From: Pseudonocardia sp. TRM90224
Lineage (GTDB): Bacteria > Actinomycetota > Actinomycetes > Mycobacteriales > Pseudonocardiaceae
Assembly: GCF_021245725.1 (NCBI RefSeq)
Contig: NZ_JAJGSX010000001.1
Location: 372,001 to 436,000, forward strand
DNA: 64,000 bases
Direction: 5' to 3'
Shown here: positions 1-64,000 of the stretch, piece after piece
Position numbering within the stretch: the stretch's first letter is position 1
Layout of the letters: each line of letters opens with the position of its first letter
Notes under the pieces: model-generated
What the model saw: only the letters and a program-made list of their open reading frames with translations
Databases searched by the model: none
What the model was told of the DNA's origin: nothing
Made by a program: the position numbers and the translations under genes

Positions 1-499
1 CGACCATCGCGGAGAGCCGTTCGGTCTCGCCCTTGATCCGTTTGGCGTAGTCGGCGACGTCTTCGGGGTCGGCGACGACGCCGTCGCACAGTGCCTCGGT
101 CATGGCTCTGATCCCGGCGAGCGGGGTGCGCAGGTCGTGGCTGATCCAGGCGACGAGTTGGCGGCGTGAGGCTTCGGCGGCGCGTTCGGCGGCGCGTGCC
201 TCGTGCAGCCACATGACGTCGTTGGCGATGCCGCGGCCGAGCAGTATCGCGGCGGGTGCGGTGACGAGTGCGACGACGACGCAGACGGTGGCGGTCTGGG
301 CGAGTTGCGGGGTGTACATGAACCCGCTGGTCCCGATGACGCCGCAGAGGGTGGCGACGACGGGCACCAGCACGAGCACAGTTGCGGCCGCGGTGATCGA
401 CCGTTGTCGCATGCGGGCGAGCAGGATGGCGCCGACGGCGGCGACCGGCACGGTGAGCATGACGGCGACGGGGACGACCGAGAGGAACTGGCTGATCAT
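1..499 (-). CDS. sensor histidine kinase, C-terminal part cut off by window edge
   Basis: Membrane sensor kinase of a two-component pair; it runs off the window at base 1, so only the first 166 codons are visible. The translation begins [20 protein letters not shown] and shows hydrophobic segments at about residues 3-25 and 35-88 with a very short extracytoplasmic part. A HisKA H-box follows ([15 protein letters not shown]), whose His is the expected phosphoacceptor. The ATPase domain is not in view. The ATG at 499 overlaps the TGA of the upstream response regulator by four bases (ATGA), so the two are translationally coupled and almost certainly partners. The signal sensed is unknown; the small sensor portion suggests membrane or intramembrane sensing, which is inference. 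Confidence 0.9.
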
Positions 500-1200
500 T
501 CGGCGGCCCGGTCGTAGCGGTATCCGACTCCCCAGACGGTGCTGATCCGCGTGGGCTCGGTGGGGTTCTGCTCGATCTTCTCGCGGAGGCGGCGGACGTG
601 GACGGTGACGGTGGACTGGTCGCCGAAGTCCCAGCCCCAGACCCGTTCGAGCAGTTCGGCGCGGGTGAAGGCCTGTCCGGGTCGGCGGACGAGGAAGGCG
701 AGCAGGTCGAACTCGCGCATGGTGAGGGTGAGCTCGCGGCCGGCGAGGGACGCGCGTCGGCCGGGGATGTCGACGCGCAGGTCGCCGTCGACGACGGGTT
801 CGATGCCGGCGTCGCGGACGGGGAGCTCGCGGGAGCGGCGCAGCACGGACGCGACCCTGAGCACGAGCTCGCGTGGGCTGAAGGGTTTGGTGACGTAGTC
901 GTCGGCGCCGAGTTCGAGCCCGAGCACCCGGTCTTCCTCTTCGCCGAGTGCGGTGAGCATGACGATCGGAATGTCGATCTTGCTGCTGCGCAGGCGCCGG
1001 CATACCTCGAGGCCGCCGAGGCGGGGCAGCATGAGGTCGAGGATGACGACGTCGGGTGGGCTGGTCGCGATCGTCCGCAGGGCTTGCTCGCCGTCGCTGG
1101 CGACGTCGACGCGGTATCCGGCGCGGTCGAGGTAGCGGCCGACGACGTCACGCACGGTGGTGTCGTCGTCGACGACGAGCGCGAGCAGGCGATCGGTCAC
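496..1200 (-). CDS. OmpR-family response regulator
   Basis: DNA-binding response regulator of 234 residues, normal length for the OmpR/PhoB class. The N-terminal receiver domain has the acidic pocket (VVDDDTT), the phosphoacceptor Asp in [10 protein letters not shown], the switch Thr in MLTALG and the Lys in [10 protein letters not shown]. The C-terminal winged helix contains [20 protein letters not shown] and [13 protein letters not shown], the usual DNA-contacting region. It is the first gene of a two-gene operon, and its stop overlaps the start of the histidine kinase that continues beyond the window edge. The 240 bases upstream (1201-1440) contain no gene and should hold its promoter. It is a different regulator from the MprA-like one at 4687-5385. 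Target genes cannot be read from the window. Confidence 0.93.
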
Positions 1201-1440
1201 GGGACGAGGCTATGCCGTGCAGTGCTCCCGGCGGCGGCGTGTCACTGGACCGTAAGAGCGGGAGCCCGCGCCGGCGCAGGGAGGGGGTACCGGCGCCGAC
1301 GCGGACCATGTCCCCGCTCGTGGGGCACCACGAGTAGGGACTGCGGACGACCGAATCACCCTGTGCTGTGTGCGTCAACCGGAAGCAGCCGAACGGGGTC
1401 GACATTCATCCACACCGGACAGAGGGGTGCTCGGGGACGG

Positions 1441-3177
1441 TCAGGCGGCCTTCAGCGTCACGTTGATCGTGCGGTCGACCAGCCGGACTTCCACGGTCTC
1501 CCCCGGTGCTCGCGAGCGCACAGCTGCTTGGAGCCCGTCGCCGGCGAGGATCCGTTTGCCGCCGAAGAACAGCACGACGTCGCCCACACGCATGCCGGCA
1601 GCCTCGGCGGCGCCGCCGGGTTCGACGGTCCTGACCCGCGCGCCGGAGAGCTCGAGGTCGTCCTCGACCCGAACTCCGAGCACGGCGCGGGACGCGGTCC
1701 CGGTGCGTTCGAGCTCGTCGGCCACCCGCTTGGCCTGATTGATCGGGATGGAGAACCCGACGCCGATCGAGCCGCCCTGCGCGGTTGTCGTCGCGATGGC
1801 CGAGTTGATGCCGATCACGCGCCCTTCCAGGTCGACGAGGGGGCCACCGGAGTTGCCGGGGTTGATGGCGGCGTCGGTCTGGATGGCGTTGAGGACGGTC
1901 TGTTCGCTGGCGCCTTGGTCGCCGCCGACGCTGACCGGGCGGTCGAGCGCGCTGACGATGCCGGCCGTGACGGTGCCGCCGAGGCGCAGCGGCGAGCCGA
2001 ACGCGATCACCTGCTGGCCGACCCTGACGGAGTCGGAGTTGCCGAGCTCGATGGTGCGCAGCCCGGTGACGCCGTCGGCGCGGACGAGTGCGAGGTCGGA
2101 GCTGGGGTCGCGGCCGACGATCCGGGCGGGCGCAGTGACGCCATCGTGGAAGACGGCGGTGATCCGGCCACCGGTGACGGCTGCTTCCTCGACGACGTGG
2201 TTGTTGGTGAGCAGGAGCCCGTCCGGCGAGATGATCATTCCGGAGCCTTCGCCGCTGCTCTGCGGGCCATCGGTGCGCAGTTGGACGACGCTGGGCAGCA
2301 CCCGCTCCGCCACCTGCTCGATCGCGCCGGGCGGGCCGGCGGCGGCCGGTGGCAACGGGTCGCCGAGCACGCTGGGTGAAGGCGAGGCGGCCTGGTTGCG
2401 GGACGCCAATGACGAGCCGACGACGCCGCCGACCGCGCCGCCGATCAGCGCGGCGACGAGTGCGATCACCGCGAGTGTCGCCAGGCCGATGTGTCGTGGT
2501 GGCTTGCCGGCCGGTGGGAGGAACCGGGGGTCGGGCGATGGCGGCACCGCGAAGGGCGCGGTCGGTGGGGCCGGTTGCACGAACGGGCCGGTGACCTGCT
2601 GGCTCCAGACCGGCTGGCCGCCGTTGCCGTAGCCGGGCTGACCGGACTGAGCAGGCTGTCCGGGCTGGGGTGCCGCGGCCCAGCCGCCGACGTTCCCGGC
2701 TCCCGGCCCCGGCGGCTGGGGTGCGGGGAGCAGCGGGATGAGGTCGGTGTCGTCGCGGGGCGCTGTCGGCGCGGTGACCACGCGCACCACGGGGGCGGTG
2801 GGGTCGGAGCTGGTCGCGTATTCGACCGGCGCGGTCGGACCGGGTGCCGGCGTGGGTTCGAGGGTTGGTGCCTCCTCGACGGCCACGGCGTTCTCGGGCG
2901 TCGGTTCCACCTCGGACGCGGCCGGCTCGCCATCGGCGAGCACCGGAGCGGGCGCCTCGGGGATGGGCTCGGCGATGGGCCCCGTGTCCTCTGCCGCCTC
3001 GATCGGTGCCGGTTCCGCAGGCTCGTCCTGGCTGCTGGACGCCGCTGCCGGGGTCACTGCGTGGGCAAGCTCCGCCGGGGCAGGCGGGGCCTGCTCGGGG
3101 CGTGCCCACGGACTGCTCGCGGCCTCGGTGTCGGCCGCTTCCTGAGTCGCGTCGGGCGAGGAGCTCTCGTTCGACAT
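1441..3177 (-). CDS. pepD: membrane-anchored HtrA/PepD-like serine protease with PDZ domain
   Basis: Envelope quality-control protease of 578 residues. A long Pro/Ala/Glu-rich cytoplasmic N-terminus (about 1-225) is followed by one membrane segment (IGLATLAVIALVAALIGGAV), then a trypsin-like domain with catalytic His in LLTNNHVV, Asp in SSDLALV and Ser in NPGNSGGPLV, and a C-terminal PDZ domain (LGVRVEDDLELSGARVRTVE onwards). This is the layout of mycobacterial PepD/HtrA. It lies 49 bases downstream of an MprB-like sensor and in the same direction, the mprA-mprB-pepD order known from mycobacteria, where the protease is part of the cell-envelope stress response regulated by MprA. Here co-regulation is inferred from position. 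The disordered N-terminal extension is longer than the catalytic part needs. Confidence 0.92.
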   Translation of the reverse strand: MSNESSSPDATQEAADTEAASSPWARPEQAPPAPAELAHAVTPAAASSSQDEPAEPAPIEAAEDTGPIAEPIPEAPAPVLADGEPAASEVEPTPENAVAVEEAPTLEPTPAPGPTAPVEYATSSDPTAPVVRVVTAPTAPRDDTDLIPLLPAPQPPGPGAGNVGGWAAAPQPGQPAQSGQPGYGNGGQPVWSQQVTGPFVQPAPPTAPFAVPPSPDPRFLPPAGKPPRHIGLATLAVIALVAALIGGAVGGVVGSSLASRNQAASPSPSVLGDPLPPAAAGPPGAIEQVAERVLPSVVQLRTDGPQSSGEGSGMIISPDGLLLTNNHVVEEAAVTGGRITAVFHDGVTAPARIVGRDPSSDLALVRADGVTGLRTIELGNSDSVRVGQQVIAFGSPLRLGGTVTAGIVSALDRPVSVGGDQGASEQTVLNAIQTDAAINPGNSGGPLVDLEGRVIGINSAIATTTAQGGSIGVGFSIPINQAKRVADELERTGTASRAVLGVRVEDDLELSGARVRTVEPGGAAEAAGMRVGDVVLFFGGKRILAGDGLQAAVRSRAPGETVEVRLVDRTINVTLKAA

Positions 3178-3226
3178 TCCATCACCGTTGTTCGTGGTCG
3201 GAGGATCATCGCTGAGCGTAAGCGAC

Positions 3227-4690
3227 TCAGGTCGTCGGCCGCCGACCCGGCAACCTCAGCACGAGCAACGCCCCGCCCTCGGGGGCCCGACCCGCCCACA
3301 CCGCGCCGCCGTGCCGCACTGCCACCTGTCGCACGATCGCCAGCCCGAGCCCCGATCCCGGCATTGTCCGTGATGTGTCGGCGCGGTAGAAGCGGTCGAA
3401 GACACGCGGGAGGTCCTCCTCGGCGATGCCGGGGCCGGCGTCGGCGACCTCGATGATCAGCGACCACTCGTCGAGCTGGCGCATCTGCACCCGCACGGAG
3501 GCGCCGGGCGGGCTCCACTTCGCGGCGTTGTCGAGCAGGTTCAGCACCGCGCGTTCGAGCGCGGTGGCGTCGCCGAACAGCGTCCACGGCACCAGTGTGG
3601 GCACGAACTCGGTGTCGCCCGCCCGGCGGCGGGCGCGTTCCAGTGCGCGCAGCACCACGTCGATCAGCTCGACGGGTTCGTGCACGACGAGCGGCGGATC
3701 GTCGCGGGCGAGCTCGACGAGGTCGCCCACCAGCGTGGACAGCTCGGCGACTTGGGCTTGCACGTCCTCGAGGATCTCCGCGCGGTCGGTCTCCGGCAAC
3801 GTCCGTGCCCCGGGTTTGCTCGCGGCGGCGAGCAGTTCGAGGTTGGTGCGCATCGACGTCAGCGGTGTGCGCAGCTCGTGTCCCGCGTCGGCGACCAGCC
3901 GCCGCTGCTGTTCCTGCGAGGCGGCGAGCGCCCCGAGCATCTCGTTGAAGCTCCTGGTGAGGCGGGCGAGCTCGTCGGTGCCGTCGACGGGGATCGGCTG
4001 CAGGTCGCCGGTTGCGGTCACCCGTTCCGTCGCTGCTGTCAGCCGGTCGACGGGCCGGAGGCCGGCCCTGGCAACTGCGACACCGGCGAACGCGGCGAGG
4101 ACCACGCCGATCCCGCCGACGATCGGCAGGGCGACGCCGAGCTTGGTGAAGACCTGCTGGGTGGCGTCGAGCTTCTGGGCGATCACGAGTGCCTGTCCGC
4201 GGCCGGCCGGCACGGCGACGACGCGGTAGGCGACGGTGCCGAGGGACTCGGTGCGCACCGACGGCTCCTCCTGCCCGTACGCGACGGCGAGCTCCGGCGC
4301 GCCGACCGGCGGAGCGGAGTCCTGGTTCGCCGCCGAGTAGAGGGCGACCCTCCCGTTGCCGGAATCGGAGCTGAGCAGACCGAGGCGGATGTCGGCGGCG
4401 CCGGACAGCTCCGTCGGGTAGGCGACGAGCTCCTGTGGTTCGAGGTCGCTCTCGGCCAGCGCGGTGGCACGTTGCAGCAGGTTGTCGTCGAGCGACTGCA
4501 TGATGTTGACCCGCACGGTGATGAACGCGGCCGCCGAGACGAGCACCACGGCGAGGCCCGCGACCAGCGCGGCGAGGATCCCGATGCGTGAGCGCAGCGA
4601 GAAGTTGTCCAGGGCCTCGATGCGCGGGGTCGAGCCGTCGGGCCGGCGCGACGGCCCCGACGTCGGGCGAGACATCGGTTTCGAGGTCAC
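3227..4690 (-). CDS. mprB: MprB-like envelope-stress sensor histidine kinase
   Basis: Histidine kinase of 487 residues from GTG 4690, which overlaps the TGA of the response regulator by four bases (GTGA); an in-frame ATG at 4675 is the alternative. Two membrane segments (about residues 33-55 and 180-203) enclose an extracytoplasmic sensor of about 125 residues. A HAMP linker ([19 protein letters not shown]), an H-box ([20 protein letters not shown]), an N-box ([11 protein letters not shown]) and G-boxes ([21 protein letters not shown]) follow, so it should be catalytically complete. The gene sits between the MprA-like regulator and the HtrA protease, the arrangement of the mycobacterial MprAB stress system. 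The symbol is assigned from this synteny plus the close similarity of the partner regulator to MprA. Confidence 0.9.
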
Positions 4691-5385
4691 GGCGGGGTGT
4701 CGCGCAGCACGTACCCGACGCCGCGGACGGTGTGGATCAGCCGCAGCTCGCCCTCCTGCTCGGTCTTGCGGCGGAGGTAGCCGATGTATACCTCCAGCGC
4801 GTTGCCGGTGGTCGGGAAGTCGTAGCCCCAGACCTGTTCGAGGATCTGCGCGCGGGTCAGAACGCGGCGGGGGTGCGAGAGCAGCAGCTCGAGCAGGGAG
4901 AACTCGGTGCGGGTGAGGCTTATCGGGCGCTCGCCACGCCGCACGTCCCTGGTCTCGGGGTCGAGGCTCAGGTCGGCGAACTCCAGCGGCTTGCTTTGGC
5001 CGGCCGCGGCGGCGATCTCGTCGGGGGTGCGGCGGCGCAGCAGTGCGCGCAGCCGGGCGAGCAGTTCCTCCAGCGCGAACGGCTTCGGTAGGTAGTCGTC
5101 GGCGCCCGCGTCGAGGCCCGCGACCCGGTCGGAGACGGCGTCGCGTGCGGTGAGCACGAGGATGGGCAGGTCGTCGCCGCCGCTGCGGAGGCGGCGGCAC
5201 ACTTCGAGGCCGTCGAGCCGCGGCATCATGACGTCGAGCACCAGCGCGTCGGGGCGCTGGGCAGCGACGGCGTCGAGGCCGGCTTGTCCGTCGTTGGCGA
5301 GCTCGACCTGGTAGCCGTTGAACGCGAGCGAGCGGCGCAGTGACTCGCGCACGGCACGGTCGTCGTCGACTACAAGGATGCGCAT
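4687..5385 (-). CDS. mprA: MprA-like response regulator
   Basis: OmpR-class response regulator of 232 residues starting [20 protein letters not shown], nearly the same N-terminus as mycobacterial MprA as I recall it. The receiver has the acidic pair, the phosphoacceptor Asp in [18 protein letters not shown], Thr in VLTARD and Lys in [15 protein letters not shown]. The winged-helix domain ends with [13 protein letters not shown] and [11 protein letters not shown]. It is first in the operon mprA-mprB-pepD, with a 65-base gap to the convergently unrelated gene at 5451. In mycobacteria MprA controls sigma factors and PepD under detergent and envelope stress; that role is carried over here from the family and the gene order. 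Autoregulation is expected, but I see no clear operator. Confidence 0.94.
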
Positions 5386-5450
5386 GCGGCCAGTCTGACC
5401 GCCGGGTCTGAGATGCACCTGAGAGTTGCCGAGGGAGCGCATGTGGTCTC

Positions 5451-6323
5451 TCACTGTTCGAATGACACGAGGTAGTTGGCCGCCATGTCGGCGTCGCCGT
5501 GGCCGGCTTCGACCGCGCGCCGCATCCGCGCGCCGGCCGCGGCCGCGACGTCGAGCCGCAGGCCCGCATCGGCGGCCGCTGCGGCGATGAGGTCGGCGTC
5601 CTTGGCGGCGTTCGCGACGGAGAAGGCGGGCGTCCATTCCTCCGCCAGGATCGCTGCCGCCTTGGCCCGCAGGTAGGGCTGGTCGAGCGGGCCGCCGCTG
5701 ACGACGTCGAGGAACGCCTTCGGGTCGACGCCGAGGCCGCGGGCGAGTGCGACCGCCTCCGCCGCGCCCGCTGTCACGGCGAGCACCCAGCTGTTGAGGA
5801 CGAGCTTGAGCCGGCTCGCCGGAAGGTCGGCGGCGTCGTCGGCGACCCACCTGGTCGCCCTGCCTACGGCGTCGAAGACGGGCTGGACGATCGTCCGGGC
5901 TTCGGGCGAGCCGGCCGCGAGCACGAGCAGTTGGCCCTGCTCGGCGGGCTGGCGAGTGCCGGAAACGGGGGCGTCGACGAAGTGCGTGCCGTGCGCGGCG
6001 GCGAATGCGAGCGCCTGGTCCTGCTCGATGCCGGCGGTGGTCATCTGCGCCCACACCTGCCCGGCGGCGAGGCCGTCGGCGGCTCGTTCCATCACGGCGA
6101 GCACGTGGCTCGCGTCGCCCAGCATCGTGATGACGACGTCGGCGCCGCGCACCGCGTCGGCCGGGTCGGCGGCCAGCACGGCCCCGCCGTCGGCGAGCGG
6201 GCGCGCCTTCTCCGCGGTCCGGTTCCAGACCCGCAGCTCGTGCCCGGCAGCGAGGATGTTGCGCCCCATGGCGGCACCCATGATCCCGGCGCCGAGGAGC
6301 GCCACGCTGGGGTTGTGCGTCAT
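5451..6323 (-). CDS. NAD(P)-dependent beta-hydroxyacid dehydrogenase family oxidoreductase
   Basis: Soluble dehydrogenase of 290 residues in the 3-hydroxyisobutyrate/6-phosphogluconate dehydrogenase superfamily. The Rossmann motif [12 protein letters not shown] is at residues 8-19, the substrate-binding [16 protein letters not shown] near 120, and the catalytic Lys in [10 protein letters not shown] near 170, followed by the all-alpha C-terminal domain. The ATG at 6323 is preferred over an upstream GTG because the Rossmann fold begins seven residues later. Members act on short hydroxy acids, glyoxylate derivatives or imines, and the substrate cannot be told here. It is monocistronic: the MprA gene ends the region on one side and a divergent methyltransferase starts 57 bases away on the other. 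Confidence 0.88.
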
Positions 6324-6379
6324 GGCGTCGACACTATTCCCGTATCGGAGGTGCGTCGGCAGCGCGCCGCCACACCATC

Positions 6380-7447
6380 GTGGGCACAATCGAGCCGGTG
6401 GACGACGACCGCTCTCGCGCGTTCGGCGCGCAACTGCTCGGGATGCTGACCGGGCACACCCTGACCATGCTGATCGGGATCGGTCACCGGACCGGGCTGT
6501 TCGTGGCTGCTGCGCAAGCGCCGGTGACGTGCGCAGAGCTGGCTGAGCGCGCCGGCTTGACCGAGCGGTACGTGCGCGAGTGGCTCGGCGCGATGGTGAC
6601 CGGCGGGATCATGGAGTACGACGAACCGGGTGGCCGCTACTCGCTGCCCGCCGAGCACGCCGTGTTCCTCACGGGCGAGCGCGCGAGCAACGTCGGACCC
6701 GTCACGGAGACGTTGCAGACCCTCAGCACGATCATGCCGCAGGTGGAGCGGTGTTTCCGGGACGGCGGCGGGGTCCCGTTCGGCGAGTACGCGGCGGTGG
6801 CCGGCGATTCACTCGGGGCGACGTGGCGCTACATCTACCCCGAGAAGCTCCTCGACGGGTTCGTCGGTGCGGTCCCGGGGCTGACCGAGCGGTTGGCCGA
6901 GGGGGCGCGGGTGCTCGATCTCGGGTGCGGCAGCGGTCTTGCGATCAACCTGCTGGCCGAGGCGTTCCCGCGCTCGGAGTTCGTCGGCGTGGACATCGCG
7001 GCCGATGCGGTTGCGTTCGCGGAGGCGGAACGCGCCAGGATCGGGCTGCCGAACGCGAGCTTCGCCCAGGGGGACGCCGCTGAGCTGCCGCGGGAGCCGG
7101 CGTTCGACGTGATCATGGCGTTCGACGCGATCCACGACCAGCACTCCCCCGACGTCGTGCTGCGCAAGGTGCGCGAGGCGCTCGCGCCGGGTGGGGTGTT
7201 CATGATGGTCGAGACGAAGTTCTCCCGTGACGTCGCCCGGAACATCGGCAACCCGCACGCGCCGATGATCTACTCCATCAGCACGCTGTTCTGCGTGCCC
7301 GCCTCGCTCGCCGACGGCGGTGCGGCGCTCGGCGCGGTGTGGGGCACCGAGCTGGCGGGCGAGATGCTCGCCGAGGCCGGGTTCGGGCGCGTGCGGCTGC
7401 TGGACTCGCCGCGCCCGCAGAACTGCATCTTCGTCTGCGAGGTTTAA
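6380..7447 (+). CDS. class I SAM-dependent methyltransferase with N-terminal winged helix
   Basis: Methyltransferase of 355 residues. The first ~90 residues form a winged-helix segment typical of dimeric O-methyltransferases and Rv2258c-like proteins (AELAERAGLTERYVREWLGA). The SAM fold has motif I VLDLGCGSGLAINLLAE, an acidic residue in FVGVDIAAD that should bind the ribose, and the post-motif FDVIMAFDAIHDQ. GTG 6380 or GTG 6398 can start it. Its TAA interlocks with the TAA of the convergent gene at 7444-7917 (shared TTAA), so there is no space for a terminator between them. Substrate is unknown; such proteins methylate small secondary metabolites, and no biosynthetic cluster is nearby. Confidence 0.87.
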   Translation: MGTIEPVDDDRSRAFGAQLLGMLTGHTLTMLIGIGHRTGLFVAAAQAPVTCAELAERAGLTERYVREWLGAMVTGGIMEYDEPGGRYSLPAEHAVFLTGERASNVGPVTETLQTLSTIMPQVERCFRDGGGVPFGEYAAVAGDSLGATWRYIYPEKLLDGFVGAVPGLTERLAEGARVLDLGCGSGLAINLLAEAFPRSEFVGVDIAADAVAFAEAERARIGLPNASFAQGDAAELPREPAFDVIMAFDAIHDQHSPDVVLRKVREALAPGGVFMMVETKFSRDVARNIGNPHAPMIYSISTLFCVPASLADGGAALGAVWGTELAGEMLAEAGFGRVRLLDSPRPQNCIFVCEV

Positions 7448-7917
7448 GGCCGTTCCTTCTCGCCGGCTTCGAGGAGGGCGACGACCTCGGCGATCCGCTG
7501 TGCGCGGTCGGCGGGGCGGCGGGTGGTCGCGTCGATCCACTTGAGGAACTTCTTGCGGTAGAAGGTCGCGAGCGCGTCGAAGGCAGCGCCGGCGGCAGGG
7601 TTCGCGTCAAAGGCGGCGGCGAGGTCGGCGGCGAGGTCGGCCCGCTGCGGGCCCTCCGGGGCGAGCTCGACGTCGACGCTGTCGCCGGCTGCGAGACCGC
7701 AGTCGCGGCGCCACGCCGCACCGAGCACCACGCCGTAGCCGCTGTCGAGCGGTTCCATCGGACCGCGCACCGGCATCCCGTTGACGGTGCCGGTGATGTG
7801 GTGGACCGCCTTCTTCCCCCAGGCGGCGTCCGGGTCGAACGGCGCGGGGACGAACACGCCCTTGCGCGGGCCCGTGACCAGCACGGTCGTGAACCGCTTC
7901 GCCTTCTGGGTCGTCAT
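7444..7917 (-). CDS. DUF1905/YdeI-like protein
   Basis: Small cytoplasmic protein of 157 residues. The N-terminal ~90 residues match the DUF1905 beta-barrel pattern ([57 protein letters not shown]). The C-terminal helical part ([20 protein letters not shown]) matches the YdeI/OmpD-associated tail. ATG 7917 overlaps the TGA of lspA by four bases, so it is translationally coupled to the lipoprotein signal peptidase. The family has no settled biochemical role. The link with lspA is seen in position only. Confidence 0.8.
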
Positions 7918-8408
7918 GCGGCGCTCCCGTCCTCCACCTTCGCCGTGGGCCGGAGCGCGGCGAGCACCACGAGCACCGCGCCGACAGTGATCAGGGTGTC
8001 GGGCAGGTTGAAGGTCGGGAACCAGCCCGTGTGGAAGTAGTCGGCGACAGCGCCGTCGACGGCGCGGCTGAGCAGGTTGGTCAGCGCGCCGGCGAGGATC
8101 CCTCCGAGGCCGACGAGCCCCGGCCACGGGATGGACGCCGCCGACACCCACGCGTATCCGGCGAGCACGAGCGTCACCAGCGCCGTTCCGGCGAGCACCA
8201 CCCCGTCGGGCAGGCCCTGCCCGAGGCTGAAGGCGACTCCGGTGTTGTAGGTGAGGCGCAGCTGCAGCGGACCGAGGTCGACGGCGCCGCCGTCGGAGAG
8301 CGCGGCGACCATCGCGAGCTTGACCAGCCACGCGATCACCACCAACGCCACCACCTCGACGGCAAGCACGATCCGCCGCTTGCCGCTCGCCCGCACCTGG
8401 TTGGCCAC
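7914..8408 (-). CDS. lspA: lipoprotein signal peptidase II (LspA)
   Basis: Integral membrane aspartyl protease that removes signal peptides from diacylglyceryl-modified prolipoproteins. About 164 residues from GTG 8408; an ATG at 8453 is open but would leave only about 20 bases to the divergent gene. Four membrane segments are visible. The family motifs are [29 protein letters not shown] and [11 protein letters not shown]; the Asp in VADYF and the Asp in NLPD are the expected catalytic pair. The usual NLIDR is NLLSR here, a substitution outside the catalytic pair. Several lipobox proteins in the window (11024, 18124, 21933, 32162) would be its substrates. The stop overlaps the start of the DUF1905 gene. 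Confidence 0.88.
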
Positions 8409-8473
8409 GCAATCAGCATGCCAGCAGCCGACTTCGGGCTGCGGCGCGCACACGGCGCTGCAACGGTGTGCGC

Positions 8474-9247
8474 ATGTCGCAGAGCAACGGGCGCCGGGTC
8501 GCCGTGATCACCGGGGTGAGCCGCCGGATCGGGATCGGCGCGGCGGTCGCCCGCCGGTTCACCGGCGCAGGCGTGGACGTGTTCCTGCACCACTGGGAGC
8601 CGCACGACGCCGAGCAGCCGTGGGGTGCCGACCGCGGCGGCGCGCAGAGCATCGTCGACGAGCTGGTTGCGACCGGCGTGCGCGTCGAGCAGCTCGCCGC
8701 CGACTTCGCGGAGCCTTCGGCGCCGGCCACGGTGATCGACGCGGCGGTCGCGGCGTTCGGCCACATCGACATCCTCGTCGCCAACCACGCCCGCAGCGGC
8801 ATCCAGACCCTCGAAGCTCTCACCGCCGACGAGGTCGACCTCACCTACGCCGTCAACACCCGTGCGACGTTGCTGCTGGTCAAGGAGTTCGCGCGGCAGC
8901 ACGACGACGAGCGTCCCGGCCGGGTGATCATGATGACCTCGGGCCAGCACCGCGGCCCGATGCCGGCCGAGCTGCCCTACATCGCGTCCAAGGGCGCACT
9001 GCACCAGCTGACGCTGAGCCTCGCCCATCACCTCGCGCCGCGGAACATCACCGTCAACACCGTCGACCCGGGCGCCACCGACACCGGCTACGCCGACGAA
9101 GAGACCACCCGCGCTGTCATCGAGCACGCACCGATGGGCCGCTGGGGCCACCCGGACGACGCCGCGAAGCTCATCTCCTGGCTCACCGGGCCCGACGCGG
9201 GCTGGGTGACGGGACAGGTGATCGTCTCCAACGGGGGCGGCTGGTGA
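8474..9247 (+). CDS. short-chain dehydrogenase/reductase
   Basis: Classical SDR of 257 residues from ATG 8474; an in-frame GTG at 8468 is possible. The nucleotide-binding motif is modified to [16 protein letters not shown] instead of TGxxxGIG, the NAG motif is ANHARS, and the catalytic Ser-Tyr-Lys set is Ser in MMTSGQHRG with Tyr and Lys in [10 protein letters not shown]. The C-terminus ([11 protein letters not shown]) is family-typical. The substrate is unknown; the changed Gly motif puts it near the 3-ketoacyl-reductase-like 'SDR family oxidoreductase' group in actinobacteria. It is divergent from lspA and followed by the tRNA gene 64 bases later. Confidence 0.87.
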
Positions 9248-9311
9248 GCTCGTGGCTCACCAGTGCCGGACCGCAAACGGCTCGCGGCCATGGCCTAGGA
9301 TCCTGTGCAAC

Positions 9312-9384
9312 GCCCTCGTAGCTCAGGGGATAGAGCATCGGTTTCCTAAACCGTGTGTCGCAGGTTCGAATCCTGCCGGGGGCA
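9312..9384 (+). tRNA. tRNA-Arg, anticodon CCT
   Basis: Cloverleaf of 73 bases. The acceptor stem GCCCTCG pairs with CGGGGGC with one T-G wobble, the discriminator is A, and CCA is not encoded. The anticodon loop is TTCCTAA with anticodon CCT (reads AGG). The T arm is GCAGG-TTCGAAT-CCTGC. The outermost anticodon-stem pair is a T-T mismatch. AGG is a rare codon in GC-rich actinobacteria, so this is a minor isoacceptor. Confidence 0.95.
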
Positions 9385-9442
9385 CTCGATTGGGTGAGGT
9401 GTGCTCGCGGAGGGCGCGAGCCTTCATCTCGTGATGTGTCTT

Positions 9443-9487
9443 CTGGGGGCCGAGCCCCCAGACCCCCTGCCGGAGGGGCTTCGCCCC
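9443..9487 (+). terminator. two GC-rich hairpins after tRNA-Arg
   Basis: CTGGGGGC (9443-9450) and GCCCCCAG (9454-9461) form a perfect 8-bp stem with a 3-base loop. A second stem GGGGC-TTC-GCCCC follows at 9475-9487. There is no T-run, as is usual in high-GC actinobacteria. The position 58 bases after the tRNA fits transcription termination. Confidence 0.6.
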
Positions 9488-9504
9488 CCGGACCCCCCTT
9501 CCAA

Positions 9505-9841
9505 GCTCTTGTTCGTCGCTTCGCCTCCCGTTCTGGGCTCTTGTTCGTCGCTTCGCCTCCCGTTCCGGGCTCTTGCTCGTCGCTTCGCCTCCCGTTCCGG
9601 GCTCTCGTTCGTCGCTTCGCCTCCCGTTCCGGGCTCTCGTTCGTCGCTTCGCCCCCGTTCCGGGCTCTTGCTCCTCGCTTCGCCTCCCGTTCCGGGCTCT
9701 CGTTCGTCGCTTCGCCTCCCGTTCCGGGCTCTCGTTCGTCGCTTCGCCTCCCGTTCCGGGCTCTCGTTCGTCGCTTCGCCTCGCGTTCCGGGCTCTCGTT
9801 CGTCGCTTCGCCTCCCGTTCCGGGCTCCTGTTCGTCGCTCC
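9505..9841. repeat. 32-bp tandem repeat array, about 10.5 units
   Basis: Units start with GCTC at 9505, 9537, 9569, 9601, 9633, 9664, 9696, 9728, 9760, 9792 and 9824 (the last partial). The period is 32 bp except for one 31-bp unit. Each unit contains TTCGTCGCTTCGCCTCC followed by CCCGTTCCGGG, whose CCCG and CGGG ends can pair. Units differ by one to three substitutions. Because 32 is not a multiple of three, all six frames stay open by accident, so the array is non-coding. Together with the hairpins before it, it fills the 488 bases between the tRNA and the next gene. Confidence 0.9.
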
Positions 9842-9872
9842 ACTCGGCGCCCCTGCAGCTGGTCGGTCGGCG

Positions 9873-10079
9873 TCAGTCCGTCGAGGCCCTGTTCGCGGCT
9901 ACGGCCGCGGCAATACCCAGTACCAGGAGGGCGAGGCTGATGTAGATCTCGTAGCCGTCGACGTACACGAACCTCGTGAAGCCCATGAACGGGATCCACA
10001 CGCCGAACAGCTCATGGACGAGGCCCTGCAGCCCGCCGACGACCAGCAGGAAACTGACGAAACCGAGAACGACCTTCAT
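9873..10079 (-). CDS. small hypothetical membrane protein
   Basis: Protein of 68 residues from ATG 10079 (MKVVLGFVSFLLVVGG). Two hydrophobic segments, about residues 2-20 and 45-63, flank a short loop (HELFGVWIPFMGFTRFVYVD), so a two-span membrane protein is likely. I do not recognise a family. An open frame continues upstream to 10178, but the extra residues are Arg/Pro-rich and unlike a real N-terminus. It lies alone between the 32-bp array and copy 1 of the 57-bp repeat. Confidence 0.55.
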   Translation of the reverse strand: MKVVLGFVSFLLVVGGLQGLVHELFGVWIPFMGFTRFVYVDGYEIYISLALLVLGIAAAVAANRASTD

Positions 10080-10233
10080 GATCTTGACGGTAGAAGGCCT
10101 CGGCCGACGCCGTATCGGGCATCGGTAGGCGGAAGCGCCGACTTCGTCGTCCGAAAGTATCGACTCGCCGCGGATCACGTCCGTTCGTCCTGGCGGGCGT
10201 GACGCTGGCCGAGTTGCGTGCGTTCCGCACGCG

Positions 10234-10290
10234 AGGGCAGGAAAGCCACTTTCCGGCCCTCACAGGGCAGGAAAGTGGCTTTCCTGCCCT
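10234..10290. repeat. 57-bp double-hairpin repeat, copy 1
   Basis: Two 27-bp arms (10234-10260, 10264-10290) separated by CAC. Each arm is itself a hairpin (AGGAAAG-loop-CTTTCC type) and the second arm is nearly the reverse complement of the first. It is preceded by a further perfect hairpin GCGTGCG-TTC-CGCACGC at 10216-10232. The copy lies 13 bases before the truncated oxidoreductase pseudogene. Five other copies occur in the window. Confidence 0.93.
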
Positions 10291-10302
10291 CCCCAACCCC
10301 GG

Positions 10303-11045
10303 GTCAGCTGGTCAGCAGGGGCCGCCGCTGGGGCCGGCGCATACGCCGAGTTCGCCGTGCTGTCTGCCGCGTTCGCCACGGTCGTGCCCGACGACATCGA
10401 CGCGGCGGCGGCCGTGGCGGTCGTCCGCAACGGACAGGTCGCGCTCGGGGCCCTGCGTGCGGCGACGATCCAGCCAGGGGAAAGGTGCTGGTCACGGGCG
10501 CGGCGGGCGGGGTGGGTCACCTCGCGGTCCAGCTCGCCCGCGTCCTCGGTGCGCACAGGGTGGTCGGCGCGATCGGTTCGGCGGCCAAGGCGGATTTCGT
10601 GGGCGGGCTCGGCGCGGACGAGGTTGTGGTCTACGACGAACCCGCCGGCTGGGGTGAGCCGGTCGACGTCGTGCTCGACGGTGTCGGCGACGCCGTGCTG
10701 GCAGCGGCGTTGCGCGCGGTCGCGCCGCTGGGCCGGCTGGTGGAGTTCAGCGGCGGCGGCCTGGTCGACGTCGTCGACCTGCGGATGCGCGCCGTCTCGG
10801 TCATCGGGTTCTCGATGGCCCCGTTCGTCCGGCGGCACCGCGGCGTCTACGACGCGCAGCGGGAACGGCTATGGGCGCTGCTGCGCAGCGGCGAGCTCCG
10901 CCCGGCGACGGTGCCGCTGCCGCTGGAGCAGGCAGGGCAGGCGCATCAGCTGATCGAGGCTCGCGCGAACCTCGGCAAGGTCGTCCTCGTCCCCCGGCTG
11001 AGCCCTCGCGTGCGAGCCACCGATCAGGGCGGCGTGACCCGGTAG
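10303..11045 (+). pseudogene. zinc-type alcohol dehydrogenase/quinone oxidoreductase remnant, 5'-truncated and frameshifted
   Basis: Fragment of a medium-chain (MDR) oxidoreductase. The first frame reads GAYAEFAVLSAAFATVVPDD and then VRNGQVALGALRAATIQPGE, the end of the GroES-like domain. The reading then shifts frame: KVLVTGAAGGVGHLAVQLAR is the Rossmann motif, and the rest of the cofactor domain runs to the stop at 11043-11045. One base is missing near 10480-10482 in the run GGGGAAAGG. About the first 80 residues of a normal 320-330 residue enzyme are absent, with no start codon or promoter. The missing end lies exactly where repeat copy 1 sits. The 3' end overlaps the convergent gene at 11024 by 22 bases. 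A sequencing error could explain the frameshift but not the missing N-terminus. Confidence 0.82.
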
Positions 11046-12406
11046 ATGGCGTTGGCGGTGTCGTCGAAGACGTACAGGATCTTGTCCGGTCCGACCGCCG
11101 CGGCGACGGGTCGCCCGCCCCAGCGCGAGCCGTCAGCGTTCTGGAAACCACCGACGATCGTCTGCTGCGGGCCGAGGTTGCCATTGGCGTATGGGAAGAA
11201 GGACACCTCGGGCGCCCTTGGCGGAGTCGCGTTCCAGGAGCCGTGCAGGCCGACCACCGCGCCCTCCCCGAATGGGGCGGGCAGGGTGCCGAAGTCCATG
11301 CCCAGCGGCGCCGAGTGGGCCGGCATGCTCTGCTCCGAGACGGGGAGCGCGGCACAGTCGAACTTCTTGCCATCGGCGTTGAACTCGACGTCCGGGGTGA
11401 ACGCCGGGGTCGTGAAGTCGAAGGCGGTGCCGGCCTCACCCGGTTCCACGTCCGGGTCCGAGTTGCAGTACGGCCATCCGAGGTCGCGGCCGGGTGTGAG
11501 CTTTGCCAGCTGCTCGGCAGGGTGGTCGCGCACGTACTCCTCGACGACCTGGCCCCGCGACGACGAAGCGGCGCTGCCGAAGGGCTTGTCGAACGGGTAG
11601 AGGATGTTGTCGCGGTGGTTGACGGCCGTCCACACGGCCCCGTCGGGCGCGACCGCCAGCCCGGTGCCGTTGCGCACGCCGCGGGCGTAGACCTCCGCCT
11701 TGCCCCCACCGGGCGGGATCCTCATGATCACCGCACGCTCGGGGTTCGCGTCGCGGTCCTCCACCGAGATGTTGGTGGTGGACCCGACCGAGTAGTAGAA
11801 CGACCCGTCCTGCCCGATGACGAGGTTCTTCAACGCGTGGGCGTAGGTGCCGCCGAGGTCACCGCTCTTCGCGTCGGGAAGGTCGTCGGCGATCGTGCGG
11901 GGGTTGGTCGCCTTCCCGCCGGCGTAGTCGTAGGCGCGGATGGCGTTGCTCTCCGCCACGTACAGCACGTCGCCGGCGAAGGCCAATCCCAACGGCTGCT
12001 TCAGGTTCGGCAGCAGCACCGACTGCCGCGCCGTGCCGCCCGGACCGTCCGCGGTGAACCGGACGACCGAACCCTCCTTCGGGGACGACACCAGCAAGGC
12101 GCCGTCCGGTGCCCACGCCGGGAACCGCGCCCCGTTGAGCCGCGCGAAGACCGAGATCGACCAACCCTGCGGCACCTCGGCGAACTGTTGCCCGCCGAAC
12201 GGGTCGTCGGCGCCGATCAGCTCCGGGGCGATCGTGATCGGGACCCGCTGGAGCGGCACCGGCTTGGCGGGCCCCTGGTCCGCCGACGGTGCGGCCGAAC
12301 CCGTCCCCGGCACGGTGACCGATGGCGGCGTCACCCCGACCCCGCAGCCCGCGACCATCGCCGCTGCGATCAGAAGAACCGCGCCCATCGAACGGTTTCG
12401 CAACAT
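11024..12406 (-). CDS. secreted PQQ-dependent sugar dehydrogenase-like lipoprotein
   Basis: Lipoprotein of 460 residues from ATG 12406, which has an AAGG ribosome-binding site. The signal peptide has the lipobox MVAGC, so Cys20 should be lipidated. The rest is a beta-propeller of the soluble glucose/sorbosone dehydrogenase fold: repeated blades such as FPAWAPDGALLVSS, PLGLAFAGDVLYVAESNAIR, TGLAVAPDGAVWTAVNHRDN and MDFGTLPAPFGEGAVVGLHG. The best-known members bind PQQ and calcium and oxidise aldoses or L-sorbosone; PQQ use here is family inference. A GH6 cellulase gene lies 177 bases upstream on the same strand, which suggests carbohydrate oxidation outside the cell. Two palindromes lie in the upstream gap. 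Confidence 0.82.
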   Translation of the reverse strand: MLRNRSMGAVLLIAAAMVAGCGVGVTPPSVTVPGTGSAAPSADQGPAKPVPLQRVPITIAPELIGADDPFGGQQFAEVPQGWSISVFARLNGARFPAWAPDGALLVSSPKEGSVVRFTADGPGGTARQSVLLPNLKQPLGLAFAGDVLYVAESNAIRAYDYAGGKATNPRTIADDLPDAKSGDLGGTYAHALKNLVIGQDGSFYYSVGSTTNISVEDRDANPERAVIMRIPPGGGKAEVYARGVRNGTGLAVAPDGAVWTAVNHRDNILYPFDKPFGSAASSSRGQVVEEYVRDHPAEQLAKLTPGRDLGWPYCNSDPDVEPGEAGTAFDFTTPAFTPDVEFNADGKKFDCAALPVSEQSMPAHSAPLGMDFGTLPAPFGEGAVVGLHGSWNATPPRAPEVSFFPYANGNLGPQQTIVGGFQNADGSRWGGRPVAAAVGPDKILYVFDDTANAIYRVTPP

Positions 12407-12437
12407 CCTTCGCCCCCCAAGAGCGATCTCGGCGTGC

Positions 12438-12454
12438 GTGTCGGTTACCGACAC
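12438..12454. promoter_or_regulatory. 17-bp perfect palindrome upstream of sugar dehydrogenase gene
   Basis: GTGTCGGTTACCGACAC has two perfect 8-bp arms around a central T and lies 32 bases upstream of the ATG at 12406. This fits an operator for a dimeric repressor. No candidate regulator gene is adjacent. Confidence 0.5.
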
Positions 12455-12469
12455 CAGCCGCAATACCCT

Positions 12470-12483
12470 TGCATATCGATGCA
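12470..12483. promoter_or_regulatory. second palindrome in the same gap
   Basis: TGCAT-ATCG-ATGCA is a 5-bp-arm inverted repeat, 16 bases from the 17-bp palindrome. It is AT-rich for this genome and may overlap the promoter of the sugar dehydrogenase gene. Confidence 0.35.
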
Positions 12484-12583
12484 GGTGGGCTTGCGCCTCG
12501 GTCCCCCGAGGACAGTGCTTCCGGATTCAATTACAGGAACCAGTTACCCGCAGCGCACATTCGAATACAGACAGTGAATTCTG

Positions 12584-13582
12584 CTATCCCGCTGAAACCA
12601 GGCCGAGCGCGTACTCGGGCCACCATTGGCCCGCAGCCGGCTCACCGCGATTGCATTCACCGTCCGACGCGCCCGCTCGCTTGATCCACAGGTAGGCGTC
12701 GACGAGCGGCTCGCCCGTCTCGAACGACGGGACCTGTCCTATCGCCCGACCTGGCGGGTTGCACCAGCCGGGCCCGCCGTTGATCGTGCCTCGGCCGTCC
12801 CGCCCGTTGCCGTTGCGGCTGGTGTCGATGACGAAGTGCGCCCCGCCGAGCGCGGCCGACACCGCCGTCCCGTAGCGCGTGACCTCATCGGTCGGGTAGA
12901 AGTTCGCGACGTTGAGGCTGAACCCGTCGGCTTTCGCCGCCCCGCTGTTGCGCAGGGCCCCCGCCAGCTCCTCGACGTCCGGGACGAAGCCGGGGTTTCC
13001 GGCGTCGAGGTACACCGACGCGCCCGCACCCTTGAGGACCTCGATGGCGTGGGACAGCAGGCCGGCCCGCTCGTCCCCGTCGACGCAGCCGTCCAACTCG
13101 TGCGGTACGGCATCGGGCTCGACGATCACCAGAGCCCGGGAGTCGCCCAGGTTCGCGGCGATCTCCTTGATCCACTCGCGGTAGTCGTCGCCATCGTCCG
13201 CTCCCCCGCCCGAGAAGCTGCCGCAGTCGCGACCCGGGATGTTGTACGCGACGAAGAGGGGACGCTGCCCGGCCGCCGTCGCCTTCCGGACGTAGTCCGC
13301 GACGTCCGCACCGATGTCGCTGGTCGGCTTCGTCAGCCACCGCGGGATCGGCTGGGCGGCCAACTTGCGCATCTTCGCCGCGTCGTCGATTCGGCCCTGC
13401 GACTCCCATTCGGCCGCCTGCCGTGCGGCCGGTGTGTCGGGGTCGACGTACAGACCTGCCGACGGCTGCGCGTCCGCCGTGAACGGTGGCGGGGTCGGGT
13501 CGGGGCGGCCGGGCGGGGCAGCGGCGCAACCGGCCACGGCAACGAGGAATGCGGCGACGAACAAGAGAGCTCTGCCGGGCAT
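12584..13582 (-). CDS. glycoside hydrolase family 6 (endoglucanase/cellobiohydrolase) lipoprotein
   Basis: Secreted cellulase of 332 residues from ATG 13582. The signal peptide ends in a lipobox-like VAVAGC. GH6 motifs are clear: VAYNIPGRDCGSFSGGG, the region with the catalytic-acid Asp and LVIVEPDAVPHELDGC, GFSLNVANFYPTDE, HFVIDTSRNGNG, WCNPPGRAIG, DAYLWIKRAGASDGEC and QWWPEYALGLV. There is no carbohydrate-binding module, so it is a single-domain enzyme of common actinobacterial size. It hydrolyses beta-1,4-glucan. It precedes the sugar dehydrogenase lipoprotein on the same strand, separated by 177 bases with palindromes, so the two may be co-expressed but are probably not one simple operon. 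Confidence 0.9.
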   Translation of the reverse strand: MPGRALLFVAAFLVAVAGCAAAPPGRPDPTPPPFTADAQPSAGLYVDPDTPAARQAAEWESQGRIDDAAKMRKLAAQPIPRWLTKPTSDIGADVADYVRKATAAGQRPLFVAYNIPGRDCGSFSGGGADDGDDYREWIKEIAANLGDSRALVIVEPDAVPHELDGCVDGDERAGLLSHAIEVLKGAGASVYLDAGNPGFVPDVEELAGALRNSGAAKADGFSLNVANFYPTDEVTRYGTAVSAALGGAHFVIDTSRNGNGRDGRGTINGGPGWCNPPGRAIGQVPSFETGEPLVDAYLWIKRAGASDGECNRGEPAAGQWWPEYALGLVSAG

Positions 13583-13678
13583 CACACAACAGTAGGTGGC
13601 TGCCTTTCCACCCTTGCCGCGCCCTGGCCGTGAGTGCAAGCGGAACACGAAGTGCTGGACGCGGTCTCGCACAATGGG

Positions 13679-14341
13679 TCAGTCCTCGCGTCGGGCGTAA
13701 TTGGCGATGCCGTTGCCGGTCATGTGCCGCGCGACGGCCAACCAGTCGCTGAAAGCCCTCTGCCGGTGGGCTTTCGGATGCGCGCGGACGTACGTCATCA
13801 CCTCGGGCGAGGCCATGGTCCGGTAGATCGTCACCAGCTGGGCGGCGGCGATGCGCGGCTCGGGCGCGTGTTGTGGCCGACCGGTTTCGTCCGCGAGCTC
13901 GGCGGCGACGGCCAGCTCGAAGCGTTCCCACATCAGCCGCAGGCGGGCGTGCAGCCCTGCGCTCCCGCTGACGGTGCGGTGCAGGCGTTCCAGCTCGGTG
14001 ACCGCGCCGATCGGGCTGTCGGTCATGGTCTGGCCGAGCATGTCGACGACGGCGTCGAGCGGGGTGGTGCCGGCGGGTCGGTCGCGGATGCGGTCGACCA
14101 GGGCACGCAGCACCTCGTCCTCGCCGTGGAAGACCAGGTCCTCCTTGGTGGGGAAGTAGACGAAGACGGTCTTCGCGGCCACGTTCACCGCGTCGGCGAT
14201 CTCGGCGACGGTGACCCCCTCGAACCCGCGTTCCGCGAACATCGCTTGAGCCGTGTCGATCAGCGCCTGCCGGGTGATCAGCTTCTTGCGCTCGCGCAGG
14301 CTCAGGCGCGCGTGATCGCCATCCACCGCATCAAGGTACAT
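13679..14341 (-). CDS. TetR-family transcriptional regulator
   Basis: One-component repressor of 220 residues from ATG 14341. The N-terminal helix-turn-helix is complete (LIDTAQAMFAERGFEGVTVA, then NVAAKTVFVYFPTKEDLVFH). The C-terminal ligand domain is helical and ends ARHMTGNGIANYARRED. An open frame extends to GTG 14374, but that would run through the palindrome at 14362-14374, so the ATG is preferred. It is divergent from an SDR/FAD-monooxygenase pair, the usual arrangement of a TetR repressor with a substrate-responsive catabolic or detoxification operon. The ligand is unknown. Confidence 0.88.
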   Translation of the reverse strand: MYLDAVDGDHARLSLRERKKLITRQALIDTAQAMFAERGFEGVTVAEIADAVNVAAKTVFVYFPTKEDLVFHGEDEVLRALVDRIRDRPAGTTPLDAVVDMLGQTMTDSPIGAVTELERLHRTVSGSAGLHARLRLMWERFELAVAAELADETGRPQHAPEPRIAAAQLVTIYRTMASPEVMTYVRAHPKAHRQRAFSDWLAVARHMTGNGIANYARRED

Positions 14342-14361
14342 GCCGTGTCTCACTAAATAAG

Positions 14362-14374
14362 GTGAGTCACTCAC
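14362..14374. promoter_or_regulatory. TetR operator candidate in divergent promoter
   Basis: GTGAGTCACTCAC has perfect 6-bp arms around a central C. It lies between the TetR start (14341) and the SDR start (14407), so one site could control both. The bases between it and the TetR gene (CTAAATAAG) are AT-rich and could be part of a -10 region. The half-sites TGAGT/ACTCA recur at 63762-63799. Confidence 0.55.
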
Positions 14375-14406
14375 TTTTGTGTGCGAGTGGCGCTACCGTG
14401 GGCGTC

Positions 14407-15162
14407 ATGGAGAACTGGAGCGGCCGGGTCGCGGTGGTGACCGGCGGAAGCAGCGGGATCGGCCTGGCCACGGCGGCCGAGCTGGCGGCAGCCGGGTACG
14501 CGCTGGTGATCGTGGGTCGCGACCCCGACAAGCTGGCGGCGGCCTCCGACCGGATCGGCAGGAGCGGTCCGGTGCACACCGTGGCCGCGGACGTGTCGAC
14601 GGTGGCCGGTATCGAGCGGCTCGCCCAGCAGGTCGGGGCCCGCTACGAGGGGATCGACCTGCTGTTCGCCAACGCCGGTCGGTCCGACGCGCCGCCGATC
14701 CTCGAAACCCGCGAGCTGGACTTCGACCTCGTGATGGCCACCAACGTCAAGAGCGTGTTCTTCGGTGTGGTCGAACTGCTGCCGCTGCTGCGCCGCGGCG
14801 GATCGGTGGTGGTCACCAGCTCGGTCTCAGAGGCCAAGGGCCGCCCCGGCGACCCGCTCTACTCGGCCAGCAAGGCCGCGGTGCGCAGCCTCGTCCGCAC
14901 GCTCGCGCTGGACGAGGACGTCCTCGCCCGAGGGGTGCGGGTCAACGCCGTCACCCCCGGCTGCATCGCGACGCCGTTGACCGCGCAGTCCGACCCCGCG
15001 ACGCAGCTGGCGATCGACGAGTACGTCACCAGCACCGTCCCGATGGCCCGTTGGGGCACACCCGAGGACGTGGCACACGCCGTGGTGTTCCTCGCGGGCG
15101 AGCACGCCTCCTACATCACCGGCTCCGAGATCGTCGTCGACGGCGGCCTCGCCCAGATCTGA
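14407..15162 (+). CDS. short-chain dehydrogenase/reductase
   Basis: Classical SDR of 251 residues. Motifs are canonical: TGGSSGIGLATA for cofactor binding, FANAGRS, the catalytic Ser in VVTSSVSE, Tyr and Lys in PLYSASKAAV, and the C-terminal ITGSEIVVDGGLAQI. Two positively charged residues after the Gly motif (VGRDPDK) suggest NADP(H). It is first in a two-gene operon with the FAD monooxygenase 22 bases downstream, divergent from the TetR gene. Together the enzymes probably oxidise or reduce an aromatic or xenobiotic compound that is the TetR ligand; this is inference from context. Confidence 0.9.
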   Translation: MENWSGRVAVVTGGSSGIGLATAAELAAAGYALVIVGRDPDKLAAASDRIGRSGPVHTVAADVSTVAGIERLAQQVGARYEGIDLLFANAGRSDAPPILETRELDFDLVMATNVKSVFFGVVELLPLLRRGGSVVVTSSVSEAKGRPGDPLYSASKAAVRSLVRTLALDEDVLARGVRVNAVTPGCIATPLTAQSDPATQLAIDEYVTSTVPMARWGTPEDVAHAVVFLAGEHASYITGSEIVVDGGLAQI

Positions 15163-15184
15163 CCCGCCGAAAGAGGTTCGAACC

Positions 15185-16351
15185 ATGACCGAGTTCACCA
15201 CTGCCGAGCAGGCCTTGCAGGCTGCCGACGTCGTCGTCCTCGGCGGCGGGCCCGCCGGGCTCGCCACCGCCCGCCTGCTGCACCAGCGCGGCATCACACC
15301 GCGGGTGCTCGAACGCGATGCCGGTCCACTCGCCCGGTCCCAGGGCGGCAGCCTCGACCTCGGTGAACAGGGCGGCCAGCTGGCCCTGCGCGAGATGGGC
15401 CTCGGCGCGAGGTTCGACGAGCTGGCCAGGCCACTTGGGCAGCGGCTGTGCCTGATGGACCCGGACGGGACGGTCCGGATCGACGTCGACGAGGCGGCGG
15501 GCGAGTCCCGGCCGGAGATCGACCGCGTGCAGCTGCGGCAGCTGCTGATCGACTCGCTGCCGCCGGAGACGATCACCTGGGGCGCCGAGGTCGTCGACGT
15601 CACGCCGCTGGCAGGCGACCGGCACCGCGTCGGCCTCGCCGACGGCACCCACCTCGACGCCGATCTCGTCATCGCCGCCGACGGCATCCGCTCGCCCGCC
15701 CGGGCGCTGGTCACCGCTGCGCAACCGGCCTACAGCGGCATCACGTTCATCCACGGCGACCTGCGCGATCGCCGCCGCGGATCGTTCGTCGAGCGGCACA
15801 CCGGCGAAGGCATCCTGCACGCGGTGGGCGACAACAAGGCGATCCTGGCCCAGCGCGCCGCCGACCGTTCGGTGCGCGTCTACTTCGCCGTGCGCATCGC
15901 CGAGGACCCCACCCGCGTGCAGGGTGAGCGGTTCGGTGACTCCGCCGCGGTGCGCGAGCAGCTGCGCAAGACGTTCGCGGGATGGAGCGCCGACCTCCTC
16001 GATGTGCTCGACGAGATCGACGGCGACTTCGCGTATTGGCCGCTCTACGGGATGCCGGCGCACCAGCTGTGGCTGCCGCATTCCGGGCTCACCCTGCTCG
16101 GCGACGCGGCCCACGTGATGCCGCCCTTCGGCGGGGAGGGCGTGAACATGGCCCTGCCGGACGCCGTCGAGCTGGTCCACGCCCTCTTCTCCCCGGAGCA
16201 CAGCACCGTCGACGAGGCGATCGCGGTGTTCGAGCGCCGCATGCTCGACCGCATGGCCGACGTCGTGCTTGCCGCCGACGCCGCGGGTGAGCTGCTGCTC
16301 AGCCCGGCGGGCACGGCGCCCCTGCTGGCCCATTTCGCCGCTGCCCGGTGA
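15185..16351 (+). CDS. FAD-dependent monooxygenase, TetX/PHBH-like
   Basis: Group A flavoprotein monooxygenase of 388 residues, the same length as TetX. The FAD motif is VVVLGGGPAGLATARLLHQR (residues about 16-35). The middle DG motif is ADLVIAADGIRSPAR, and the ribityl-binding GD motif is TLLGDAAHVMPPFGGEGVNM. The start has an upstream purine-rich GAAAGAGG. It follows the SDR by 22 bases in the TetR-controlled operon. Relatives hydroxylate phenols, polyketides or tetracyclines. Tetracycline inactivation cannot be concluded from this, because the substrate pocket is not conserved enough to judge by eye. Confidence 0.88.
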   Translation: MTEFTTAEQALQAADVVVLGGGPAGLATARLLHQRGITPRVLERDAGPLARSQGGSLDLGEQGGQLALREMGLGARFDELARPLGQRLCLMDPDGTVRIDVDEAAGESRPEIDRVQLRQLLIDSLPPETITWGAEVVDVTPLAGDRHRVGLADGTHLDADLVIAADGIRSPARALVTAAQPAYSGITFIHGDLRDRRRGSFVERHTGEGILHAVGDNKAILAQRAADRSVRVYFAVRIAEDPTRVQGERFGDSAAVREQLRKTFAGWSADLLDVLDEIDGDFAYWPLYGMPAHQLWLPHSGLTLLGDAAHVMPPFGGEGVNMALPDAVELVHALFSPEHSTVDEAIAVFERRMLDRMADVVLAADAAGELLLSPAGTAPLLAHFAAAR

Positions 16352-16363
16352 GCGGCAACGGCA

Positions 16364-16711
16364 TCAGGACGCGGTCGTGGTCTCACCCCCGATGCCCGTC
16401 TCGTTGCCGTCGGCGTCGTGGAAGACCCACTTGCAGACGTTGCCGTGCTCTTCCGTGCCGACGGGCTGCAGCCCGCGCTGGACGATCCGGTCGACCTCGG
16501 CCGCCGGGTCGTCCAACCAGATCATGCCGACCCCGCCGCCGGCCCGAACGGCATCTTCGATGACGTAGACGTACCGGTCGTCGGCCAGCTGCCACACCGC
16601 TTCGGCGGCGTGCGGCCAGAAGGTCGGCTCCTTGCCGAGGAGCTTCGTGTACCACGCGACAGCGCGCTTGCAGTCGCGGACCGGAATGCCCGCGAAGATC
16701 CCTACCGCCAT
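16364..16711 (-). CDS. VOC superfamily (glyoxalase/bleomycin-resistance fold) protein
   Basis: Small protein of 115 residues from ATG 16711 with GGAGAGGAG upstream. It has one vicinal-oxygen-chelate module: IPVRDCKRAVAWYTKLLGKE, then [19 protein letters not shown], and the terminal HDADGNETGIGG with a likely metal-ligand Glu. Such proteins act as dimers in lyases, dioxygenases or antibiotic-binding proteins. Function is not predictable here. The stop is 12 bases from the convergent monooxygenase, and its 5' end is divergent from the GNAT gene. Confidence 0.85.
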   Translation of the reverse strand: MAVGIFAGIPVRDCKRAVAWYTKLLGKEPTFWPHAAEAVWQLADDRYVYVIEDAVRAGGGVGMIWLDDPAAEVDRIVQRGLQPVGTEEHGNVCKWVFHDADGNETGIGGETTTAS

Positions 16712-16822
16712 GGGCGGACTCCTCTCCATCGGGGACGACGGGTCTCGGCCCCACCCGGGATTGACCTCGCGGGGCGGCGGAACTCATCGCTGCACGGCGC
16801 CGTGGGTGGAAGCATCGGCAGC

Positions 16823-17350
16823 ATGACCGAGGTGCGGGCCGCGACGCCGGCCGACGCGCACGCGATCGCCACCGTGCTCGTCCGGTCGTGGCGGGCCGCC
16901 TACCGGGGGCTGCTCCCCGACGACGTGCTCGCCGGCCTGGCCGTCGCCGACCGCGAGCAGCTCTGGTCGGACGTGCTCACCACCCGGCCGCCGGGGGTCA
17001 GCGCTGTAGTGGCTGCGGAGGGGGAGAGCATCGTCGGGTTCGCTGCGACCGGACCGCCGCTCGTGGCGGCCGACCGCGCCGACCCCACCCTCGGCGACCT
17101 CTACTCGCTCTACCTCGACCCCGACGTCTGGCGCCGCGGTATCGGGACCCGGCTCCACGCCGCGGCGCTCGACGGACTCCGATCGTGCGGGTTCGCCCAC
17201 GCCGGCCTGTGGATCCTCGAGAACAACACCCGCGCCACACGCTTCTACGAACACCACGGCTGGACCGACACCGGACGCACGCAGCTCGACCGAGGCCCCG
17301 GTGGGGTCGAGCTGCGCGAGCGGCGGATGCGTCGCAGCCTGGGCGACTGA
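16823..17350 (+). CDS. GNAT family N-acetyltransferase
   Basis: Acetyltransferase of 175 residues. The acetyl-CoA-binding motif A is seen as LYSLYLDPDVWRRGIGTRLH, followed by the beta4-beta5 region AHAGLWILENNTRATRFYEH and GWTDTGRTQ. It begins VRAATPADAHAIATVLVRSW, typical of RimI-like GNATs. The acceptor (protein, antibiotic or small amine) is unknown. It is divergent from the VOC gene by 111 bases, and repeat copy 2 lies 49 bases downstream. Confidence 0.9.
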   Translation: MTEVRAATPADAHAIATVLVRSWRAAYRGLLPDDVLAGLAVADREQLWSDVLTTRPPGVSAVVAAEGESIVGFAATGPPLVAADRADPTLGDLYSLYLDPDVWRRGIGTRLHAAALDGLRSCGFAHAGLWILENNTRATRFYEHHGWTDTGRTQLDRGPGGVELRERRMRRSLGD

Positions 17351-17399
17351 TCCGCGGCCGCGGTGAGGCCAGGGGAAGAGTGGGTGCCGGGCCTGAGGG

Positions 17400-17456
17400 A
17401 GGGCAGGAAAGCCACTTTCCTGCCCTGTGGGGGCCTGAAAGTGGCTTTGCTGCCCT
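17400..17456. repeat. 57-bp double-hairpin repeat, copy 2
   Basis: Arms 17400-17426 and 17430-17456 separated by GTG. The second arm carries a TTTGC variant instead of TTTCC. It lies between two genes of the same direction (ending 17350, starting 17551). Confidence 0.93.
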
Positions 17457-17550
17457 TGCCGGGGTAGGGGCGGGCGGGCGGGCGCACAGCACTCGGCGCC
17501 TGCGGCCACGCCCGACCGGCGGAGTCGAGCGTGATCGTAAGGTCGATCCC

Positions 17551-18096
17551 ATGGCCCGTGTCCCGTACGTCGATCCCGAGTCCGCCCCGCCCGACGTCGC
17601 GTCCGCGCTGCGCCGGTTGCCGCCGTTGCACGTTTTCGGGCTGATGGCGAACGCCGAGTCGGCGTTCGTGCCGTGGCTGCGGTTCGGCGGGGTCGTGCTC
17701 AACGACCTCGCGCTCGACCCGTTGCTGCGTGAGCTGGCGATCCTGCAGGTCGGACGGCTGGCGGCGGCCTACGAGTGGGAGCAGCACGTCGGAATCGCCC
17801 GCTCGTGCGGCGCCACGGACGAGCAGATCGCGGCGCTGGAGGCCGGCCGCATCGATGCGCCCTGCTTCAGCGCCGTGCAGACGGCCGCGCTGGCGTTCGT
17901 GGCGGACATGGTCCGCGACGGTGAGGTCCCCGACGATCGTTACGCAGCACTGGCCGCGGAGCTGGACACCCGACTCATCGTCGAGCTGGCCCTGACCGCA
18001 GGCCAGTACATCGGCCTCGCGCGGATCATGACGGCGCTGCGGATCGACTCGGACCCGCCGGCTGAGCCGGGATCGGTGCAGGTCGCGGGTCTCTGA
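17551..18096 (+). CDS. carboxymuconolactone decarboxylase-family protein
   Basis: Protein of 181 residues with the CMD/AhpD fold. The conserved helix LRELAILQVGRLAAAYEWEQ continues into HVGIARSCGATDEQI, the family signature with Glu and His in place. The second Cys of the AhpD CxxC pair is absent, so peroxidase activity is unlikely and a lactone decarboxylase-like or unknown role is more probable. The stretch ELALTAGQYIGLARIMTALR is the second half of the helical bundle. It is monocistronic, with repeat copy 2 upstream and a convergent lipoprotein gene 28 bases downstream. Confidence 0.85.
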   Translation: MARVPYVDPESAPPDVASALRRLPPLHVFGLMANAESAFVPWLRFGGVVLNDLALDPLLRELAILQVGRLAAAYEWEQHVGIARSCGATDEQIAALEAGRIDAPCFSAVQTAALAFVADMVRDGEVPDDRYAALAAELDTRLIVELALTAGQYIGLARIMTALRIDSDPPAEPGSVQVAGL

Positions 18097-18123
18097 CGGC
18101 CGCGGCACTCACCCTGGTGGCTG

Positions 18124-18948
18124 TCAGGCCCGGTTCGGGCTCTGCGGCGGCTCATCGGTGTCCGGGTTGCCGTTCTCGCTTTCTTCGTCGTCCTCTTCGC
18201 CGTCGTCCAAGCGCCCGAAAAGCTTCAGAACGGCTTTCTTGATGGTCCCGGCGAAGGTGAAGAAGGCCAACAGAGCCGTAGCGATTCCCAATGCTGCCGC
18301 GGTGTTGTCCGAGATGTACTGGTTGATCTTCTGAAAAGGAGATGCGTTCACCACGACGTCGGTCACATAGCTCACCGTCTGCGGCTCGTTGCTCCCGACA
18401 AAGGTGAAACCGCCCTCACCGCTGATGGCGGGCTGGATCTCCAGCCGCAGCTGGAGATCTCTTGCCTGGTCCGTCGACACCTTCCATGACCAGTCCACCT
18501 TCGCCGCCGGGGTGAAGGTTCGCACGGCCCACTCGGGAGGCTCGACCTTCAGCGTGCCGATGGGCACCAGTCGTGCGGCGATCGCGCATCGAACCACGAC
18601 CGGCTCCGTGCGGGTCTGATTGCCCGGAAGCTCCTTCGGTGTGCCCGGCTGCTGCTGACCGATGTCGATGGTTGCCCGGTAGGAGGTCGCTCCCCCGACG
18701 TCGAGCACGATCGACGACGGGTAGGTGATCTGCCCGTCGCGCCACGTCCCCATCGCGGTGTCGCAGTCCTTCAGGAAGGCCGCGAGCTCCGGATCGTCGG
18801 TCCCGGCGGTCGGGTCGGCCGGCGGGCTGCAAGCGGCCGCCGACACGACGACCAGCGCTCCGGCGCAAATCAGGCTGAACGCTCTCCGGACGACCCTCTG
18901 ATTGCCGTTCTTGCGCTGCCGGGCCGCCACGGTCCTACCCTCGAGCAT
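18124..18948 (-). CDS. hypothetical lipoprotein with C-terminal membrane anchor
   Basis: Protein of 274 residues that I do not recognise. The N-terminus has a basic stretch (ARQRKNGNQRVVRR) and a signal peptide ending in the lipobox SAAAC, so it is probably lipidated and exposed outside. Residues about 40-205 form a beta-rich domain with few charges (YPSSIVLDVGGATSYRATID, FTPAAKVDWSWKV) and two Cys that could pair. A hydrophobic segment follows (AAALGIATALLAFFTFAGTI) and then a very acidic tail (DDGEEDDEESENGNPDTDEP) that would be cytoplasmic. Double anchoring by lipid and helix is unusual. It is monocistronic and its 5' side holds repeat copy 3. Confidence 0.7.
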   Translation of the reverse strand: MLEGRTVAARQRKNGNQRVVRRAFSLICAGALVVVSAAACSPPADPTAGTDDPELAAFLKDCDTAMGTWRDGQITYPSSIVLDVGGATSYRATIDIGQQQPGTPKELPGNQTRTEPVVVRCAIAARLVPIGTLKVEPPEWAVRTFTPAAKVDWSWKVSTDQARDLQLRLEIQPAISGEGGFTFVGSNEPQTVSYVTDVVVNASPFQKINQYISDNTAAALGIATALLAFFTFAGTIKKAVLKLFGRLDDGEEDDEESENGNPDTDEPPQSPNRA

Positions 18949-19323
18949 TCCTCAGCTACCTCACGCAGCGCATCTGTCGTGTCGCGGACCGCTATCGCCG
19001 ATCGACAGGGTAGCTCATCTCCACTGGTTCAACCAGACCATCATTGCGGATGCTGCACCAGCGCGGCAGGCGTGATTTCTCCGGCCGGACAGCCGAGGAC
19101 CGGACATTACTTCCGACCGCGCAATTCGCCACCTGCCCCCCCGGATGCATTGGAGGGCAGGAAAGCCACTTTCCTGCCCCTACAGGGCCTGAAAGTGGCT
19201 TTCCTGCCCTTGTGTGCGCACGGGTCCCCAGCCCCAGCACGGATTCTCATCCCTCATGGCAGCCCGGAGGGCCATGGCGGACTTTCCTCACACCCACCCC
19301 ACCCGGCCGCCAGGCGGCGGCGT
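18949..19323. other. 375-bp intergenic region
   Basis: No gene is supported here. It holds the promoter of the 18124 lipoprotein gene and repeat copy 3 (19154-19210). The remainder shows no clear palindrome or RNA fold that I can recognise. Confidence 0.6.
19154..19210. repeat. 57-bp double-hairpin repeat, copy 3
   Basis: Arms 19154-19180 and 19184-19210 separated by TAC. It lies between the 5' end of the lipoprotein gene at 18948 and the 3' end of the P-loop gene at 19324. Confidence 0.93.
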
Positions 19324-19941
19324 TCACTCGACGGGTGAGCCGGCGGGAGCGGGCGCGGCTACCGCGGACTGCGCCGCGTGATGGACGAGCTGCGCCACCT
19401 GCACCGCGTTCAAGCGATCGGTGCGGATCGACACCGTGAACCGTCGGACGTCCCCGAGCAGGCCTTTCTCCGAGCGGTCCCACCTGCGCACCGCGGCGCG
19501 GTCCGGCGCGACGCCCGTCGCGGCCAGGCGGCGCTCGGCCTCCTCGCGCGGGCACCACAGCAGCACCTGCAGCCAGTCGTCGGCCTCACGCTCGAACGCG
19601 CGCAGGACGTCGATGTCGTCGACGCAGGCGACCGGGATCCGGCCTTGCTCCCGGATCCGGTTGAGCCGCTCGCGGTCGTAGACGTAGCGGGCGCCGTCGC
19701 TGGTGAACTCGTGGAACACCTGCGCCCACGCCTTCAGCTCGTCCAGGTGCCGCTGGGTCGTCCGCTCCGCTGCGACACGGGTGTCGGATCCGACGGTCAG
19801 CGCGGGGAAGGGTGCGTAGCTGCGCCGCAGGCTCGTGAGGGCGAACGTAACGGTCCGTTTGCCGCTCGCGGGCGGCCCGGCAAGAAGTATGCCGCGGTAT
19901 GTCTGCGTGGGGTTGTGGTCCGCCGGGGTCGATTCGCGCAT
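19324..19941 (-). CDS. P-loop protein resembling guanylate kinase
   Basis: Protein of 205 residues from ATG 19941. The Walker A motif is GILLAGPPASGKRTVTFALT. It is followed by YAPFPALTVGSDTR, which aligns with the nucleotide-binding STR region of guanylate kinases, and WAQVFHEFTSDGARYVYDRE, resembling the GMP-binding segment. The later VACVDDIDVLRAF is the Walker-B-like strand, and WCPREEAERRL resembles the kinase lid end. It is shorter and more divergent than a housekeeping Gmk, so a specialised nucleotide-binding or kinase function is likely. It is divergent from the serpin gene. Confidence 0.65.
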   Translation of the reverse strand: MRESTPADHNPTQTYRGILLAGPPASGKRTVTFALTSLRRSYAPFPALTVGSDTRVAAERTTQRHLDELKAWAQVFHEFTSDGARYVYDRERLNRIREQGRIPVACVDDIDVLRAFEREADDWLQVLLWCPREEAERRLAATGVAPDRAAVRRWDRSEKGLLGDVRRFTVSIRTDRLNAVQVAQLVHHAAQSAVAAPAPAGSPVE

Positions 19942-20083
19942 GTTCCCCACCCCCGTCGCCGGACTACGACCAACGGTACTCGCGGGCACGAGGCCTGCGT
20001 TGTCACTCGGATGAAGGCCCGGTGCAATCGTCGCCGCCGACCATCGACGAGACACGATCCACATCCCAGGTCGGAGGCAGAAC

Positions 20084-21283
20084 ATGCAGCAACAGGACGC
20101 CAGGACCAGCGGATTGCTCGACGACGCGGTCCGTGCGTCCAACGCGCTCACCACCCGGTGGGCGAGCCGCGTCGAGGGCGCGGACTTCGTCCTGTCCGGC
20201 GCCGGCGTGTGGCCGCTGCTCGCCCTGCTCGCCTCCGGGGCCGCCGGGCCCGCGCGTGACGAGCTCGTCGAGGCGGTCGGGCTGCCGGCGGAATCCGCGC
20301 AAGAGGCGGCGGTCGCGCTGCTGGAATGCCTCGCCACCGGATCGGCGACGTCGGCCGCCCTCGGCCTGTGGGTCCACGACCGCATCACGCTCCTCGAGAG
20401 CTGGACGAAGCGTCTGCCCGTCGGGGTGGTGGGCCGGCTGAGCGGGCCGGAGGCGCAGGGCCGCCTCGACGCATGGGCCGCGGAGCACACCCGGGGGTTG
20501 ATCGAGAAGTTCCCGCTGGAGATCGAACCGAATGACGACCTGATGCTCGCGACGGCGCTGGCCGCGCGGACGAAGTGGACGATTCCGTTCGACGACTTGC
20601 ACGACGCGGCCGGCACCGGGGCGTGGGCGGACCGGCAGATCCCGATCCTCAGCCGCTACGGCGCGCTCGCCGGCACCGCAGTGATCAAGCAGCCGGACGG
20701 GGTCACGACCCGCGTGATCGTGGCCGGTCAGGACGATCTCGACGTGCACCTCGTCATCGGCGCGGTGGACGCACCCGCCGGATCGGTGCTCGGTGCCGGC
20801 ATCGCCGCGTTGAGCCCCGCGTGCACCGTCATCCCCGCCGAGGACCTCCCGAACGGGTTCACCGACCATGGCATCTCGGTGCGGGAGATCATGGCGACCA
20901 CACCGTGGAACCGCCTCGGCATCCACGTCCCGCCGTTCACGGTGCGCAGCCGCCACGACCTGTGCTCGCCGCCGACACTGTTCGGCCTGACCACTGCGAT
21001 GAAGATCGACCCGTTCGGCCATTTCCCGCACATGAGCGAGCACCCGCAGTTCGTCAAGAAGGGTGCTCAGGACATCGTCGTGGCGTTCTCCGCCACCGGG
21101 TTCGAGGCGGCTGCGGTGAGCGCGTTCGGCATGATCGGCGGCGGGATGCCCGAGTTCTCCCACCGCATGCGACTCGTGGAGGTGAGCTTCGACCGCCCGT
21201 TCGGCTTCATCGCCGTCCACCGCCCGACGGGGCTCGTGGTCGTCGCGGGTTGGGTCGGGACCGCCCCCGAGGCGCACGCATGA
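20084..21283 (+). CDS. serpin-family protease inhibitor
   Basis: Serpin of 399 residues, the usual domain length, without a signal peptide, so it is presumably cytoplasmic. Family blocks are ADFVLSGAGVWPLLALLASG, LDAWAAEHTRGLIEKFPLEI, LMLATALAARTKWTIPFDD, and the terminal RPFGFIAVHRPTGLVVVAGW. The reactive-centre hinge reads SATGFEAAAVSAFGM; small residues (EAAAVSA) there are expected for an inhibitory serpin whose loop inserts into the sheet after cleavage. The target protease and P1 residue cannot be fixed by eye. The ribosome-binding site TCGGAGGCAG precedes ATG 20084. Serpins are uncommon in actinobacteria. Confidence 0.88.
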   Translation: MQQQDARTSGLLDDAVRASNALTTRWASRVEGADFVLSGAGVWPLLALLASGAAGPARDELVEAVGLPAESAQEAAVALLECLATGSATSAALGLWVHDRITLLESWTKRLPVGVVGRLSGPEAQGRLDAWAAEHTRGLIEKFPLEIEPNDDLMLATALAARTKWTIPFDDLHDAAGTGAWADRQIPILSRYGALAGTAVIKQPDGVTTRVIVAGQDDLDVHLVIGAVDAPAGSVLGAGIAALSPACTVIPAEDLPNGFTDHGISVREIMATTPWNRLGIHVPPFTVRSRHDLCSPPTLFGLTTAMKIDPFGHFPHMSEHPQFVKKGAQDIVVAFSATGFEAAAVSAFGMIGGGMPEFSHRMRLVEVSFDRPFGFIAVHRPTGLVVVAGWVGTAPEAHA

Positions 21284-21345
21284 TCGAGGCGGTCCGCGGG
21301 TACATCTGAGCGGAGGGTTTCCCGGAAGGCGAAGGAGGCCGACCG

Positions 21346-21855
21346 ATGATCACCTCAGCCGGGTACGAGACCAGCACGACCGCACCGCGGACCGAGGCCG
21401 GGGTCGTGGTGGGCGTCGACGGCACCCCGCACGCGCACGCCGCACTGGCCTGGGCCGTCGACTACGCCCGCCGGACGGGTTCCCGGGTGCGCGCCGTGGC
21501 CGTGTGGGCTCCGCCCGTCCCGTCGATCGCCGGGCCCGAGCTCGGCGCGGGCGCGCTGATGCACACGCAGGTCACCGACCTCTCCGACGACCAGATGGCG
21601 GCGGTCGCGGAACGCTCGCTCGAGGCGGCCGTCGCCGAACTGCCGGACGGCTCGGGGGCGCTGGTGGACTTCTCCGTCGAGCCCGGCGACCCCGCGGCGG
21701 TGCTGCTGGCCGCTGCCGAGGGCGCCGAGCTGCTCGTGCTGGGCAACGCCAGGCACGGCGCGCTCGTCTCGGCGGTGACGGCGTCCGTCGCGGCCCGGTG
21801 CAACCACCACGCCACGTGCCCGATCGTGCTGGTCCCGGCACCGCCGGCAGACTAG
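21346..21855 (+). CDS. universal stress protein (UspA family)
   Basis: Single-domain Usp of 169 residues. The N-terminal strand is GVVVGVDGTPHAHAALAWAV. The C-terminal ATP-binding loop is LVLGNARHGALVSAVTASVA, a variant of G-x2-G-x9-G-S/T, so ATP binding is plausible though the final Ser/Thr is followed by Val. It is co-directional with the serpin (62-base gap) and starts after GGCGAAGGAGGCC. Usp proteins help dormancy and stress survival. It converges with the ABC importer gene through a long inverted repeat. Confidence 0.9.
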   Translation: MITSAGYETSTTAPRTEAGVVVGVDGTPHAHAALAWAVDYARRTGSRVRAVAVWAPPVPSIAGPELGAGALMHTQVTDLSDDQMAAVAERSLEAAVAELPDGSGALVDFSVEPGDPAAVLLAAAEGAELLVLGNARHGALVSAVTASVAARCNHHATCPIVLVPAPPAD

Positions 21856-21861
21856 AGAACA

Positions 21862-21924
21862 CGTCGACAACGACGTTTCGGCTGTTTGTGAGCGCTAACA
21901 ATGACCAGAACGTCGTTGTCGACG
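21862..21924. terminator. 16-bp perfect inverted repeat between convergent genes
   Basis: CGTCGACAACGACGTT (21862-21877) is exactly reverse-complementary to 21909-21924, with a 31-base loop. It lies between the stop of the stress-protein gene (21855) and the stop of the ABC gene (21933), so it can terminate both transcripts. The loop contains TTGTGAGCGCTAACAA (21886-21901), a near-palindrome that looks like a LacI-family operator. Confidence 0.7.
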
Positions 21925-21932
21925 CTGCTTGA

Positions 21933-24296
21933 TCAGCCGCTGACCGCCGCGAAGAACCGGTCGATCCGCGCGTCGCCCGCCACGAACATGTCCTCCGGGC
22001 GACCCTGGCGGCGGATGGTGCCGTTGTCCATGAACACCACCCAGTCGGCCACCTCCCGCACGAACCGCATCTCGTGCGTCACGACGACCATCGTCATGCC
22101 CTCGGACGCGAGGTTGCGCATCACCGCCAGCACCTCGCCGACGAGTTCGGGGTCGAGCGCGGAGGTGGGTTCGTCGAACAGCATCACCGACGGCTCGACG
22201 GCCAGCGCCCGCGCGATCGCGACACGCTGCTGCTGGCCACCGGAGAGCTGGTGGGGGTACTTGTGCGCGTGCTCGCCGAGCCCCACCCGCTCCAGCAGCG
22301 CCAGCCCGCGCTCGCGCAGCTCCCCCGCGTCGGCGAGCCGCAGGTAGGCGGGCGCGAGCAGGACGTTCTCCAGCGCCGTCTTGTGCGGGAACAGGTTGAA
22401 CCGCTGGAACACCATCCCCACGTGCCGTCGCTGCCGCGCCAGCTCACGACCACCGGCCGGCACCAGCTCGCCACCGTCGAGCCGGTACCCGAGCTGCTCG
22501 CCGTCGACGACGACCGTGCCCGCGTCGGGCACCTCCAGCCGGTTCAGCATCCGCGCCACGGTCGTCTTGCCCGAGCCGGACGGACCGATAAGCGCGACCA
22601 CCTCACCGCGGTGCACCTCCAGGTCCACCCCGTCGAGCACGGTCGTGGAGCCGAACGCCTTCCGCAACCCTCGCGCGGCGACCACGACCTCGCCGGCGTG
22701 CCGCACGTGCGCCCGCTCCCGCACCTCCAGCACCGCGGGCTCGGCCGGAACCCGCTCGACGAGACCGGTGCGGCGCCGGCGCACGTCCAGCCGCCGCTCC
22801 AGCAGCACCCGCAGCCGGTCGAACACCGTCACCAGCGCGACGTAGTACAGCGCCACCCCGAGCAGCGTCTCCAGCACCTTGAAGTTCTGCGTGTAGAGCC
22901 GCTGCCCGACCAGCAGGATCTCCGCCAGCGAGATCGCGCTGACCAGGGAGGTCAGCTTCAGGATCGTCACGAACTGGTTGCCCAGGGCGGGCAGCGCGAC
23001 GCGGAACGCCTGCGGGATCACGACGTGCCGCTGCACCCCCGCGTACGGCATCCCCAGCGCCTGCGCCGCCTCACCCTGTCCCGACTCGACCGACAGCAGC
23101 CCGCCGCGGTGGATCTCCGCCATGTACGCCGTCTCGCTCAGCACCAGCGCCACCAGGCCCGCGACGAACGGGCTCGCCAGCAGCGGGCGCAGCTCCGGCA
23201 TCACCTGCGGCGCGTTGTAGACGAAGATCAGCAGGACCAGCAGCGGGAGGCTGCGGAAGAACCACACGTAGGCGCCCGCGACCGCCCTCGGCACCGGTGC
23301 GGACGCCCGCTGCATCAGCGCCACGCCCATCCCGAGCACAACCGCGATCACCCAGGCCAGCACGGCCAGGACGACGACCAGCCCGCTCGCGCGCCACAGC
23401 TCGGGGTTCGCGAAGAGCCCCAGCGTGTAGGCCCAGTCGAACGACACGGTCGCCGAGCTCGCGGCCGGGCCCGCGCCGCCGGGCAGCACCTGGGCCAGCA
23501 ACGCATCGTCCACCGGGGCCAGGTTGTAGCGGGCCAGCATCGCCGTGTACTCGCCCGACGCCTGCAGGTCGCGCAACGCCGACTCCACCGCCGTGTACAG
23601 CGCGGTGTTGCCCTTCGCGACAGCGATCCCCACCACCGCCGGCGCGATCAACGTGCTGCTGCTGATCGCCAACCGGCTGCCGGCGGCGTCGACCGCCGCC
23701 TTCGCCACCGCCGCGTCGGTCAGCTGGACGTCCACCTGGCCGGAGAGCAGCGCCTGGCTGCCCTCCGGGTCGGAGGTGAACTCGCGCACGTCGACCGGTG
23801 CGCGGCCGGCCCCGGTGCATCCCTCCGACACCGGGCCGGCCAGCTCCTGGACGATCTTCCCGCCCTTGATCACCGCGGCCCGCAGACCGCACAGGTCGTC
23901 GGCCCGGGCCGGACGCGATCCGGCGTCCGATCGCGCCACGATCGCGTTGCCGGTGGTGAAGTACGGGAGGTAATCGACCTCTTTCGCCCGCTCCGCCGTG
24001 ACGTACAGCGCGGACATGATCACGTCGAACCGGCCGGCCTTCGCCCCCGCGATCAGCTGCTCGAACCGCGTATCGGCGACCTGGGCCCGCAGACCCATCC
24101 GCGCCGCCAACGCCCGTCCCAGCTCCGGGTCGAAACCGGCGGGCTCCCCGGCCTCGAGGTAGCCGTACGGCGGGTAGGTCAGGTCGTCGCCGATCGTCAG
24201 CACCCCGGGTGTGACGGTTGTCGCCGCCGATGCCGGCGCCCCGCACGCCGCGAGCAGGAGCACGGCGAGAGCGAGGCCGAGCGCGCGCAGTGGCAT
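21933..24296 (-). CDS. single-polypeptide ABC importer: binding protein, permease and ATPase fused
   Basis: One continuous chain of 787 residues with the three parts of a polar amino-acid importer. Residues 1-~290 are a solute-binding protein behind a lipobox signal (LLLAACG), with [20 protein letters not shown] and [20 protein letters not shown]. Residues ~300-515 are a His/Glu/Gln-type permease ([20 protein letters not shown], the EAA loop [20 protein letters not shown]). Residues ~545-787 are the ATPase: Walker [10 protein letters not shown], signature LSGGQQQR, Walker [15 protein letters not shown] and the H-loop [11 protein letters not shown] homodimer would give a complete transporter. 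Usually the ATPase is a separate gene. It is divergent from a GntR/DUF1989 pair, suggesting uptake of an amine or amino acid controlled by GntR. Confidence 0.93.
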
Positions 24297-24420
24297 GACT
24301 GCTCTCCCGTCGTCCGGATCGTGCGGCGCAGCCTAGGATTGTGGAATGATTTGTGTCAATCGCTGACTGATTCAGCATCAGTCGAGGTGGATCGTGTGAC
24401 GATCCGGCTACACTGCCGCC

Positions 24421-25128
24421 GTGGGAACGGAAGCGCCGACCGGCGAGCGAGTGGCCGCCACGCTGCGCGAGGACATCACCGAAGGCCGGCTGGCCCCTGG
24501 CACACCGCTGCGCGACGCCGTGCTGGCCACCGAGCTGGGGGTATCCCGCCACACCCTGCGTGCGGCGCTGCGGCTGCTCGAACACGACGGGCTCGTCGAG
24601 TACCAGATGCACAAGGGGGTCGTCGTCCGCGCGCTCTCCCCCGCCGACGTCAACGAGATCTACCGCGTGCGCCGCGTGCTGGAGATCAGCGCCGTCGACC
24701 AGAGCGCGCTCGCCCCACAGGACGGCCTCGACGAGCTCGACCGCTGCGTCGCCGCCGCGCACGCCGCGGTGGCCGGACGGGAGTGGGGCCGGGTCGGAAC
24801 CGCCAGCCTGCGCTTCCACCAAGCGCTCGTGGCACTGCTGGGCAGCGCCAGCATCGACCGCTTCTTCGCCAGCACCCTCGCCCAGCTGCGGCTGGCCTTC
24901 GCCACCATGCACGACGAAGCGCGCTGGCAGACCCCGTGGATCCCGCGCGACCGCGAGATCTGCGACCTGCTGCTGCGCGGCGAACGCCAGCACGCCGCCG
25001 CGCTGCTGCGGCAGTACCTCGACGAGTCCGAGACCGCCGTGCTCGACGTCGTCCGCGCACACACCGCCGACCGACGCAGCCGGCGGCGCCGAACGTCGCA
25101 ACAGCCGTCACAACCGAAGGAGGTCTGA
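24421..25128 (+). CDS. GntR/FadR-family transcriptional regulator (FCD domain)
   Basis: Regulator of 235 residues from GTG 24421. The winged helix-turn-helix is GERVAATLREDITEGRLAPG with VLATELGVSRHTLRAALRLL. The FCD ligand domain follows (IYRVRRVLEISAVDQSALAP, HQALVALLGSASIDRFFAST), with His residues that can bind a metal. It is first of a two-gene operon with the DUF1989 gene and divergent from the fused ABC importer across 124 bases, so it most likely represses transport and metabolism of the same small acid or amine. The intergenic region contains no palindrome that I can call with certainty. Confidence 0.9.
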   Translation: MGTEAPTGERVAATLREDITEGRLAPGTPLRDAVLATELGVSRHTLRAALRLLEHDGLVEYQMHKGVVVRALSPADVNEIYRVRRVLEISAVDQSALAPQDGLDELDRCVAAAHAAVAGREWGRVGTASLRFHQALVALLGSASIDRFFASTLAQLRLAFATMHDEARWQTPWIPRDREICDLLLRGERQHAAALLRQYLDESETAVLDVVRAHTADRRSRRRRTSQQPSQPKEV

Positions 25129-25130
25129 GC

Positions 25131-25988
25131 GTGGGCTCAGTCGCCAGCGCCTATCGAGCGACCGCGGGCAGCCCGCTCGACGTCGACCGCGCGTTCTACA
25201 GCCGTCTCGCAGACAGCCACGAAGAGCACGTGCTGGTCGAGCGGTTCGAGATCCCGATCCGCTCCGGCCGGGCCTGGACGGTGCCGGCCGGGCACCTGTT
25301 CCGCCTGGTCACGGTCGAGGGCCCGCAGGTCGGCGACCTCAACATCTGGAACCGGCACAACCCCCGCGAACGCCTGTGGGCATCGCGGACGCGCCAGCTG
25401 CAACGCGCGCACGTCAGCACCTTCGACCGGCTCTGGTCGACGCTGCCGTTCCTGCGGCCGCTCGCCACCGTCACGTCCGACACGCTCGCCGACTACGGCA
25501 TCGACGGCGACGGCGGCCGCGTGCACGACCTGCTCGGCACGCGCTGCGACCCGTACGTCAACCGCATGCTCACCGGCGAGGACTTCGACTTCCACTGCCA
25601 CTCCAACCTCGTGCGCGCCGTGCTCCCCCACGGCCTCACGGAGTTCGACGTGCACGACGTCCTCAACGTCTTCCAGTGCACCGGCCTCAACGACGACGAC
25701 CAGTACTTCATGAAGACGTGCCCGGCCAGGCCGGGCGATCACTTCGAGCTGTTCGCCGAGATCGACCTGCTCTGCGCGCTCTCCACCTGCCCGGGCGGCG
25801 ACCTGTCGGTGCCGCTGTGGGGGCCGGACGCACGCGACCCCATCGACGTCTGCCACCCCATCGGCGTCGAGATCTACCGGCCGGCCGCCGCCTTCTTGGC
25901 GGGCTGGACCTCGCCGCAGCCGGCGGCGTACCGCAACCTGCACGGGATGACGGCCCCGAACTGGACGGACCACGACGTCACGGGGTGA
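25131..25988 (+). CDS. DUF1989 / urea carboxylase-associated family protein
   Basis: Protein of 285 residues starting at GTG 25131, two bases after the GntR stop, with a strong AAGGAGG at 25117-25123. It belongs to the DUF1989 family, members of which accompany urea amidolyase genes or amino-acid permeases. Seen motifs are AWTVPAGHLFRLVTVEGPQV, GDLNIWNRHNPRERLWASRT, DFHCHSNLVRAVLPHG and FFMKTCPARPGDHFELFAE-like stretches rich in Cys and His, so a metal site is likely. No urea carboxylase gene is nearby. The role is probably in metabolism of the compound imported by the divergent ABC protein, which is inference. Confidence 0.8.
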   Translation: MGSVASAYRATAGSPLDVDRAFYSRLADSHEEHVLVERFEIPIRSGRAWTVPAGHLFRLVTVEGPQVGDLNIWNRHNPRERLWASRTRQLQRAHVSTFDRLWSTLPFLRPLATVTSDTLADYGIDGDGGRVHDLLGTRCDPYVNRMLTGEDFDFHCHSNLVRAVLPHGLTEFDVHDVLNVFQCTGLNDDDQYFMKTCPARPGDHFELFAEIDLLCALSTCPGGDLSVPLWGPDARDPIDVCHPIGVEIYRPAAAFLAGWTSPQPAAYRNLHGMTAPNWTDHDVTG

Positions 25989-26094
25989 CGGGGTGACGCT
26001 CGGCCGGGGAAGGCGCCCCCACCCGGCCCGCCCGCGTCCCGCCCGCCGCCCGCGGGTCAGCGAGCGCCAGATGCGCTCGCCCTGGCAGCTGGGG

Positions 26095-26151
26095 AGGGCA
26101 GGAAAGCCACTTTCCTGCCCTGTGAGGGCCGGAAAGTGGCTTTGCTGCCCT
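26095..26151. repeat. 57-bp double-hairpin repeat, copy 4
   Basis: Arms 26095-26121 and 26125-26151 separated by GTG. It shares the TTTGC variant with copy 2. It lies between two convergent genes (ending 25988 and 26216). Confidence 0.93.
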
Positions 26152-26215
26152 CGCCGTGCGGATCGCACCCCGGCGCCTCGGATCTCCTCGGGGTCGCGGT
26201 AGGGCAGGGCCGCCG

Positions 26216-26794
26216 TCAGGCGCCCCTGCGGGCGTTCGTGTGCAGGTAGAGGTCGCGCAGCAGGCAGATCTCGGACGTGTGGTGGATCAGCTCGCGGTGG
26301 ATGTGCTGCACCAGGTCGGCCATCGGCAGCTCGGGATAGGGCTCCTTGTCGCCCAAGGGCACCCGCAGGCCGTCCTCGCCGAGACCGCGCACCCCGGCCA
26401 GCCAGGTGTCGATCTGCGCGTCGAGCTGGTCGAGGGCGGTGGCGGCCGTGCCTGCGTACTCCCAGGTGTCGTACGAGGCCGCGGGCGCCGCGAAGTGCGT
26501 TGCGTTGCGCACCGCGAGCACGCCGACGATGACGTGCCCGAGCCGCCACGCGATCGTCGTGAACGGCGTGGGCGTCGGCTCGGGGTAGGCGAAGTCGATC
26601 GTGAAGTCGCCGCCACCGGCAGCCATGGGCGTGGGTGAGCTGCCGAGTGGTCGCACGTTCCACGGATCGGGCACCGGCGACCAGAAGTACTCCTCGTCGG
26701 TGAGTCCTTCGAGCCGGGCGCGGACCTGATGGGTCCAGTGCCACTCCCATTGGTCGCGCAGTATCCGGTTCCAGTCGAGTCCGTTCCCGTCCAT
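26216..26794 (-). CDS. DinB-superfamily protein
   Basis: Four-helix-bundle protein of 192 residues. The DinB pattern is visible: WEWHWTHQVRARLEGLTDEE near the start, TIAWRLGHVIVGVLAVRNAT in the middle with a metal-ligand His, and LVQHIHRELIHHTSEICLLR near the end with further His residues. Members include mycothiol- or bacillithiol-dependent transferases and many unknowns. ATG 26794 faces the WYL regulator across 49 bases that contain an inverted repeat, so it is probably that regulator's target. Confidence 0.85.
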   Translation of the reverse strand: MDGNGLDWNRILRDQWEWHWTHQVRARLEGLTDEEYFWSPVPDPWNVRPLGSSPTPMAAGGGDFTIDFAYPEPTPTPFTTIAWRLGHVIVGVLAVRNATHFAAPAASYDTWEYAGTAATALDQLDAQIDTWLAGVRGLGEDGLRVPLGDKEPYPELPMADLVQHIHRELIHHTSEICLLRDLYLHTNARRGA

Positions 26795-26813
26795 GCCTGA
26801 ACTCTGGCACGCC

Positions 26814-26836
26814 TAGCGGACAGGATCGGTCCGCTA
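26814..26836. promoter_or_regulatory. operator candidate between DinB and WYL genes
   Basis: TAGCGGAC (26814-26821) and GTCCGCTA (26829-26836) form a perfect 8-bp inverted repeat with a 7-base spacer. The centre lies 31 bases from the DinB start and 19 bases from the WYL start, so binding there could control both divergent genes. Confidence 0.6.
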
Positions 26837-26843
26837 TTTTTGG

Positions 26844-27812
26844 GTGGTGGACCTCGGGGCGAGCACCACGGAGCGGGTGCTGACGCTGCTCGGGCTGCTG
26901 CAGCAGCGCCAGGTGTGGACCGGCCCCGAGCTCGCCGCGCGGCTCGGTATCACCCCGCGGACGGTGCGGCGCGACGTCGAGCGGTTGCGCACCCTCGGCT
27001 ACCAGGTGCACGCGAGCCAGGGGGTCGGCGGTGGCTACCAGCTGGGCCAGGGCCAGGACCTCCCGCCGCTGCTGCTCGACGACGAGGAGGCGATCGCCAC
27101 CGCGGTGTCGTTGCTGGCCGGCGCCGGCAACGCGGTCACCGGAGCCGGCGACGCGTCGCTGCGGGCCCTGACGAAGCTCGACCAGGTGCTGCCCGCGCGG
27201 CTGCGGCACGAGGTGCGCGCGCTCACCGGCTCGGTGGAGTCGTTCGGCCGCGGGCGGACCCCGGTCGACCCCGACGTCCTGATGACGCTGGCCAGGGCCT
27301 GCCGCGACGAGGTCGAGGCCGGCTTCGCGTACCCGTCGCGGGGCGAGGTGCGACGTCGACACGTCGAGCCCTACCGCCTCGTCGCATCCGACCGGCGCTG
27401 GTACCTCTTCGCCTACGACCTCGACCGCGACGGCTGGCGCAGCTTCCGCGTCGACCGGATGACCGACGTCGCGGCCCGGACCTGGCGTTTCCGCCCGCGC
27501 CCCGCCCCCGACGCGGCGGCGTACGTGCAGGAGGGCGTGGCGAGCCGGGTCTACTCGCACCAGGCGCGCTTCCTCGTCCACGCGCCGGCCGAGACGGTCG
27601 GCGCGCAGATCTCGGCGTCGGCGGCGGTGGTGCGACCTCGCGGCGCCGATCGGTGCGAGGTGCTCAGCGGCGCCGACCACGGCCTCGACGTCGTGCTGAT
27701 CCACATCCTGCTGCTCGGGCACGCTTTCGAGGTGCTCGAACCGCCGGAGCTGCGGGTCCGCAGCCGTGAGCTGGCGGCGACGCTCTTGTCGGCCGGCGCT
27801 GCCGAGGGTTGA
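26844..27812 (+). CDS. WYL-domain transcriptional regulator
   Basis: Regulator of 322 residues with GTG starts at 26844 or 26847. The N-terminal helix-turn-helix is LAARLGITPRTVRRDVERLR, of the DeoR/HTH_11 type. The WYL domain follows (RHVEPYRLVASDRRWYLFAY, WRSFRVDRMTDVAARTWRF), and a C-terminal WCX-like extension ends at about residue 315. WYL proteins sense nucleic acids or small ligands. It is divergent from the DinB gene, a frequent pairing for this class in actinobacteria, and is probably autoregulated from the inverted repeat at 26814-26836. Confidence 0.9.
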   Translation: MVDLGASTTERVLTLLGLLQQRQVWTGPELAARLGITPRTVRRDVERLRTLGYQVHASQGVGGGYQLGQGQDLPPLLLDDEEAIATAVSLLAGAGNAVTGAGDASLRALTKLDQVLPARLRHEVRALTGSVESFGRGRTPVDPDVLMTLARACRDEVEAGFAYPSRGEVRRRHVEPYRLVASDRRWYLFAYDLDRDGWRSFRVDRMTDVAARTWRFRPRPAPDAAAYVQEGVASRVYSHQARFLVHAPAETVGAQISASAAVVRPRGADRCEVLSGADHGLDVVLIHILLLGHAFEVLEPPELRVRSRELAATLLSAGAAEG

Positions 27813-28367
27813 TCAGTCCAGGTGGAGGCGGCTCAGTCGCGGCAGCCGCCGCTCGACCTCCGGAAGATCGCCGTCCTCGGCGCTCCACTCGGGCTCCAGC
27901 TCCGGGTAGAGCACCGTGGGCGCACCTTCGGGCAGCTGCTCGCCGGTCGCGGCCTCGAACGCATCCACGGCGACGCCCAGCGCTTCTTCGCACTCCAGCT
28001 CGTCCCCGTCCGCCGCCGCAGAACGGACGATCGCCAGCTCGGCGAGCGAGTCCGGATCGGCGACAGCACGCTCGAAGACCGCTCGACCCTGCATGATCAA
28101 CCAACCGCGGAAGTACTCGAAACCGTCGTCCGAGCACCCTCCGTTGATCAGGTACGCCGCCTCCCACAGCGGCCGCCTGTACGAGCCGGCCATCAGCTCC
28201 ATCCGGATCCGCTCAGCAGCGACGATCTCCTCCGGAGGGCGGGCCGCCAGCAAATCGGACATGGTGCTCGCGACGGCGTCGGCGTCCGCCGGACCGCCGC
28301 TGCGATCACGGGCGTCGCCGACCAGCGTCCAGAATCCGGCGAGATCCACGATCGGAGCCAACCACAC
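27813..28367 (-). CDS. DUF4240-like hypothetical protein
   Basis: Acidic cytoplasmic protein of 184 residues. It shows the DUF4240 pattern: an opening FWTLVGDARD, LWEAAYLINGGCSDDGFEYF followed by RGWLIMQGRAVFERAVADPD, and VLYPELEPEW near the end. Such proteins are widespread in actinobacteria with unknown function. Its stop abuts the stop of the WYL gene. The 5' end is divergent from the next gene, 65 bases away. Confidence 0.75.
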   Translation of the reverse strand: MWLAPIVDLAGFWTLVGDARDRSGGPADADAVASTMSDLLAARPPEEIVAAERIRMELMAGSYRRPLWEAAYLINGGCSDDGFEYFRGWLIMQGRAVFERAVADPDSLAELAIVRSAAADGDELECEEALGVAVDAFEAATGEQLPEGAPTVLYPELEPEWSAEDGDLPEVERRLPRLSRLHLD

Positions 28368-28432
28368 CGGGCTGCCGCGCTCGGTAGCGTGCCGTGCCTA
28401 CGTCCGTCCGTCCCGTCCGCCCGGAGGAAGCG

Positions 28433-28882
28433 ATGCGTAACGCCGAGATGACCGAACTCGCCGGGCTCGTCGGCGAGTGGACGACAACGATCTCCGACGC
28501 CTGGTTCCTCGAGCCGCCGGGCACGGAGGTGCCGGGGAGGGCGACGATCGGGTGGCTCGGGGAGTCGTTCCTGAGCGTGCGGGCCGAGTTCGGCGACGGC
28601 CAGCACGTGCATTCCGAGATGAGCCTCGTGCTCGGGCGCAGCGACTCGAACGACCGCTTCCACGCCCTCTACCAGGACGACCGTGGCGTCTGCCGGCTGT
28701 TCGCCATGACCTTCGACGGCGCGCGCTGGACGATGGTCCGCGAGGATCCGGACTTCCACCAGCGTTTCATCGCCGATGTCGAGCCCGACCGGATCCGCGG
28801 CCGCTGGGAGGCGTCGGAGGATGCGGGGGGCACGTGGCGGAAGGACTACGACCTCACGTTCGAGCGGACCGGACCCGCGTAG
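28433..28882 (+). CDS. hypothetical protein, DUF1579-like beta-barrel
   Basis: Protein of 149 residues from ATG 28433 with a good GGAGGAAG site. It starts with a helix and GLVGEWTTTISDAWF, then strands IGWLGESFLSVRAEF, FHALYQDDRGVCRLFAMTFD and RIRGRWEASEDAGGTWRKDY, the pattern of DUF1579-type lipocalin-like barrels that bind a small ligand. Function is unknown. It is 22 bases from the next gene, so the two may be co-transcribed. Confidence 0.7.
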   Translation: MRNAEMTELAGLVGEWTTTISDAWFLEPPGTEVPGRATIGWLGESFLSVRAEFGDGQHVHSEMSLVLGRSDSNDRFHALYQDDRGVCRLFAMTFDGARWTMVREDPDFHQRFIADVEPDRIRGRWEASEDAGGTWRKDYDLTFERTGPA

Positions 28883-28904
28883 ATCACTCAGTAGTGTGAC
28901 GCGC

Positions 28905-29729
28905 ATGGCGTCCCCACCCGACCAGCCCGGCGGCTCGATCGATCTGATGACCGACAGGGCGCACAGCGCCCGGGCGTACGACTACCTGATGGGCGGGAAG
29001 GACAACTACGAAGCGGACCGGGTGATCGGCGACGCCGCCGCGAAGGCGTGGCCCGCGGTCCGGCTCGCCGTGCGGTCGAACCGGGCGTTCATGCACCGCG
29101 CGGCGCGGTTCGCGGCCGACGGCGGCATCCAGCAGTTCCTCGACATCGGCACCGGCATCCCGACCCGGCCCAACCTGCACGAGATCGTGCAGGGCATCAC
29201 CCCGCAGGCGCGGGTGCTGTACGTCGACAACGACCCGATCGTGCTGGCGCACGCGGCAGCGCTGCTGGTCAGCGACCCGCGCGGGCGCACGGAGTTCTTG
29301 AGGGGCGACGCGCGGGACCCCGCGTCGATCGTGGCGTCGGCACCGGCCCGGGCGCTCTTCGACTTCGCCCAGCCGCTCTCGGTCTCGGTGATCGGCCTGC
29401 TGCACTTCCTCGACGACGACACGGCACTCCGGCTGGTGCGGACGCTCCTGGAGGCGATCCCGTCCGGCAGCCTCATCGCGCTCACCAACATCACCCGCGA
29501 GCTGGACCCGGAGACCATCGACAACGCCGCCGCGGGCTACGCGGGCGGCGGGGTGCGGACGTACCTGCGCGGCAAGGCCGAGATCGCCGACCTGTTCCTC
29601 ACCGGGCTCGACGTGGTCGAGCCCGGCATCGTGGTCGTCCACCGCTGGCGCCCCGAATCGAACAGCGAGTTCGCCGACGTCCCCGACGCGGACATCTCGG
29701 TCTACGGCGTGGTTGCCCACAAGCCCTGA
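28905..29729 (+). CDS. S-adenosyl methyltransferase, PF04672 (DUF574) family
   Basis: Protein of 274 residues of the actinobacteria-specific DUF574 methyltransferase family. Typical blocks are SARAYDYLMGGKDNYEADR, SNRAFMHRAARFAADGGIQQ, FLDIGTGIPTRPNLHEIVQG (SAM motif I), VLYVDNDPIVLAHAAALL (acidic residue at the end of the second strand) and VIGLLHFLDDD. Streptomycetes hold many paralogs, often near sensor kinases, but the acceptor is unknown. It sits 77 bases upstream of the NarL-type kinase genes. Confidence 0.9.
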   Translation: MASPPDQPGGSIDLMTDRAHSARAYDYLMGGKDNYEADRVIGDAAAKAWPAVRLAVRSNRAFMHRAARFAADGGIQQFLDIGTGIPTRPNLHEIVQGITPQARVLYVDNDPIVLAHAAALLVSDPRGRTEFLRGDARDPASIVASAPARALFDFAQPLSVSVIGLLHFLDDDTALRLVRTLLEAIPSGSLIALTNITRELDPETIDNAAAGYAGGGVRTYLRGKAEIADLFLTGLDVVEPGIVVVHRWRPESNSEFADVPDADISVYGVVAHKP

Positions 29730-29805
29730 AAGTCTCGTCCGGGGGTAAGGGTTTCCTCCTGCTTCGTGTAACGACCGTGAAAGGCCCGGCTGCCACCATT
29801 CGCCC

Positions 29806-30981
29806 GTGCGGGTGGTCGAGTGGTTCCGGCGGGACACCAGGCGCGGGGACGGGCTGCTGGCCGGCGTACTCGTCGTCGCAGCCCTGGGTGAGCTGGCGGA
29901 GACGGTGCCTCGGGCCATCGCCGGCGGCGATGAGCCGAACTGGTTCGTGGTCGCGTTCGGGGTCGTGGGGCTGACGGTCCCGCTGATCTGGCGGCGGCGG
30001 TACCCGTGCACGGTGGCCACCGTCGTGGCGGCTGTCCAGCTGGTCGACCTGGTCCCATACAACTTGCACTGGCCGCAGTTCGTCCAGTACACGGCCGCAT
30101 CCGTCGTCCTCTACTCCGTCGCCACCCATGGGGGCCGCCGGTGGCCCGTGATCGCGGCGGCCGCCTACATCGCGCTGGCCGCGCCCGAGGTCGTGTACGG
30201 CTCGCTGGGCACGGAGGACACGCAATGGGTCGCGGCTGGTCTCGTGCTGCTCGCGTTGCCCGTCCCACTCGGCTACACCCTCCGCTGGATGCGACGACAG
30301 CACGACGCGATCAAGCTCCGCGTGGAACAGCTGCAGGCCGAACGCGCCGATACCGCACGGCGGGCCGTGTTCGAGGAACGGGTGCGGATCGCCCGCGAGC
30401 TGCACGACGTCGTCGCGCACCACGTCAGCGTGATGGGTGTGCAGGCGGGCGCGGCGCGGCTGGTGCTGGGCTCCCGGCCAGATCAAGCGGCGGAGGTGCT
30501 GACGGGCATCGAGCAGTCGAGCCACCGTGCGATGGCCGAGCTGCGCCAGCTGCTCGCCTACCTCCGCAGGGCGGGCGAGCCGGCGGACGCCGCCCGGCAA
30601 CCGGGCCTCGACCAGCTGCCGACGCTCGTCGCCTCGATGCGTCGGGCCAGTCTGGACGTCGAGGGGACCCCGGTCCCGGTACCCCGGTCCGTCGAGGTCT
30701 CCGCGTTCCGGGTGGTGCAGGAGGCGCTGACGAACGTGGTCAAGCACTCCGGTGGCAGCACCGCACGGGTGCTCGTGCGACACCGCCCGGACGAGCTGGA
30801 GATCGTCGTGGTCGACAGCGGTCGCGGTAGGACGTCGAAACGAGCAGGGATGGGTGGGCACGGGCTCGTCGGTATGCAGGAACGGGTCGCGCTGCACGGT
30901 GGGCACCTGCGGGTCGGCCCCCGGCCGGCCGGAGGCTTCGAAGTGCTGGCGGCCTTCCCGTTCGAGGGCGCGCGCGGGTGA
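29806..30981 (+). CDS. NarL-type sensor histidine kinase A
   Basis: Membrane sensor kinase of 391 residues from GTG 29806. The first ~165 residues form four to five membrane helices with hardly any outside domain. HisKA_3 dimerisation/phosphoacceptor: RIARELHDVVAHHVSVMGVQ. HATPase: VVQEALTNVVKHSGG and GGHGLVGMQERVALHGGHL. It overlaps the next kinase by four bases (GTGA), and the two are about equally long and closely alike. No response regulator is in this operon; the nearest NarL-type one is at 33855-34517 behind a hydrolase gene on the other strand. The two kinases may form a heterodimer or both feed that regulator. Confidence 0.9.
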   Translation: MRVVEWFRRDTRRGDGLLAGVLVVAALGELAETVPRAIAGGDEPNWFVVAFGVVGLTVPLIWRRRYPCTVATVVAAVQLVDLVPYNLHWPQFVQYTAASVVLYSVATHGGRRWPVIAAAAYIALAAPEVVYGSLGTEDTQWVAAGLVLLALPVPLGYTLRWMRRQHDAIKLRVEQLQAERADTARRAVFEERVRIARELHDVVAHHVSVMGVQAGAARLVLGSRPDQAAEVLTGIEQSSHRAMAELRQLLAYLRRAGEPADAARQPGLDQLPTLVASMRRASLDVEGTPVPVPRSVEVSAFRVVQEALTNVVKHSGGSTARVLVRHRPDELEIVVVDSGRGRTSKRAGMGGHGLVGMQERVALHGGHLRVGPRPAGGFEVLAAFPFEGARG

Positions 30982-32228
30982 GGGCCCTGCGGGTAAGGGG
31001 GCTGCGGGTAAGGGCGCTGCGGGTAAGGGCGCTGCGGAACGCGCTCATGGCCCGTCCGATGATCCGCGATGCATCGTTCGCCGCAGCGCTGTTCGCGGTC
31101 GGCTACCTCACGCCGGGACCGGCCGAGGACTTCGGTTTCGAACTGCCCCTCTGGGGCCGGAGCCTCGCCCTGCTCTGCAGCACGGTTCCACTGGTGTGGC
31201 GCCGCCGCTTCCCGCTCACGGTCCTCCAGGTGGTGCTCGTCCCTTCGGTGCTCACGAGCAGCTACCTGCTGGTGGCGGCCACCGCGATGCTCGTGATCTA
31301 CACCGCGGTTGCGCACGCCCGCCGGCGGTGGCACCTGTTCATCGTCGCCGGCTACGTGGCGCTCATGCTCACGCCGTTCGTGCTCTCGTTCCGGGAGGAC
31401 GGTCAGGACAGCTTCGTCACGGTCTTCCTCATGCTGCTCGTGCTGGCGCCGGTGTGGCTGGGAGCGACGATGCGCACCGCCCGGCGTCGCCACGCCGAGC
31501 TGGAGCTGCGGGAGGCGCAGCTGCGCGCCGAACGGGCCGACAACGCGCGGCGGACCGTGTTCGAGGAGCAGGTGCGGATCGCGCGCGAGCTGCACGACGT
31601 CGTCGCGCACCACGTCGGCATGATGGGCATCCACGCCGCCGCGGCCCGGCGCGACCTCGACACCAACCCCGCGAGCGCCGTCCGGGAGCTGGCGGCGATC
31701 GAGTCGTCGAGCCGGCACGCGGTGACCGAGCTGTACGCGATGCTCGGCCACCTGCGCCGTCGCGACGAACCGGCCGAGCCGTTGCCGCAGCCGGGTATCG
31801 CGCAGGTCGACGAGCTGGTCGAGCGGATCAGGCAAGCCGATCTGATCATCGTCGGCGAGCCGCGTGCCGTGCCCCGCACGGTGGACATCTCGGTGTACCG
31901 GATCGTGCAGGAGGCGCTGACGAACGCGGTCAAGCACGCCGGCGGCGCGGCGGTGCACGTCGTGCTCGACCACCGGCCCGAGAGCGTCGCCGTCACCGTC
32001 ATCGACGAAGGTGCCGGCCGAGCCGACCCCCCGGGGGTCGGCTACGGCCTCGTCGGCATGCGCGAGCGGGTGGCGTTGCACGGCGGTCAGCTGGAGGCCG
32101 GTCCGCTCGCCGAGGGCGGCTTCCGGGTGCACGCCGAGCTCCCCACGAACTCCGACGAGCCTCAGCTCACCGGTTCACCGAGCTCGCAGGTGGCGCCCTT
32201 CGCCGGGACGGCCAGCTCGACGAGGTAA
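30978..32228 (+). CDS. NarL-type sensor histidine kinase B
   Basis: Paralog of the preceding kinase, 416 residues from GTG 30978 (GTGA overlap); ATG 31047 is a plausible alternative. The extra N-terminus is a 15-bp tandem repeat (30987-31037) translated as LRVRG/LRVRA units, which looks like slippage. A membrane region follows to about residue 165. The H-box is RIARELHDVVAHHVGMMGIH and the ATPase boxes are IVQEALTNAVKHAGG and GYGLVGMRERVALHGGQ. The C-terminal 22 residues overlap, convergently, the end of the hydrolase gene. It is probably the partner of kinase A rather than an independent system. Confidence 0.87.
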   Translation: MRALRVRGLRVRALRVRALRNALMARPMIRDASFAAALFAVGYLTPGPAEDFGFELPLWGRSLALLCSTVPLVWRRRFPLTVLQVVLVPSVLTSSYLLVAATAMLVIYTAVAHARRRWHLFIVAGYVALMLTPFVLSFREDGQDSFVTVFLMLLVLAPVWLGATMRTARRRHAELELREAQLRAERADNARRTVFEEQVRIARELHDVVAHHVGMMGIHAAAARRDLDTNPASAVRELAAIESSSRHAVTELYAMLGHLRRRDEPAEPLPQPGIAQVDELVERIRQADLIIVGEPRAVPRTVDISVYRIVQEALTNAVKHAGGAAVHVVLDHRPESVAVTVIDEGAGRADPPGVGYGLVGMRERVALHGGQLEAGPLAEGGFRVHAELPTNSDEPQLTGSPSSQVAPFAGTASSTR

Positions 32229-33601
32229 CGGGTGGCGACGTCGTCGACGCACGCCGAGCCGCTCAGCGTGGCCGTGTGCTGCTCGCCCTCCACGGTCAGC
32301 AGGCGCGCGCCGAGCTGCTTGGCCAGCGTGACGCCCTCGCGATACGGGGTGGCCGGGTCGCCGGTCGTCGAGACGACGAGCACCTGCGGGATGCCATCCA
32401 CCTGCGGCTCGTGCGGGGCCGAGGTGTTGGGCACCGACCAGTGCGCGCACACGTCGGACTCCGCCTCGGGGGAGTCCGCGGCCGGTCGTGGGTAGTCGAC
32501 GCAGTCGACGGCGAGGAAGAGGTCCTTCCCGTTGTCGTAGGTCCCGTCGGCGGCCCGGCCCTCGTAGGCATCGGCCAGCACGAGCATCCCCGTGCCGTCG
32601 CCGGCACGCAGGTCGGTGAGCGCCGCACGCAGGTCGGGCCACTCGTCACGGTTGTACATCGCTGCCTTGAGGGCCGTGCCAGCGTCGATGCCCGACAGTG
32701 TCCGGCCCCCCGTCGTGGTCGGTGCCGGCTTGTCCTCCAGCGGTGCGAGGAGGTTCTCGAGCTCGGTCGCCGCGCCGGCGGCGTCGGTGCCCAGCGGACA
32801 CGCCGGCGCTTCGACGCACTCGACGGCGAATTCGTCCGCAACGCGGCTGAACGTGCTGCCTTGCGCCGTCAGGCTGTCGGCCCGCGACCGGCTGGGGTCG
32901 ATCGCCCCGTCCAGCACGAGCGCGCGCACGTTGCCGGGGAACTGCTCGGCATAGACGGTGCCGATGCTGGTGCCGTAGGAGAAGCCGAGGAAGGTCAGCT
33001 GCTCGTCGCCCAGGGTGGCTCGCAGGACGTCCAGGTCGCGGGCGACGTCCCGGGTGCCGATGTTGGCCAGCACCACGGCGTCGTTGCGGGCCGCGCAGCT
33101 CGCCGCCATCGCGGCGAGGTCCGGTTCGGTTGCCCGATGCGCGTCGCGTTCGGCGTCGGTGAAGCAGCGCACGGATGGGGTGCTCGCGCCGACGCCGCGC
33201 GGGTCGAAGCCGACGATGTCGAACCGGCTGCCCAGCTCGCCACCGATGGCCGGCGCGGTTTTCGCGACGAAGTCGGTCCCGGAGCCGCCGGGGCCGCCGG
33301 GGTTGATGACGAGCGAGCCCATGCGGCGGGCCGGGTCGGTCGCCTTCCGGCGGTTCACCGCGATCTGGGCGGTACGCCCCTCGGGTGCGGCGTAGTCCAG
33401 CGGCACGGTCATGGTCGTGCAATCGAGATCGGTCCCGCAGGGGCGCCACTCGAGCTGCTGGCCGTAGAAGCCGACCAGCGCCGCGGGCGGCGGTTGCGGC
33501 GCGGCCCGTGGACCCGGTGGCTCTGTCGCGCCGGAACAAGCCGTGAGCGCGCCGACCCCCACCAGAACGGCGACGGCGGCGATGGTGCGGCGGATGGTCA
33601 T
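32162..33601 (-). CDS. secreted alpha/beta-hydrolase, tripeptidyl-aminopeptidase-like lipoprotein
   Basis: Lipoprotein of 479 residues with signal and lipobox GALTAC. It resembles the SlpD/SlpE tripeptidyl-aminopeptidase group of actinobacteria. The nucleophile elbow is TFLGFSYGTSIGT, with the oxyanion segment VINPGGPGGSGTDF. The acid is in VSTTGDPATPY and the catalytic His in EGEQHTATLSG. Three Cys pairs are likely in the lid (CTTMTVPLDYAAPEG, CVEAPACPLG). It may trim peptides outside the cell or process proteins. A palindrome like that in the exporter promoter lies 91 bases upstream, which suggests control by the adjacent response regulator. Confidence 0.88.
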   Translation of the reverse strand: MTIRRTIAAVAVLVGVGALTACSGATEPPGPRAAPQPPPAALVGFYGQQLEWRPCGTDLDCTTMTVPLDYAAPEGRTAQIAVNRRKATDPARRMGSLVINPGGPGGSGTDFVAKTAPAIGGELGSRFDIVGFDPRGVGASTPSVRCFTDAERDAHRATEPDLAAMAASCAARNDAVVLANIGTRDVARDLDVLRATLGDEQLTFLGFSYGTSIGTVYAEQFPGNVRALVLDGAIDPSRSRADSLTAQGSTFSRVADEFAVECVEAPACPLGTDAAGAATELENLLAPLEDKPAPTTTGGRTLSGIDAGTALKAAMYNRDEWPDLRAALTDLRAGDGTGMLVLADAYEGRAADGTYDNGKDLFLAVDCVDYPRPAADSPEAESDVCAHWSVPNTSAPHEPQVDGIPQVLVVSTTGDPATPYREGVTLAKQLGARLLTVEGEQHTATLSGSACVDDVATRYLVELAVPAKGATCELGEPVS

Positions 33602-33691
33602 CGTTTCCCCCTGCGGATGCGGTCGATCCGGACCGCTTCACAGTGCTGGGAGGAGACCTGCGGGTCATCGCCTTCACGACGGGTTCGGTTC

Positions 33692-33707
33692 TCTGCCGTG
33701 CGGCAGA
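33692..33707. promoter_or_regulatory. palindrome in hydrolase promoter
   Basis: TCTGCCGTGCGGCAGA is an inverted repeat with one mismatched central pair. It is nearly identical to 34572-34587, and both are flanked by a GGTTC-type or GAACC-type stretch. The distance to the hydrolase ATG is 91 bases. Confidence 0.6.
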
Positions 33708-33770
33708 GGGTGCCTGCCGCTCGTCGCGGCCAGGGGCGTCGGGGAACCGGATGTGTGCGTTCCGCCCGCG

Positions 33771-33827
33771 AGGGCAGGAAAGCCACTTTCCTGCCCTCAC
33801 AGGGCCTGAAAGTGGCTTTCCTGCCCT
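33771..33827. repeat. 57-bp double-hairpin repeat, copy 5
   Basis: Arms 33771-33797 and 33801-33827 separated by CAC. Like copy 1 it is preceded by a TGCGTTCCGC-CGCG stretch. It lies between the hydrolase promoter and the end of the response regulator gene. Confidence 0.93.
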
Positions 33828-33854
33828 CCCCGTGTCCCGAGAGAGGTGGCGCCC

Positions 33855-34517
33855 TCAGCTGCCCGGCGCCACGACACCGTTCTCGTACGCGAAGACGACC
33901 GCCTGCACGCGGTCGCGCAGGCCCAGCTTGCTGAGCACGCTCGATACGTGCGTCTTGACGGTGCCTTCCCCGATGTGGAGCAGTGCGGCCAGCTCGGCGT
34001 TGCTCACACCGGTGGCGAGCAGCCGGAGCACCTCGCGCTCCCGCTCGCTGAGCCGCTGCAGCTCCGTGCTGCGGCGGGCGGGCGCGAGGGCGCGACGCGA
34101 GTAGTCCTGGATGATCCGCTTGGTCACCGAGGGGGCGAGCAGCGCGTCGCCGGCCGCGACGACCCGCACGGCCTGGATCAGCTCCTCCGGCGGGGCGTTC
34201 TTCAGCAGGAACCCGCTCGCGCCCGCCTGCAGGGCCGCGAACACGTACTCGTCCTCCTCGAACGTCGTGAGGATGACGACCCGGCTGCCGCTCCCGTCGG
34301 GCATGACGATCCGCCGGGTCGCTTCGAGACCATCCATCACCGGCATTTGGACGTCCATCAGCACGACATCCGGCTCCAGCCGCGCGGCGACGTCGACCCC
34401 CAGCTGCCCGTTCTCGGCCTCGCCGACGACCTTGATGTCCCCCGCCGCCTCCAGGATCATCCGGAACCCGGCCCGGACCATGGCCTGGTCGTCGGTGAGC
34501 ACCACGCGGATCGTCAT
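33855..34517 (-). CDS. NarL/LuxR-family response regulator
   Basis: Response regulator of 220 residues from ATG 34517 (an in-frame ATG at 34526 exists). The receiver has VVLTDDQAMVRAGF, phosphoacceptor Asp in DVVLMDVQMPVMDG, Thr in VILTTFEE and Lys in FLLKNAPPEEL. The LuxR helix-turn-helix is LSEREREVLRLLATGVSNAE and LHIGEGTVKTHVSSVLSKL. It is divergent from an ABC exporter operon and lies on the same strand as the hydrolase gene downstream. The class of its receiver and the HisKA_3 kinases at 29806-32228 match, so it is their likely partner. The palindrome at 34572-34587 is the best candidate binding site. Confidence 0.92.
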   Translation of the reverse strand: MTIRVVLTDDQAMVRAGFRMILEAAGDIKVVGEAENGQLGVDVAARLEPDVVLMDVQMPVMDGLEATRRIVMPDGSGSRVVILTTFEEDEYVFAALQAGASGFLLKNAPPEELIQAVRVVAAGDALLAPSVTKRIIQDYSRRALAPARRSTELQRLSEREREVLRLLATGVSNAELAALLHIGEGTVKTHVSSVLSKLGLRDRVQAVVFAYENGVVAPGS

Positions 34518-34571
34518 GAGATCCATTCTTCAGGTGGCTCTGCCGGAGGGCACACCCGCGGCCTCGTCCGG

Positions 34572-34587
34572 TCTGCCGCGCGGCAGA
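34572..34587. promoter_or_regulatory. palindrome in regulator/ABC divergent promoter
   Basis: TCTGCCGCGCGGCAGA is a perfect 16-bp palindrome in the 163-base gap between the response regulator (starts 34517) and the ABC ATPase (starts 34681). It shares the core with 33692-33707. Confidence 0.62.
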
Positions 34588-34680
34588 GCGCAGAACCGGT
34601 CGCGGCACCGATGCACCGGCACCGGTCCCGAACCCAAGCTTGTCGGGCCGCACCACGCGGCCGACCAGGAGGTTCACCAG

Positions 34681-35409
34681 ATGACAGCGATCGAGGTCGC
34701 CGGGCTCACCAAGTCGTTCGGCACAGTGCACGCGGTGCGGGACCTGAGCTTCGTGGTGCGCCGCGGGGCGATCACCGGGTTCCTCGGCCCGAACGGCGCG
34801 GGCAAGACGACGACGCTGCGCGCGCTGCTCGGGCTCGTCGCCCCGACGTCCGGCACGGCCACGTTCGCCGGGCGCCGCTACGCAGAGATCCAGCATCCGA
34901 CCCACGAGATCGGCGTCGTGCTCGACACGATCCGGTTCCATCCCGGGCGTCGAGCCCGCGACCACCTGCGGGTGCTCGCGCTCGCCGCGGACATCCGACC
35001 GTCCCGCGTCGACGAGGTGCTGGCCCTCGTCGAGCTCACCGACGCCGCACACCGCCGCGTCGGAGGCTTCTCGCTCGGCATGCGCCAGCGGCTCGCGCTC
35101 GCCGCAGCGCTGCTCGGGGAGCCGAACCTGCTCGTGCTCGACGAGCCGACGAACGGGCTCGACCCGCACGGCGTCGCCTGGCTGCGCGGCTTCATGCGCT
35201 CGTTCGTCGACGTCGGCGGCACGGTGCTCGTCTCCAGCCACCAGCTCGCGGAGATCGCGCAATCGGTCGACGACGTCGTGATCGTCGCCGACGGCCGCTC
35301 GGTGCTGCAGAGCTCCATCACCGAGCTGGGCGGCCCGGCCGAGCTCGAACGCACCTTCCTCGAACTGACCACCGCCGCCCCGGCTTCCCAGAACGGAGCA
35401 CTCCGATGA
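34681..35409 (+). CDS. ABC exporter ATP-binding protein
   Basis: ATPase of 242 residues of the CcmA/DrrA/NatA exporter class. Walker A is LGPNGAGKTTTLRALLGLV, signature FSLGMRQRLALAAALLG, Walker B LLVLDEPTNGLDPHG, and the H-loop VLVSSHQLAEI. It is the first gene of a two-gene operon whose second gene starts inside its stop codon (ATGA), and it is divergent from the LuxR-type regulator. Such modules with NarL-type regulators commonly export peptides, lipids or antibiotics; the substrate here is unknown. Confidence 0.93.
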   Translation: MTAIEVAGLTKSFGTVHAVRDLSFVVRRGAITGFLGPNGAGKTTTLRALLGLVAPTSGTATFAGRRYAEIQHPTHEIGVVLDTIRFHPGRRARDHLRVLALAADIRPSRVDEVLALVELTDAAHRRVGGFSLGMRQRLALAAALLGEPNLLVLDEPTNGLDPHGVAWLRGFMRSFVDVGGTVLVSSHQLAEIAQSVDDVVIVADGRSVLQSSITELGGPAELERTFLELTTAAPASQNGALR

Positions 35410-36158
35410 TGTCGCTCGTCCGCGCCGAACTGCTCAAGGTGCGCAGCAGCCGGGACGTCTGGTGGATCGCCATCGTACCCGTGCTCGTCTCCGCGGCGAC
35501 CACCGCATCCTTCGTGGGCTATGCGACTTCGGCCGGCGGTCCGCTGGAGACGGGCGAGCCGGGGATCCGCGCCAGCATGTACGGGGCTGTGTTCACCGCC
35601 ACCGTGCTGGCGATGTTCTACGGCGCCCAGATCGTGACGAACGAGTTCCGCCACGGCACCGCCACCGCCACCTTCCTGACCACCGCACAGCGCCGGCGGG
35701 TCATCGCCGCGAAGGCCGTGGCGGCCGCGGTGACGGGAGTCGTGCTGGCGGTGATCGCGGCCGCCGTCAACCTCGCCATCGCCGTGCCGTGGCTCGCCTC
35801 CCTCGGCTTCGAGATCAACATCTTGGATCCCGAGGTCGGCGGCGTGCTGGTGTCCGCGGCGGCGTCCGCCCCGCTGTTCGGGGTGCTCGGGGTGGGGCTG
35901 GCCGCGCTGATCCGGAACCCGACGGTGACGATCATCGTCGCGATAGCCTGGCTCTTTTTCGTCGAGAACGTGCTCATGACCGCAATCCCCGCGAGCGGCA
36001 ATTGGCTGCCGAGCGGGGCAGCCGACGCCATCGCCGGCAACCGCGCGGTCGACATCACCGTGGCGCCGATCTGGGCCGGCGCACTCGTCCTGCTGGCCTG
36101 GGCAGCGGTCACGCTCACCGCAGGCCAGGCGGTCATGGCCCGCCGCGACCTGGCGTAG
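35406..36158 (+). CDS. ABC exporter permease
   Basis: Membrane protein of 250 residues with six hydrophobic segments (at about 20-40, 57-76, 100-132, 150-178, 185-200 and 220-240), the ABC-2 permease layout. It starts MSLVRAELLKVRSSRDVWW, the usual amphipathic entry helix of this class, and contains ATATFLTTAQRRRVIAAKAV between helices. It overlaps the ATPase gene by four bases and completes the exporter as a half-transporter pair. Transcription should end at the hairpin at 36182-36219. Confidence 0.9.
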   Translation: MMSLVRAELLKVRSSRDVWWIAIVPVLVSAATTASFVGYATSAGGPLETGEPGIRASMYGAVFTATVLAMFYGAQIVTNEFRHGTATATFLTTAQRRRVIAAKAVAAAVTGVVLAVIAAAVNLAIAVPWLASLGFEINILDPEVGGVLVSAAASAPLFGVLGVGLAALIRNPTVTIIVAIAWLFFVENVLMTAIPASGNWLPSGAADAIAGNRAVDITVAPIWAGALVLLAWAAVTLTAGQAVMARRDLA

Positions 36159-36181
36159 AAAGCGCACCTCACACATCGGAT

Positions 36182-36219
36182 GGTGGCGTCACACAGGTCG
36201 TGCCCTGTGTGACGCCACC
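36182..36219. terminator. bidirectional terminator hairpin
   Basis: GGTGGCGTCACACAGG (36182-36197) and its perfect reverse complement at 36204-36219 form a 16-bp stem with a 6-base loop. Outside it CCTCACAC (36167-36174) and GTGTGAGG can extend the stem. It lies between the stops of the permease gene and the giant gene, so it serves both. Confidence 0.8.
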
Positions 36220-36240
36220 ACGAGGTGTGTGAGGCGCGAG

Positions 36241-39200
36241 CTACGGGTCGGGGGCGTCGTCGACGGACTTGAACCTGAAGAGCGGGCCTTTCTGGTTCTC
36301 GTTCGGCACCAGCAGCTTGCCCAGCTCGGTCGACACCGATTTCTTGAGGCGATCAGCAGCGATCTCGCGCAGCTCGTGGCCGGCGGCGATGTAGCGGGGC
36401 ATGCGGCCGGCGCCCCAGTTCTCGCCCACCAGGCCCCACACTCGATCGCGCACGGCCAGCGACAGCATCCCGGCCGGGCTGGTATCCACCTCCCACTCCT
36501 CGACGACCCGCTCGAGGCTGCTCAGCGTCTCGAGCGAATATTGGCGCAGTCTTTGCCACTCCCTCGACGTCGACCGGTCCCAGAACGACTCGCGGGGCTG
36601 CTTCAGCTCCTTGCTGATCATGGTCTTGCGCAGGGGCAGGCCCACGTCCGACATCATCTGGAACAGCTCGGCAAGCGCCTTCTCGTGCTCACGACGCAAC
36701 ACCGCCTCGTCCACCCTCGGTTCCTGGCGCAGCGTGATCGCGGCCCACCGGAACTCGTCCAGTGCCGCCAGCATGAGCGGGCGCCACTCCGGAGCGTCCG
36801 CGAACCCGTTACCGATCGCGGCACGCACGTCGCGCAGGCGCAGGACGTGCCACGTCCTGACCTCGCGGCTGTAGTGCGCCCACGTCCACAGCTGCTCGAT
36901 AGCGCGGTTCGGCAACCATTCGCGGACGGTGACCGGTGTGTGCAGCTGAGGAGACTGCCAGTCCTTGCCGTCGACCAGCCGCTCGGACGCGTCGGCGAGC
37001 ATCCTCGCGTCCGCGCGCGTCAGCCCCAGCGCCGGAGCGAGCTCCCCGTCGACGAAGGCATGCAGGACGCCGATCACCTCGTTGGCATGGATCCGACGGA
37101 CCCCACCGCGCAGGATGTGGCCGGCGTCGGCCGCCATGCCGAGGTCGTGGTCGAACAGCGCTTCAGCACTGCCCTCGCTCAGCCAGTGCACGGCGGCCGG
37201 CCGGACGTTCGCCCACTGCGGTCCGAGTGGCTCGCCGCGCAGCATCGCGACGGTGGCCAACACCATCTCGTGCAGCACGTCGCGCAACTCGGGGAACGTC
37301 GTGGGCTGCCGGGTCGTGTTCAGCATGTCGAGGAGTTGGGACGCCCACGCGGCCCGGGTGTCGGCCGTCAACGGCGCGCCGTCCAGCAGCGCCCCGAGGT
37401 GCTCCTCGTCGAGGGCGGAGCCGTACGGCAAGCGCAGTCCGGCATCCGTTCCGGCCCGCGTCAGGGCCTCCGCGATCGTGTCCTCGATGCGCGCGATCCG
37501 CTCCTGCGAGTCGCGGAGGTGGTCCGCCTCGGTGTGCGTGCCGGCACCAACGCGGTGGTACAGGTCCTCGTGCTCCAGGGCGATGTCGAGCACTCCGAAC
37601 GCGGACAGCCGCGTGTGCTGCTCGGTCGTGACCATCACGAGGAACGTGCCGCGGTAGGTGAGGCCGAACGTGTAGAGCCGTCCGACGATGGACGCCGCCT
37701 GCGCCGGCTCCGCACCGCGCTGGATCAGCGTGGTGACGAGGTCGGCCTCGTCGACGAGGAACAGCAGCCCCGACGGCGGCCCGCGCTCCCGCAGCAGCTG
37801 CACGGCCGCCCTGATGAGGAGCGCGATCTCCTCCTCGGTGAGGTTCTTGCCGAGCGGCCCGCCGGGGACCGACGCCCGGGGGTTCGCCGCGTGCGCCGCA
37901 GCGAACGCGGCCGCGTCGATCGTCGCCTGCAGCTCCGCCGCGCGCTCGTCGTTGGTGTCGATGGCCGCGCGGAGCCGCCGTTGCAGCCTCGTGAGCCGGG
38001 CGATCCGCCGTCTCACATCGGTGGCCGGGTCGAGCAGGCCGGGTGTGGTTCCGGTGGCCGAGCGCGGGCCGCGGGTGATCGCACGCTGCTGCTCGCGGGC
38101 CGCGGCCAGCTCGTCGGTCACCGCCCGGAGCCGCTTCTCCTGCGCGGCGCCCTCCGCCCGGATCCGGTCCAGCGCCCGCAGGCGGTGGCCGGCGCGCCAC
38201 CGCTCGGCGCCGTCGGCCATCCGCTGCGGCAACGAGCGCCACGCCGCACCGACCCGGCCCGGCAACGGCCTGCCGATGCCCCGCCACACCCGGGTGGCCG
38301 CCGGGCGGAGCACCTTCTCGAAGCCCGTGATGAGGTCGATCGGGTGGTCCTTGCCGCGCAACGTGATCGTGATCGCCCGGAACGTCCAGCGCAGCTCGAA
38401 GAAGTTGCCGAGGTTGACCTGGCCAAAGCCGAAGCCGAGCTGCGACACCGTGAGGTAACGCAGCCCCGGCATGGTGCGCAGCGACAGGTCGTGCGAGCGG
38501 AGCCAGTTCGTCACCCGTCGCACGGGATGCCGGCCGATGAGCTTCGGCGCCGAGACGGCCGGCGCGATCTGCCGACCGCCCATGATCCCGTAGGCCATCG
38601 CGAAGACGTCGAGGTGGAACGTCCCCTCCGGGTCGTACGGGCCGTTGCGCAACGTGAACCGGAACGTCAGCCGGACCACCGGCACCGTGCTGAGCCACTT
38701 GCTGGGGCTCACCAGTCGGGTCGGGGTCACGTCGTCCTCGACGATCAGCCCCTGGATGGCGACGGCGCTGAACAGGACGGTGAGCTTCACCCACTTGCCG
38801 AGGACCCCCGGCAGGCCGATCTCCAGCAGGATCCCGTTCTCGACCGGGTAGGTCACGCCCGCCGAGAACGCCCGCTCGATGAGCACGTTCCGGATCGCCC
38901 GCGCCCGCTCGATCCGCTCGGCGAGCGTCAGCCGGTGCAGCTTGCTGACCGGGGGGAGGCTCTCCGTCAGCCGGTTCTTGAAGTGCGGGAAGAGCGAGAC
39001 GATCCCCGTGATCCTGGTCGCGACCGCCTTCGCCTTCTCCGCCTCCATGCCCAGCAGGGTCAGCAGGTTCTCGATCACCCAGCCGAACGCCTTCTGGATC
39101 ACCGGGGTGTAGAGGCGGATCTCGTACTCGGGGCGGGGTTCGCCGCCGGCGGTCACGCCGATCCGCCTGAAGGTCGCGGCCGCGCCGCGCAGCGCGCCAC

Positions 39201-42200
39201 GGACCTTCGCGAACGCCGCCCGGACCTTGGCCAGGGGCGCACGCAGCTTCTCGAACGGCGCGCTGACCAGCGCCCACCCGATGTGCACCACGAGCGGCAT
39301 GCGCTGCCAAAAGTTGCGCAGCCGGGCCGGCGCTCGGTGCTTCTTCGCAACCGTGCCCGTCGACCGGCCGGTCGTGAGCGCCGCGGCGCCGCGGCGCGAC
39401 GCGAAGAACTTCCGTGCCGCGACCACCAGCGCCGCCCGCGCCCCGACCACCCCGCCCGCGATGCCCGCCGCCGCCAGCGGGTCGCCCGTCACGGCCACCC
39501 ACGAACCGCCCGCCAGCGCGGCGACCACCCCGGTGGCGCGGGCCCGCCACGGCACCGGGGCGGGCGCGTCGAGGTCGTCGACGATCCCGCGGGAGTGCGC
39601 GACGTGTGCGGCCTCGTCGGCGAACGACCCGTTCATGTGCATGCGCTCGTGCTCGACGGCGCGCGCCAGCAGCCCACGCCGCTGCAGCGGCGCGACCCGC
39701 TTCGACATCACCACGAACACCGACGTCGGCCCGTCGCGGAAGCTGAACATGATCAGCTTCGCCACCAGTGCCTCCGCGGCATCGGGCGACATCTTGCGGC
39801 GCACGAGCTCGGCCACCAGGTCCTGCTCGACGACCTCGAGCAGCTCCTCGTTCGCGTTCAGCCGCACCGGTGGGCCGCGGCTGCGGACGCGACCGTGCGC
39901 GCGCATCGTCGGCGGGGCCGTCGCACGGATCCGCTTGAACGACTTCCGCAGCAGCTTCGCCTCGGCCTTGCTGATCCGGCCGTCCGCCAGCGCGCCGCCG
40001 CCCGCCCCGCCGACCCCGCCGCCGACACCACCGCTGATGCCGCCGGCGGAGTGCGACTCCGGCCGGACCCCGAGGCTCGGCGCCGGAGCTGTCAGCTCGG
40101 GTGCAGGACGCTGCCCGGACTGCTCATAGCGGGCTTCGGCGAGGTCGCGCTCGAGCAGGGTGATGTAGCCGGTCCCGGTGGCGTCCACGACGGCGGTCCG
40201 GATCGGCTTCGCGGTGCCGTCGGCGGCGAGCCTGCCCAGCTCCAGGCGCACGTGGAAGGTCAGCCCGACCTCGATCGTCGCGCCGGTGTCCTTGATGAAC
40301 AGCGACGACTCGCCGCGGTTGCCCCCGGTCTCGCCGGCCCCGGCCGAGCTCTGCGCACCGAACGAGACGCTCGGTTCGTCGGCCCCACCGCCGAAGCTCC
40401 ACGAGAGCGGGAGCAGCCGCCCGTCGGACACGCCGTACCCGAACTTGGTCTCCTGCCGGTTCACGGTTCGCAGCTCGACATCGCGGCCGGCGACGATGAT
40501 GCGCCCGCCCGTCGCGACCGCGCTGATCACGATGTCGACGTAGCGGTGGCGGCTGAGCGGGATCCGCGCGATGCGGTGGCCGCCGGGGCTCACCATGCGG
40601 CGCAGGAACGCGCTGCGGGCGTTCGGGGCGAGCGCATGGTCGATGTCGGCCATTGCGGTGCTGCTCAGCCGGCCGCCCGCGATCCGGCGTACCGCGGCCT
40701 GGACGGTCTCCACCAGGTTCGGTGCGTGGACGCCCTCCACGCTGAACTCGTCGGGCAGCCGCAGCTCCCGCGGGTCGGTCACCTGCTCGACGGCGCCGGT
40801 GTCCAGCAGCCCGTTCGGGATCAGCCGGATCAGCTCGCCGAGCACGACCCTGGTGTTCGTGGTGCTGCGGCCGTGCCGGACCTGGATGGTAACGGCGACC
40901 GTCTGCGCCACCCGGTCGGCGCCGTCGAACGTCGCCGTGCCGTCGAGCCGGGTCCCGGTGGTTCCCGTGCTACCGGAGCTGCCGGCCGTGCGGCCCGTGC
41001 TCGCCCCGCCGGAGATCCCGGCCGCGTCGCCCTGCACGCCGCCGCCGATCGTGACCGAGCGGCCGGCGTTCCCCTCGGTCTGCCCGTACCCGTAGTCCTG
41101 GATGATCATCAGCGTGCTCGGCGCCCGGCCCCGCAGCGTCGGCTCCCCCACAACCCGCGCCGTCACCGTCACGTCGACCCAGGTGATGCGGTCGGCGCCC
41201 GGCTCGTTGCCCGGCACCCGCACGGGCAGGCGCAGCCGGTACCCGCGCTCGCCGAGCATCGCGTCGACGTTGCCCGTCCAGCGCTTGCCGGCGAAGGCGT
41301 TGCTCAGCGCCTGCCACAGCACCGGGTCGTGGTCGAGGACACCCGGCACGGTGTGCTCGACGGCCCCGAGCACCTCGCCGAACAGCTCCGTGCGGGTGTC
41401 GTCGGCGCGCCGCCACGTCGCCTGCTCGATCGCCGACTGCCCCAACGCGTCGTGCATGTGGACGGGCAGCTTGACCGCGGGCGGCGCGGCCGCCCGATCC
41501 ACCCCGTCCGCCAGCCGCTCGGCGAGCGGGCCGGGATAGGCGCCGAAGGCCTCGGCCAGGGCCGCGGCGAGCTCCGCTTCGGTGTGGATCGAGTCGCCGT
41601 CGGCCAGGTACCGGTGGATCAGCCGGTGCGCCAGCGCGTCGTCGAGCTGCAACGTGCCGTTGACGAACCGCTCGACCGCATCGGCCACCTGGTCGGCGGG
41701 CAGCTCCAGCTCGTTGCCGACGTACAGCTGCAGCGCGTCGCGCTCCGGCAACGCGAACGCGACGGTGCCGACGACGCCGTCCTCGGTGCCACCGCTGATG
41801 CGGAGGTCCATCGTGTAGACGTAGTGGCGGCCCAGCTCGATCGTCAGGCGTTCCCGGCCCCAGATCCCGAGCCCCGACCAGCCGGTCGAGCGGCTCGTCG
41901 AGCGGCTCCCCTTGATCCCGGCGCCGCCGTTGAGGTCGGCCAGGCGGTTCAGGCCGCCGCCGAACGACCCGCTGAGCCCGATGGCGACCGGGCGGTTGCC
42001 GGACGTCCCGTGGCTGCCCAGCGCGAGGTGGATGTCGCCGATCACCAGGTCGGACACGGTGACCAGGCGCATCGACCTCGGGGTTGCCGTGAGCCACAGG
42101 TCCGAGCGGGTTGTGCTGCCGTCCTGGGCGCGCACCGCGAGCGACGTGCCGTAGCCGGCCTTGATCAGCTCCAGCAGGTGGGTGCGCAGCCCGTCGACGC

Positions 42201-45200
42201 TCACCAGCTCGCGCAGGTGGTGCGCGGCGGGTGAGTCGGGCCGCATCCCCGCCGGCAGCAGCCGCTCGACCAGCGCGTCGACGGCGCCGAAGTCGGCCGC
42301 CAGCGGCGTCATGCGCGCCAGCACACCGTCGCCGACCGGCTGGGCGTCGATCTCGGCGATGGGGTTGCTGTCGGGCAGCAGGTCGGAGGGCAACAGCAGC
42401 TGAGCGGTGCCGTGGACGTGGCCGAGCTCCTCGGTGGCGCCTCCCGGCAGCAGCTGCTCGACGACGACCTTGTGCTTGATCTCGAAGACCGCCGTGGTCG
42501 ACGTGCCCTCGACCAGCGTGACCTGGTTCGCCGTCGCACCGGCCGAGCTGCCCGCGTCGCGGCCCGCCTCTCGGCTGCCCTCGATGCGGAACGAGATGGT
42601 GTCGTCGGCCTGCAGGCCCGGCTCGGCCGGGTCGGTGTCCTTGCCGATCGCGGCCCCGGCCGAGCCCTTGAAGTTCCAGGAGGTCTCGGTCGACTGTGAG
42701 CGGCCGGCCGTGTTGGAGCCGATGTCGAGGCCGACGGTCGTCCACGCGGCGGTGTGGCCCTTGTAGTCGAGCTTGTCCCAGTCGGCCTCGACCCGGACTC
42801 GCACCAGCACGTGCACCGGCTCCTGGCCCGGCTGGTGGCGCAGCAATGTGAAGATCAGACCCTGCTGCGCGGCCTGGTCGTAGCTGCCTTGCAGCCGGAC
42901 GTCCGACAGCTGCTCGGTCAGCTCCCTCAGGTTCGACCACTGGACGGCGAGCTCGCGCGGGTCGATGCCGACGGCGCCGGTCGTGGGCAGCCATCCGGTG
43001 CCGGCCAATTTCTCCATGACCTGGCGGCGCAGCTCGGCCAGGTCCGTGATGTCCCGGACGAGCCCGTGCCCGACACCGCGGATCTTGCCGTCGGCGAAGT
43101 TGTTGCCGATGAACGCCGGCTGCTCGGCCGTCCGGCTCTTCGGCGGACCGGGCTTCGGGTCGTCGCGGAGCACCGCGGTGCCGTCGGCCGCCTCGCCCAC
43201 GACGGCCTCGGCGTCGATGGTGAGGCCGTAGCGGTAGGCGGCGCTCTCGCTCATCCGCACCAGCGCCGTGCCGGCGCCGCGCACGGAGCTCGGGGCGCGG
43301 CTGCCGTCCAGCCAGGTGATCTCGGCCTCGTGCGTGAGCTCCAGCTCCTGCGCGATCGTGCGGCCGGAGAAGCGGTGCACGGCGGGGTGGATCGCCACGC
43401 TGCTCGCGCTCGTCCCGAGCGTGCTCGACCACGACCATCCGCCGCCGAGCCCCGCGTCGAACCCGAACAACCCGCGGACGACGACGGAGATCCGGCGCAC
43501 CGCAGCACCCATACCGGCGCTGCGGCCCGTGCTCAGCGACCCGGAGTTCCCGGAGAACGCGACGAACAGGTCCTCGATGTGCTCCTTGATGCTCGCCGTC
43601 CCGACGATCCGACCGGACACGACCTTCGACGTGATCCGCACGGCCGCGATCGGGTTGCCCCGCTCGTCGACGATCATGCGGAGCAGCCCGTCGGCGTCGG
43701 TCGCGACCTGCAACCGGCCCGGCAGGTCGTTCGCGATGAGCGCGCGGATCTGGTCGCGGGCCAGCTGCCCGATCTCGCCGTGCGCACCGAACCGCACGGC
43801 GATGTCGTCGGCGAACGCGTTCAGCCCCTTCACGACCAGGGGTGCGTGGTGCGGCAGCCGGCCCTGCGGCCGCTGCGGTCCGTCGACCGTCCGTGGTGGG
43901 GCGCGGGCCGCATAGGTGTGCGAGACCCACAACCGCAACAGGTCGGCGTCCTGCGGCCCGATCGCACCGGCGCCCCGGGCGGCGTCGACCCGGACGGTGT
44001 CCGTCCACGCGGTCGGGTTGTCGCCGGCCACCCGCACCGAGAGCTCCCAGCCCATCCCGACCTGCAGCAGCATCGAGTCGCCGCGGTTGTCGGCCACCCC
44101 GCCGTCGAGCACGAAGCCCGACGCCCCGACGGTGGTGCCCTCGTTCCGCCCGATGTTCACCGAGATGCGGAACACCTGGCCCAGCGTCCTCAGCGCGGCC
44201 CCGATGTGCGTGCCATCCATGAGGTCGGCCAGGGCGCCGAGGTCCGGGGTCCAGGGGACGCCGATCCGGCGGTTGGCGCCCGCGCTGAACGAACGACCGC
44301 CCTGCGGGATCGAGCCGACCATCAGCTGCGAGGCCAGCTCCGACGGGGTGACGTCCTCGACCATCTCGCCGAGCCTGATCTCGATCTTGAGCTCGGCCGC
44401 GTCCGGACCGGGGAGCACCATCACGAAGCCCTCGCCGTTCGCGACGCTGCGCAGGCTCGCCCGCACCATGTCGGCGAGCTGGAGCTCGGTGATGCGGGCG
44501 GTGGCGCCCTTGTCGGTCAGCAGCCGGTTCACCGCGGCGGTCGCCTCGGCGAGGAAGGGGAGCTCCTGGATGGCGAACCCGGTGGCCAGCGCCTCCCGCG
44601 GCGGCAGCGTCTCGGCGAGCACGGCGCGGTAGACGACAACCGCGTCGGTGGCCGCGCGCGCGGCGGCGACCACCTTCCTGGCCAGCTCGTCCGTCGGGGC
44701 GCCCGCGGGGAGGCGGGCCAGCGCACCCGCCAGCCGCACGTAGGCGTCCCGCGCTTGGACCGCCTTCGCCTTCGCGGCGGTGTAGCGCCCGGCCGACCGA
44801 GTGTGGCGCTCCAGCTGCTCCAGCGCCACCCGCACGTCGACAGTGGCCTTGCGGGCGCGCTCCCGCTTCCCGCGGTCGTTCTGGGCCTTCGCTGCTTTCA
44901 CCCGCTTGCGCGCCGCAGCGACGTCCTCCCGGGCCTGTTCGGCGGCGCGGGTCTTGGCATCGATCCGGGCGTCGAGCGCGGCGATGTCGGCGTCGATCGC
45001 CTCGACGACCGCGTCGACCCGGCCGCTGGTCTCGGCGACTCCACGGCCCGCCGGCAGCTCCGCGATCCCGGTGAGGATCGTGTCGGCGACCTCGACCAGA
45101 TCGGTGGCCAGCGCCGTAGTCCGGGCTCCGACGAAGCCCAGCTCGTCGGCGAGCGCCGCCGCGTCGCCGGTCAGCGCGGAGCGGTCTAGCGCGTCCGTGC

Positions 45201-48200
45201 CACCGGTTGCGGCCAGCACCTGCCGGGCGACGTCGAGGGCGAGGCCGCGCTCGATCCCGCCCGCGGCGGCCGCGACAGCGAGCGCGTCGAGGACCCCCGC
45301 GACCCGGTCGCCACCGGCCACGTCGGCGAACCGCGCGCCCCACCAGGCCGCAGCTTCGGCGACGGCCACCGGCGCGCCGGCCGCGGCCTCCCGGGTGGTC
45401 AGCCACCGCGCGAGGTGCGCGACCAGCGCCGGGTCGACCGGAACTGCGCTCCCGTCCGGGAGCGTTGCGACGAGCCCCTTCGCCGTCCAGCGCAGGCCGA
45501 CGCCGAGGGCACCGGCGGCCGCGCGCCACGCCATCGCCCCGGGCCACGCCCCGGCGATCAGCGCGTCCAGCTCGGCGAGCCGCGCACGCAGCTCGTCGGC
45601 GACGGGCGCGGTGGGGGCCGCGCCGTCCAGATCGTCGAGCACGGCCCGGATCTCGCCGAGCACCCGGTCCGCGTTCGTGACGTGCAGGTCGTCGAGCTCG
45701 GCCGCCACCTGCCGCAGCGTGTGCTCCCGGTGCACGAGCTGCACCGCGAGCAGCACGGCCTCGACGTTCCAGCCCGCGAGGGCCGCCAGCCACACCGGCC
45801 GCGACCCGGCGTCGACGAGCGCCGCGAACAGCACCTCCAGCCGGTGCCGAGCCTCCGCCCGCTCCTTCGGGTCGGTCGCGGCGGCGTGTTCGGCGGCGGC
45901 CTGGGACATCGCGTTCTCCCACGACCAGCGGGCGATCCGGCCGAGCCCGGCAGTCACGGCCATCCGGATGCCCGTCGACACCGCCGACGGCTTCAGCTGC
46001 CTGATCCGCTTCCACGCGGCACCCGCGAACTTGCGCACGCCGGCCAGGTGGGACAGGCCGGGGCGGCCAGATGCGGCCCACATCCCCAGCGAGAAGAGCC
46101 CGAGGGCGCCGGCCGCGACCCACAGCACCACGCGGGCGACGTCGGCGGCGACCGACCAGAACGGCGGGCCACGGGTCGTGCCGGCGCCCGTGCCGGGTGT
46201 CGGGGTCGAAGTCGGGGTCTCGACCGGGGGTGTCACCGTCGGGGTGGCCGACGGGGTCGCGCTGGGTATCACGCTCGGCGTCGGGGTCGGTGTGGGCGTG
46301 CTGGGCCGCGGCACGGTCGGCTTCATGACTCCCGGGATGGTGATCGGCAACTCGTCGTCGAGCTTCCGGGGGTCCTTTCCGGCGAGCTCCGGGTTCGCCT
46401 TGATCAGCGCGGCGACGCCGCCCTTGACGTTGAAGCGCTGCGCCACATCACACAGGTTGGTGTCGAGCCGCCACACGCCGTCCCACGCCGAAGGCACGTT
46501 CAGCGGCTCTCCGGCGAGGATGAGGTTGCGGGAGGCGAGCGTTGGGAACCGGCCGGGGTTGGCCGCCGCGAGCGCGTCCGGCCCGAGGTTCATCGCCTCG
46601 GTGATGCTGGTGTAGGTGTCGCCTTCCCGAACCTCGAAGGTCAGACCAGGCCGGATCGCGGCCGCGGCCACCGACCCGACGGGGCTGCCGCCGCTCAGTG
46701 CGGTCAGCACACCGGCGACGGGCAGCACCACCATCGCGGCGACGCCCGCGGTGCCGGCCACTACCCGAAGGGCGCCACGGCCGCCCTTGGCGATCGCGCG
46801 GGCCGCCGCGACCACACCGTTCCCGACGACGATCCCGGCGACGGCGGCGAGCGCCGCACCCGGCCCGCCGGCGATACCGGCCGCGATGATCGACGCGGCC
46901 GGCGCGAGACCCAGCGCGACGCGCACGGCGGGCGGGGTGACCGCGTGCCTTGCGAGGCGCTGGAGGATCTGCCACACGACCGCGACTCCGGCGGCGGCGG
47001 CGACGGCCGCGCCCGCGGTCAGGCCGGCCACGATGCCGCCCGCAAGCACGGCGGCTCCGGTGATTGCGCCCGTGCCGATCACCCCGACGAGCCCGCGGAG
47101 CGTCACCCGGTGGGCCCGGACCGCGGCGGCAGCGCCGACTCCGAGCACCAGCGGCGCGGCGCCGAACAACCCGGCGAGCACGGCCGGCGCCACCGTTACG
47201 AACAGGGGGAGCCCGGCCGGCTGGAACCACGGCGCGGCCATCGTCACGATCGCCCACCCGGCGACGACCCGGCGGCCGCGGGTGGTCACCGCACGAACCC
47301 CGCGCACGACACCCGCACCGATCGTGATCCCGGCCATGGCGGCGAGCAACGCGAGCGGCCCACCGGCGAAGGCGGCACCGATCGCAAGCGCGACGGGGAC
47401 CGCGACCCGCGCGGTGCGGGCAGCCAGCGGGTGGATCCGGTTGCCGTTGAGCGCCTGGACGCCTGCTTCCAGCGCGGCGGCCAGCACCACGGCACCGGCG
47501 GATCCGGCGAGCGCCGGAATCACCGTCATGGCACCGAACGTGGTGGCGCCCAGCGCGGTCGCCCCGATCACGGCGCCGGCGACGACCAGCTCGCCAACAC
47601 CGCGTGGCCCGACCACCCGGAGCAGCGCGACGGTCACGGCGACGATCACGGCGACGGCGGTCAGCGCAACCACGGTGAGCGCGATCGGCGTTGCGCCGGG
47701 GATGCCGGCAAATGCTGCTGCGGTGGCGCCCAGCACCAGGCTCGACACCGCGCGCTGCGCGGGCGGACCGCGGACCGACCCGTACCGGAGCTTGCTCGTG
47801 ACCAGCGCGACGACCGTCACGCCCACCACCGGCACCGCGGCGATCAGCAGCGGGGCCGCGCCCAGCAGCGCGGCCGCCAGGCTCCCGGAGCCGAGGACGG
47901 ACAGGACCGCCCCCGCTCGCATCACCGGGCTCTTCCTCCACGGGCGGGTCAGACCGCGGTCCATGTTCCGGAAGGTTCCGGCCAGCGCGGTGCGCGTCTG
48001 CTCGTCCCAGCCGAACCCGTACCGCTCCGCGAACCGCGTGACGGCGTCGAGACCGCCCTTCGTCGAGCCGGCGCGCAGCAGCGCGCGGAGCTCCATGATC
48101 GCGTCGCGGCTCAGCTCGGGCCGCACGCCGCCGGCCTCGTCGGCCAGCCGCAGCAGGTCGCGCAGCACCGGCGTGGGCACACCCTCATCGGCGAGCCCTG

Positions 48201-51200
48201 CGAGCAGGCCCAACGAGACGTTCCCGATCTTCTTGGCCGGCGCCTGCCGCTGGAGGGCATCAACCGCGCGGGCCGGCTCGTACAGCTTCCGCAGCGGCGC
48301 GCCGCCCGTGTAGAGGGCGTCCAGCCAGCTCAGCGCCGCGGCCGCGGCCGGCGACGCCGACTTCGCGGTCGCCCGGCGTGCCGTCATGGCGTCCTTGAAG
48401 CCGGTCTCGACCTGTTCGAGGGCGCGCCGCAGGTCGTCGGTGCTCCGCTCCGTGAACTCAACCCCGATCCGGCCACCCGGGAGCTCGACGAACTCGACGT
48501 TGGTGGTCGGGATTCCGGCGTCAGCGGAACGCTGCCGCACGATCTCGGCTTCCAGCTCCGCGGCCTGAGCGCGGTAGTCCGCGGCCATCGCACGGAGAGC
48601 GGCGATCGTGTCGAGCAGCTGCTGCGCCTGCTTGCGCCAGCTCACATCCTGGTTGCGGCCCGGCTCCTTGCGGCCGCGCTGCAGGTGGAACCGGCGTAGG
48701 AGCCCCGCGCCGTCACGCTCCTGCTGCTTTGCGGCGGCCTCCGCCTCGTCGGCCGCCTGGTTCAGCTGCTTCTGCCTGTTCTCGAGCGGGGACAGGTTGT
48801 CCTCGCGGTCGCCCGCTTCGGGCGCGTCCGGGTTCGCCGCGCGCAGCCGGCTCGCCGTCTTCCGGTCGCGGAGGTACTGGTCCCAGGCCTTCTCGATCCT
48901 CGTGTTCGCCCAGGCCGGACCGCTCGTGACCCACTCGCCGCGCTTGGCGTCCCACATCGTCGGTGTGAGCGCGTTCAACACGCCCCAGGCGATCGGTGAG
49001 TATCCATTCGGCCCGCTGTCGTACGTCCGGGCGACCCCGTCGGACCACATGGCCTCGAGCAAGCCACCGGTCACCCGGTTGTCGGCGATCGGCGTGATCA
49101 GCATGGGCGCCACGACGGCGACGTCGATCCGCTCCATGCCGTTGTCGGTGCCAGTGCCTGGCCCGGCCGTCCCATCGAGAGCGGCCGTCACGACCGCACG
49201 GGCGACCGGTCCCTTCCCCGTCGACAGCGCAGCGCCGAGGACCTTGTCGATCGATCCGGCGGCACTCCCACCGTTGACGGCGTCATCACCGACGTTGTTC
49301 TTCCCGAGAGCGTCCTTTGCCGGCGATTCCTTTCCGGGCTTCTGCCCCACCGAGTCCTGCGCATCGAACCGACCGCTGTTCCCGGCCGGCTGTTCCCCCG
49401 TGCGCAGCCCATCACCGATCGTCTTGGAGGTGGTGGCCGTGACGGACGCACCCTCAGCCGCAACACGTTCGGCCGAGCCGCGGACGAAGGACACCTGGAG
49501 CCCAGCGACGGTCATCGCCACGATGGCTACCGAACCGACGAACTTCCGGAACTTCGACAGGAACGCCGGTGGCCCTCTGGCCGGTGGCGCTTGTTCGGCG
49601 CGCTGCTTCGACTGCCCACCACTGCTCTGCGGGTTGCCCTGGGACGGGTTGCCGGCGCCGGGCTGGTCGTCGGCTGGACGGACGGAAGGCGGACCGTTCG
49701 TCGGGCCGTCGTCGCCACGGGCGCCCGTGCCGCCGCGCGCGCTTTGCGAGCCGGCCGGCGCAACACCCTTGCCGCCGGGGGTCCCCGGTTCGGGCGCGAG
49801 CGGCGAACGCGGCGAGCCCGTTCCGGCCCCGTCCTTCGAGGCAGCGCCGAAGGGCCGGCCGCCTTTGCCGTAGTAGACCGGGATCTCCGTCGCGGCGGCG
49901 ATCCGCGCGCGGTCCTTCAGGGACTGCAGCTCGACGTTGAGGCTCGACCGCTTCGCGGCGTTGCGCGCCATCGCGGCGGGGTTAGTGCCCTGCCCCTCCA
50001 GTTTCGCGATCGCCGCTTCGAGCACTGCCACCCGCGCCGCCCGCTGGCGGGCCTCGGGCGTTCCCTTCTCGGGCGCCTTCCCCCGCAGCTCGGCGAGCTC
50101 GGCCCGCAGCTCCGCCAGCTTCGCCTGGTCCTTGGGGCTGACCACCTTGGCGGCCGCGGCGTCCTTCGCCATCTGCTCGTCGAGCGCGGCGATGGCCTGC
50201 TCGGTCGCCCGGATCTGCGCCCCGAGCTCACCGGCCGGTTGCTTCACGATCGTCACCGCAACCGGCGCGCGCTGGCTCGCCACCCCTGCGGCGACGGGTT
50301 GGCGCCCGTAGTTCCGCACGAACTCGCGCACACCCGCCAGCGTCGTCTTGCCCGGCGCCGCGAACGATCGCCGGAGCCCGAGGCCGTATCCGTAGGCGAG
50401 GGTGCGGACGGCGGCGTTGTTCAAGACGGCGCCGACCCGCGTCGGCTCGATCCGCAGGAAAGCGGCGATCTGGCCGCTCCGGCCGGCCACCCAGCCGAGA
50501 CCCTTGCCGACAGCGAGGGCAACAGGCCGTTGGCCACGCAGCATCAGCGTGGGGTCGCGGAACGTCGCGAAGGCGCCGCCGACCCCGGCTCGGCGGGCGA
50601 GCGCGCCCGAGACCGCCGCCATCTTGTTCAGCGTGGCGGCCCGCGTGACCAGGCCACGCCCCGTGGCCACTTCCGCCATCCGCGTGAGGCCCTTGCTCGC
50701 GACGAAGGCGACCCCGCGGCCGGCAATGGTGAACGGCTTGAACGGCAGCATCCCGATCGTGTTGACCCCCCAGGCGATCCCGCGGGTGATGCCCAGCGCG
50801 ACCTTGCCGGCCGTCGCGGCCGCCCTGCTGACCAGCGACTTGGTCGCGGCGGTCGCCACCGTCTTGGTCGCGGCCGTCCGGATGCCGGCCTTGGCGATGG
50901 CACCGAGACCGCCCCCGACGAACGGCATCAGCATCAGCGGCCCCGAAATGGCCGTCATCACGCTCGGGACGGGCTCCCAGAACAGCTCGTTGCCGGCCTT
51001 GCGGTTGATGATCTTCCCGAGCATGTTGCCGCTCTGGTCCATCATCGTCTTGAGCGGGAACTTCTCGTCCTCGGTGCCGCCCAGCACACGCTTGGTCCAG
51101 GCCTCCTGCGACTCGCCGTGCTTGCGGTCGCGGGGGTTGAGCACGAGCTTGCCGAAGTTGCCGAAGTGCGTGACCACGTCCTCGGCGAACTGCGGGATCG

Positions 51201-54200
51201 TCTCGTCCAGGCCGGTGTAGAAGTCCTTGGCGCCCCGCCCGACGTTGATCGCGAGCCGGCCGGGGGTCTCGTGCGTGTCGGCACCGATGGTCGTCGCCGG
51301 GCTGAAGCCCCAGCCCCAACTCTGGAACGTGCCCGACCTGTCCTCGTCGGGGGTGTGCGCCTCGATCGTGCCCGTCCCGATGCCGGTCGACTCGGCCCGC
51401 TTCGGGGTGGCGTCGCCGTCGCAAGAACCGTCGCCGACCCCGCGGCAGATGGTGTTGGTGCCGGCACCGCTGTCGACGTTCGTGGTGAAGCTGCCGGTGC
51501 AGGTGGCGCCGGGATCGGCGGAGCAGCTGCCGCCCGCGACAGCCCAGCTGTGGTTGACCGACGCGTCCCACGTCCCACGGACCTCCGGGCCGTTGCCGGT
51601 TCCGATCCCGCGCGGACCCTCGCCCGTCACGGCGAAGCTCCTCGACGGGCAGACTCCGGCGGTTCCCCTGTTGCACGTCCGCGTGTCCACGCCGATCGTC
51701 TTGTTCAGGCTGTCCTTGGCCTCGGTGTGCGAGTGCGACCTGCAGCCACCACCGTCCGCCTGTCCGGCGGAGCAGGTCGCGACGGCGATGACCTCCCCGT
51801 TGCTGAAGATCACCTCCGCCGACGTGGCGCACCCCGTGCCGCCGGCGGCGCTCGACGTGGAGCAGAACGAGTCCGCGTCACCCTTGAGCTTCCCGTCCGC
51901 CGACGTCAGCTCGTTCTTGCTGAACGACGACGTGGTCCAGGTGCAGGCGACGCCCTTCGCGCAGATCGGCTGCACGAGGACGGGCTTGCTGGCTTTGGAG
52001 AGCGCCTCGCCATGGCAACCGCCGGTGCCGAAGCCCTTGCAGACGCCGTACGAGCCGCCGTTGTCGACCTCCATCGAGTAGCTGCCCTTGCAGCTCACAC
52101 CCTTCGTCCCGACGCAGAAGCCGAAGACGTCGCCGAACATGTCCTCCTTCGAGCGGTCGGTGCTGAACTTGCCCTGCACGCCGAGCGTGCAGCCGCTCTT
52201 GCCGCCACCGGCGGGGCTCGTGCACTGCTGGTGCGCCTTGCCGTTGATGATCAGGTTCTTGATGTGCACGTCGGCCGTGCCGCTGAACTTGCAACCGGGG
52301 CCGTCGCACGCGAGGTAGAGCATCGTCATGCCGGTCTTGGGATCTACTTCGGAGTAGGCCAACGTCCCGCAGCCGTCGCCGCCGACGCCACCGCTGTCGC
52401 CGCAGCGCGTGCTGCCCTTCACGATGGTGTTGGGCGTCTTGAGCTTGGCGCCGCTGTAAGCGGAGTAGGAGTGGTAGCAGTTCACGCCGGCGCTCCCCGC
52501 GCACGACGCCCCCGCCGAAGCGGTCTTCGCGCTCGCGATGGCCACGGCGGCGGTCGCGCACCACCCGCCGGACCCGCCACCGGAGCAGGACGCACGGGCG
52601 CGGGCGTGGTGGTCGGCGTCGTAGTAGGCGTCCGAAGCCGAGTACGACGTGAAGCCCGCGCGGCAGTTAGCCGCACCCGAGCAGCTCGCGCCCGAGCCGG
52701 CGCCCTTCGGACCCGCCTGGGCCTGCGCCGACACCGAAACCCCGCCGCCGCCCTGGCCACCGCCGCCGGAACCGCGCGCCCACGCCTGCGCGCGGTTGTG
52801 CACGATCGAGCCATTCGGGCCCGGCCCGTCGTAGCGCGCCGACGCCGCCGCGCTCGCTGCGTAGGAGTGGCGGCAGTTGGCCGCACCGGAGCACGACGCC
52901 GAGGCGGCCGCGTAGCCGGGGCCCGCCTGCGCCTGCGCCGTGACGGAGACGCCGCCCGAACCGATCCGGCCGCCGCCGGAGCCGCGCGCCGACGCGTGCG
53001 CCCAGTTGCTGCCGAAGCCCGCCGAGTCCGCGGCCCGGGCCGAGAAGGAGTGGCGGCAGTTCTTCGCGCCCTTGCAGGAGGCCGAGGCCATCGCGTACCC
53101 GGGGCCCGCCTTCGCCTGCGCGGTGACGAACACGCCGCCGGCGCCCTGCTTGCCCGTTCCCTTGCCCCGCGCCGATGCGCGAGCGACGTTGGAACCGTAC
53201 GAGTCCGAAGCCGACGTCCGCGCCGAGAAGCTGCGCCGGCAGTTGGCCGCGCCCTCGCAGACCGCCGACGCGCCGCTGTACCCACGGCCGGCCACGGCCT
53301 GCGCGAGCACGACGACCGCGCCGCCGCCCTGCTTGCCGCTCTTCCACCCGATGGCCTTCGCAGCGGCCTTGCTGCCCGCCTTCTTCGCGCGGTCCTCGGC
53401 CTTGGCCAGGTAGGCGTAGCGGCAGTTGGAGCCCTTCGTCCCGGCGCACGAGGCACCTGCGACGGCCTGCCCCTTGGAGGCCTCGGCGAACGCGCTGGTC
53501 ACCACCGTGCCGCTGCCGGAGCGGCCCGAACCCCAGCCGGTGGCCAACGCCTTGCCTGCGGCGTTCTTCGCCTTGTCGCTCTGCGCGCTGTTGCCGCGGT
53601 AGCTGTAGGTGCACTTCGCGTTCTTGCTGCCGCTGCAGGCGGCACCGGCCAACGCCTGGGTCTTGCTGGTCTCGGCGAGCGCCGTAGTGGCGCACCAGCC
53701 GCTGCCTGCGCCACCCGTCGTGCCACAGGCGCCGCGGCCGACCGCCACGTTGGTGCCGAACCTGTCGGTCGCACCGCTGCGCACCGCGAACGTGAACTTG
53801 CAGGCCTTCGATCCGGAGCAGGCCGCGGAGGCGTCCGCCCCCAGCGCCGACGCGCCGACCCGTCCGGTCACCTGGCAGGTCTGCTTCGCGCCGGCCGTGC
53901 ACGACGACCCTGCGACCGCCGCGTGCGAACCCTTGACCGGGCCCTTCGGCGTGCAGGTCGCCCCGCACCCGGAGACGCTCTTCTCCGTCGTGCCCTTCTG
54001 CTGCTTGATGCCCTTCTTCTTCTGGGCGGCGGCCTGCTTCGCCGCTTCCTTCTTGGCGGCCGCCGCGGCCTCCTTGTTCAGCTGCGCCAGCACCCCGCGC
54101 TGCGGCGTCGCGACGGCCTTGCCGGTCGTCCCGGCGTGGCAGCCCAACCCCTTGCAGGAGCCGCTCACCTCGGCCATGTGGTCAGCGGCGAACGAGTTGG

Positions 54201-57200
54201 TGGACGCATCGCACGCGCCACCGGTCGCGCACTTCGCGGCGCCGATCATCTTGGCGCCCCGGCCGGGGACGACCACTCCCGGCCGGCCGATCGTCGTCGG
54301 GTTGTCGGTGCCGACCGACGTCGTCCCGGCGCTGGTCGGGCAGGCGGCCTGGCCGGCGCTCTTGCACGATGCCGAGGCGAACGCCGAGGTCGCGGCGAAC
54401 CGCTGCTGGTTGTTCGGCGTGACGCTGGCCGAGGCGCCCGTGACGATGCCTGCCTCGCAGGCGCTCCAGCCGGCCTTGCAACCGGCGGAGGCGACGCCGC
54501 GGCTCGTGGCGACAGGGTCGCTCTTCGTGGCGCGCGCGGGGCGCTTGACGCCGTTCTTGGCCGCGGTCAGCGCCGCGGAGGCGCCGCCGTCGGGGCTGGC
54601 GGCCGAGGTCGAGTCGCCCGTGACGGTGCCGTCGCAACCATCGGGGCAGTCGAGCGACGAGCCCGCCTGCGTCATCCCGGCGACCCCGGGGATCCAGGTC
54701 GCCTTCTTGCCCTTCACGGGCGGCGTGGTCAGCCCGGTGGTGCCGAGCGTGCTGGCGACGGCGTCGGAGCCGACGGCGCAACCGGTCTCGTTCCGGCAGC
54801 GGCCGGTCGAGTGCGACGTGCTCTTCCCGGCGTCACCGGCGCTGCTCGTGAGAGCGTCGCTGACGGTGTTCGCCGTGCAGTCCGGTCCGCCGCACTGGGC
54901 GTAGACCCCGGACTGGCTCATCGTCACCGGGATCGAGGACGGGAGCTTCGTGGCGTTGCGCTTGAGGAGGTAGTTCACACCGGCGCCGGAAGCGGAGCTC
55001 GACTGCGTCTGAACCCGGCAGGGGTCGGTGGCGTTGCAGGTACCGCGGGTGCTGCTGGTGCTCGTGGCTGGTGGGCCGCGGGCGCCCTTGCCCCCGATGA
55101 ACGTGCCGAGCAGCGCGGGTGCGGTGCCGCCGTTCGCGCGGGAGTAGGCGCTACCGGTGCAGCCTTCCGGGCAGTCCGCGACGGCGAAGGCGTCGGTGAA
55201 GCTCGACGGGCCGGGGACGGGCGCCGGGCCGGCGATCGACTTCGGCTGGCCGTTGGCCGGCAGCTTCTGCGCGGGCGGCAGGTCGGGCAGCAGCTGGGCG
55301 ACGTCCGCGCCGGCGCTGGCGACCGAGCGGCTGCTCCCCCAGCAGTCGCCGCCGGTCAGCGCGCAGCCCGCGGTGCCGTCGGAGCCCTTTGTGTTGACGC
55401 CGTCGGAACCGGACGCGGACGTGGTCACGTTGCCGGTGCAGCCGCCTGCGCATTCGATCGAGGCCGTCACGTCGGCCACGCTCGAGAGCCGCAGCGGGCC
55501 GTTCAGGAGGTCACGCCCGCCGGTCGGCATCCGCACGCCGTCGGCGTCCTTGGCCAGGTCCTTGAGCAGCGACACGGCGGCACCGGTGGTCGAGGCCGCG
55601 GAGCGGGCCTCGCCGCCGCAGGCGCCGTCCTTCACCGCGCAGGTGAGGGTCGCCGTGGCGCCCTTGTCCTTCTGGTTCCCGGCGAACGCGGCGGTTGCGC
55701 TGGTGGCGGTACCGGTGCAGCCCTCGGGGCAGTCCAGCTTCGCGCCGGCAACGACCTGCGCGGCGCCGCCGCCCGCCGAGGTGGACATCCCGCTCGTCGT
55801 CCCGGCGCACTTCCCGCCGGCGACGGTGCACGAGGCGGTCCCGCGGGCGCCGCGCACCACGGCGTTGGCGATGGCGCGGTCGACCGCGCGGGTCTCCGAG
55901 CCGGCCGTGCCGCCGCAGGTGCCTTCACCGCCGCCGCACTCGATCTTCGCCTCGACGGTCGAGACGCTCTGCGTGGTGACGTCCGAGCCGGTGTCCGCGG
56001 CGCACGAGCCGCCGTCGCCGCGGACGGTGCAGGTCGCGGTGCCGCCGGTGCCGCGCGGCTTGACGTCGCCGGTGAGGGAACCGGCCGTCGCGCTGCTCCC
56101 GGCTCCGGTGCAGGTGGTGGAGGCGCACCGGACGTCGGCGCCGGCGTCGCTCTTCGCGACCGCGACCCGCGTGCCCGCCGTGTCACCGGGCTCCGTGGTG
56201 ACCTCGGAGCGCGCCTCCGACGAGCAGTCGCCCATCGTCACGGAGCAACGGGCCGACGAGGTCGTGGCGCGGACCGGCGTGGGCTTGCCGTTGGCGGCAA
56301 CACCGCGGACGGCGCCCCTCGACGACGAGCCGGCGTTGCCCTTGCAGGTCTCGGAGCCGCTGCAGTCGACGTCGGCGCTCGCGTCGCCCTTCAGCACACC
56401 GTCGACGTACCGGGCGCTGCCCTGCGCATCGCAGGAGCCGTCCTCGACGGTGCAGGAGGCGGCCCCGTTGCTCACCCCGCGCGCCGTGCCCCGCACGGAG
56501 CACGAGCCGTCGTCGGCGCGGCAGCCGGTCTCGGCGCCGCGGGCGTCGGCGGTGCCGTCGAGCTCGCAGCGGCCGGTGCAGGACGCCGCCGTGACGTTGG
56601 CCGCGACCTTCGTGGAGGTCCGCGGTCCGGTGGTGTTGCCGCGGCAGGTGCCGGATTTCGTCTTGCAGGTCACCGTGGCCGTGGTCGCCGTCGCCTTGGT
56701 CTTCTGCGAGCAGTCGGTGCCGCTGGCGCACCACGCGGACGCCTTGATCGAGCCGTTCGCCGAGCTGCTGCCGCAGCCCTGCTTGCTCCCGGTCAGCGTG
56801 CAGGACGCCGAGGCCTTGATCGAACCCGCGGACGACGAGACACCGCAGCCGTTCGAGACACCGGCGAGGGCGACGCACGAGTCGGTGCGGATGGTCTCAC
56901 CGGTCTTGGTGGCCGAGCCGCACTTCACGAACATGCCGCTCTTGCCGCAGCCGGCCGACGCGCCGTTCTTTTCGAGGTCGTCGAAGCTGTTCTTCGACGG
57001 GCCGCCGAGCGACTCCTGCAGCTCCTCGGTGGTGCGGTAGACCGCGTCCTTGCGCTTCTCCAGCGCGGCGGCGTGCGCGGCGTAGACCTTCTTGTCGAGC
57101 TTGCCGGCGGCGACCTGCTTCTTCTCGGCGGCCAGCTGCGCCTCTGCCTTGGTGATCCCGCGCTGCCCGTTGACGACGTCCGTCACGAGCTTCGCGTCGT

Positions 57201-58776
57201 CCTTCGACAGCTTCGCCGAATCGGCGGCGACCTGCTTCGCGAGCTTCTGGTGCGCGGCGACGTGCTGCGCGTAGGTCTTGGCGTTGCCCTTGCCGGCGGC
57301 GAGGTTCTTCTTCTCGGCGGCAAGCGCGTCCTCGCTGCGGGCGAGCGCGATGCGGCCCTTCAGCACCTTCTCGGTCTGCTCGTCCGACGACGGCGGACCG
57401 CGCTGCTCGGCGTCGTCACCGTGGTGGTCCGGGCGCGCCCCGTCCTCGTTGGGCCGCTTCCCGTCGGTGGGGTCCTTGCGGAGGTGCTCGATGAGCTTCG
57501 TGATCACCGCCGTCGCGTCGGGGTCGCCCTTGAGCGCCTTGCGCGCCGCCGCGGCCCATGACGCGACCTTCTCGGCGATCTCCGCCCGCTCCTTCTCAGA
57601 GGCGCCGCGGTATTCCGCGTCGAGCCCCTTCGCGTCCTTCACGATCTTCTCGATGGCGGGGCGGTTCACCGCCGGCTTGGTCTTGTTGCCCGTCGATCCG
57701 GAGGTCGGCTTCTTCTTGCCCGCCGCTTCCTGCAGCTCCGCGATCTTCTCCGCCGCCCTGCCGATGGCGGTCTCGACGTCCGTTCCACGCTTGCCGATCA
57801 TCGTCTTGACGCCGCGCTCTGCGGCCTCCTTGATCTCGGCGATCTTCTTCGCCGCCGCGGCCTTCTTCTCGGCGATCTTCTTCGCCGCTGCCGTCTTCGC
57901 GTCGGTGACCTTCTTGTCGGCGCCCGTGTCCTTCTTGCCCGCGGGGAGCTTCAGCTCGAGCGTGTGCGCCTTCTCGTCGTTCTTCTTACCCGCCGGAAGC
58001 CGGAGCTCGAGCGTGTGCGCCTTCTCGTCGACCGAATCGTCGTCGTCCGATTGAGAGGTGCCCTTCGTCGGCGTCTTCTTCTCCGGGGTCTTCTTCTCCG
58101 GGGTCTTCTTCTCCGGGGTCTTCTTCTCCGGGGTCTTCTTCTCCGGGGTCTTCTTCTCCGGGGTCTTCTTCTCCGGGGACTTCTTCTCCGGGGACTTCTT
58201 CTCCGGGGACTTCTTCTCCGGGGACTTCTTCTCCGGGGACTTCCTCTCCGGGGACTTCCTCTCCGGGGACTTCTTCTCCGGAGACTTCTTCTCCGGGGAC
58301 TTCTTCTCGTCCGAGCCCTTGTCCGACTTCCGGTCGCCGGAGTCGCCGTCGCCGTCCGAGTTCCTGCTCTCGGACTTCTTGCTCTCCGACTTGTTGTTGT
58401 CGGAGTTGTCGTTCGACTTGTTGTCGTTCGAGTCCCCGCCGTCCGAGCCCTTGCTCTCCGACTTGGCCGAGTCCGACTTCCCGGAGTCGGACTTGCCGTT
58501 GGAGCCGGATCCGTCCTTGCCGCCTGCGGGCCTGCTGGTGCCTCCCTTCAGGAGGCCCTGGGCGGCGATCGCCGAAGCGGGCACGGCCGCGGCGGCGGGG
58601 GCAGCGGCAAGCAGCGCCCCACCCATCCACAGCGCGACCACGGCTCCGGCCAGTCCGAGCGTCCACCGCAGCAGCACCGCCGCCCGCGCCGCCGGGGTCA
58701 TCCGCAACCGCACGGCGGCAGCCGGACGCGCGGCAAGGCCCGAGGCCCCACCGTCGCGAACAGACCGCCAGCACAT
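36241..58776 (-). CDS. giant secreted/surface protein, 7,511 residues, multidomain
   Basis: One uninterrupted frame of 22.5 kb from ATG 58776 (upstream GGAG at good spacing) to TAG 36241. Residues ~30-70 form a signal sequence/anchor (WTLGLAGAVVALWMGGALLA). In order: Ser/Asp/Lys-rich and KSPE/KTPE stalk (~90-235), coiled coil (~285-370), two AAEKK-YAxH repeats (~480-590), a Cys-pair region (~606-2450), Ala-rich helices (~2480-3060), membrane segments (~3075-3095 and a cluster 3625-4035), LysM-like repeats (4045-4150), a Pro/Thr stalk, helical region (4230-4760), six beta modules (4780-6215), and two RGPP/HExxH-like modules (6300-6400, 6998-7100). I recognise no complete known family. A role in cell contact, adhesion, predation or toxin delivery is speculation. 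It is probably controlled by the divergent regulator. Confidence 0.85.
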   Translation of the reverse strand: MCWRSVRDGGASGLAARPAAAVRLRMTPAARAAVLLRWTLGLAGAVVALWMGGALLAAAPAAAAVPASAIAAQGLLKGGTSRPAGGKDGSGSNGKSDSGKSDSAKSESKGSDGGDSNDNKSNDNSDNNKSESKKSESRNSDGDGDSGDRKSDKGSDEKKSPEKKSPEKKSPERKSPERKSPEKKSPEKKSPEKKSPEKKSPEKKTPEKKTPEKKTPEKKTPEKKTPEKKTPEKKTPTKGTSQSDDDDSVDEKAHTLELRLPAGKKNDEKAHTLELKLPAGKKDTGADKKVTDAKTAAAKKIAEKKAAAAKKIAEIKEAAERGVKTMIGKRGTDVETAIGRAAEKIAELQEAAGKKKPTSGSTGNKTKPAVNRPAIEKIVKDAKGLDAEYRGASEKERAEIAEKVASWAAAARKALKGDPDATAVITKLIEHLRKDPTDGKRPNEDGARPDHHGDDAEQRGPPSSDEQTEKVLKGRIALARSEDALAAEKKNLAAGKGNAKTYAQHVAAHQKLAKQVAADSAKLSKDDAKLVTDVVNGQRGITKAEAQLAAEKKQVAAGKLDKKVYAAHAAALEKRKDAVYRTTEELQESLGGPSKNSFDDLEKNGASAGCGKSGMFVKCGSATKTGETIRTDSCVALAGVSNGCGVSSSAGSIKASASCTLTGSKQGCGSSSANGSIKASAWCASGTDCSQKTKATATTATVTCKTKSGTCRGNTTGPRTSTKVAANVTAASCTGRCELDGTADARGAETGCRADDGSCSVRGTARGVSNGAASCTVEDGSCDAQGSARYVDGVLKGDASADVDCSGSETCKGNAGSSSRGAVRGVAANGKPTPVRATTSSARCSVTMGDCSSEARSEVTTEPGDTAGTRVAVAKSDAGADVRCASTTCTGAGSSATAGSLTGDVKPRGTGGTATCTVRGDGGSCAADTGSDVTTQSVSTVEAKIECGGGEGTCGGTAGSETRAVDRAIANAVVRGARGTASCTVAGGKCAGTTSGMSTSAGGGAAQVVAGAKLDCPEGCTGTATSATAAFAGNQKDKGATATLTCAVKDGACGGEARSAASTTGAAVSLLKDLAKDADGVRMPTGGRDLLNGPLRLSSVADVTASIECAGGCTGNVTTSASGSDGVNTKGSDGTAGCALTGGDCWGSSRSVASAGADVAQLLPDLPPAQKLPANGQPKSIAGPAPVPGPSSFTDAFAVADCPEGCTGSAYSRANGGTAPALLGTFIGGKGARGPPATSTSSTRGTCNATDPCRVQTQSSSASGAGVNYLLKRNATKLPSSIPVTMSQSGVYAQCGGPDCTANTVSDALTSSAGDAGKSTSHSTGRCRNETGCAVGSDAVASTLGTTGLTTPPVKGKKATWIPGVAGMTQAGSSLDCPDGCDGTVTGDSTSAASPDGGASAALTAAKNGVKRPARATKSDPVATSRGVASAGCKAGWSACEAGIVTGASASVTPNNQQRFAATSAFASASCKSAGQAACPTSAGTTSVGTDNPTTIGRPGVVVPGRGAKMIGAAKCATGGACDASTNSFAADHMAEVSGSCKGLGCHAGTTGKAVATPQRGVLAQLNKEAAAAAKKEAAKQAAAQKKKGIKQQKGTTEKSVSGCGATCTPKGPVKGSHAAVAGSSCTAGAKQTCQVTGRVGASALGADASAACSGSKACKFTFAVRSGATDRFGTNVAVGRGACGTTGGAGSGWCATTALAETSKTQALAGAACSGSKNAKCTYSYRGNSAQSDKAKNAAGKALATGWGSGRSGSGTVVTSAFAEASKGQAVAGASCAGTKGSNCRYAYLAKAEDRAKKAGSKAAAKAIGWKSGKQGGGAVVVLAQAVAGRGYSGASAVCEGAANCRRSFSARTSASDSYGSNVARASARGKGTGKQGAGGVFVTAQAKAGPGYAMASASCKGAKNCRHSFSARAADSAGFGSNWAHASARGSGGGRIGSGGVSVTAQAQAGPGYAAASASCSGAANCRHSYAASAAASARYDGPGPNGSIVHNRAQAWARGSGGGGQGGGGVSVSAQAQAGPKGAGSGASCSGAANCRAGFTSYSASDAYYDADHHARARASCSGGGSGGWCATAAVAIASAKTASAGASCAGSAGVNCYHSYSAYSGAKLKTPNTIVKGSTRCGDSGGVGGDGCGTLAYSEVDPKTGMTMLYLACDGPGCKFSGTADVHIKNLIINGKAHQQCTSPAGGGKSGCTLGVQGKFSTDRSKEDMFGDVFGFCVGTKGVSCKGSYSMEVDNGGSYGVCKGFGTGGCHGEALSKASKPVLVQPICAKGVACTWTTSSFSKNELTSADGKLKGDADSFCSTSSAAGGTGCATSAEVIFSNGEVIAVATCSAGQADGGGCRSHSHTEAKDSLNKTIGVDTRTCNRGTAGVCPSRSFAVTGEGPRGIGTGNGPEVRGTWDASVNHSWAVAGGSCSADPGATCTGSFTTNVDSGAGTNTICRGVGDGSCDGDATPKRAESTGIGTGTIEAHTPDEDRSGTFQSWGWGFSPATTIGADTHETPGRLAINVGRGAKDFYTGLDETIPQFAEDVVTHFGNFGKLVLNPRDRKHGESQEAWTKRVLGGTEDEKFPLKTMMDQSGNMLGKIINRKAGNELFWEPVPSVMTAISGPLMLMPFVGGGLGAIAKAGIRTAATKTVATAATKSLVSRAAATAGKVALGITRGIAWGVNTIGMLPFKPFTIAGRGVAFVASKGLTRMAEVATGRGLVTRAATLNKMAAVSGALARRAGVGGAFATFRDPTLMLRGQRPVALAVGKGLGWVAGRSGQIAAFLRIEPTRVGAVLNNAAVRTLAYGYGLGLRRSFAAPGKTTLAGVREFVRNYGRQPVAAGVASQRAPVAVTIVKQPAGELGAQIRATEQAIAALDEQMAKDAAAAKVVSPKDQAKLAELRAELAELRGKAPEKGTPEARQRAARVAVLEAAIAKLEGQGTNPAAMARNAAKRSSLNVELQSLKDRARIAAATEIPVYYGKGGRPFGAASKDGAGTGSPRSPLAPEPGTPGGKGVAPAGSQSARGGTGARGDDGPTNGPPSVRPADDQPGAGNPSQGNPQSSGGQSKQRAEQAPPARGPPAFLSKFRKFVGSVAIVAMTVAGLQVSFVRGSAERVAAEGASVTATTSKTIGDGLRTGEQPAGNSGRFDAQDSVGQKPGKESPAKDALGKNNVGDDAVNGGSAAGSIDKVLGAALSTGKGPVARAVVTAALDGTAGPGTGTDNGMERIDVAVVAPMLITPIADNRVTGGLLEAMWSDGVARTYDSGPNGYSPIAWGVLNALTPTMWDAKRGEWVTSGPAWANTRIEKAWDQYLRDRKTASRLRAANPDAPEAGDREDNLSPLENRQKQLNQAADEAEAAAKQQERDGAGLLRRFHLQRGRKEPGRNQDVSWRKQAQQLLDTIAALRAMAADYRAQAAELEAEIVRQRSADAGIPTTNVEFVELPGGRIGVEFTERSTDDLRRALEQVETGFKDAMTARRATAKSASPAAAAALSWLDALYTGGAPLRKLYEPARAVDALQRQAPAKKIGNVSLGLLAGLADEGVPTPVLRDLLRLADEAGGVRPELSRDAIMELRALLRAGSTKGGLDAVTRFAERYGFGWDEQTRTALAGTFRNMDRGLTRPWRKSPVMRAGAVLSVLGSGSLAAALLGAAPLLIAAVPVVGVTVVALVTSKLRYGSVRGPPAQRAVSSLVLGATAAAFAGIPGATPIALTVVALTAVAVIVAVTVALLRVVGPRGVGELVVAGAVIGATALGATTFGAMTVIPALAGSAGAVVLAAALEAGVQALNGNRIHPLAARTARVAVPVALAIGAAFAGGPLALLAAMAGITIGAGVVRGVRAVTTRGRRVVAGWAIVTMAAPWFQPAGLPLFVTVAPAVLAGLFGAAPLVLGVGAAAAVRAHRVTLRGLVGVIGTGAITGAAVLAGGIVAGLTAGAAVAAAAGVAVVWQILQRLARHAVTPPAVRVALGLAPAASIIAAGIAGGPGAALAAVAGIVVGNGVVAAARAIAKGGRGALRVVAGTAGVAAMVVLPVAGVLTALSGGSPVGSVAAAAIRPGLTFEVREGDTYTSITEAMNLGPDALAAANPGRFPTLASRNLILAGEPLNVPSAWDGVWRLDTNLCDVAQRFNVKGGVAALIKANPELAGKDPRKLDDELPITIPGVMKPTVPRPSTPTPTPTPSVIPSATPSATPTVTPPVETPTSTPTPGTGAGTTRGPPFWSVAADVARVVLWVAAGALGLFSLGMWAASGRPGLSHLAGVRKFAGAAWKRIRQLKPSAVSTGIRMAVTAGLGRIARWSWENAMSQAAAEHAAATDPKERAEARHRLEVLFAALVDAGSRPVWLAALAGWNVEAVLLAVQLVHREHTLRQVAAELDDLHVTNADRVLGEIRAVLDDLDGAAPTAPVADELRARLAELDALIAGAWPGAMAWRAAAGALGVGLRWTAKGLVATLPDGSAVPVDPALVAHLARWLTTREAAAGAPVAVAEAAAWWGARFADVAGGDRVAGVLDALAVAAAAGGIERGLALDVARQVLAATGGTDALDRSALTGDAAALADELGFVGARTTALATDLVEVADTILTGIAELPAGRGVAETSGRVDAVVEAIDADIAALDARIDAKTRAAEQAREDVAAARKRVKAAKAQNDRGKRERARKATVDVRVALEQLERHTRSAGRYTAAKAKAVQARDAYVRLAGALARLPAGAPTDELARKVVAAARAATDAVVVYRAVLAETLPPREALATGFAIQELPFLAEATAAVNRLLTDKGATARITELQLADMVRASLRSVANGEGFVMVLPGPDAAELKIEIRLGEMVEDVTPSELASQLMVGSIPQGGRSFSAGANRRIGVPWTPDLGALADLMDGTHIGAALRTLGQVFRISVNIGRNEGTTVGASGFVLDGGVADNRGDSMLLQVGMGWELSVRVAGDNPTAWTDTVRVDAARGAGAIGPQDADLLRLWVSHTYAARAPPRTVDGPQRPQGRLPHHAPLVVKGLNAFADDIAVRFGAHGEIGQLARDQIRALIANDLPGRLQVATDADGLLRMIVDERGNPIAAVRITSKVVSGRIVGTASIKEHIEDLFVAFSGNSGSLSTGRSAGMGAAVRRISVVVRGLFGFDAGLGGGWSWSSTLGTSASSVAIHPAVHRFSGRTIAQELELTHEAEITWLDGSRAPSSVRGAGTALVRMSESAAYRYGLTIDAEAVVGEAADGTAVLRDDPKPGPPKSRTAEQPAFIGNNFADGKIRGVGHGLVRDITDLAELRRQVMEKLAGTGWLPTTGAVGIDPRELAVQWSNLRELTEQLSDVRLQGSYDQAAQQGLIFTLLRHQPGQEPVHVLVRVRVEADWDKLDYKGHTAAWTTVGLDIGSNTAGRSQSTETSWNFKGSAGAAIGKDTDPAEPGLQADDTISFRIEGSREAGRDAGSSAGATANQVTLVEGTSTTAVFEIKHKVVVEQLLPGGATEELGHVHGTAQLLLPSDLLPDSNPIAEIDAQPVGDGVLARMTPLAADFGAVDALVERLLPAGMRPDSPAAHHLRELVSVDGLRTHLLELIKAGYGTSLAVRAQDGSTTRSDLWLTATPRSMRLVTVSDLVIGDIHLALGSHGTSGNRPVAIGLSGSFGGGLNRLADLNGGAGIKGSRSTSRSTGWSGLGIWGRERLTIELGRHYVYTMDLRISGGTEDGVVGTVAFALPERDALQLYVGNELELPADQVADAVERFVNGTLQLDDALAHRLIHRYLADGDSIHTEAELAAALAEAFGAYPGPLAERLADGVDRAAAPPAVKLPVHMHDALGQSAIEQATWRRADDTRTELFGEVLGAVEHTVPGVLDHDPVLWQALSNAFAGKRWTGNVDAMLGERGYRLRLPVRVPGNEPGADRITWVDVTVTARVVGEPTLRGRAPSTLMIIQDYGYGQTEGNAGRSVTIGGGVQGDAAGISGGASTGRTAGSSGSTGTTGTRLDGTATFDGADRVAQTVAVTIQVRHGRSTTNTRVVLGELIRLIPNGLLDTGAVEQVTDPRELRLPDEFSVEGVHAPNLVETVQAAVRRIAGGRLSSTAMADIDHALAPNARSAFLRRMVSPGGHRIARIPLSRHRYVDIVISAVATGGRIIVAGRDVELRTVNRQETKFGYGVSDGRLLPLSWSFGGGADEPSVSFGAQSSAGAGETGGNRGESSLFIKDTGATIEVGLTFHVRLELGRLAADGTAKPIRTAVVDATGTGYITLLERDLAEARYEQSGQRPAPELTAPAPSLGVRPESHSAGGISGGVGGGVGGAGGGALADGRISKAEAKLLRKSFKRIRATAPPTMRAHGRVRSRGPPVRLNANEELLEVVEQDLVAELVRRKMSPDAAEALVAKLIMFSFRDGPTSVFVVMSKRVAPLQRRGLLARAVEHERMHMNGSFADEAAHVAHSRGIVDDLDAPAPVPWRARATGVVAALAGGSWVAVTGDPLAAAGIAGGVVGARAALVVAARKFFASRRGAAALTTGRSTGTVAKKHRAPARLRNFWQRMPLVVHIGWALVSAPFEKLRAPLAKVRAAFAKVRGALRGAAATFRRIGVTAGGEPRPEYEIRLYTPVIQKAFGWVIENLLTLLGMEAEKAKAVATRITGIVSLFPHFKNRLTESLPPVSKLHRLTLAERIERARAIRNVLIERAFSAGVTYPVENGILLEIGLPGVLGKWVKLTVLFSAVAIQGLIVEDDVTPTRLVSPSKWLSTVPVVRLTFRFTLRNGPYDPEGTFHLDVFAMAYGIMGGRQIAPAVSAPKLIGRHPVRRVTNWLRSHDLSLRTMPGLRYLTVSQLGFGFGQVNLGNFFELRWTFRAITITLRGKDHPIDLITGFEKVLRPAATRVWRGIGRPLPGRVGAAWRSLPQRMADGAERWRAGHRLRALDRIRAEGAAQEKRLRAVTDELAAAREQQRAITRGPRSATGTTPGLLDPATDVRRRIARLTRLQRRLRAAIDTNDERAAELQATIDAAAFAAAHAANPRASVPGGPLGKNLTEEEIALLIRAAVQLLRERGPPSGLLFLVDEADLVTTLIQRGAEPAQAASIVGRLYTFGLTYRGTFLVMVTTEQHTRLSAFGVLDIALEHEDLYHRVGAGTHTEADHLRDSQERIARIEDTIAEALTRAGTDAGLRLPYGSALDEEHLGALLDGAPLTADTRAAWASQLLDMLNTTRQPTTFPELRDVLHEMVLATVAMLRGEPLGPQWANVRPAAVHWLSEGSAEALFDHDLGMAADAGHILRGGVRRIHANEVIGVLHAFVDGELAPALGLTRADARMLADASERLVDGKDWQSPQLHTPVTVREWLPNRAIEQLWTWAHYSREVRTWHVLRLRDVRAAIGNGFADAPEWRPLMLAALDEFRWAAITLRQEPRVDEAVLRREHEKALAELFQMMSDVGLPLRKTMISKELKQPRESFWDRSTSREWQRLRQYSLETLSSLERVVEEWEVDTSPAGMLSLAVRDRVWGLVGENWGAGRMPRYIAAGHELREIAADRLKKSVSTELGKLLVPNENQKGPLFRFKSVDDAPDP
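37470..37785 (-). other. giant protein: RGPP/HExxH-like module 2
   Basis: RGPP at residue 6998 is followed by VDEADLVTTLIQRGAEPAQA, FLVMVTTEQ and ALEHEDLYHRVGAGTHTEAD. The motif is HEDLYH (from His 7069), one residue longer than HExxH, so this copy may be inactive or bind metal differently. The distance RGPP-to-His is 71 residues, against 76 in module 1. Confidence 0.65.
39568..39879 (-). other. giant protein: RGPP/HExxH module 1
   Basis: RGPP at residue 6300 is followed by VEQDLVAELVRRKMSPDAAE, VFVVMSKR and AVEHERMHMNGSFADEAAHV. HERMH (His 6376, Glu 6377, His 6380) is a canonical HExxH zinc-protease motif, and DEAAH downstream can give the third ligand. It aligns over its whole length with the module at 37470-37785. 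Confidence 0.68.
40120..44470 (-). other. giant protein: six beta-rich modules with Gly/Ser-rich segments
   Basis: About residues 4770-6220 consist of six units of roughly 240 residues. Each has beta strands with alternating hydrophobic residues and one long Gly/Ser-rich, uncharged segment, for example SGSLSTGRSAGMGAAVRR, GIKGSRSTSRSTGWSGLG, SFGAQSSAGAGETGGNRGES and GASTGRTAGSSGSTGTTG. Sequence identity between units is low, and I infer the units from this rhythm. The Gly/Ser segments are like amphipathic hairpins of pore formers or of fibre proteins; neither can be decided. Confidence 0.6.
46330..47960 (-). other. giant protein: hydrophobic cluster followed by LysM-like repeats
   Basis: About residues 3610-4035 contain more than ten hydrophobic, Ala/Gly/Val-rich segments separated by short Arg-rich turns (for example VAVIVAVTVALLRVVGPRGV). 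After them comes a LysM-like motif (FEVREGDTYTSITEAMNLGP, ALAAANPGRFPTLASRNLIL) and a second related copy (NLCDVAQRFNVKGGVAALIK, ANPELAGKDPRKL), then a Pro/Thr linker. LysM binds peptidoglycan or chitin-type glycans. A wall-binding domain after a membrane cluster suggests that the chain crosses the membrane and wall at this point. Confidence 0.7.
51410..56960 (-). other. giant protein: Cys-pair region of about 1,850 residues
   Basis: From about residue 606 to 2450 the chain is made of Ser/Thr/Ala/Gly-rich stretches with Cys at intervals, as pairs such as CKTKSGTC, CRADDGSC, CTVEDGSC and CSGSETC, every 25-35 residues. In the first 215 residues I count 18 Cys, so the whole region has roughly 150. 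In a secreted protein these should form local disulfides and give a long, protease-resistant fibre. The repeated pattern suggests many degenerate copies of a ~30-residue unit. Confidence 0.8.
57931..58029 (-). repeat. 51-bp tandem duplication in giant gene
   Basis: Two copies spaced by 51 bp encode EKAHTLELRLPAGKK and EKAHTLELKLPAGKK (about residues 248-282 of the giant protein). They connect the KTPE stalk with the Lys/Ala-rich coiled coil. Confidence 0.8.
58081..58305 (-). repeat. 15-bp tandem repeat encoding KSPE/KTPE stalk
   Basis: Fifteen consecutive 15-bp units, 225 bp, within the giant gene. Nine encode KKSPE/RKSPE and six KKTPE; the switch is one base (GAC versus GTC on the + strand). 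Near-identity at synonymous positions shows recent expansion by slippage. The product is a stiff, alternately charged and Pro-kinked segment suited to cell-wall crossing. The Ser/Thr-Pro pairs could be phosphorylated, but the segment should be outside. Confidence 0.9.
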
Positions 58777-59100
58777 GTCGGAAGACTCCAGAAGATCGAT
58801 GAAAGGAATGGTGCGGAGCTGGGCGAAAACGCCCATGGAGGTCGGGATCCCGCACGTCGCGCCCAAGGCTGCGACCCGCTCCGGACGGTCGTCTGCACGC
58901 CCGGTACATCCCTCGAGCTCCCGGCCGATCGGTTGCGCTACTTCAGCAAACGATCGCTCGGAATCTCTTGCGCAAGATTGCTGGCCGGAGCCGCCGCCCA
59001 CCAGGACAGGCAACAGGCAACTCAACAGGCAACAGGCAGACGCCCATGCGAGACTTTCTCCGGCTTGTCCGTCGGCAGCAGTGGAAGGGGTGGGCGGCCA
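58777..59100. promoter_or_regulatory. 324-bp divergent promoter region of giant gene and regulator gene
   Basis: No gene is supported. Four copies of ACAGGCA stand at 59006, 59013, 59025 and 59032 as two direct heptamer pairs separated by five bases. A perfect palindrome TCTTGCGCAAGA lies at 58966-58977. A purine-rich site precedes GTG 59101, and GGAG precedes ATG 58776. Direct heptamer repeats are the usual site type for AfsR/SARP-like and other tandem-binding regulators. Confidence 0.65.
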
Positions 59101-61770
59101 GTGTCCGATCCGGCCCCCGCCGAGACCTTCGCCGACGCTCTGCGCAGGCTCCGCACCGCCGCGCGGATGACCCAGGAGCAGTTGGCCGAACGCGCCGACC
59201 TGAGCGTCCGGACGATCCGCGGGATGGAAAGCGGACGCATTCGCTCACCACGTCCTGAATCTCTCCGGCTGCTGGCCGGCGCGCTCGGGTTCGCCGGCGA
59301 CCAGCTCACCGAATTCGAGGACCTCGGCCGCGACGGGTACTGGACCCGGCGCAAGTCGTCGAACGGCGCGAGTCCGCCCGATCAGTCCTTTCCGGTGCCC
59401 GCTCAGCTGCCGCCGGACGTCTCCGCATTCACCGGGCGGGACGACCACATCCGCGAGCTCGACGCCGTGCTCGCCGGCGACAAGGGGGCCGCCTCGCGCA
59501 TTGCCGTGCTCGTCGGCGGGCCCGGTGCCGGCAAGACCGCGCTCGCGGTCCATTGGGCGCACCGCGTCCGCCGGCTCTTCCCCGACGGGCAGCTGTACCT
59601 GAACCTCGCCGGCTATTCCACCGCCCCACCACTTTCACCCGCCGACGCGCTGGGCAGGGTGGTGCGCGCGCTCGGGGTCGCACCAGAACGCATTCCGCCG
59701 GACGTCACCGAGGCGGCCGGATTGCTGCGGACGCTGCTGTCCGGGACGAAGACGCTCCTCGTGCTCGACGACGTACCGCACGCCGAGCACGTGCGACCGT
59801 TGTTGCCCGGCGAACCCGGATGTTTTGTTCTCGTCACGAGCCGCATTGCGCAGCGTTCGCTCGTCGCGCGCGAGGGCGCGCACCAGATCGCGGTCGGGCC
59901 GCTCGACGCCGTCGAGTCCGAGGAGCTGCTTTCGAGCGTCATCGGGTCAGCGTCGACATCTGCCGAACCGGATGCCGTCGCCGAATTGGCGGAACTGTGC
60001 GGGCGGCTGCCCCTCGCATTGCGGATCGCGGCGGCGAACCTCGTCGGCCGGCCGGGCCGCAGCCCTGTCGGCGCTTTCGTCCGGAGGTTGCGCAGCGGCA
60101 ATCGATTGGCGGCGCTGTCGATCGCCGCCGATTCGGAGACGACGGTCCGGGCGGCGTTCGACCTCTCCTACGACGCGCTGCCGGCGCAGGCGCGCAGGCT
60201 CTTCCGGCTCCTGTCGCTCGCGCCAGACCGCGAGGTCACGACCGCGGCGGCAGGAGCGTTGCTCGGCGATTCCGAGCTGGCGGTGGAGCTGCTGGAGATG
60301 CTCGCCGCGGCGCATCTGGTCGAGGAGCTCGCCTTCGACCGGTTCGTCCAACCCGACCTGCTGCGGCTCTACGCCGCCGAGCGCGCGGTGAAGGAGGAGG
60401 GCGATGCGGAGCGCGACGCGGCGTGGGCCCGGCTCCTGCGGCACCAGCTCGACCGGCTCGACGAGGCGGCGGTCCGGCTCTACCCGCAGACGGCACGGTT
60501 GGAGTGGACGCGCACCGTCCCGGAGGCTGGCCTGTTCGCCGATCACCATGAAGCGCTCGAATGGCTCGACGCAGAGCTGCCGTCGTTGCAGGCGGCCGTG
60601 CTCGTCGCCGCCCGGTCCGGCCCGCGCAGCGCCGCGTGGCGCATCTCCGACGCGTTGCGCGGCTACTTCCAGCTGCGGGGTGCGGTTGCACCGTGGCTCA
60701 TCGTCGCGCGTACCGCCTTGGGTGCGGCCGACGCGGAGGGCGACATCGCCGCGCAGGCCGCGTGCCACCTGAGCGTGGCCGGCGCGTTGGCGCGCCAGGA
60801 CCGGTACGGCGATGCGGCCGAACACGGCGAGCAGGCGCTCACGCTGGCCCGCGCGGCCGGCTGGACGGACGGCGAGGTCGCCGGGCACCGTGCGCTCGCT
60901 AACCTGCTGCGGCTGTCCGGCCGTCCGCACGACGCGAGCGCGCACCTGCGGGAGGCGCTGCGGCTGGCCGATCCCGTCCAGGAGCCGGGGTACGGCTCCA
61001 TCATCGAGCACATCGCGCGGGTCAACCACGAGCTCGGCATCCTCGGCGAGTCGGCCGCGCACTACGAGCGCGCGCTCGAGCTGCTCCGGGCGTCCGGCGC
61101 GCAGGCCCGCCTCGCGGAGGTCCTCACCGGTCTCGGCGACGTCCTGCACGGGCTGGGCAGGCAGGAGGAAGCGCTCGACCGCTTGTGGGAGGCGCGTGAC
61201 CTGCACCGGGACCTCGCCGACCGGGGCGGCGAGGCGTACAACCTCCGCTGCCAGGCCGAGGTGCTCCGCGACTCCGGCGACACCACGGGGGCGATGGGGC
61301 TCGCGATGGAGGCGCTCGACCTCGCCACGGACGACGACGACCTGCGCCTGCAGGCGCAGGCGCGCGAGACGCTCGGGTCGACGCACCTCGCGGCGGGGCG
61401 ACCGGACCTCGCGTTGATCGAGCTCGACGCCGCGCTCGTGCTGGCCGTGCGGACCAACAACCCGTACACGCATGCGCAGGCGCTCATCGGTATCTCGGGC
61501 GCCAGGCGCGCCAACGGCAACGCCGAGCAGGCCGTCGCGGCGGCCGCGGCCGCGCTGGACCTCGCCCGCGCCGGCAGCTACACGCTGCTCGAAGGCCAGG
61601 CGCTCACCGCGGCAGCAGCGGCCGAGCTCGCGGCCGGCCGGACGGACGACGCGGCCGAGCACGCCCGGGCCGCCGTCGCGGCGCACGAGATCACCGGTTC
61701 CCCTGCCGGCCGGCTCGACGCGGAGCACGCTCTGCGCGAAGCTGTAACACGGACTCGGGCTGACAGATAA
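59101..61770 (+). CDS. XRE helix-turn-helix, NB-ARC (STAND) and TPR transcriptional regulator
   Basis: Regulator of 889 residues from GTG 59101. Residues ~8-65 are an XRE-type helix-turn-helix (TAARMTQEQLAERADLSVRT, IRGMESGRIRSPRPESLRLL). Residues ~110-400 are an NB-ARC ATPase: Walker A VGGPGAGKTALAVHW, Walker B TLLVLDDVP, and the GLPL-type motif CGRLPLALRIAAANL. Residues ~560-889 are tetratricopeptide repeats (for example YGDAAEHGEQALTLARAAGW, SAAHYERALELLRASGAQA). Such STAND regulators switch by ligand-triggered nucleotide exchange, and the TPR part often binds a peptide. It is divergent from the giant gene and followed after 8 bases by a secreted-peptide gene, so it probably senses that peptide and controls the giant gene; both are inferences. 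Confidence 0.9.
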   Translation: MSDPAPAETFADALRRLRTAARMTQEQLAERADLSVRTIRGMESGRIRSPRPESLRLLAGALGFAGDQLTEFEDLGRDGYWTRRKSSNGASPPDQSFPVPAQLPPDVSAFTGRDDHIRELDAVLAGDKGAASRIAVLVGGPGAGKTALAVHWAHRVRRLFPDGQLYLNLAGYSTAPPLSPADALGRVVRALGVAPERIPPDVTEAAGLLRTLLSGTKTLLVLDDVPHAEHVRPLLPGEPGCFVLVTSRIAQRSLVAREGAHQIAVGPLDAVESEELLSSVIGSASTSAEPDAVAELAELCGRLPLALRIAAANLVGRPGRSPVGAFVRRLRSGNRLAALSIAADSETTVRAAFDLSYDALPAQARRLFRLLSLAPDREVTTAAAGALLGDSELAVELLEMLAAAHLVEELAFDRFVQPDLLRLYAAERAVKEEGDAERDAAWARLLRHQLDRLDEAAVRLYPQTARLEWTRTVPEAGLFADHHEALEWLDAELPSLQAAVLVAARSGPRSAAWRISDALRGYFQLRGAVAPWLIVARTALGAADAEGDIAAQAACHLSVAGALARQDRYGDAAEHGEQALTLARAAGWTDGEVAGHRALANLLRLSGRPHDASAHLREALRLADPVQEPGYGSIIEHIARVNHELGILGESAAHYERALELLRASGAQARLAEVLTGLGDVLHGLGRQEEALDRLWEARDLHRDLADRGGEAYNLRCQAEVLRDSGDTTGAMGLAMEALDLATDDDDLRLQAQARETLGSTHLAAGRPDLALIELDAALVLAVRTNNPYTHAQALIGISGARRANGNAEQAVAAAAAALDLARAGSYTLLEGQALTAAAAAELAAGRTDDAAEHARAAVAAHEITGSPAGRLDAEHALREAVTRTRADR

Positions 61771-61778
61771 GGACAAGC

Positions 61779-61967
61779 ATGAAGAACTTGCTCTTGAAGC
61801 GGCTGCCCGCGGTGCTCATGATCGGCGCTGCGGCAGCGGTGATGGGCCTCCCCATCGCCGCATCGAGCGTCACCGGCCTGCACGGCGTCTCGGTGACGTC
61901 GTACGCCAGCGACCCCGGCGGCGACTGCTGCGCCCGCGCCGACACGGTGGACCCCTTCCGGAAGTAA
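61779..61967 (+). CDS. small secreted peptide precursor, candidate signal of the adjacent regulator
   Basis: Sixty-two residues. The start MKNLLLKRLPAVLMIGAAAA and the following hydrophobic core are a clear Sec signal peptide; cleavage after SYA (about residue 42) would release a peptide near SDPGGDCCARADTVDPFRK, about 19-20 residues with a vicinal Cys pair. GGAC upstream and only 8 bases from the regulator stop indicate translation from the same mRNA. I recognise no known family. Small peptide genes after TPR-type regulators are typical of peptide pheromone systems such as RRNPP in Firmicutes; that this works the same way in an actinobacterium is hypothesis. Confidence 0.75.
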   Translation: MKNLLLKRLPAVLMIGAAAAVMGLPIAASSVTGLHGVSVTSYASDPGGDCCARADTVDPFRK

Positions 61968-61980
61968 CCCGCCCGGCCCG

Positions 61981-62037
61981 AGGGCAGGAAAGCCACTTTC
62001 CTGCCCTCACAGGGCCTGAACGTGGCTTTCCTGCCCT
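61981..62037. repeat. 57-bp double-hairpin repeat, copy 6
   Basis: Arms 61981-62007 and 62011-62037 separated by CAC, with one substitution (ACGTGG for AAGTGG). The convergent membrane-protein gene ends inside it: its last nine codons (GQESHVQAL) and the stop at 62007-62009 are repeat sequence. It can also serve as terminator for the regulator/peptide operon. Confidence 0.93.
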
Positions 62038-62507
62038 CGCCGCACGAGGACGATGCCGCTGCGGAGGATCGCGGAGCCGGCCGCGAGGAGCAGCACAGCG
62101 GTGACGAGCCGCGTCACGGAGCCGTGCAGCAGGACGTTGCCAGCGGCCAGCGGGCCCTCGACGGTCGGGTCGACGGCGCCGCCGGGCGCGGCCAGCACAC
62201 CCCCGACCTCGAGTGCCGAGGCGACGAGCGTGACCGCGATGTAGATCAACCCGGCGCCGTGCACGACGCCGGCCAGCCAGTCGTAGCGCGCGTCCGCGGG
62301 AGCGATCACCTGCCGCAGCCCGCTCAGGAAGACGATCAGCAGCGCGCACATCACGAGACTGATCAGGTTGCGGGTGAGCACGTTCCACGCCGGCGCCGCA
62401 CCCTCGTGGACGAAGTAGAGCGGCACCGTGAGGGTGGTCAGCAGGCCGAGCGTGATCCCGGACAGGCCGGTGACGCGGTGGAGGAGCACGCGACTTAGTA
62501 TGTGCAT
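62007..62507 (-). CDS. hypothetical four-helix membrane protein
   Basis: Membrane protein of 166 residues from ATG 62507 (MHILSRVLLHRVTGLSGITL); an in-frame ATG exists at 62525. Four hydrophobic segments are at about residues 15-35, 50-70, 88-108 and 128-150. The function is unknown and I recognise no family. The C-terminus is not native: the last nine residues and the stop come from repeat copy 6, so the original end was probably longer or different. It is divergent from a TetR-family gene across 40 bases that include an ACTTAGT/ACTAAGT inverted repeat, so it is likely repressed by that protein. Confidence 0.7.
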   Translation of the reverse strand: MHILSRVLLHRVTGLSGITLGLLTTLTVPLYFVHEGAAPAWNVLTRNLISLVMCALLIVFLSGLRQVIAPADARYDWLAGVVHGAGLIYIAVTLVASALEVGGVLAAPGGAVDPTVEGPLAAGNVLLHGSVTRLVTAVLLLAAGSAILRSGIVLVRRGQESHVQAL

Positions 62508-62531
62508 GAAACTATAAGGCGTCAACTAAGT
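62493..62531. promoter_or_regulatory. inverted repeat in divergent TetR promoter
   Basis: ACTTAGT (62493-62499) and ACTAAGT (62525-62531) are perfect 7-bp inverted repeats, 25 bases apart. Between them are AT-rich bases (AACTATAAG) uncommon in this genome. It lies between the starts of the membrane protein and the TetR gene. Confidence 0.45.
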
Positions 62532-62547
62532 GCATCGGAGGATCCGG

Positions 62548-63327
62548 GTGGACGACGAGACACCCGTCGAGCTGCGCCGCCTGTGGCGGCTGCCGACGTC
62601 CTCACGGATGGGCCGGCCGGCCGAGCTCGACGTCGAACGCGTGGTGCGCGCCACCGTCGAGCTGGCCGACCGCGACGGGCTGGCCGGGGTGTCGTTGCCC
62701 AAGATCGCGCGGGCGCTCGGGGTCACGAGCATGTCGCTCTACCGCCACGTCGGCTCCAAGGACGAGCTGCTGGCCTTGCTGGAGGACGCGGCCACCGGCC
62801 CGCCGCCGGAGATCGACACCGCGCAAATCGACACCGCGCCGGGCGAGTGGCGAGCGGGCCTGCGCGAATGGGCCATGGCGGTGCGCCGGGTCTACCGGCG
62901 CCGCCCGTGGCTGGCCCGGATCCCGATCACCGGCCCGCCCGCCGGCCCCAACCTGCTCGCCTGGATGGAGTCCGCCCTGCGGGTGCTGCGCGGCACCCCG
63001 CTCGAACCCGCCGCCAAGCTGGGCGTGATCACGCTGGTGAACGGCTACGTCCGCACCGCGGCACAGCAGGTGCAGGACCTCGACGGCAGCTGGCAGCAGC
63101 CCGACACCGTGCAGGCCTATGGTCGCAGCCTGGCGCGGCTGGTCGCCCCCGACCGGTTCCCCGAGCTGGCGAAGATCCTCGCCTCAGGGTTGTTCGAGAG
63201 CCCGCCGCAAGCCCCGGACCAGGACGTCGAGGACGACCCCGACTTCACCTTCGGCCTCGACCGCATCCTCGACGGCGTCGAGACAGTGGTGCGGGAGCGC
63301 CGGCCCGGTCAGGAGACCCGTTCGTAG
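62548..63327 (+). CDS. TetR-family transcriptional regulator
   Basis: Regulator of 259 residues from GTG 62548, preceded by GGAGG (62537-62541); a GTG at 62530 would place the ribosome-binding site inside the gene. Helix-turn-helix: ATVELADRDGLAGVSLPKIA and RALGVTSMSLYRHVGSKDEL. The C-terminal part resembles TetR_C_11/TetR class domains (LREWAMAVRRVYRRRPWLAR, VITLVNGYVRTAAQQ). It is divergent from the membrane protein gene, its likely target. Its 3' end overlaps the convergent SnoaL-like gene by 19 bases. Confidence 0.88.
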   Translation: MDDETPVELRRLWRLPTSSRMGRPAELDVERVVRATVELADRDGLAGVSLPKIARALGVTSMSLYRHVGSKDELLALLEDAATGPPPEIDTAQIDTAPGEWRAGLREWAMAVRRVYRRRPWLARIPITGPPAGPNLLAWMESALRVLRGTPLEPAAKLGVITLVNGYVRTAAQQVQDLDGSWQQPDTVQAYGRSLARLVAPDRFPELAKILASGLFESPPQAPDQDVEDDPDFTFGLDRILDGVETVVRERRPGQETRS

Positions 63328-63746
63328 CCCGCCACGATCTCGGGCAGCGTGCCCATCGCCAGCCCCATCGCGACGTTGTTCTGGTACTCGCGCCAGCCCA
63401 CCATCTTCCCGTCGCGCACCTCGAGCACGCCGATGAACGCGGCGCTGCCCCGCCGACCCGCCTCGGTCGTCGCCGTCAGCTCGTACTCCACGACGATCAC
63501 GGCCGGGTCGGCGGTCCGGTGGACGGCGATCTCGCGGCAGCTCTCGATCCTGATGGGCAGGTCCGCCCGCGCCGCGACGAGGAAGGCGAGCCACGCCGCC
63601 TTGCCGTCGAACCGCCGCATGCCCGGTGGGCTGAACGGCGTCTCGACGACGATCTCGTCCGCGAGGACGTCCGGGTCGTACGCGCCGGTGATCCAGTTCT
63701 GCTTCATCAGCTCGAACACGTCGTACGGATCGGTGGTCGTGGTCAT
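63309..63746 (-). CDS. SnoaL-like/NTF2-fold protein
   Basis: Protein of 145 residues with the SnoaL-like cone fold: an N-terminal helix DVFELMKQNWITGAYDPDVL, ADEIVVETPFSPPGMRRFDG, the strands VIVVEYELTATTEAGRRGSA and AFIGVLEVRDGKMVGWREYQ. Members include polyketide cyclases, limonene-epoxide hydrolases and many unknowns. It is divergent from a TetR gene at 63822 across two TGAGT-N4-ACTCA operators, so that TetR protein probably regulates it. Confidence 0.85.
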   Translation of the reverse strand: MTTTTDPYDVFELMKQNWITGAYDPDVLADEIVVETPFSPPGMRRFDGKAAWLAFLVAARADLPIRIESCREIAVHRTADPAVIVVEYELTATTEAGRRGSAAFIGVLEVRDGKMVGWREYQNNVAMGLAMGTLPEIVAGYERVS

Positions 63747-63761
63747 GACTGCCCCTTAAGA

Positions 63762-63799
63762 TGAGTGATGACTCACGTAATATGATGAGTCACGACTCA
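63762..63799. promoter_or_regulatory. two TetR operator candidates
   Basis: TGAGT-GATG-ACTCA (63762-63775) and TGAGT-CACG-ACTCA (63786-63799) are inverted repeats with 5-bp arms and 4-base spacers, centres 24 bases apart, in the gap between the SnoaL-like gene (starts 63746) and the TetR gene (starts about 63822). Spacing of two helical turns or slightly more suggests cooperative binding. Confidence 0.65.
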
Positions 63800-63821
63800 G
63801 GTTGTCAAGGAGGTGGTCCCA

Positions 63822-64000
63822 CTGCGGTCCGACGCCGTTCGCAACCGCGCCCGCATCCTCGCGGCCGCGGAAGCGGTCTTCGCCGAGCGCGGCGTCTCGA
63901 CGTCGACGGAGGAGGTCGCGGCCGCCGCCGGGGTGGCGGTCGGCACCGTGTTCCGCCACTTCCCGACCAAGGACGACCTGCTCGCCGCGATCATGAAAGA
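63822..64000 (+). CDS. TetR-family transcriptional regulator, 3' part cut off by window edge
   Basis: The frame reads LRSDAVRNRARILAAAEAVF, then AERGVSTSTEEVAAAAGVAV and GTVFRHFPTKDDLLAAIMK, a clear TetR helix-turn-helix. The strong AAGGAGG (63807-63813) ends eight bases before CTG 63822, which fits a CTG start. The only in-frame GTG nearby (63813) overlaps that ribosome-binding site. The rest of the gene is outside the window. It is divergent from the SnoaL-like gene and probably autoregulated through the TGAGT/ACTCA sites. Confidence 0.8.
   Translation, partial: MRSDAVRNRARILAAAEAVFAERGVSTSTEEVAAAAGVAVGTVFRHFPTKDDLLAAIMK

Follow-up and report, generated by a model that had tools for sequence, protein, structure and literature searches.

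Zhang et al. (2012; PMC3482391) had earlier drawn attention to giant multi-toxin proteins in actinobacteria. As described in the part of that text considered here, these proteins resemble the family reported below in their very long chains, their N-terminal trafficking part and central repeats, and in carrying several effector domains, such as ADP-ribosyltransferases, together with releasing peptidases; immunity genes such as SUKH accompany polymorphic toxin systems. Unlike the systems in that part of the text, the Pseudonocardia proteins contain a Cys-rich hairpin fibre, RGPP marks and an HE domain that match no family searched, and the words "Pseudonocardia", "cysteine-rich" and "trypsin" are absent from the first 300,000 of its 354,187 characters. 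The giant ORFs of Omnitrophota, in the excerpts of PMC10066038 used, are also extremely long, have few annotated domains and have been suggested to act in adhesion, but they belong to another phylum and the likeness is one of description only. According to excerpts of PMC12863079 and PMC10619420, Apilactobacillus and Mobiluncus have very large surface proteins (3,000-8,000 aa and 7,651 aa, respectively); the Mobiluncus giant contains 51 Ig-like repeats (PMC10619420), whereas Pfam revealed no Ig-like or other adhesin repeat in our protein.

The window, i.e., the whole stretch of 64,000 nucleotides of Pseudonocardia sp. TRM90224 that was analyzed, contains a giant gene on its minus strand (Table 1). 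The frame is free of stop codons from a TTG at 59025 as far as the stop codon at 36241-36243. The G+C content at the third codon position is 0.86-0.97 in all 15 blocks of 500 codons, compared with 0.48-0.79 at positions 1 and 2, so the frame is coding and not open by chance. The ATG at 58776 (MCWRSVRDGG...) is backed as the start by similar N-termini of relatives, and a GGAG is seen by eye nine bases 5' of it. Judged by these signals, 36241-58776 is one intact, real gene that is coding-like along its whole length. An earlier note, made from the DNA letters, had described a single gene for a 7,511-residue protein, and this length is exact.

Table 1. Features of the giant gene and its flanks (positions in the window; aa, residues of the 7,511-aa protein).
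Feature	Position	Strand	Remark
ABC-2 type permease, convergent	35394..36158	+	PF12730, E 7.8e-8
Long palindrome amid convergent genes	36157..36232	.	Dispersed repeat
Giant gene	36241..58776	-	7,511 codons plus stop, ATG 58776
Extended signal-type N-terminus, aa 1-70	58567..58776	-	Hydrophobic peak
Charged low-complexity stalk, aa 71-458	57403..58566	-	PEKKS-type 15-base repeats
RGPP site 1, G = aa 460	57391..57402	-	Joins stalk to helical bundle
Four-helix coiled-coil bundle, aa 464-589	57010..57387	-	AlphaFold2 model
Cys-rich beta-hairpin fibre region, aa 600-2452	51421..56979	-	Cys content; model covers aa 456-957
RGPP site 2, G = aa 1234	55069..55080	-	Within fibre
RGPP site 3, G = aa 3068	49567..49578	-	Directly ahead of hydrophobic segment
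Hydrophobic (membrane-type) cluster, ~10 segments, aa 3641-4023	46708..47856	-	Hydrophobicity
RGPP site 4, G = aa 3670	47761..47772	-	Amid hydrophobic segments of the cluster
Weak LysM-like domain, aa 4048-4095, then Pro/Thr linker	46492..46635	-	PF01476, E 1.1e-3, below cut-off
RGPP site 5, G = aa 4203	46162..46173	-	Pro/Thr linker on one side, hydrophobic segment on the other
Beta modules, ~aa 4717-6227	40096..44628	-	Alignment; parts common to giants of other genera
RGPP site 6, G = aa 6301	39868..39879	-	
HE domain copy 1, aa 6310-6404	39565..39849	-	Motif HERMH
RGPP site 7, G = aa 6999	37774..37785	-	
HE domain copy 2, aa 7005-7099	37480..37764	-	Motif HEDLYH
C-terminal tip past last RGPP, aa 6999-7511	36244..37782	-	No fold assigned
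XRE/NB-ARC/TPR regulator, 889 aa, divergent	59101..61770	+	

The signal-like N-terminus, the Lys/Ser/Pro-rich stalk, the Cys-rich region and the membrane cluster that the note had listed were all found in the sequence; its LysM-like domain is present but weak (19.3 bits, cut-off 20.9). The N-terminus, with the motif DGGASGL...VRLR...LLRWT.GLAG...LWMGGALLA, is of a hydrophobic signal type that would mark a trafficking region. The relatives look alike: the VRLR...LRW pattern is present in 9 of the 14 frames tested, and the misses are cut, obscured or divergent. The note had proposed profile searches and structure prediction as checks. AlphaFold2 gave a confident model of aa 456-957 (best pLDDT 87.6, pTM 0.81; five models 65.3-87.6), with four helices followed by antiparallel strands, but a separate model of the tip (aa 6985-7511) reached a pLDDT of 37.2, was unusable and was discarded. 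With the fibre model as query, Foldseek gave 566 matches from the PDB and 269 viral ones at E <= 10, and not one reached E <= 0.001; since the query TM-scores were also low (<= 0.18 among the best 50 of each set), these were read as no match.

The claim that the protein fits no complete protein family was upheld. No Pfam (overlapping pieces spanning the whole protein), NCBIfam or PHROG family scored above its cut-off, and nothing known spans the length of the chain. Pfam matches to RHS repeats, a TPS/haemagglutinin domain, RTX repeats or tandem adhesin domains (Ig-like, cadherin, Big) were not obtained over the whole protein, nor was any phage tail or tape-measure PHROG at E <= 0.01, and aa 456-957 matched no plasmid or phage record. 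Matches of the stalk to Extensin_1, HC2 and histone-like profiles (Pfam, NCBIfam) were of low complexity, below cut-off, and were set aside. Neither Pfam nor NCBIfam recognized a C-terminal toxin domain, and the tip had no sequence match in the PDB. PDB sequence searches with the tip, two tips of shorter relatives (L121 and L122), the HE domain, the N-terminal module and the beta modules yielded nothing useful; the best matches of the HE profile (T32-15-1 and F4132-2; E 0.009 and 0.014) cover profile positions 1-54, ahead of the HE motif.

The protein is not a lone oddity. Its N-terminal module was detected in at least 22 of 62 Pseudonocardia genomes, in at least 87 frames, with at least eight matches in the source genome, our protein among them; these are lower bounds, as at most 40 candidates were scored per genome (in one further search, the best 40 of 613 first-look candidates). 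The 87 frames are 100 match rows less 13 second segments that were merged, and some are cut by contig ends. The homologues are not always split into several genes: at least 58 of the 87 frames are 5,000 codons long or longer, and the largest has 58,239, while locus L130 consists of shorter separate frames and some other short frames end at contig ends. In one genome such giant genes make up ~8% of the DNA. In Omnitrophota, a giant ORF is said to reach 85,804 aa. Outside the genus the N-terminal module was not convincingly found in the genomes sampled, a statement about the sample because scoring was confined to 2 to 15 first-look candidates in each genome.

Giants of related actinobacteria share parts of the beta modules, clearly so for G194 and G280 and over 93 positions (E 1.9e-4) for G172; G280 also has a Gln_amidase match just below cut-off (E 3.7e-4). 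By eye, the N-termini of G194 and G172 look to be of the WXG/T7SS type, in contrast to the Sec signal and Cys fibre of the Pseudonocardia giants. All three WXG-type giants differ from the Pseudonocardia family in lacking RGPP and the HE domain. The later part of the tip of the 7,511-aa protein is common to giants of G008, G022 and G012.

The tetrapeptide RGPP is not among the features listed by the earlier note. It occurs 152 times (7.3 expected) in the 34 frames counted, and is present in all of them; these are what remains of 48 frames after exclusion of four controls and ten that were duplicates, cut or without a clear N-module (174 against 9.1 expected across all 44 non-control frames). 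No RGPP was found in 119 ordinary ORFs (1.4 expected) or in four frames of other genera (2.0 expected). A recombination site at the DNA level was ruled out as its origin, since synonymous codons vary across 171 RGPP sites. Among the 19 members tested, those anchored by a regular expression, RGPP lies near the junction of stalk and helical bundle in 13 and within the stretch matching site 2 in 18. It is likely that RGPP is a processing mark. That it is a folding or linker motif, carried along with shuffled modules, is a serious alternative, though less likely than not; it touches this part of the model only and is compatible with every other reading. The flanks, which have no other strongly conserved residue, the part of the sites that are inherited homologous positions, and the enrichment of RAPP (51 against 12.5 expected), because of which the second residue is not absolute, speak for it. 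The motif is, however, nearly strict (RGPP 152, KGPP 1, RGPA 9, RGPG 12, RGPS 8), it recurs in many unrelated contexts and stands at module starts, and none falls within 17 recognized domains (2.3 expected).

RGPP often stands ahead of the repeated HE domain: for 26 of the 52 copies (1.1 expected) it lies at most 30 aa upstream or among the initial 10 residues of the domain, and the other half have none nearby. The earlier note had pointed to metalloprotease-like motifs, and copy 1 does have HERMH, but family-wide HExxxH (23 copies) outnumbers HExxH (11); of the 52 copies, which belong to 13 proteins, two have both and 16 neither, so that a motif is kept in 36. Short members of the family have RGPP and lack the HE domain; therefore, HE domains cannot be the sole processing enzyme.

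Domains that are absent from our protein are found in its relatives. The giants carry ADP-ribosyltransferase, trypsin-like, FHA, SecA-like, nucleotidyltransferase, PP2C and HTH domains, and siblings in the source genome match an ADP-ribosyltransferase exotoxin (E 2.8e-12), Abhydrolase_8 (E 3.7e-30) and a trypsin-like domain (E 1.5e-7). Many other sibling domains (MFS, GGDEF, MarR, NUDIX) are untypical of toxins, which counts against a toxin reading. A SecA-like ATPase was rejected as a core part: it occurs in 13 of 48 frames (query included, one locus counted twice), and our protein has none.

The short members share the same trunk and, at 8 of the 15 loci looked at, end in one of three types of C-terminal tip. 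Each type has a candidate immunity gene directly downstream that is homologous within the type (60% identity for L120/L122, 71% for L121/L123 and 35-80% for L124/L125/L127/L128). The genes after L121 and L123 match SUKH-1 below the Pfam cut-off (E 0.047 and 0.061), and the L121 tip matches Toxin-deaminase over just 20 residues (E 0.047), likewise below cut-off; the genes of the remaining pairs gave no match above cut-off. No tip/immunity pair was seen at the other seven loci: several break off at a contig end, L133 finishes with a LysM-like stretch, and no candidate immunity gene adjoins the 3,013-aa member. The short members resemble toxins that are accompanied by immunity genes. These tip-matched genes, together with the ADP-ribosyltransferase, trypsin-like, nucleotidyltransferase and PP2C domains of the family and the lack of any Pfam adhesin repeat family in the 7,511-aa protein, make it unlikely that the protein serves on the surface only as a structural or adhesive fibre, with hairpins and beta modules that would build a coat or adhesin and C-terminal domains that would be no more than additional structural modules. 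The confident model of the first part of the fibre, the weak match to a wall-binding LysM-like domain, the absence of a recognized enzyme domain and the lack of an evident immunity gene would all suit such a fibre.

No immunity gene for the 7,511-aa protein is evident adjacent downstream, where its expected place is occupied by the convergent permease. A 206-codon same-strand frame behind the giant gene passes the composition filter, but it runs antisense over the Pfam-matched permease. The hairpin that had been called the gene's own terminator is a dispersed palindromic repeat with eight further places in the genome, and a private terminator was ruled out on that account. At the other end, the divergent XRE/NB-ARC/TPR protein is real, but its supposed dedication to the giant gene is not supported: among the loci compared, relatives were found only at L121, L123 and L028 and none at the 5' end of other giants. 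The peptide gene mentioned by the earlier note could not be assigned to a frame; two plus-strand frames are open across the gap at 58777-59100. If the effector served in predation resistance and acted on eukaryotes, such as protists or fungi, instead of bacteria, the producer would not be a target and the lack of an evident immunity gene would be expected; the ADP-ribosyltransferase, PP2C and trypsin-like domains of relatives could act on eukaryotic cells. We consider this improbable in view of the candidate immunity genes of short members and of the same-strand, coding-like frames that lie no more than 65 bases from the stop codon in 5 of the 11 giants looked at (C37, G8, G15, C85 and G12b) and may be immunity genes.

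The distribution of Cys bears on the location of the chain. The fibre region holds 100 of the 102 Cys residues, and the 5,059 residues past aa 2452 contain one; the 58,239-aa relative has 16 in 55,114 aa. By comparison, 270 other ORFs have 8.09 Cys per 1000 residues, with 28-64 in every 5000 aa. The body is depleted in all 11 Pseudonocardia giants profiled, including G11, whose stepwise profile agrees with the others and whose misplaced boundary (100 Cys counted as "after" the Cys-rich part) is contained in the pooled value of 1.08 per 1000; the WXG-type giants G172 and G194 of other genera are nearly Cys-free too. As the depletion extends across the body in all giants profiled, it suggests that the entire chain is exported, with which the internal hydrophobic clusters fit awkwardly. 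A membrane-spanning contact or signalling protein with the Cys-rich part outside and the body in the producer's cytoplasm is very improbable given this depletion, seen alike in the 11 giants and the two WXG-type giants, although the hydrophobic cluster does separate the two parts and relatives have domains of cytoplasmic types (FHA, PP2C, GGDEF, SecA-like and HTH).

On sequence grounds, the N-module family probably consists of secreted giant mosaic proteins, and we favor, with a probability of about 0.55, the view that the giant gene encodes a secreted antagonism protein resembling polymorphic toxins. The best reading of the 7,511-aa protein is a variant among the giant multi-domain toxins of actinobacteria. 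The suggestion of an undescribed surface or antagonism system holds up well: no family scores above its cut-off, no PDB entry matches the parts searched, and the relatives point to antagonism. In this model, the chain would be exported by the extended Sec-type signal. Outside the cell, its N-terminal third would fold into the modelled helical bundle, followed by a long fibre made of Cys-rich beta hairpins, the first part of which is modelled with confidence and whose disulphides are presumed. The C-terminal two thirds, which are almost devoid of Cys and comprise the hydrophobic cluster, the LysM-like domain, the beta modules and both HE domains, would also be exported, as the Cys depletion indicates, and may act as delivery body and cargo. 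RGPP at the module starts would serve for processing or recognition, probably through R|GPP cleavage that frees pieces, and the tip past the last RGPP (aa 6999-7511) would be the most likely effector.

More tentatively, the family may represent a new class of Sec-exported mega-polyproteins of 6,000 to 58,000 residues, anchored by the hairpin fibre and cut at RGPP into separate effectors by HE domains in cis or by a trypsin-like enzyme in trans. If so, a single gene would equal a whole secretion-and-arsenal operon. As the genus has cultured strains and its open frames reach 58,239 codons, very large bacterial proteins would become accessible to experiment. Cys depletion along the whole chain is an easily read sign of export that can be applied to further giants. 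RGPP yields a residue-exact, testable prediction, N-termini starting with Gly-Pro-Pro, and, should it mark cleavage, it would explain how many independent effectors can be held in one frame.

The minus-strand frame of the giant gene is uninterrupted from a TTG at 59025 to the stop at 36241, and since third-position G+C (0.86-0.97) exceeds that at positions 1 and 2 (0.48-0.79) in every one of its fifteen 500-codon blocks, we treat the gene as one coding frame. The start was placed at the ATG at 58776, giving 7,511 aa, because the N-terminal pattern M....vrDGgA.GLa...VRLR...LRW is common to the window protein and its relatives. The coordinates 36241-58776 and the length in the earlier note are exact. 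The very stable hairpin behind the gene (36150-36232; -70.5 kcal/mol, z -8.1), which had been taken for the gene's own terminator, is instead a dispersed palindrome present at 8 further places in this genome. It differs from the palindromic repeats around AGGGCAGGAAAGCCACTTTCC (10234-10291, 26080-26165 and 33771-33828), which are a repetitive extragenic palindrome family; 26080-26165 has at least about 40 matching places in the genome (best 40 of 613 candidates scored). At 9312-9839, a tandem array of 10.5 units of 32 bases each (94% alike) begins ~100 bases after a tRNA-Arg (CCT). The divergent regulator proposed earlier does exist, as an XRE/NB-ARC/TPR protein, but its description as dedicated is not supported: no relative was found at the 5' ends of other members in the loci examined. 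No peptide gene could be made out in the 324 bases that separate the start codons of regulator and giant gene, where two plus-strand frames are open throughout.

Domain order of the window protein
Feature	Residues (aa)	Remark
Extended signal-type N-terminus	1-70	
Lys/Ser/Glu/Pro-rich stalk	71-458	
Four-helix bundle	464-589	AlphaFold2 model
Cys-rich region	600-2452	100 of the 102 cysteines
Single hydrophobic segment		between Cys-rich region and membrane-type cluster
Hydrophobic cluster	3641-4023	about ten segments
Weak LysM		C-terminal to hydrophobic cluster
Beta modules		C-terminal to LysM; common to other giants (alignment A2)
HE domain, two copies		C-terminal to beta modules
C-terminal tip		after HE domains; no assigned fold

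In the Cys-rich region, 43 of the 98 gaps between cysteines are 4-9 residues long. The AlphaFold2 model of residues 456-957 (13 alignment rows; pLDDT 87.6, pTM 0.81; five models from 65.3 to 87.6) is a helical bundle followed by a single run of antiparallel strands, and the Foldseek matches listed for it among solved and viral structures include no convincing one. We read these strands as hairpins, presumably cross-linked by disulphides; by extension of the model, the rest of the Cys-rich part, beyond residue 957, would have the same build.

The window protein is firmly a member of a family of giant mosaic proteins defined by their N-terminal part, the N-module (11-row alignment A1). Searched with a single peptide pattern in the genomes of 84,980 species, a collection that may lack records of the window's own genome, the alignment located the N-module at 13 loci, all in Pseudonocardia. 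In the order and phylum samples, with limited candidates scored per genome, only short weak matches were obtained, each time in one genome besides the window's own (of 397 and 396, respectively). Within the genus, at least 22 of 62 genomes contain the N-module, in at least 87 frames (second segments merged), a lower bound from limited candidates per genome that takes in some frames cut by contig ends; 58 of these have at least 5,000 codons, 34 at least 10,000 and seven at least 20,000. The window's own genome has eight N-module matches. Genomes bearing the N-module are larger (median 8.4 vs 6.6 Mb; Mann-Whitney p 1.1e-5, genus sample). The C-terminal 544 residues of the window protein have matches in 8 of 41 genomes including its own, every one a Pseudonocardia, and the matching frames are 4,525 to 15,898 codons long. 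The largest family frame, 58,239 codons in genome G012 (C3:815160-989876, L080-L088), was read end to end and has a coding-like codon-position G+C of 0.73/0.50/0.88; the 14 family frames of that genome total 255,004 codons, ~8% of it. Parts of the beta modules also occur in frames of 12,384 and 19,630 codons (G694:C23 and G694:C17) from a genome of another taxonomic family of the class.

Beyond residue 2452, the window protein has one cysteine in 5,059 residues, and 16 were counted in 55,114 residues of the 58,239-aa relative; the rate in 270 other ORFs from these loci is 8.09 per 1,000, and their 5,000-residue blocks have 28-64 each. Stepwise profiles revealed this depletion in 11 of 11 Pseudonocardia giants, and two WXG-type giants of other genera are likewise depleted. 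This indirect evidence makes export of the whole chain of the window protein likely. The depleted stretches of the Pseudonocardia giants contain SecA-like, FHA, PP2C, trypsin-like and transporter-like domains; we therefore argue that these would be cargo or delivery parts crossing an oxidising space, and the depletion argues against their being signalling parts native to the producer's cytoplasm.

All 34 family frames counted contain the tetrapeptide RGPP, with 152 copies in total vs 7.3 expected from composition; 119 ordinary ORFs (1.4 expected) and four frames of other genera (2.0 expected) have none. Seven copies are in the window protein (residues 460, 1234, 3068, 3670, 4203, 6301 and 6999). 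Because the codons for Arg, Gly and Pro vary over 171 sites, selection acts at the protein level; the one near variant that is not rare is RAPP (51 vs 12.5 expected). RGPP is found near the stalk-bundle junction in 13 and within the fibre in 18 of the 19 members tested, at most 30 residues before, or in the first 10 of, 26 of 52 HE domains (1.1 expected), directly N-terminal to the final 241 residues of the short member L122, and inside none of 17 recognised domains (2.3 expected). We propose RGPP as a mark for processing or recognition. HE domains were not found in every RGPP-bearing member, nor were trypsin-like domains, so at least some members would need a trans-acting enzyme. Nothing related to RGPP cleavage was found in the literature by title and abstract start.

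The HE domain set comprises 52 copies from 13 proteins, collected by iterated profile search. Conserved positions are the first His (42 copies), the Glu (45), the second His (38) and a downstream His (40); 23 copies have the spacing HExxxH and 11 have HExxH, two have both and 16 have neither. The invariant His columns of the 18-row alignment are biased, as rows were picked mostly for having the motif. The domain looks metal-binding, a prediction short of a classical zincin. Among 346 phylum genomes (limited candidates scored per genome), a single weak match (E 9e-4) was found besides the window's own genome. In the latter, the HE profile also marks giant frames of 6,039 and 7,708 codons (C46:69705-72206 and C29:16213-16437) and a copy in a 118-codon frame (C37:376213-376566) immediately past the stop codon of C37, a giant of 10,332 codons that may therefore have lost its last module.

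Fifteen loci of short members (L120-L133 and a 3,013-aa member) were examined, and eight of them combine the N-module, one of three tip types and an adjoining, type-specific homologous gene. The tips of L120 and L122 have a nuclease-like motif by eye and no Pfam match, and each is followed by a 247-aa gene (60% identical). L121 and L123 have the second tip type, whose L121 copy gives a weak Toxin-deaminase match (E 0.047, 20 residues), and the genes behind them, 71% identical, have sub-threshold SUKH-1 matches (E 0.047 and 0.061). L124, L125, L127 and L128 have pentapeptide repeats (L124 and L127 were searched) before a hydrophobic C-terminus; the frames behind them, of 220-233 codons and 35-80% identical, each encode a membrane-type segment. 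The 3,013-aa member has a C-terminal nucleotidyltransferase domain (PF01909, 21.2 bits vs a cut-off of 21) and no adjoining immunity candidate. Among the giants of the window's genome, C37 has two RGPP sites flanking an ADP-ribosyltransferase exotoxin domain (E 2.8e-12), and Abhydrolase_8 (E 3.7e-30), Amidoligase_2, FHA, trypsin-like and sub-threshold PP2C domains also occur; PP2C is above cut-off in a G022 giant. Of 48 frames searched, 13 have SecA-like segments (query included, one locus counted twice). Forty scanned pieces of the 58,239-aa frame gave GGDEF, MarR, NUDIX, rhomboid, aspartyl protease and MFS domains, with five pieces of MFS type; the frame also has SecA-like, FHA and PP2C domains and 14 HE copies. 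In five of 11 giants (C37, G8, G15, C85, G12b), a coding-like same-strand frame starts at most 65 bases past the stop; the C37 one is the remnant of an HE domain, and the C85 one, judged by eye, resembles a regulator of the LysR type.

The window gene is followed by a same-strand frame of 206 codons that passes the coding-like composition filter; this frame was rejected as a gene because it is antisense to the convergent permease. The window protein has no toxin domain recognised by Pfam or NCBIfam and its gene no evident adjoining immunity gene, and for these reasons we do not class it as a polymorphic toxin. That it is a purely structural fibre nevertheless seems unlikely to us, antagonism being suggested by its relatives. 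An effector against eukaryotes would need no immunity gene, a reading that we consider quite improbable. In titles and abstract starts of the matches listed for Pseudonocardia giant proteins and polymorphic toxins, this family was not found, and Zhang et al. 2012 (PMC3482391) was the sole relevant paper; passages of one further paper make no mention of the family, and the main text of a survey of huge proteins (PMC11573180) does not contain the word Pseudonocardia. By analogy with its relatives, the window protein most likely works like a polymorphic toxin, in which a fibre trunk would carry RGPP-bounded modules and the tip would be the putative effector.
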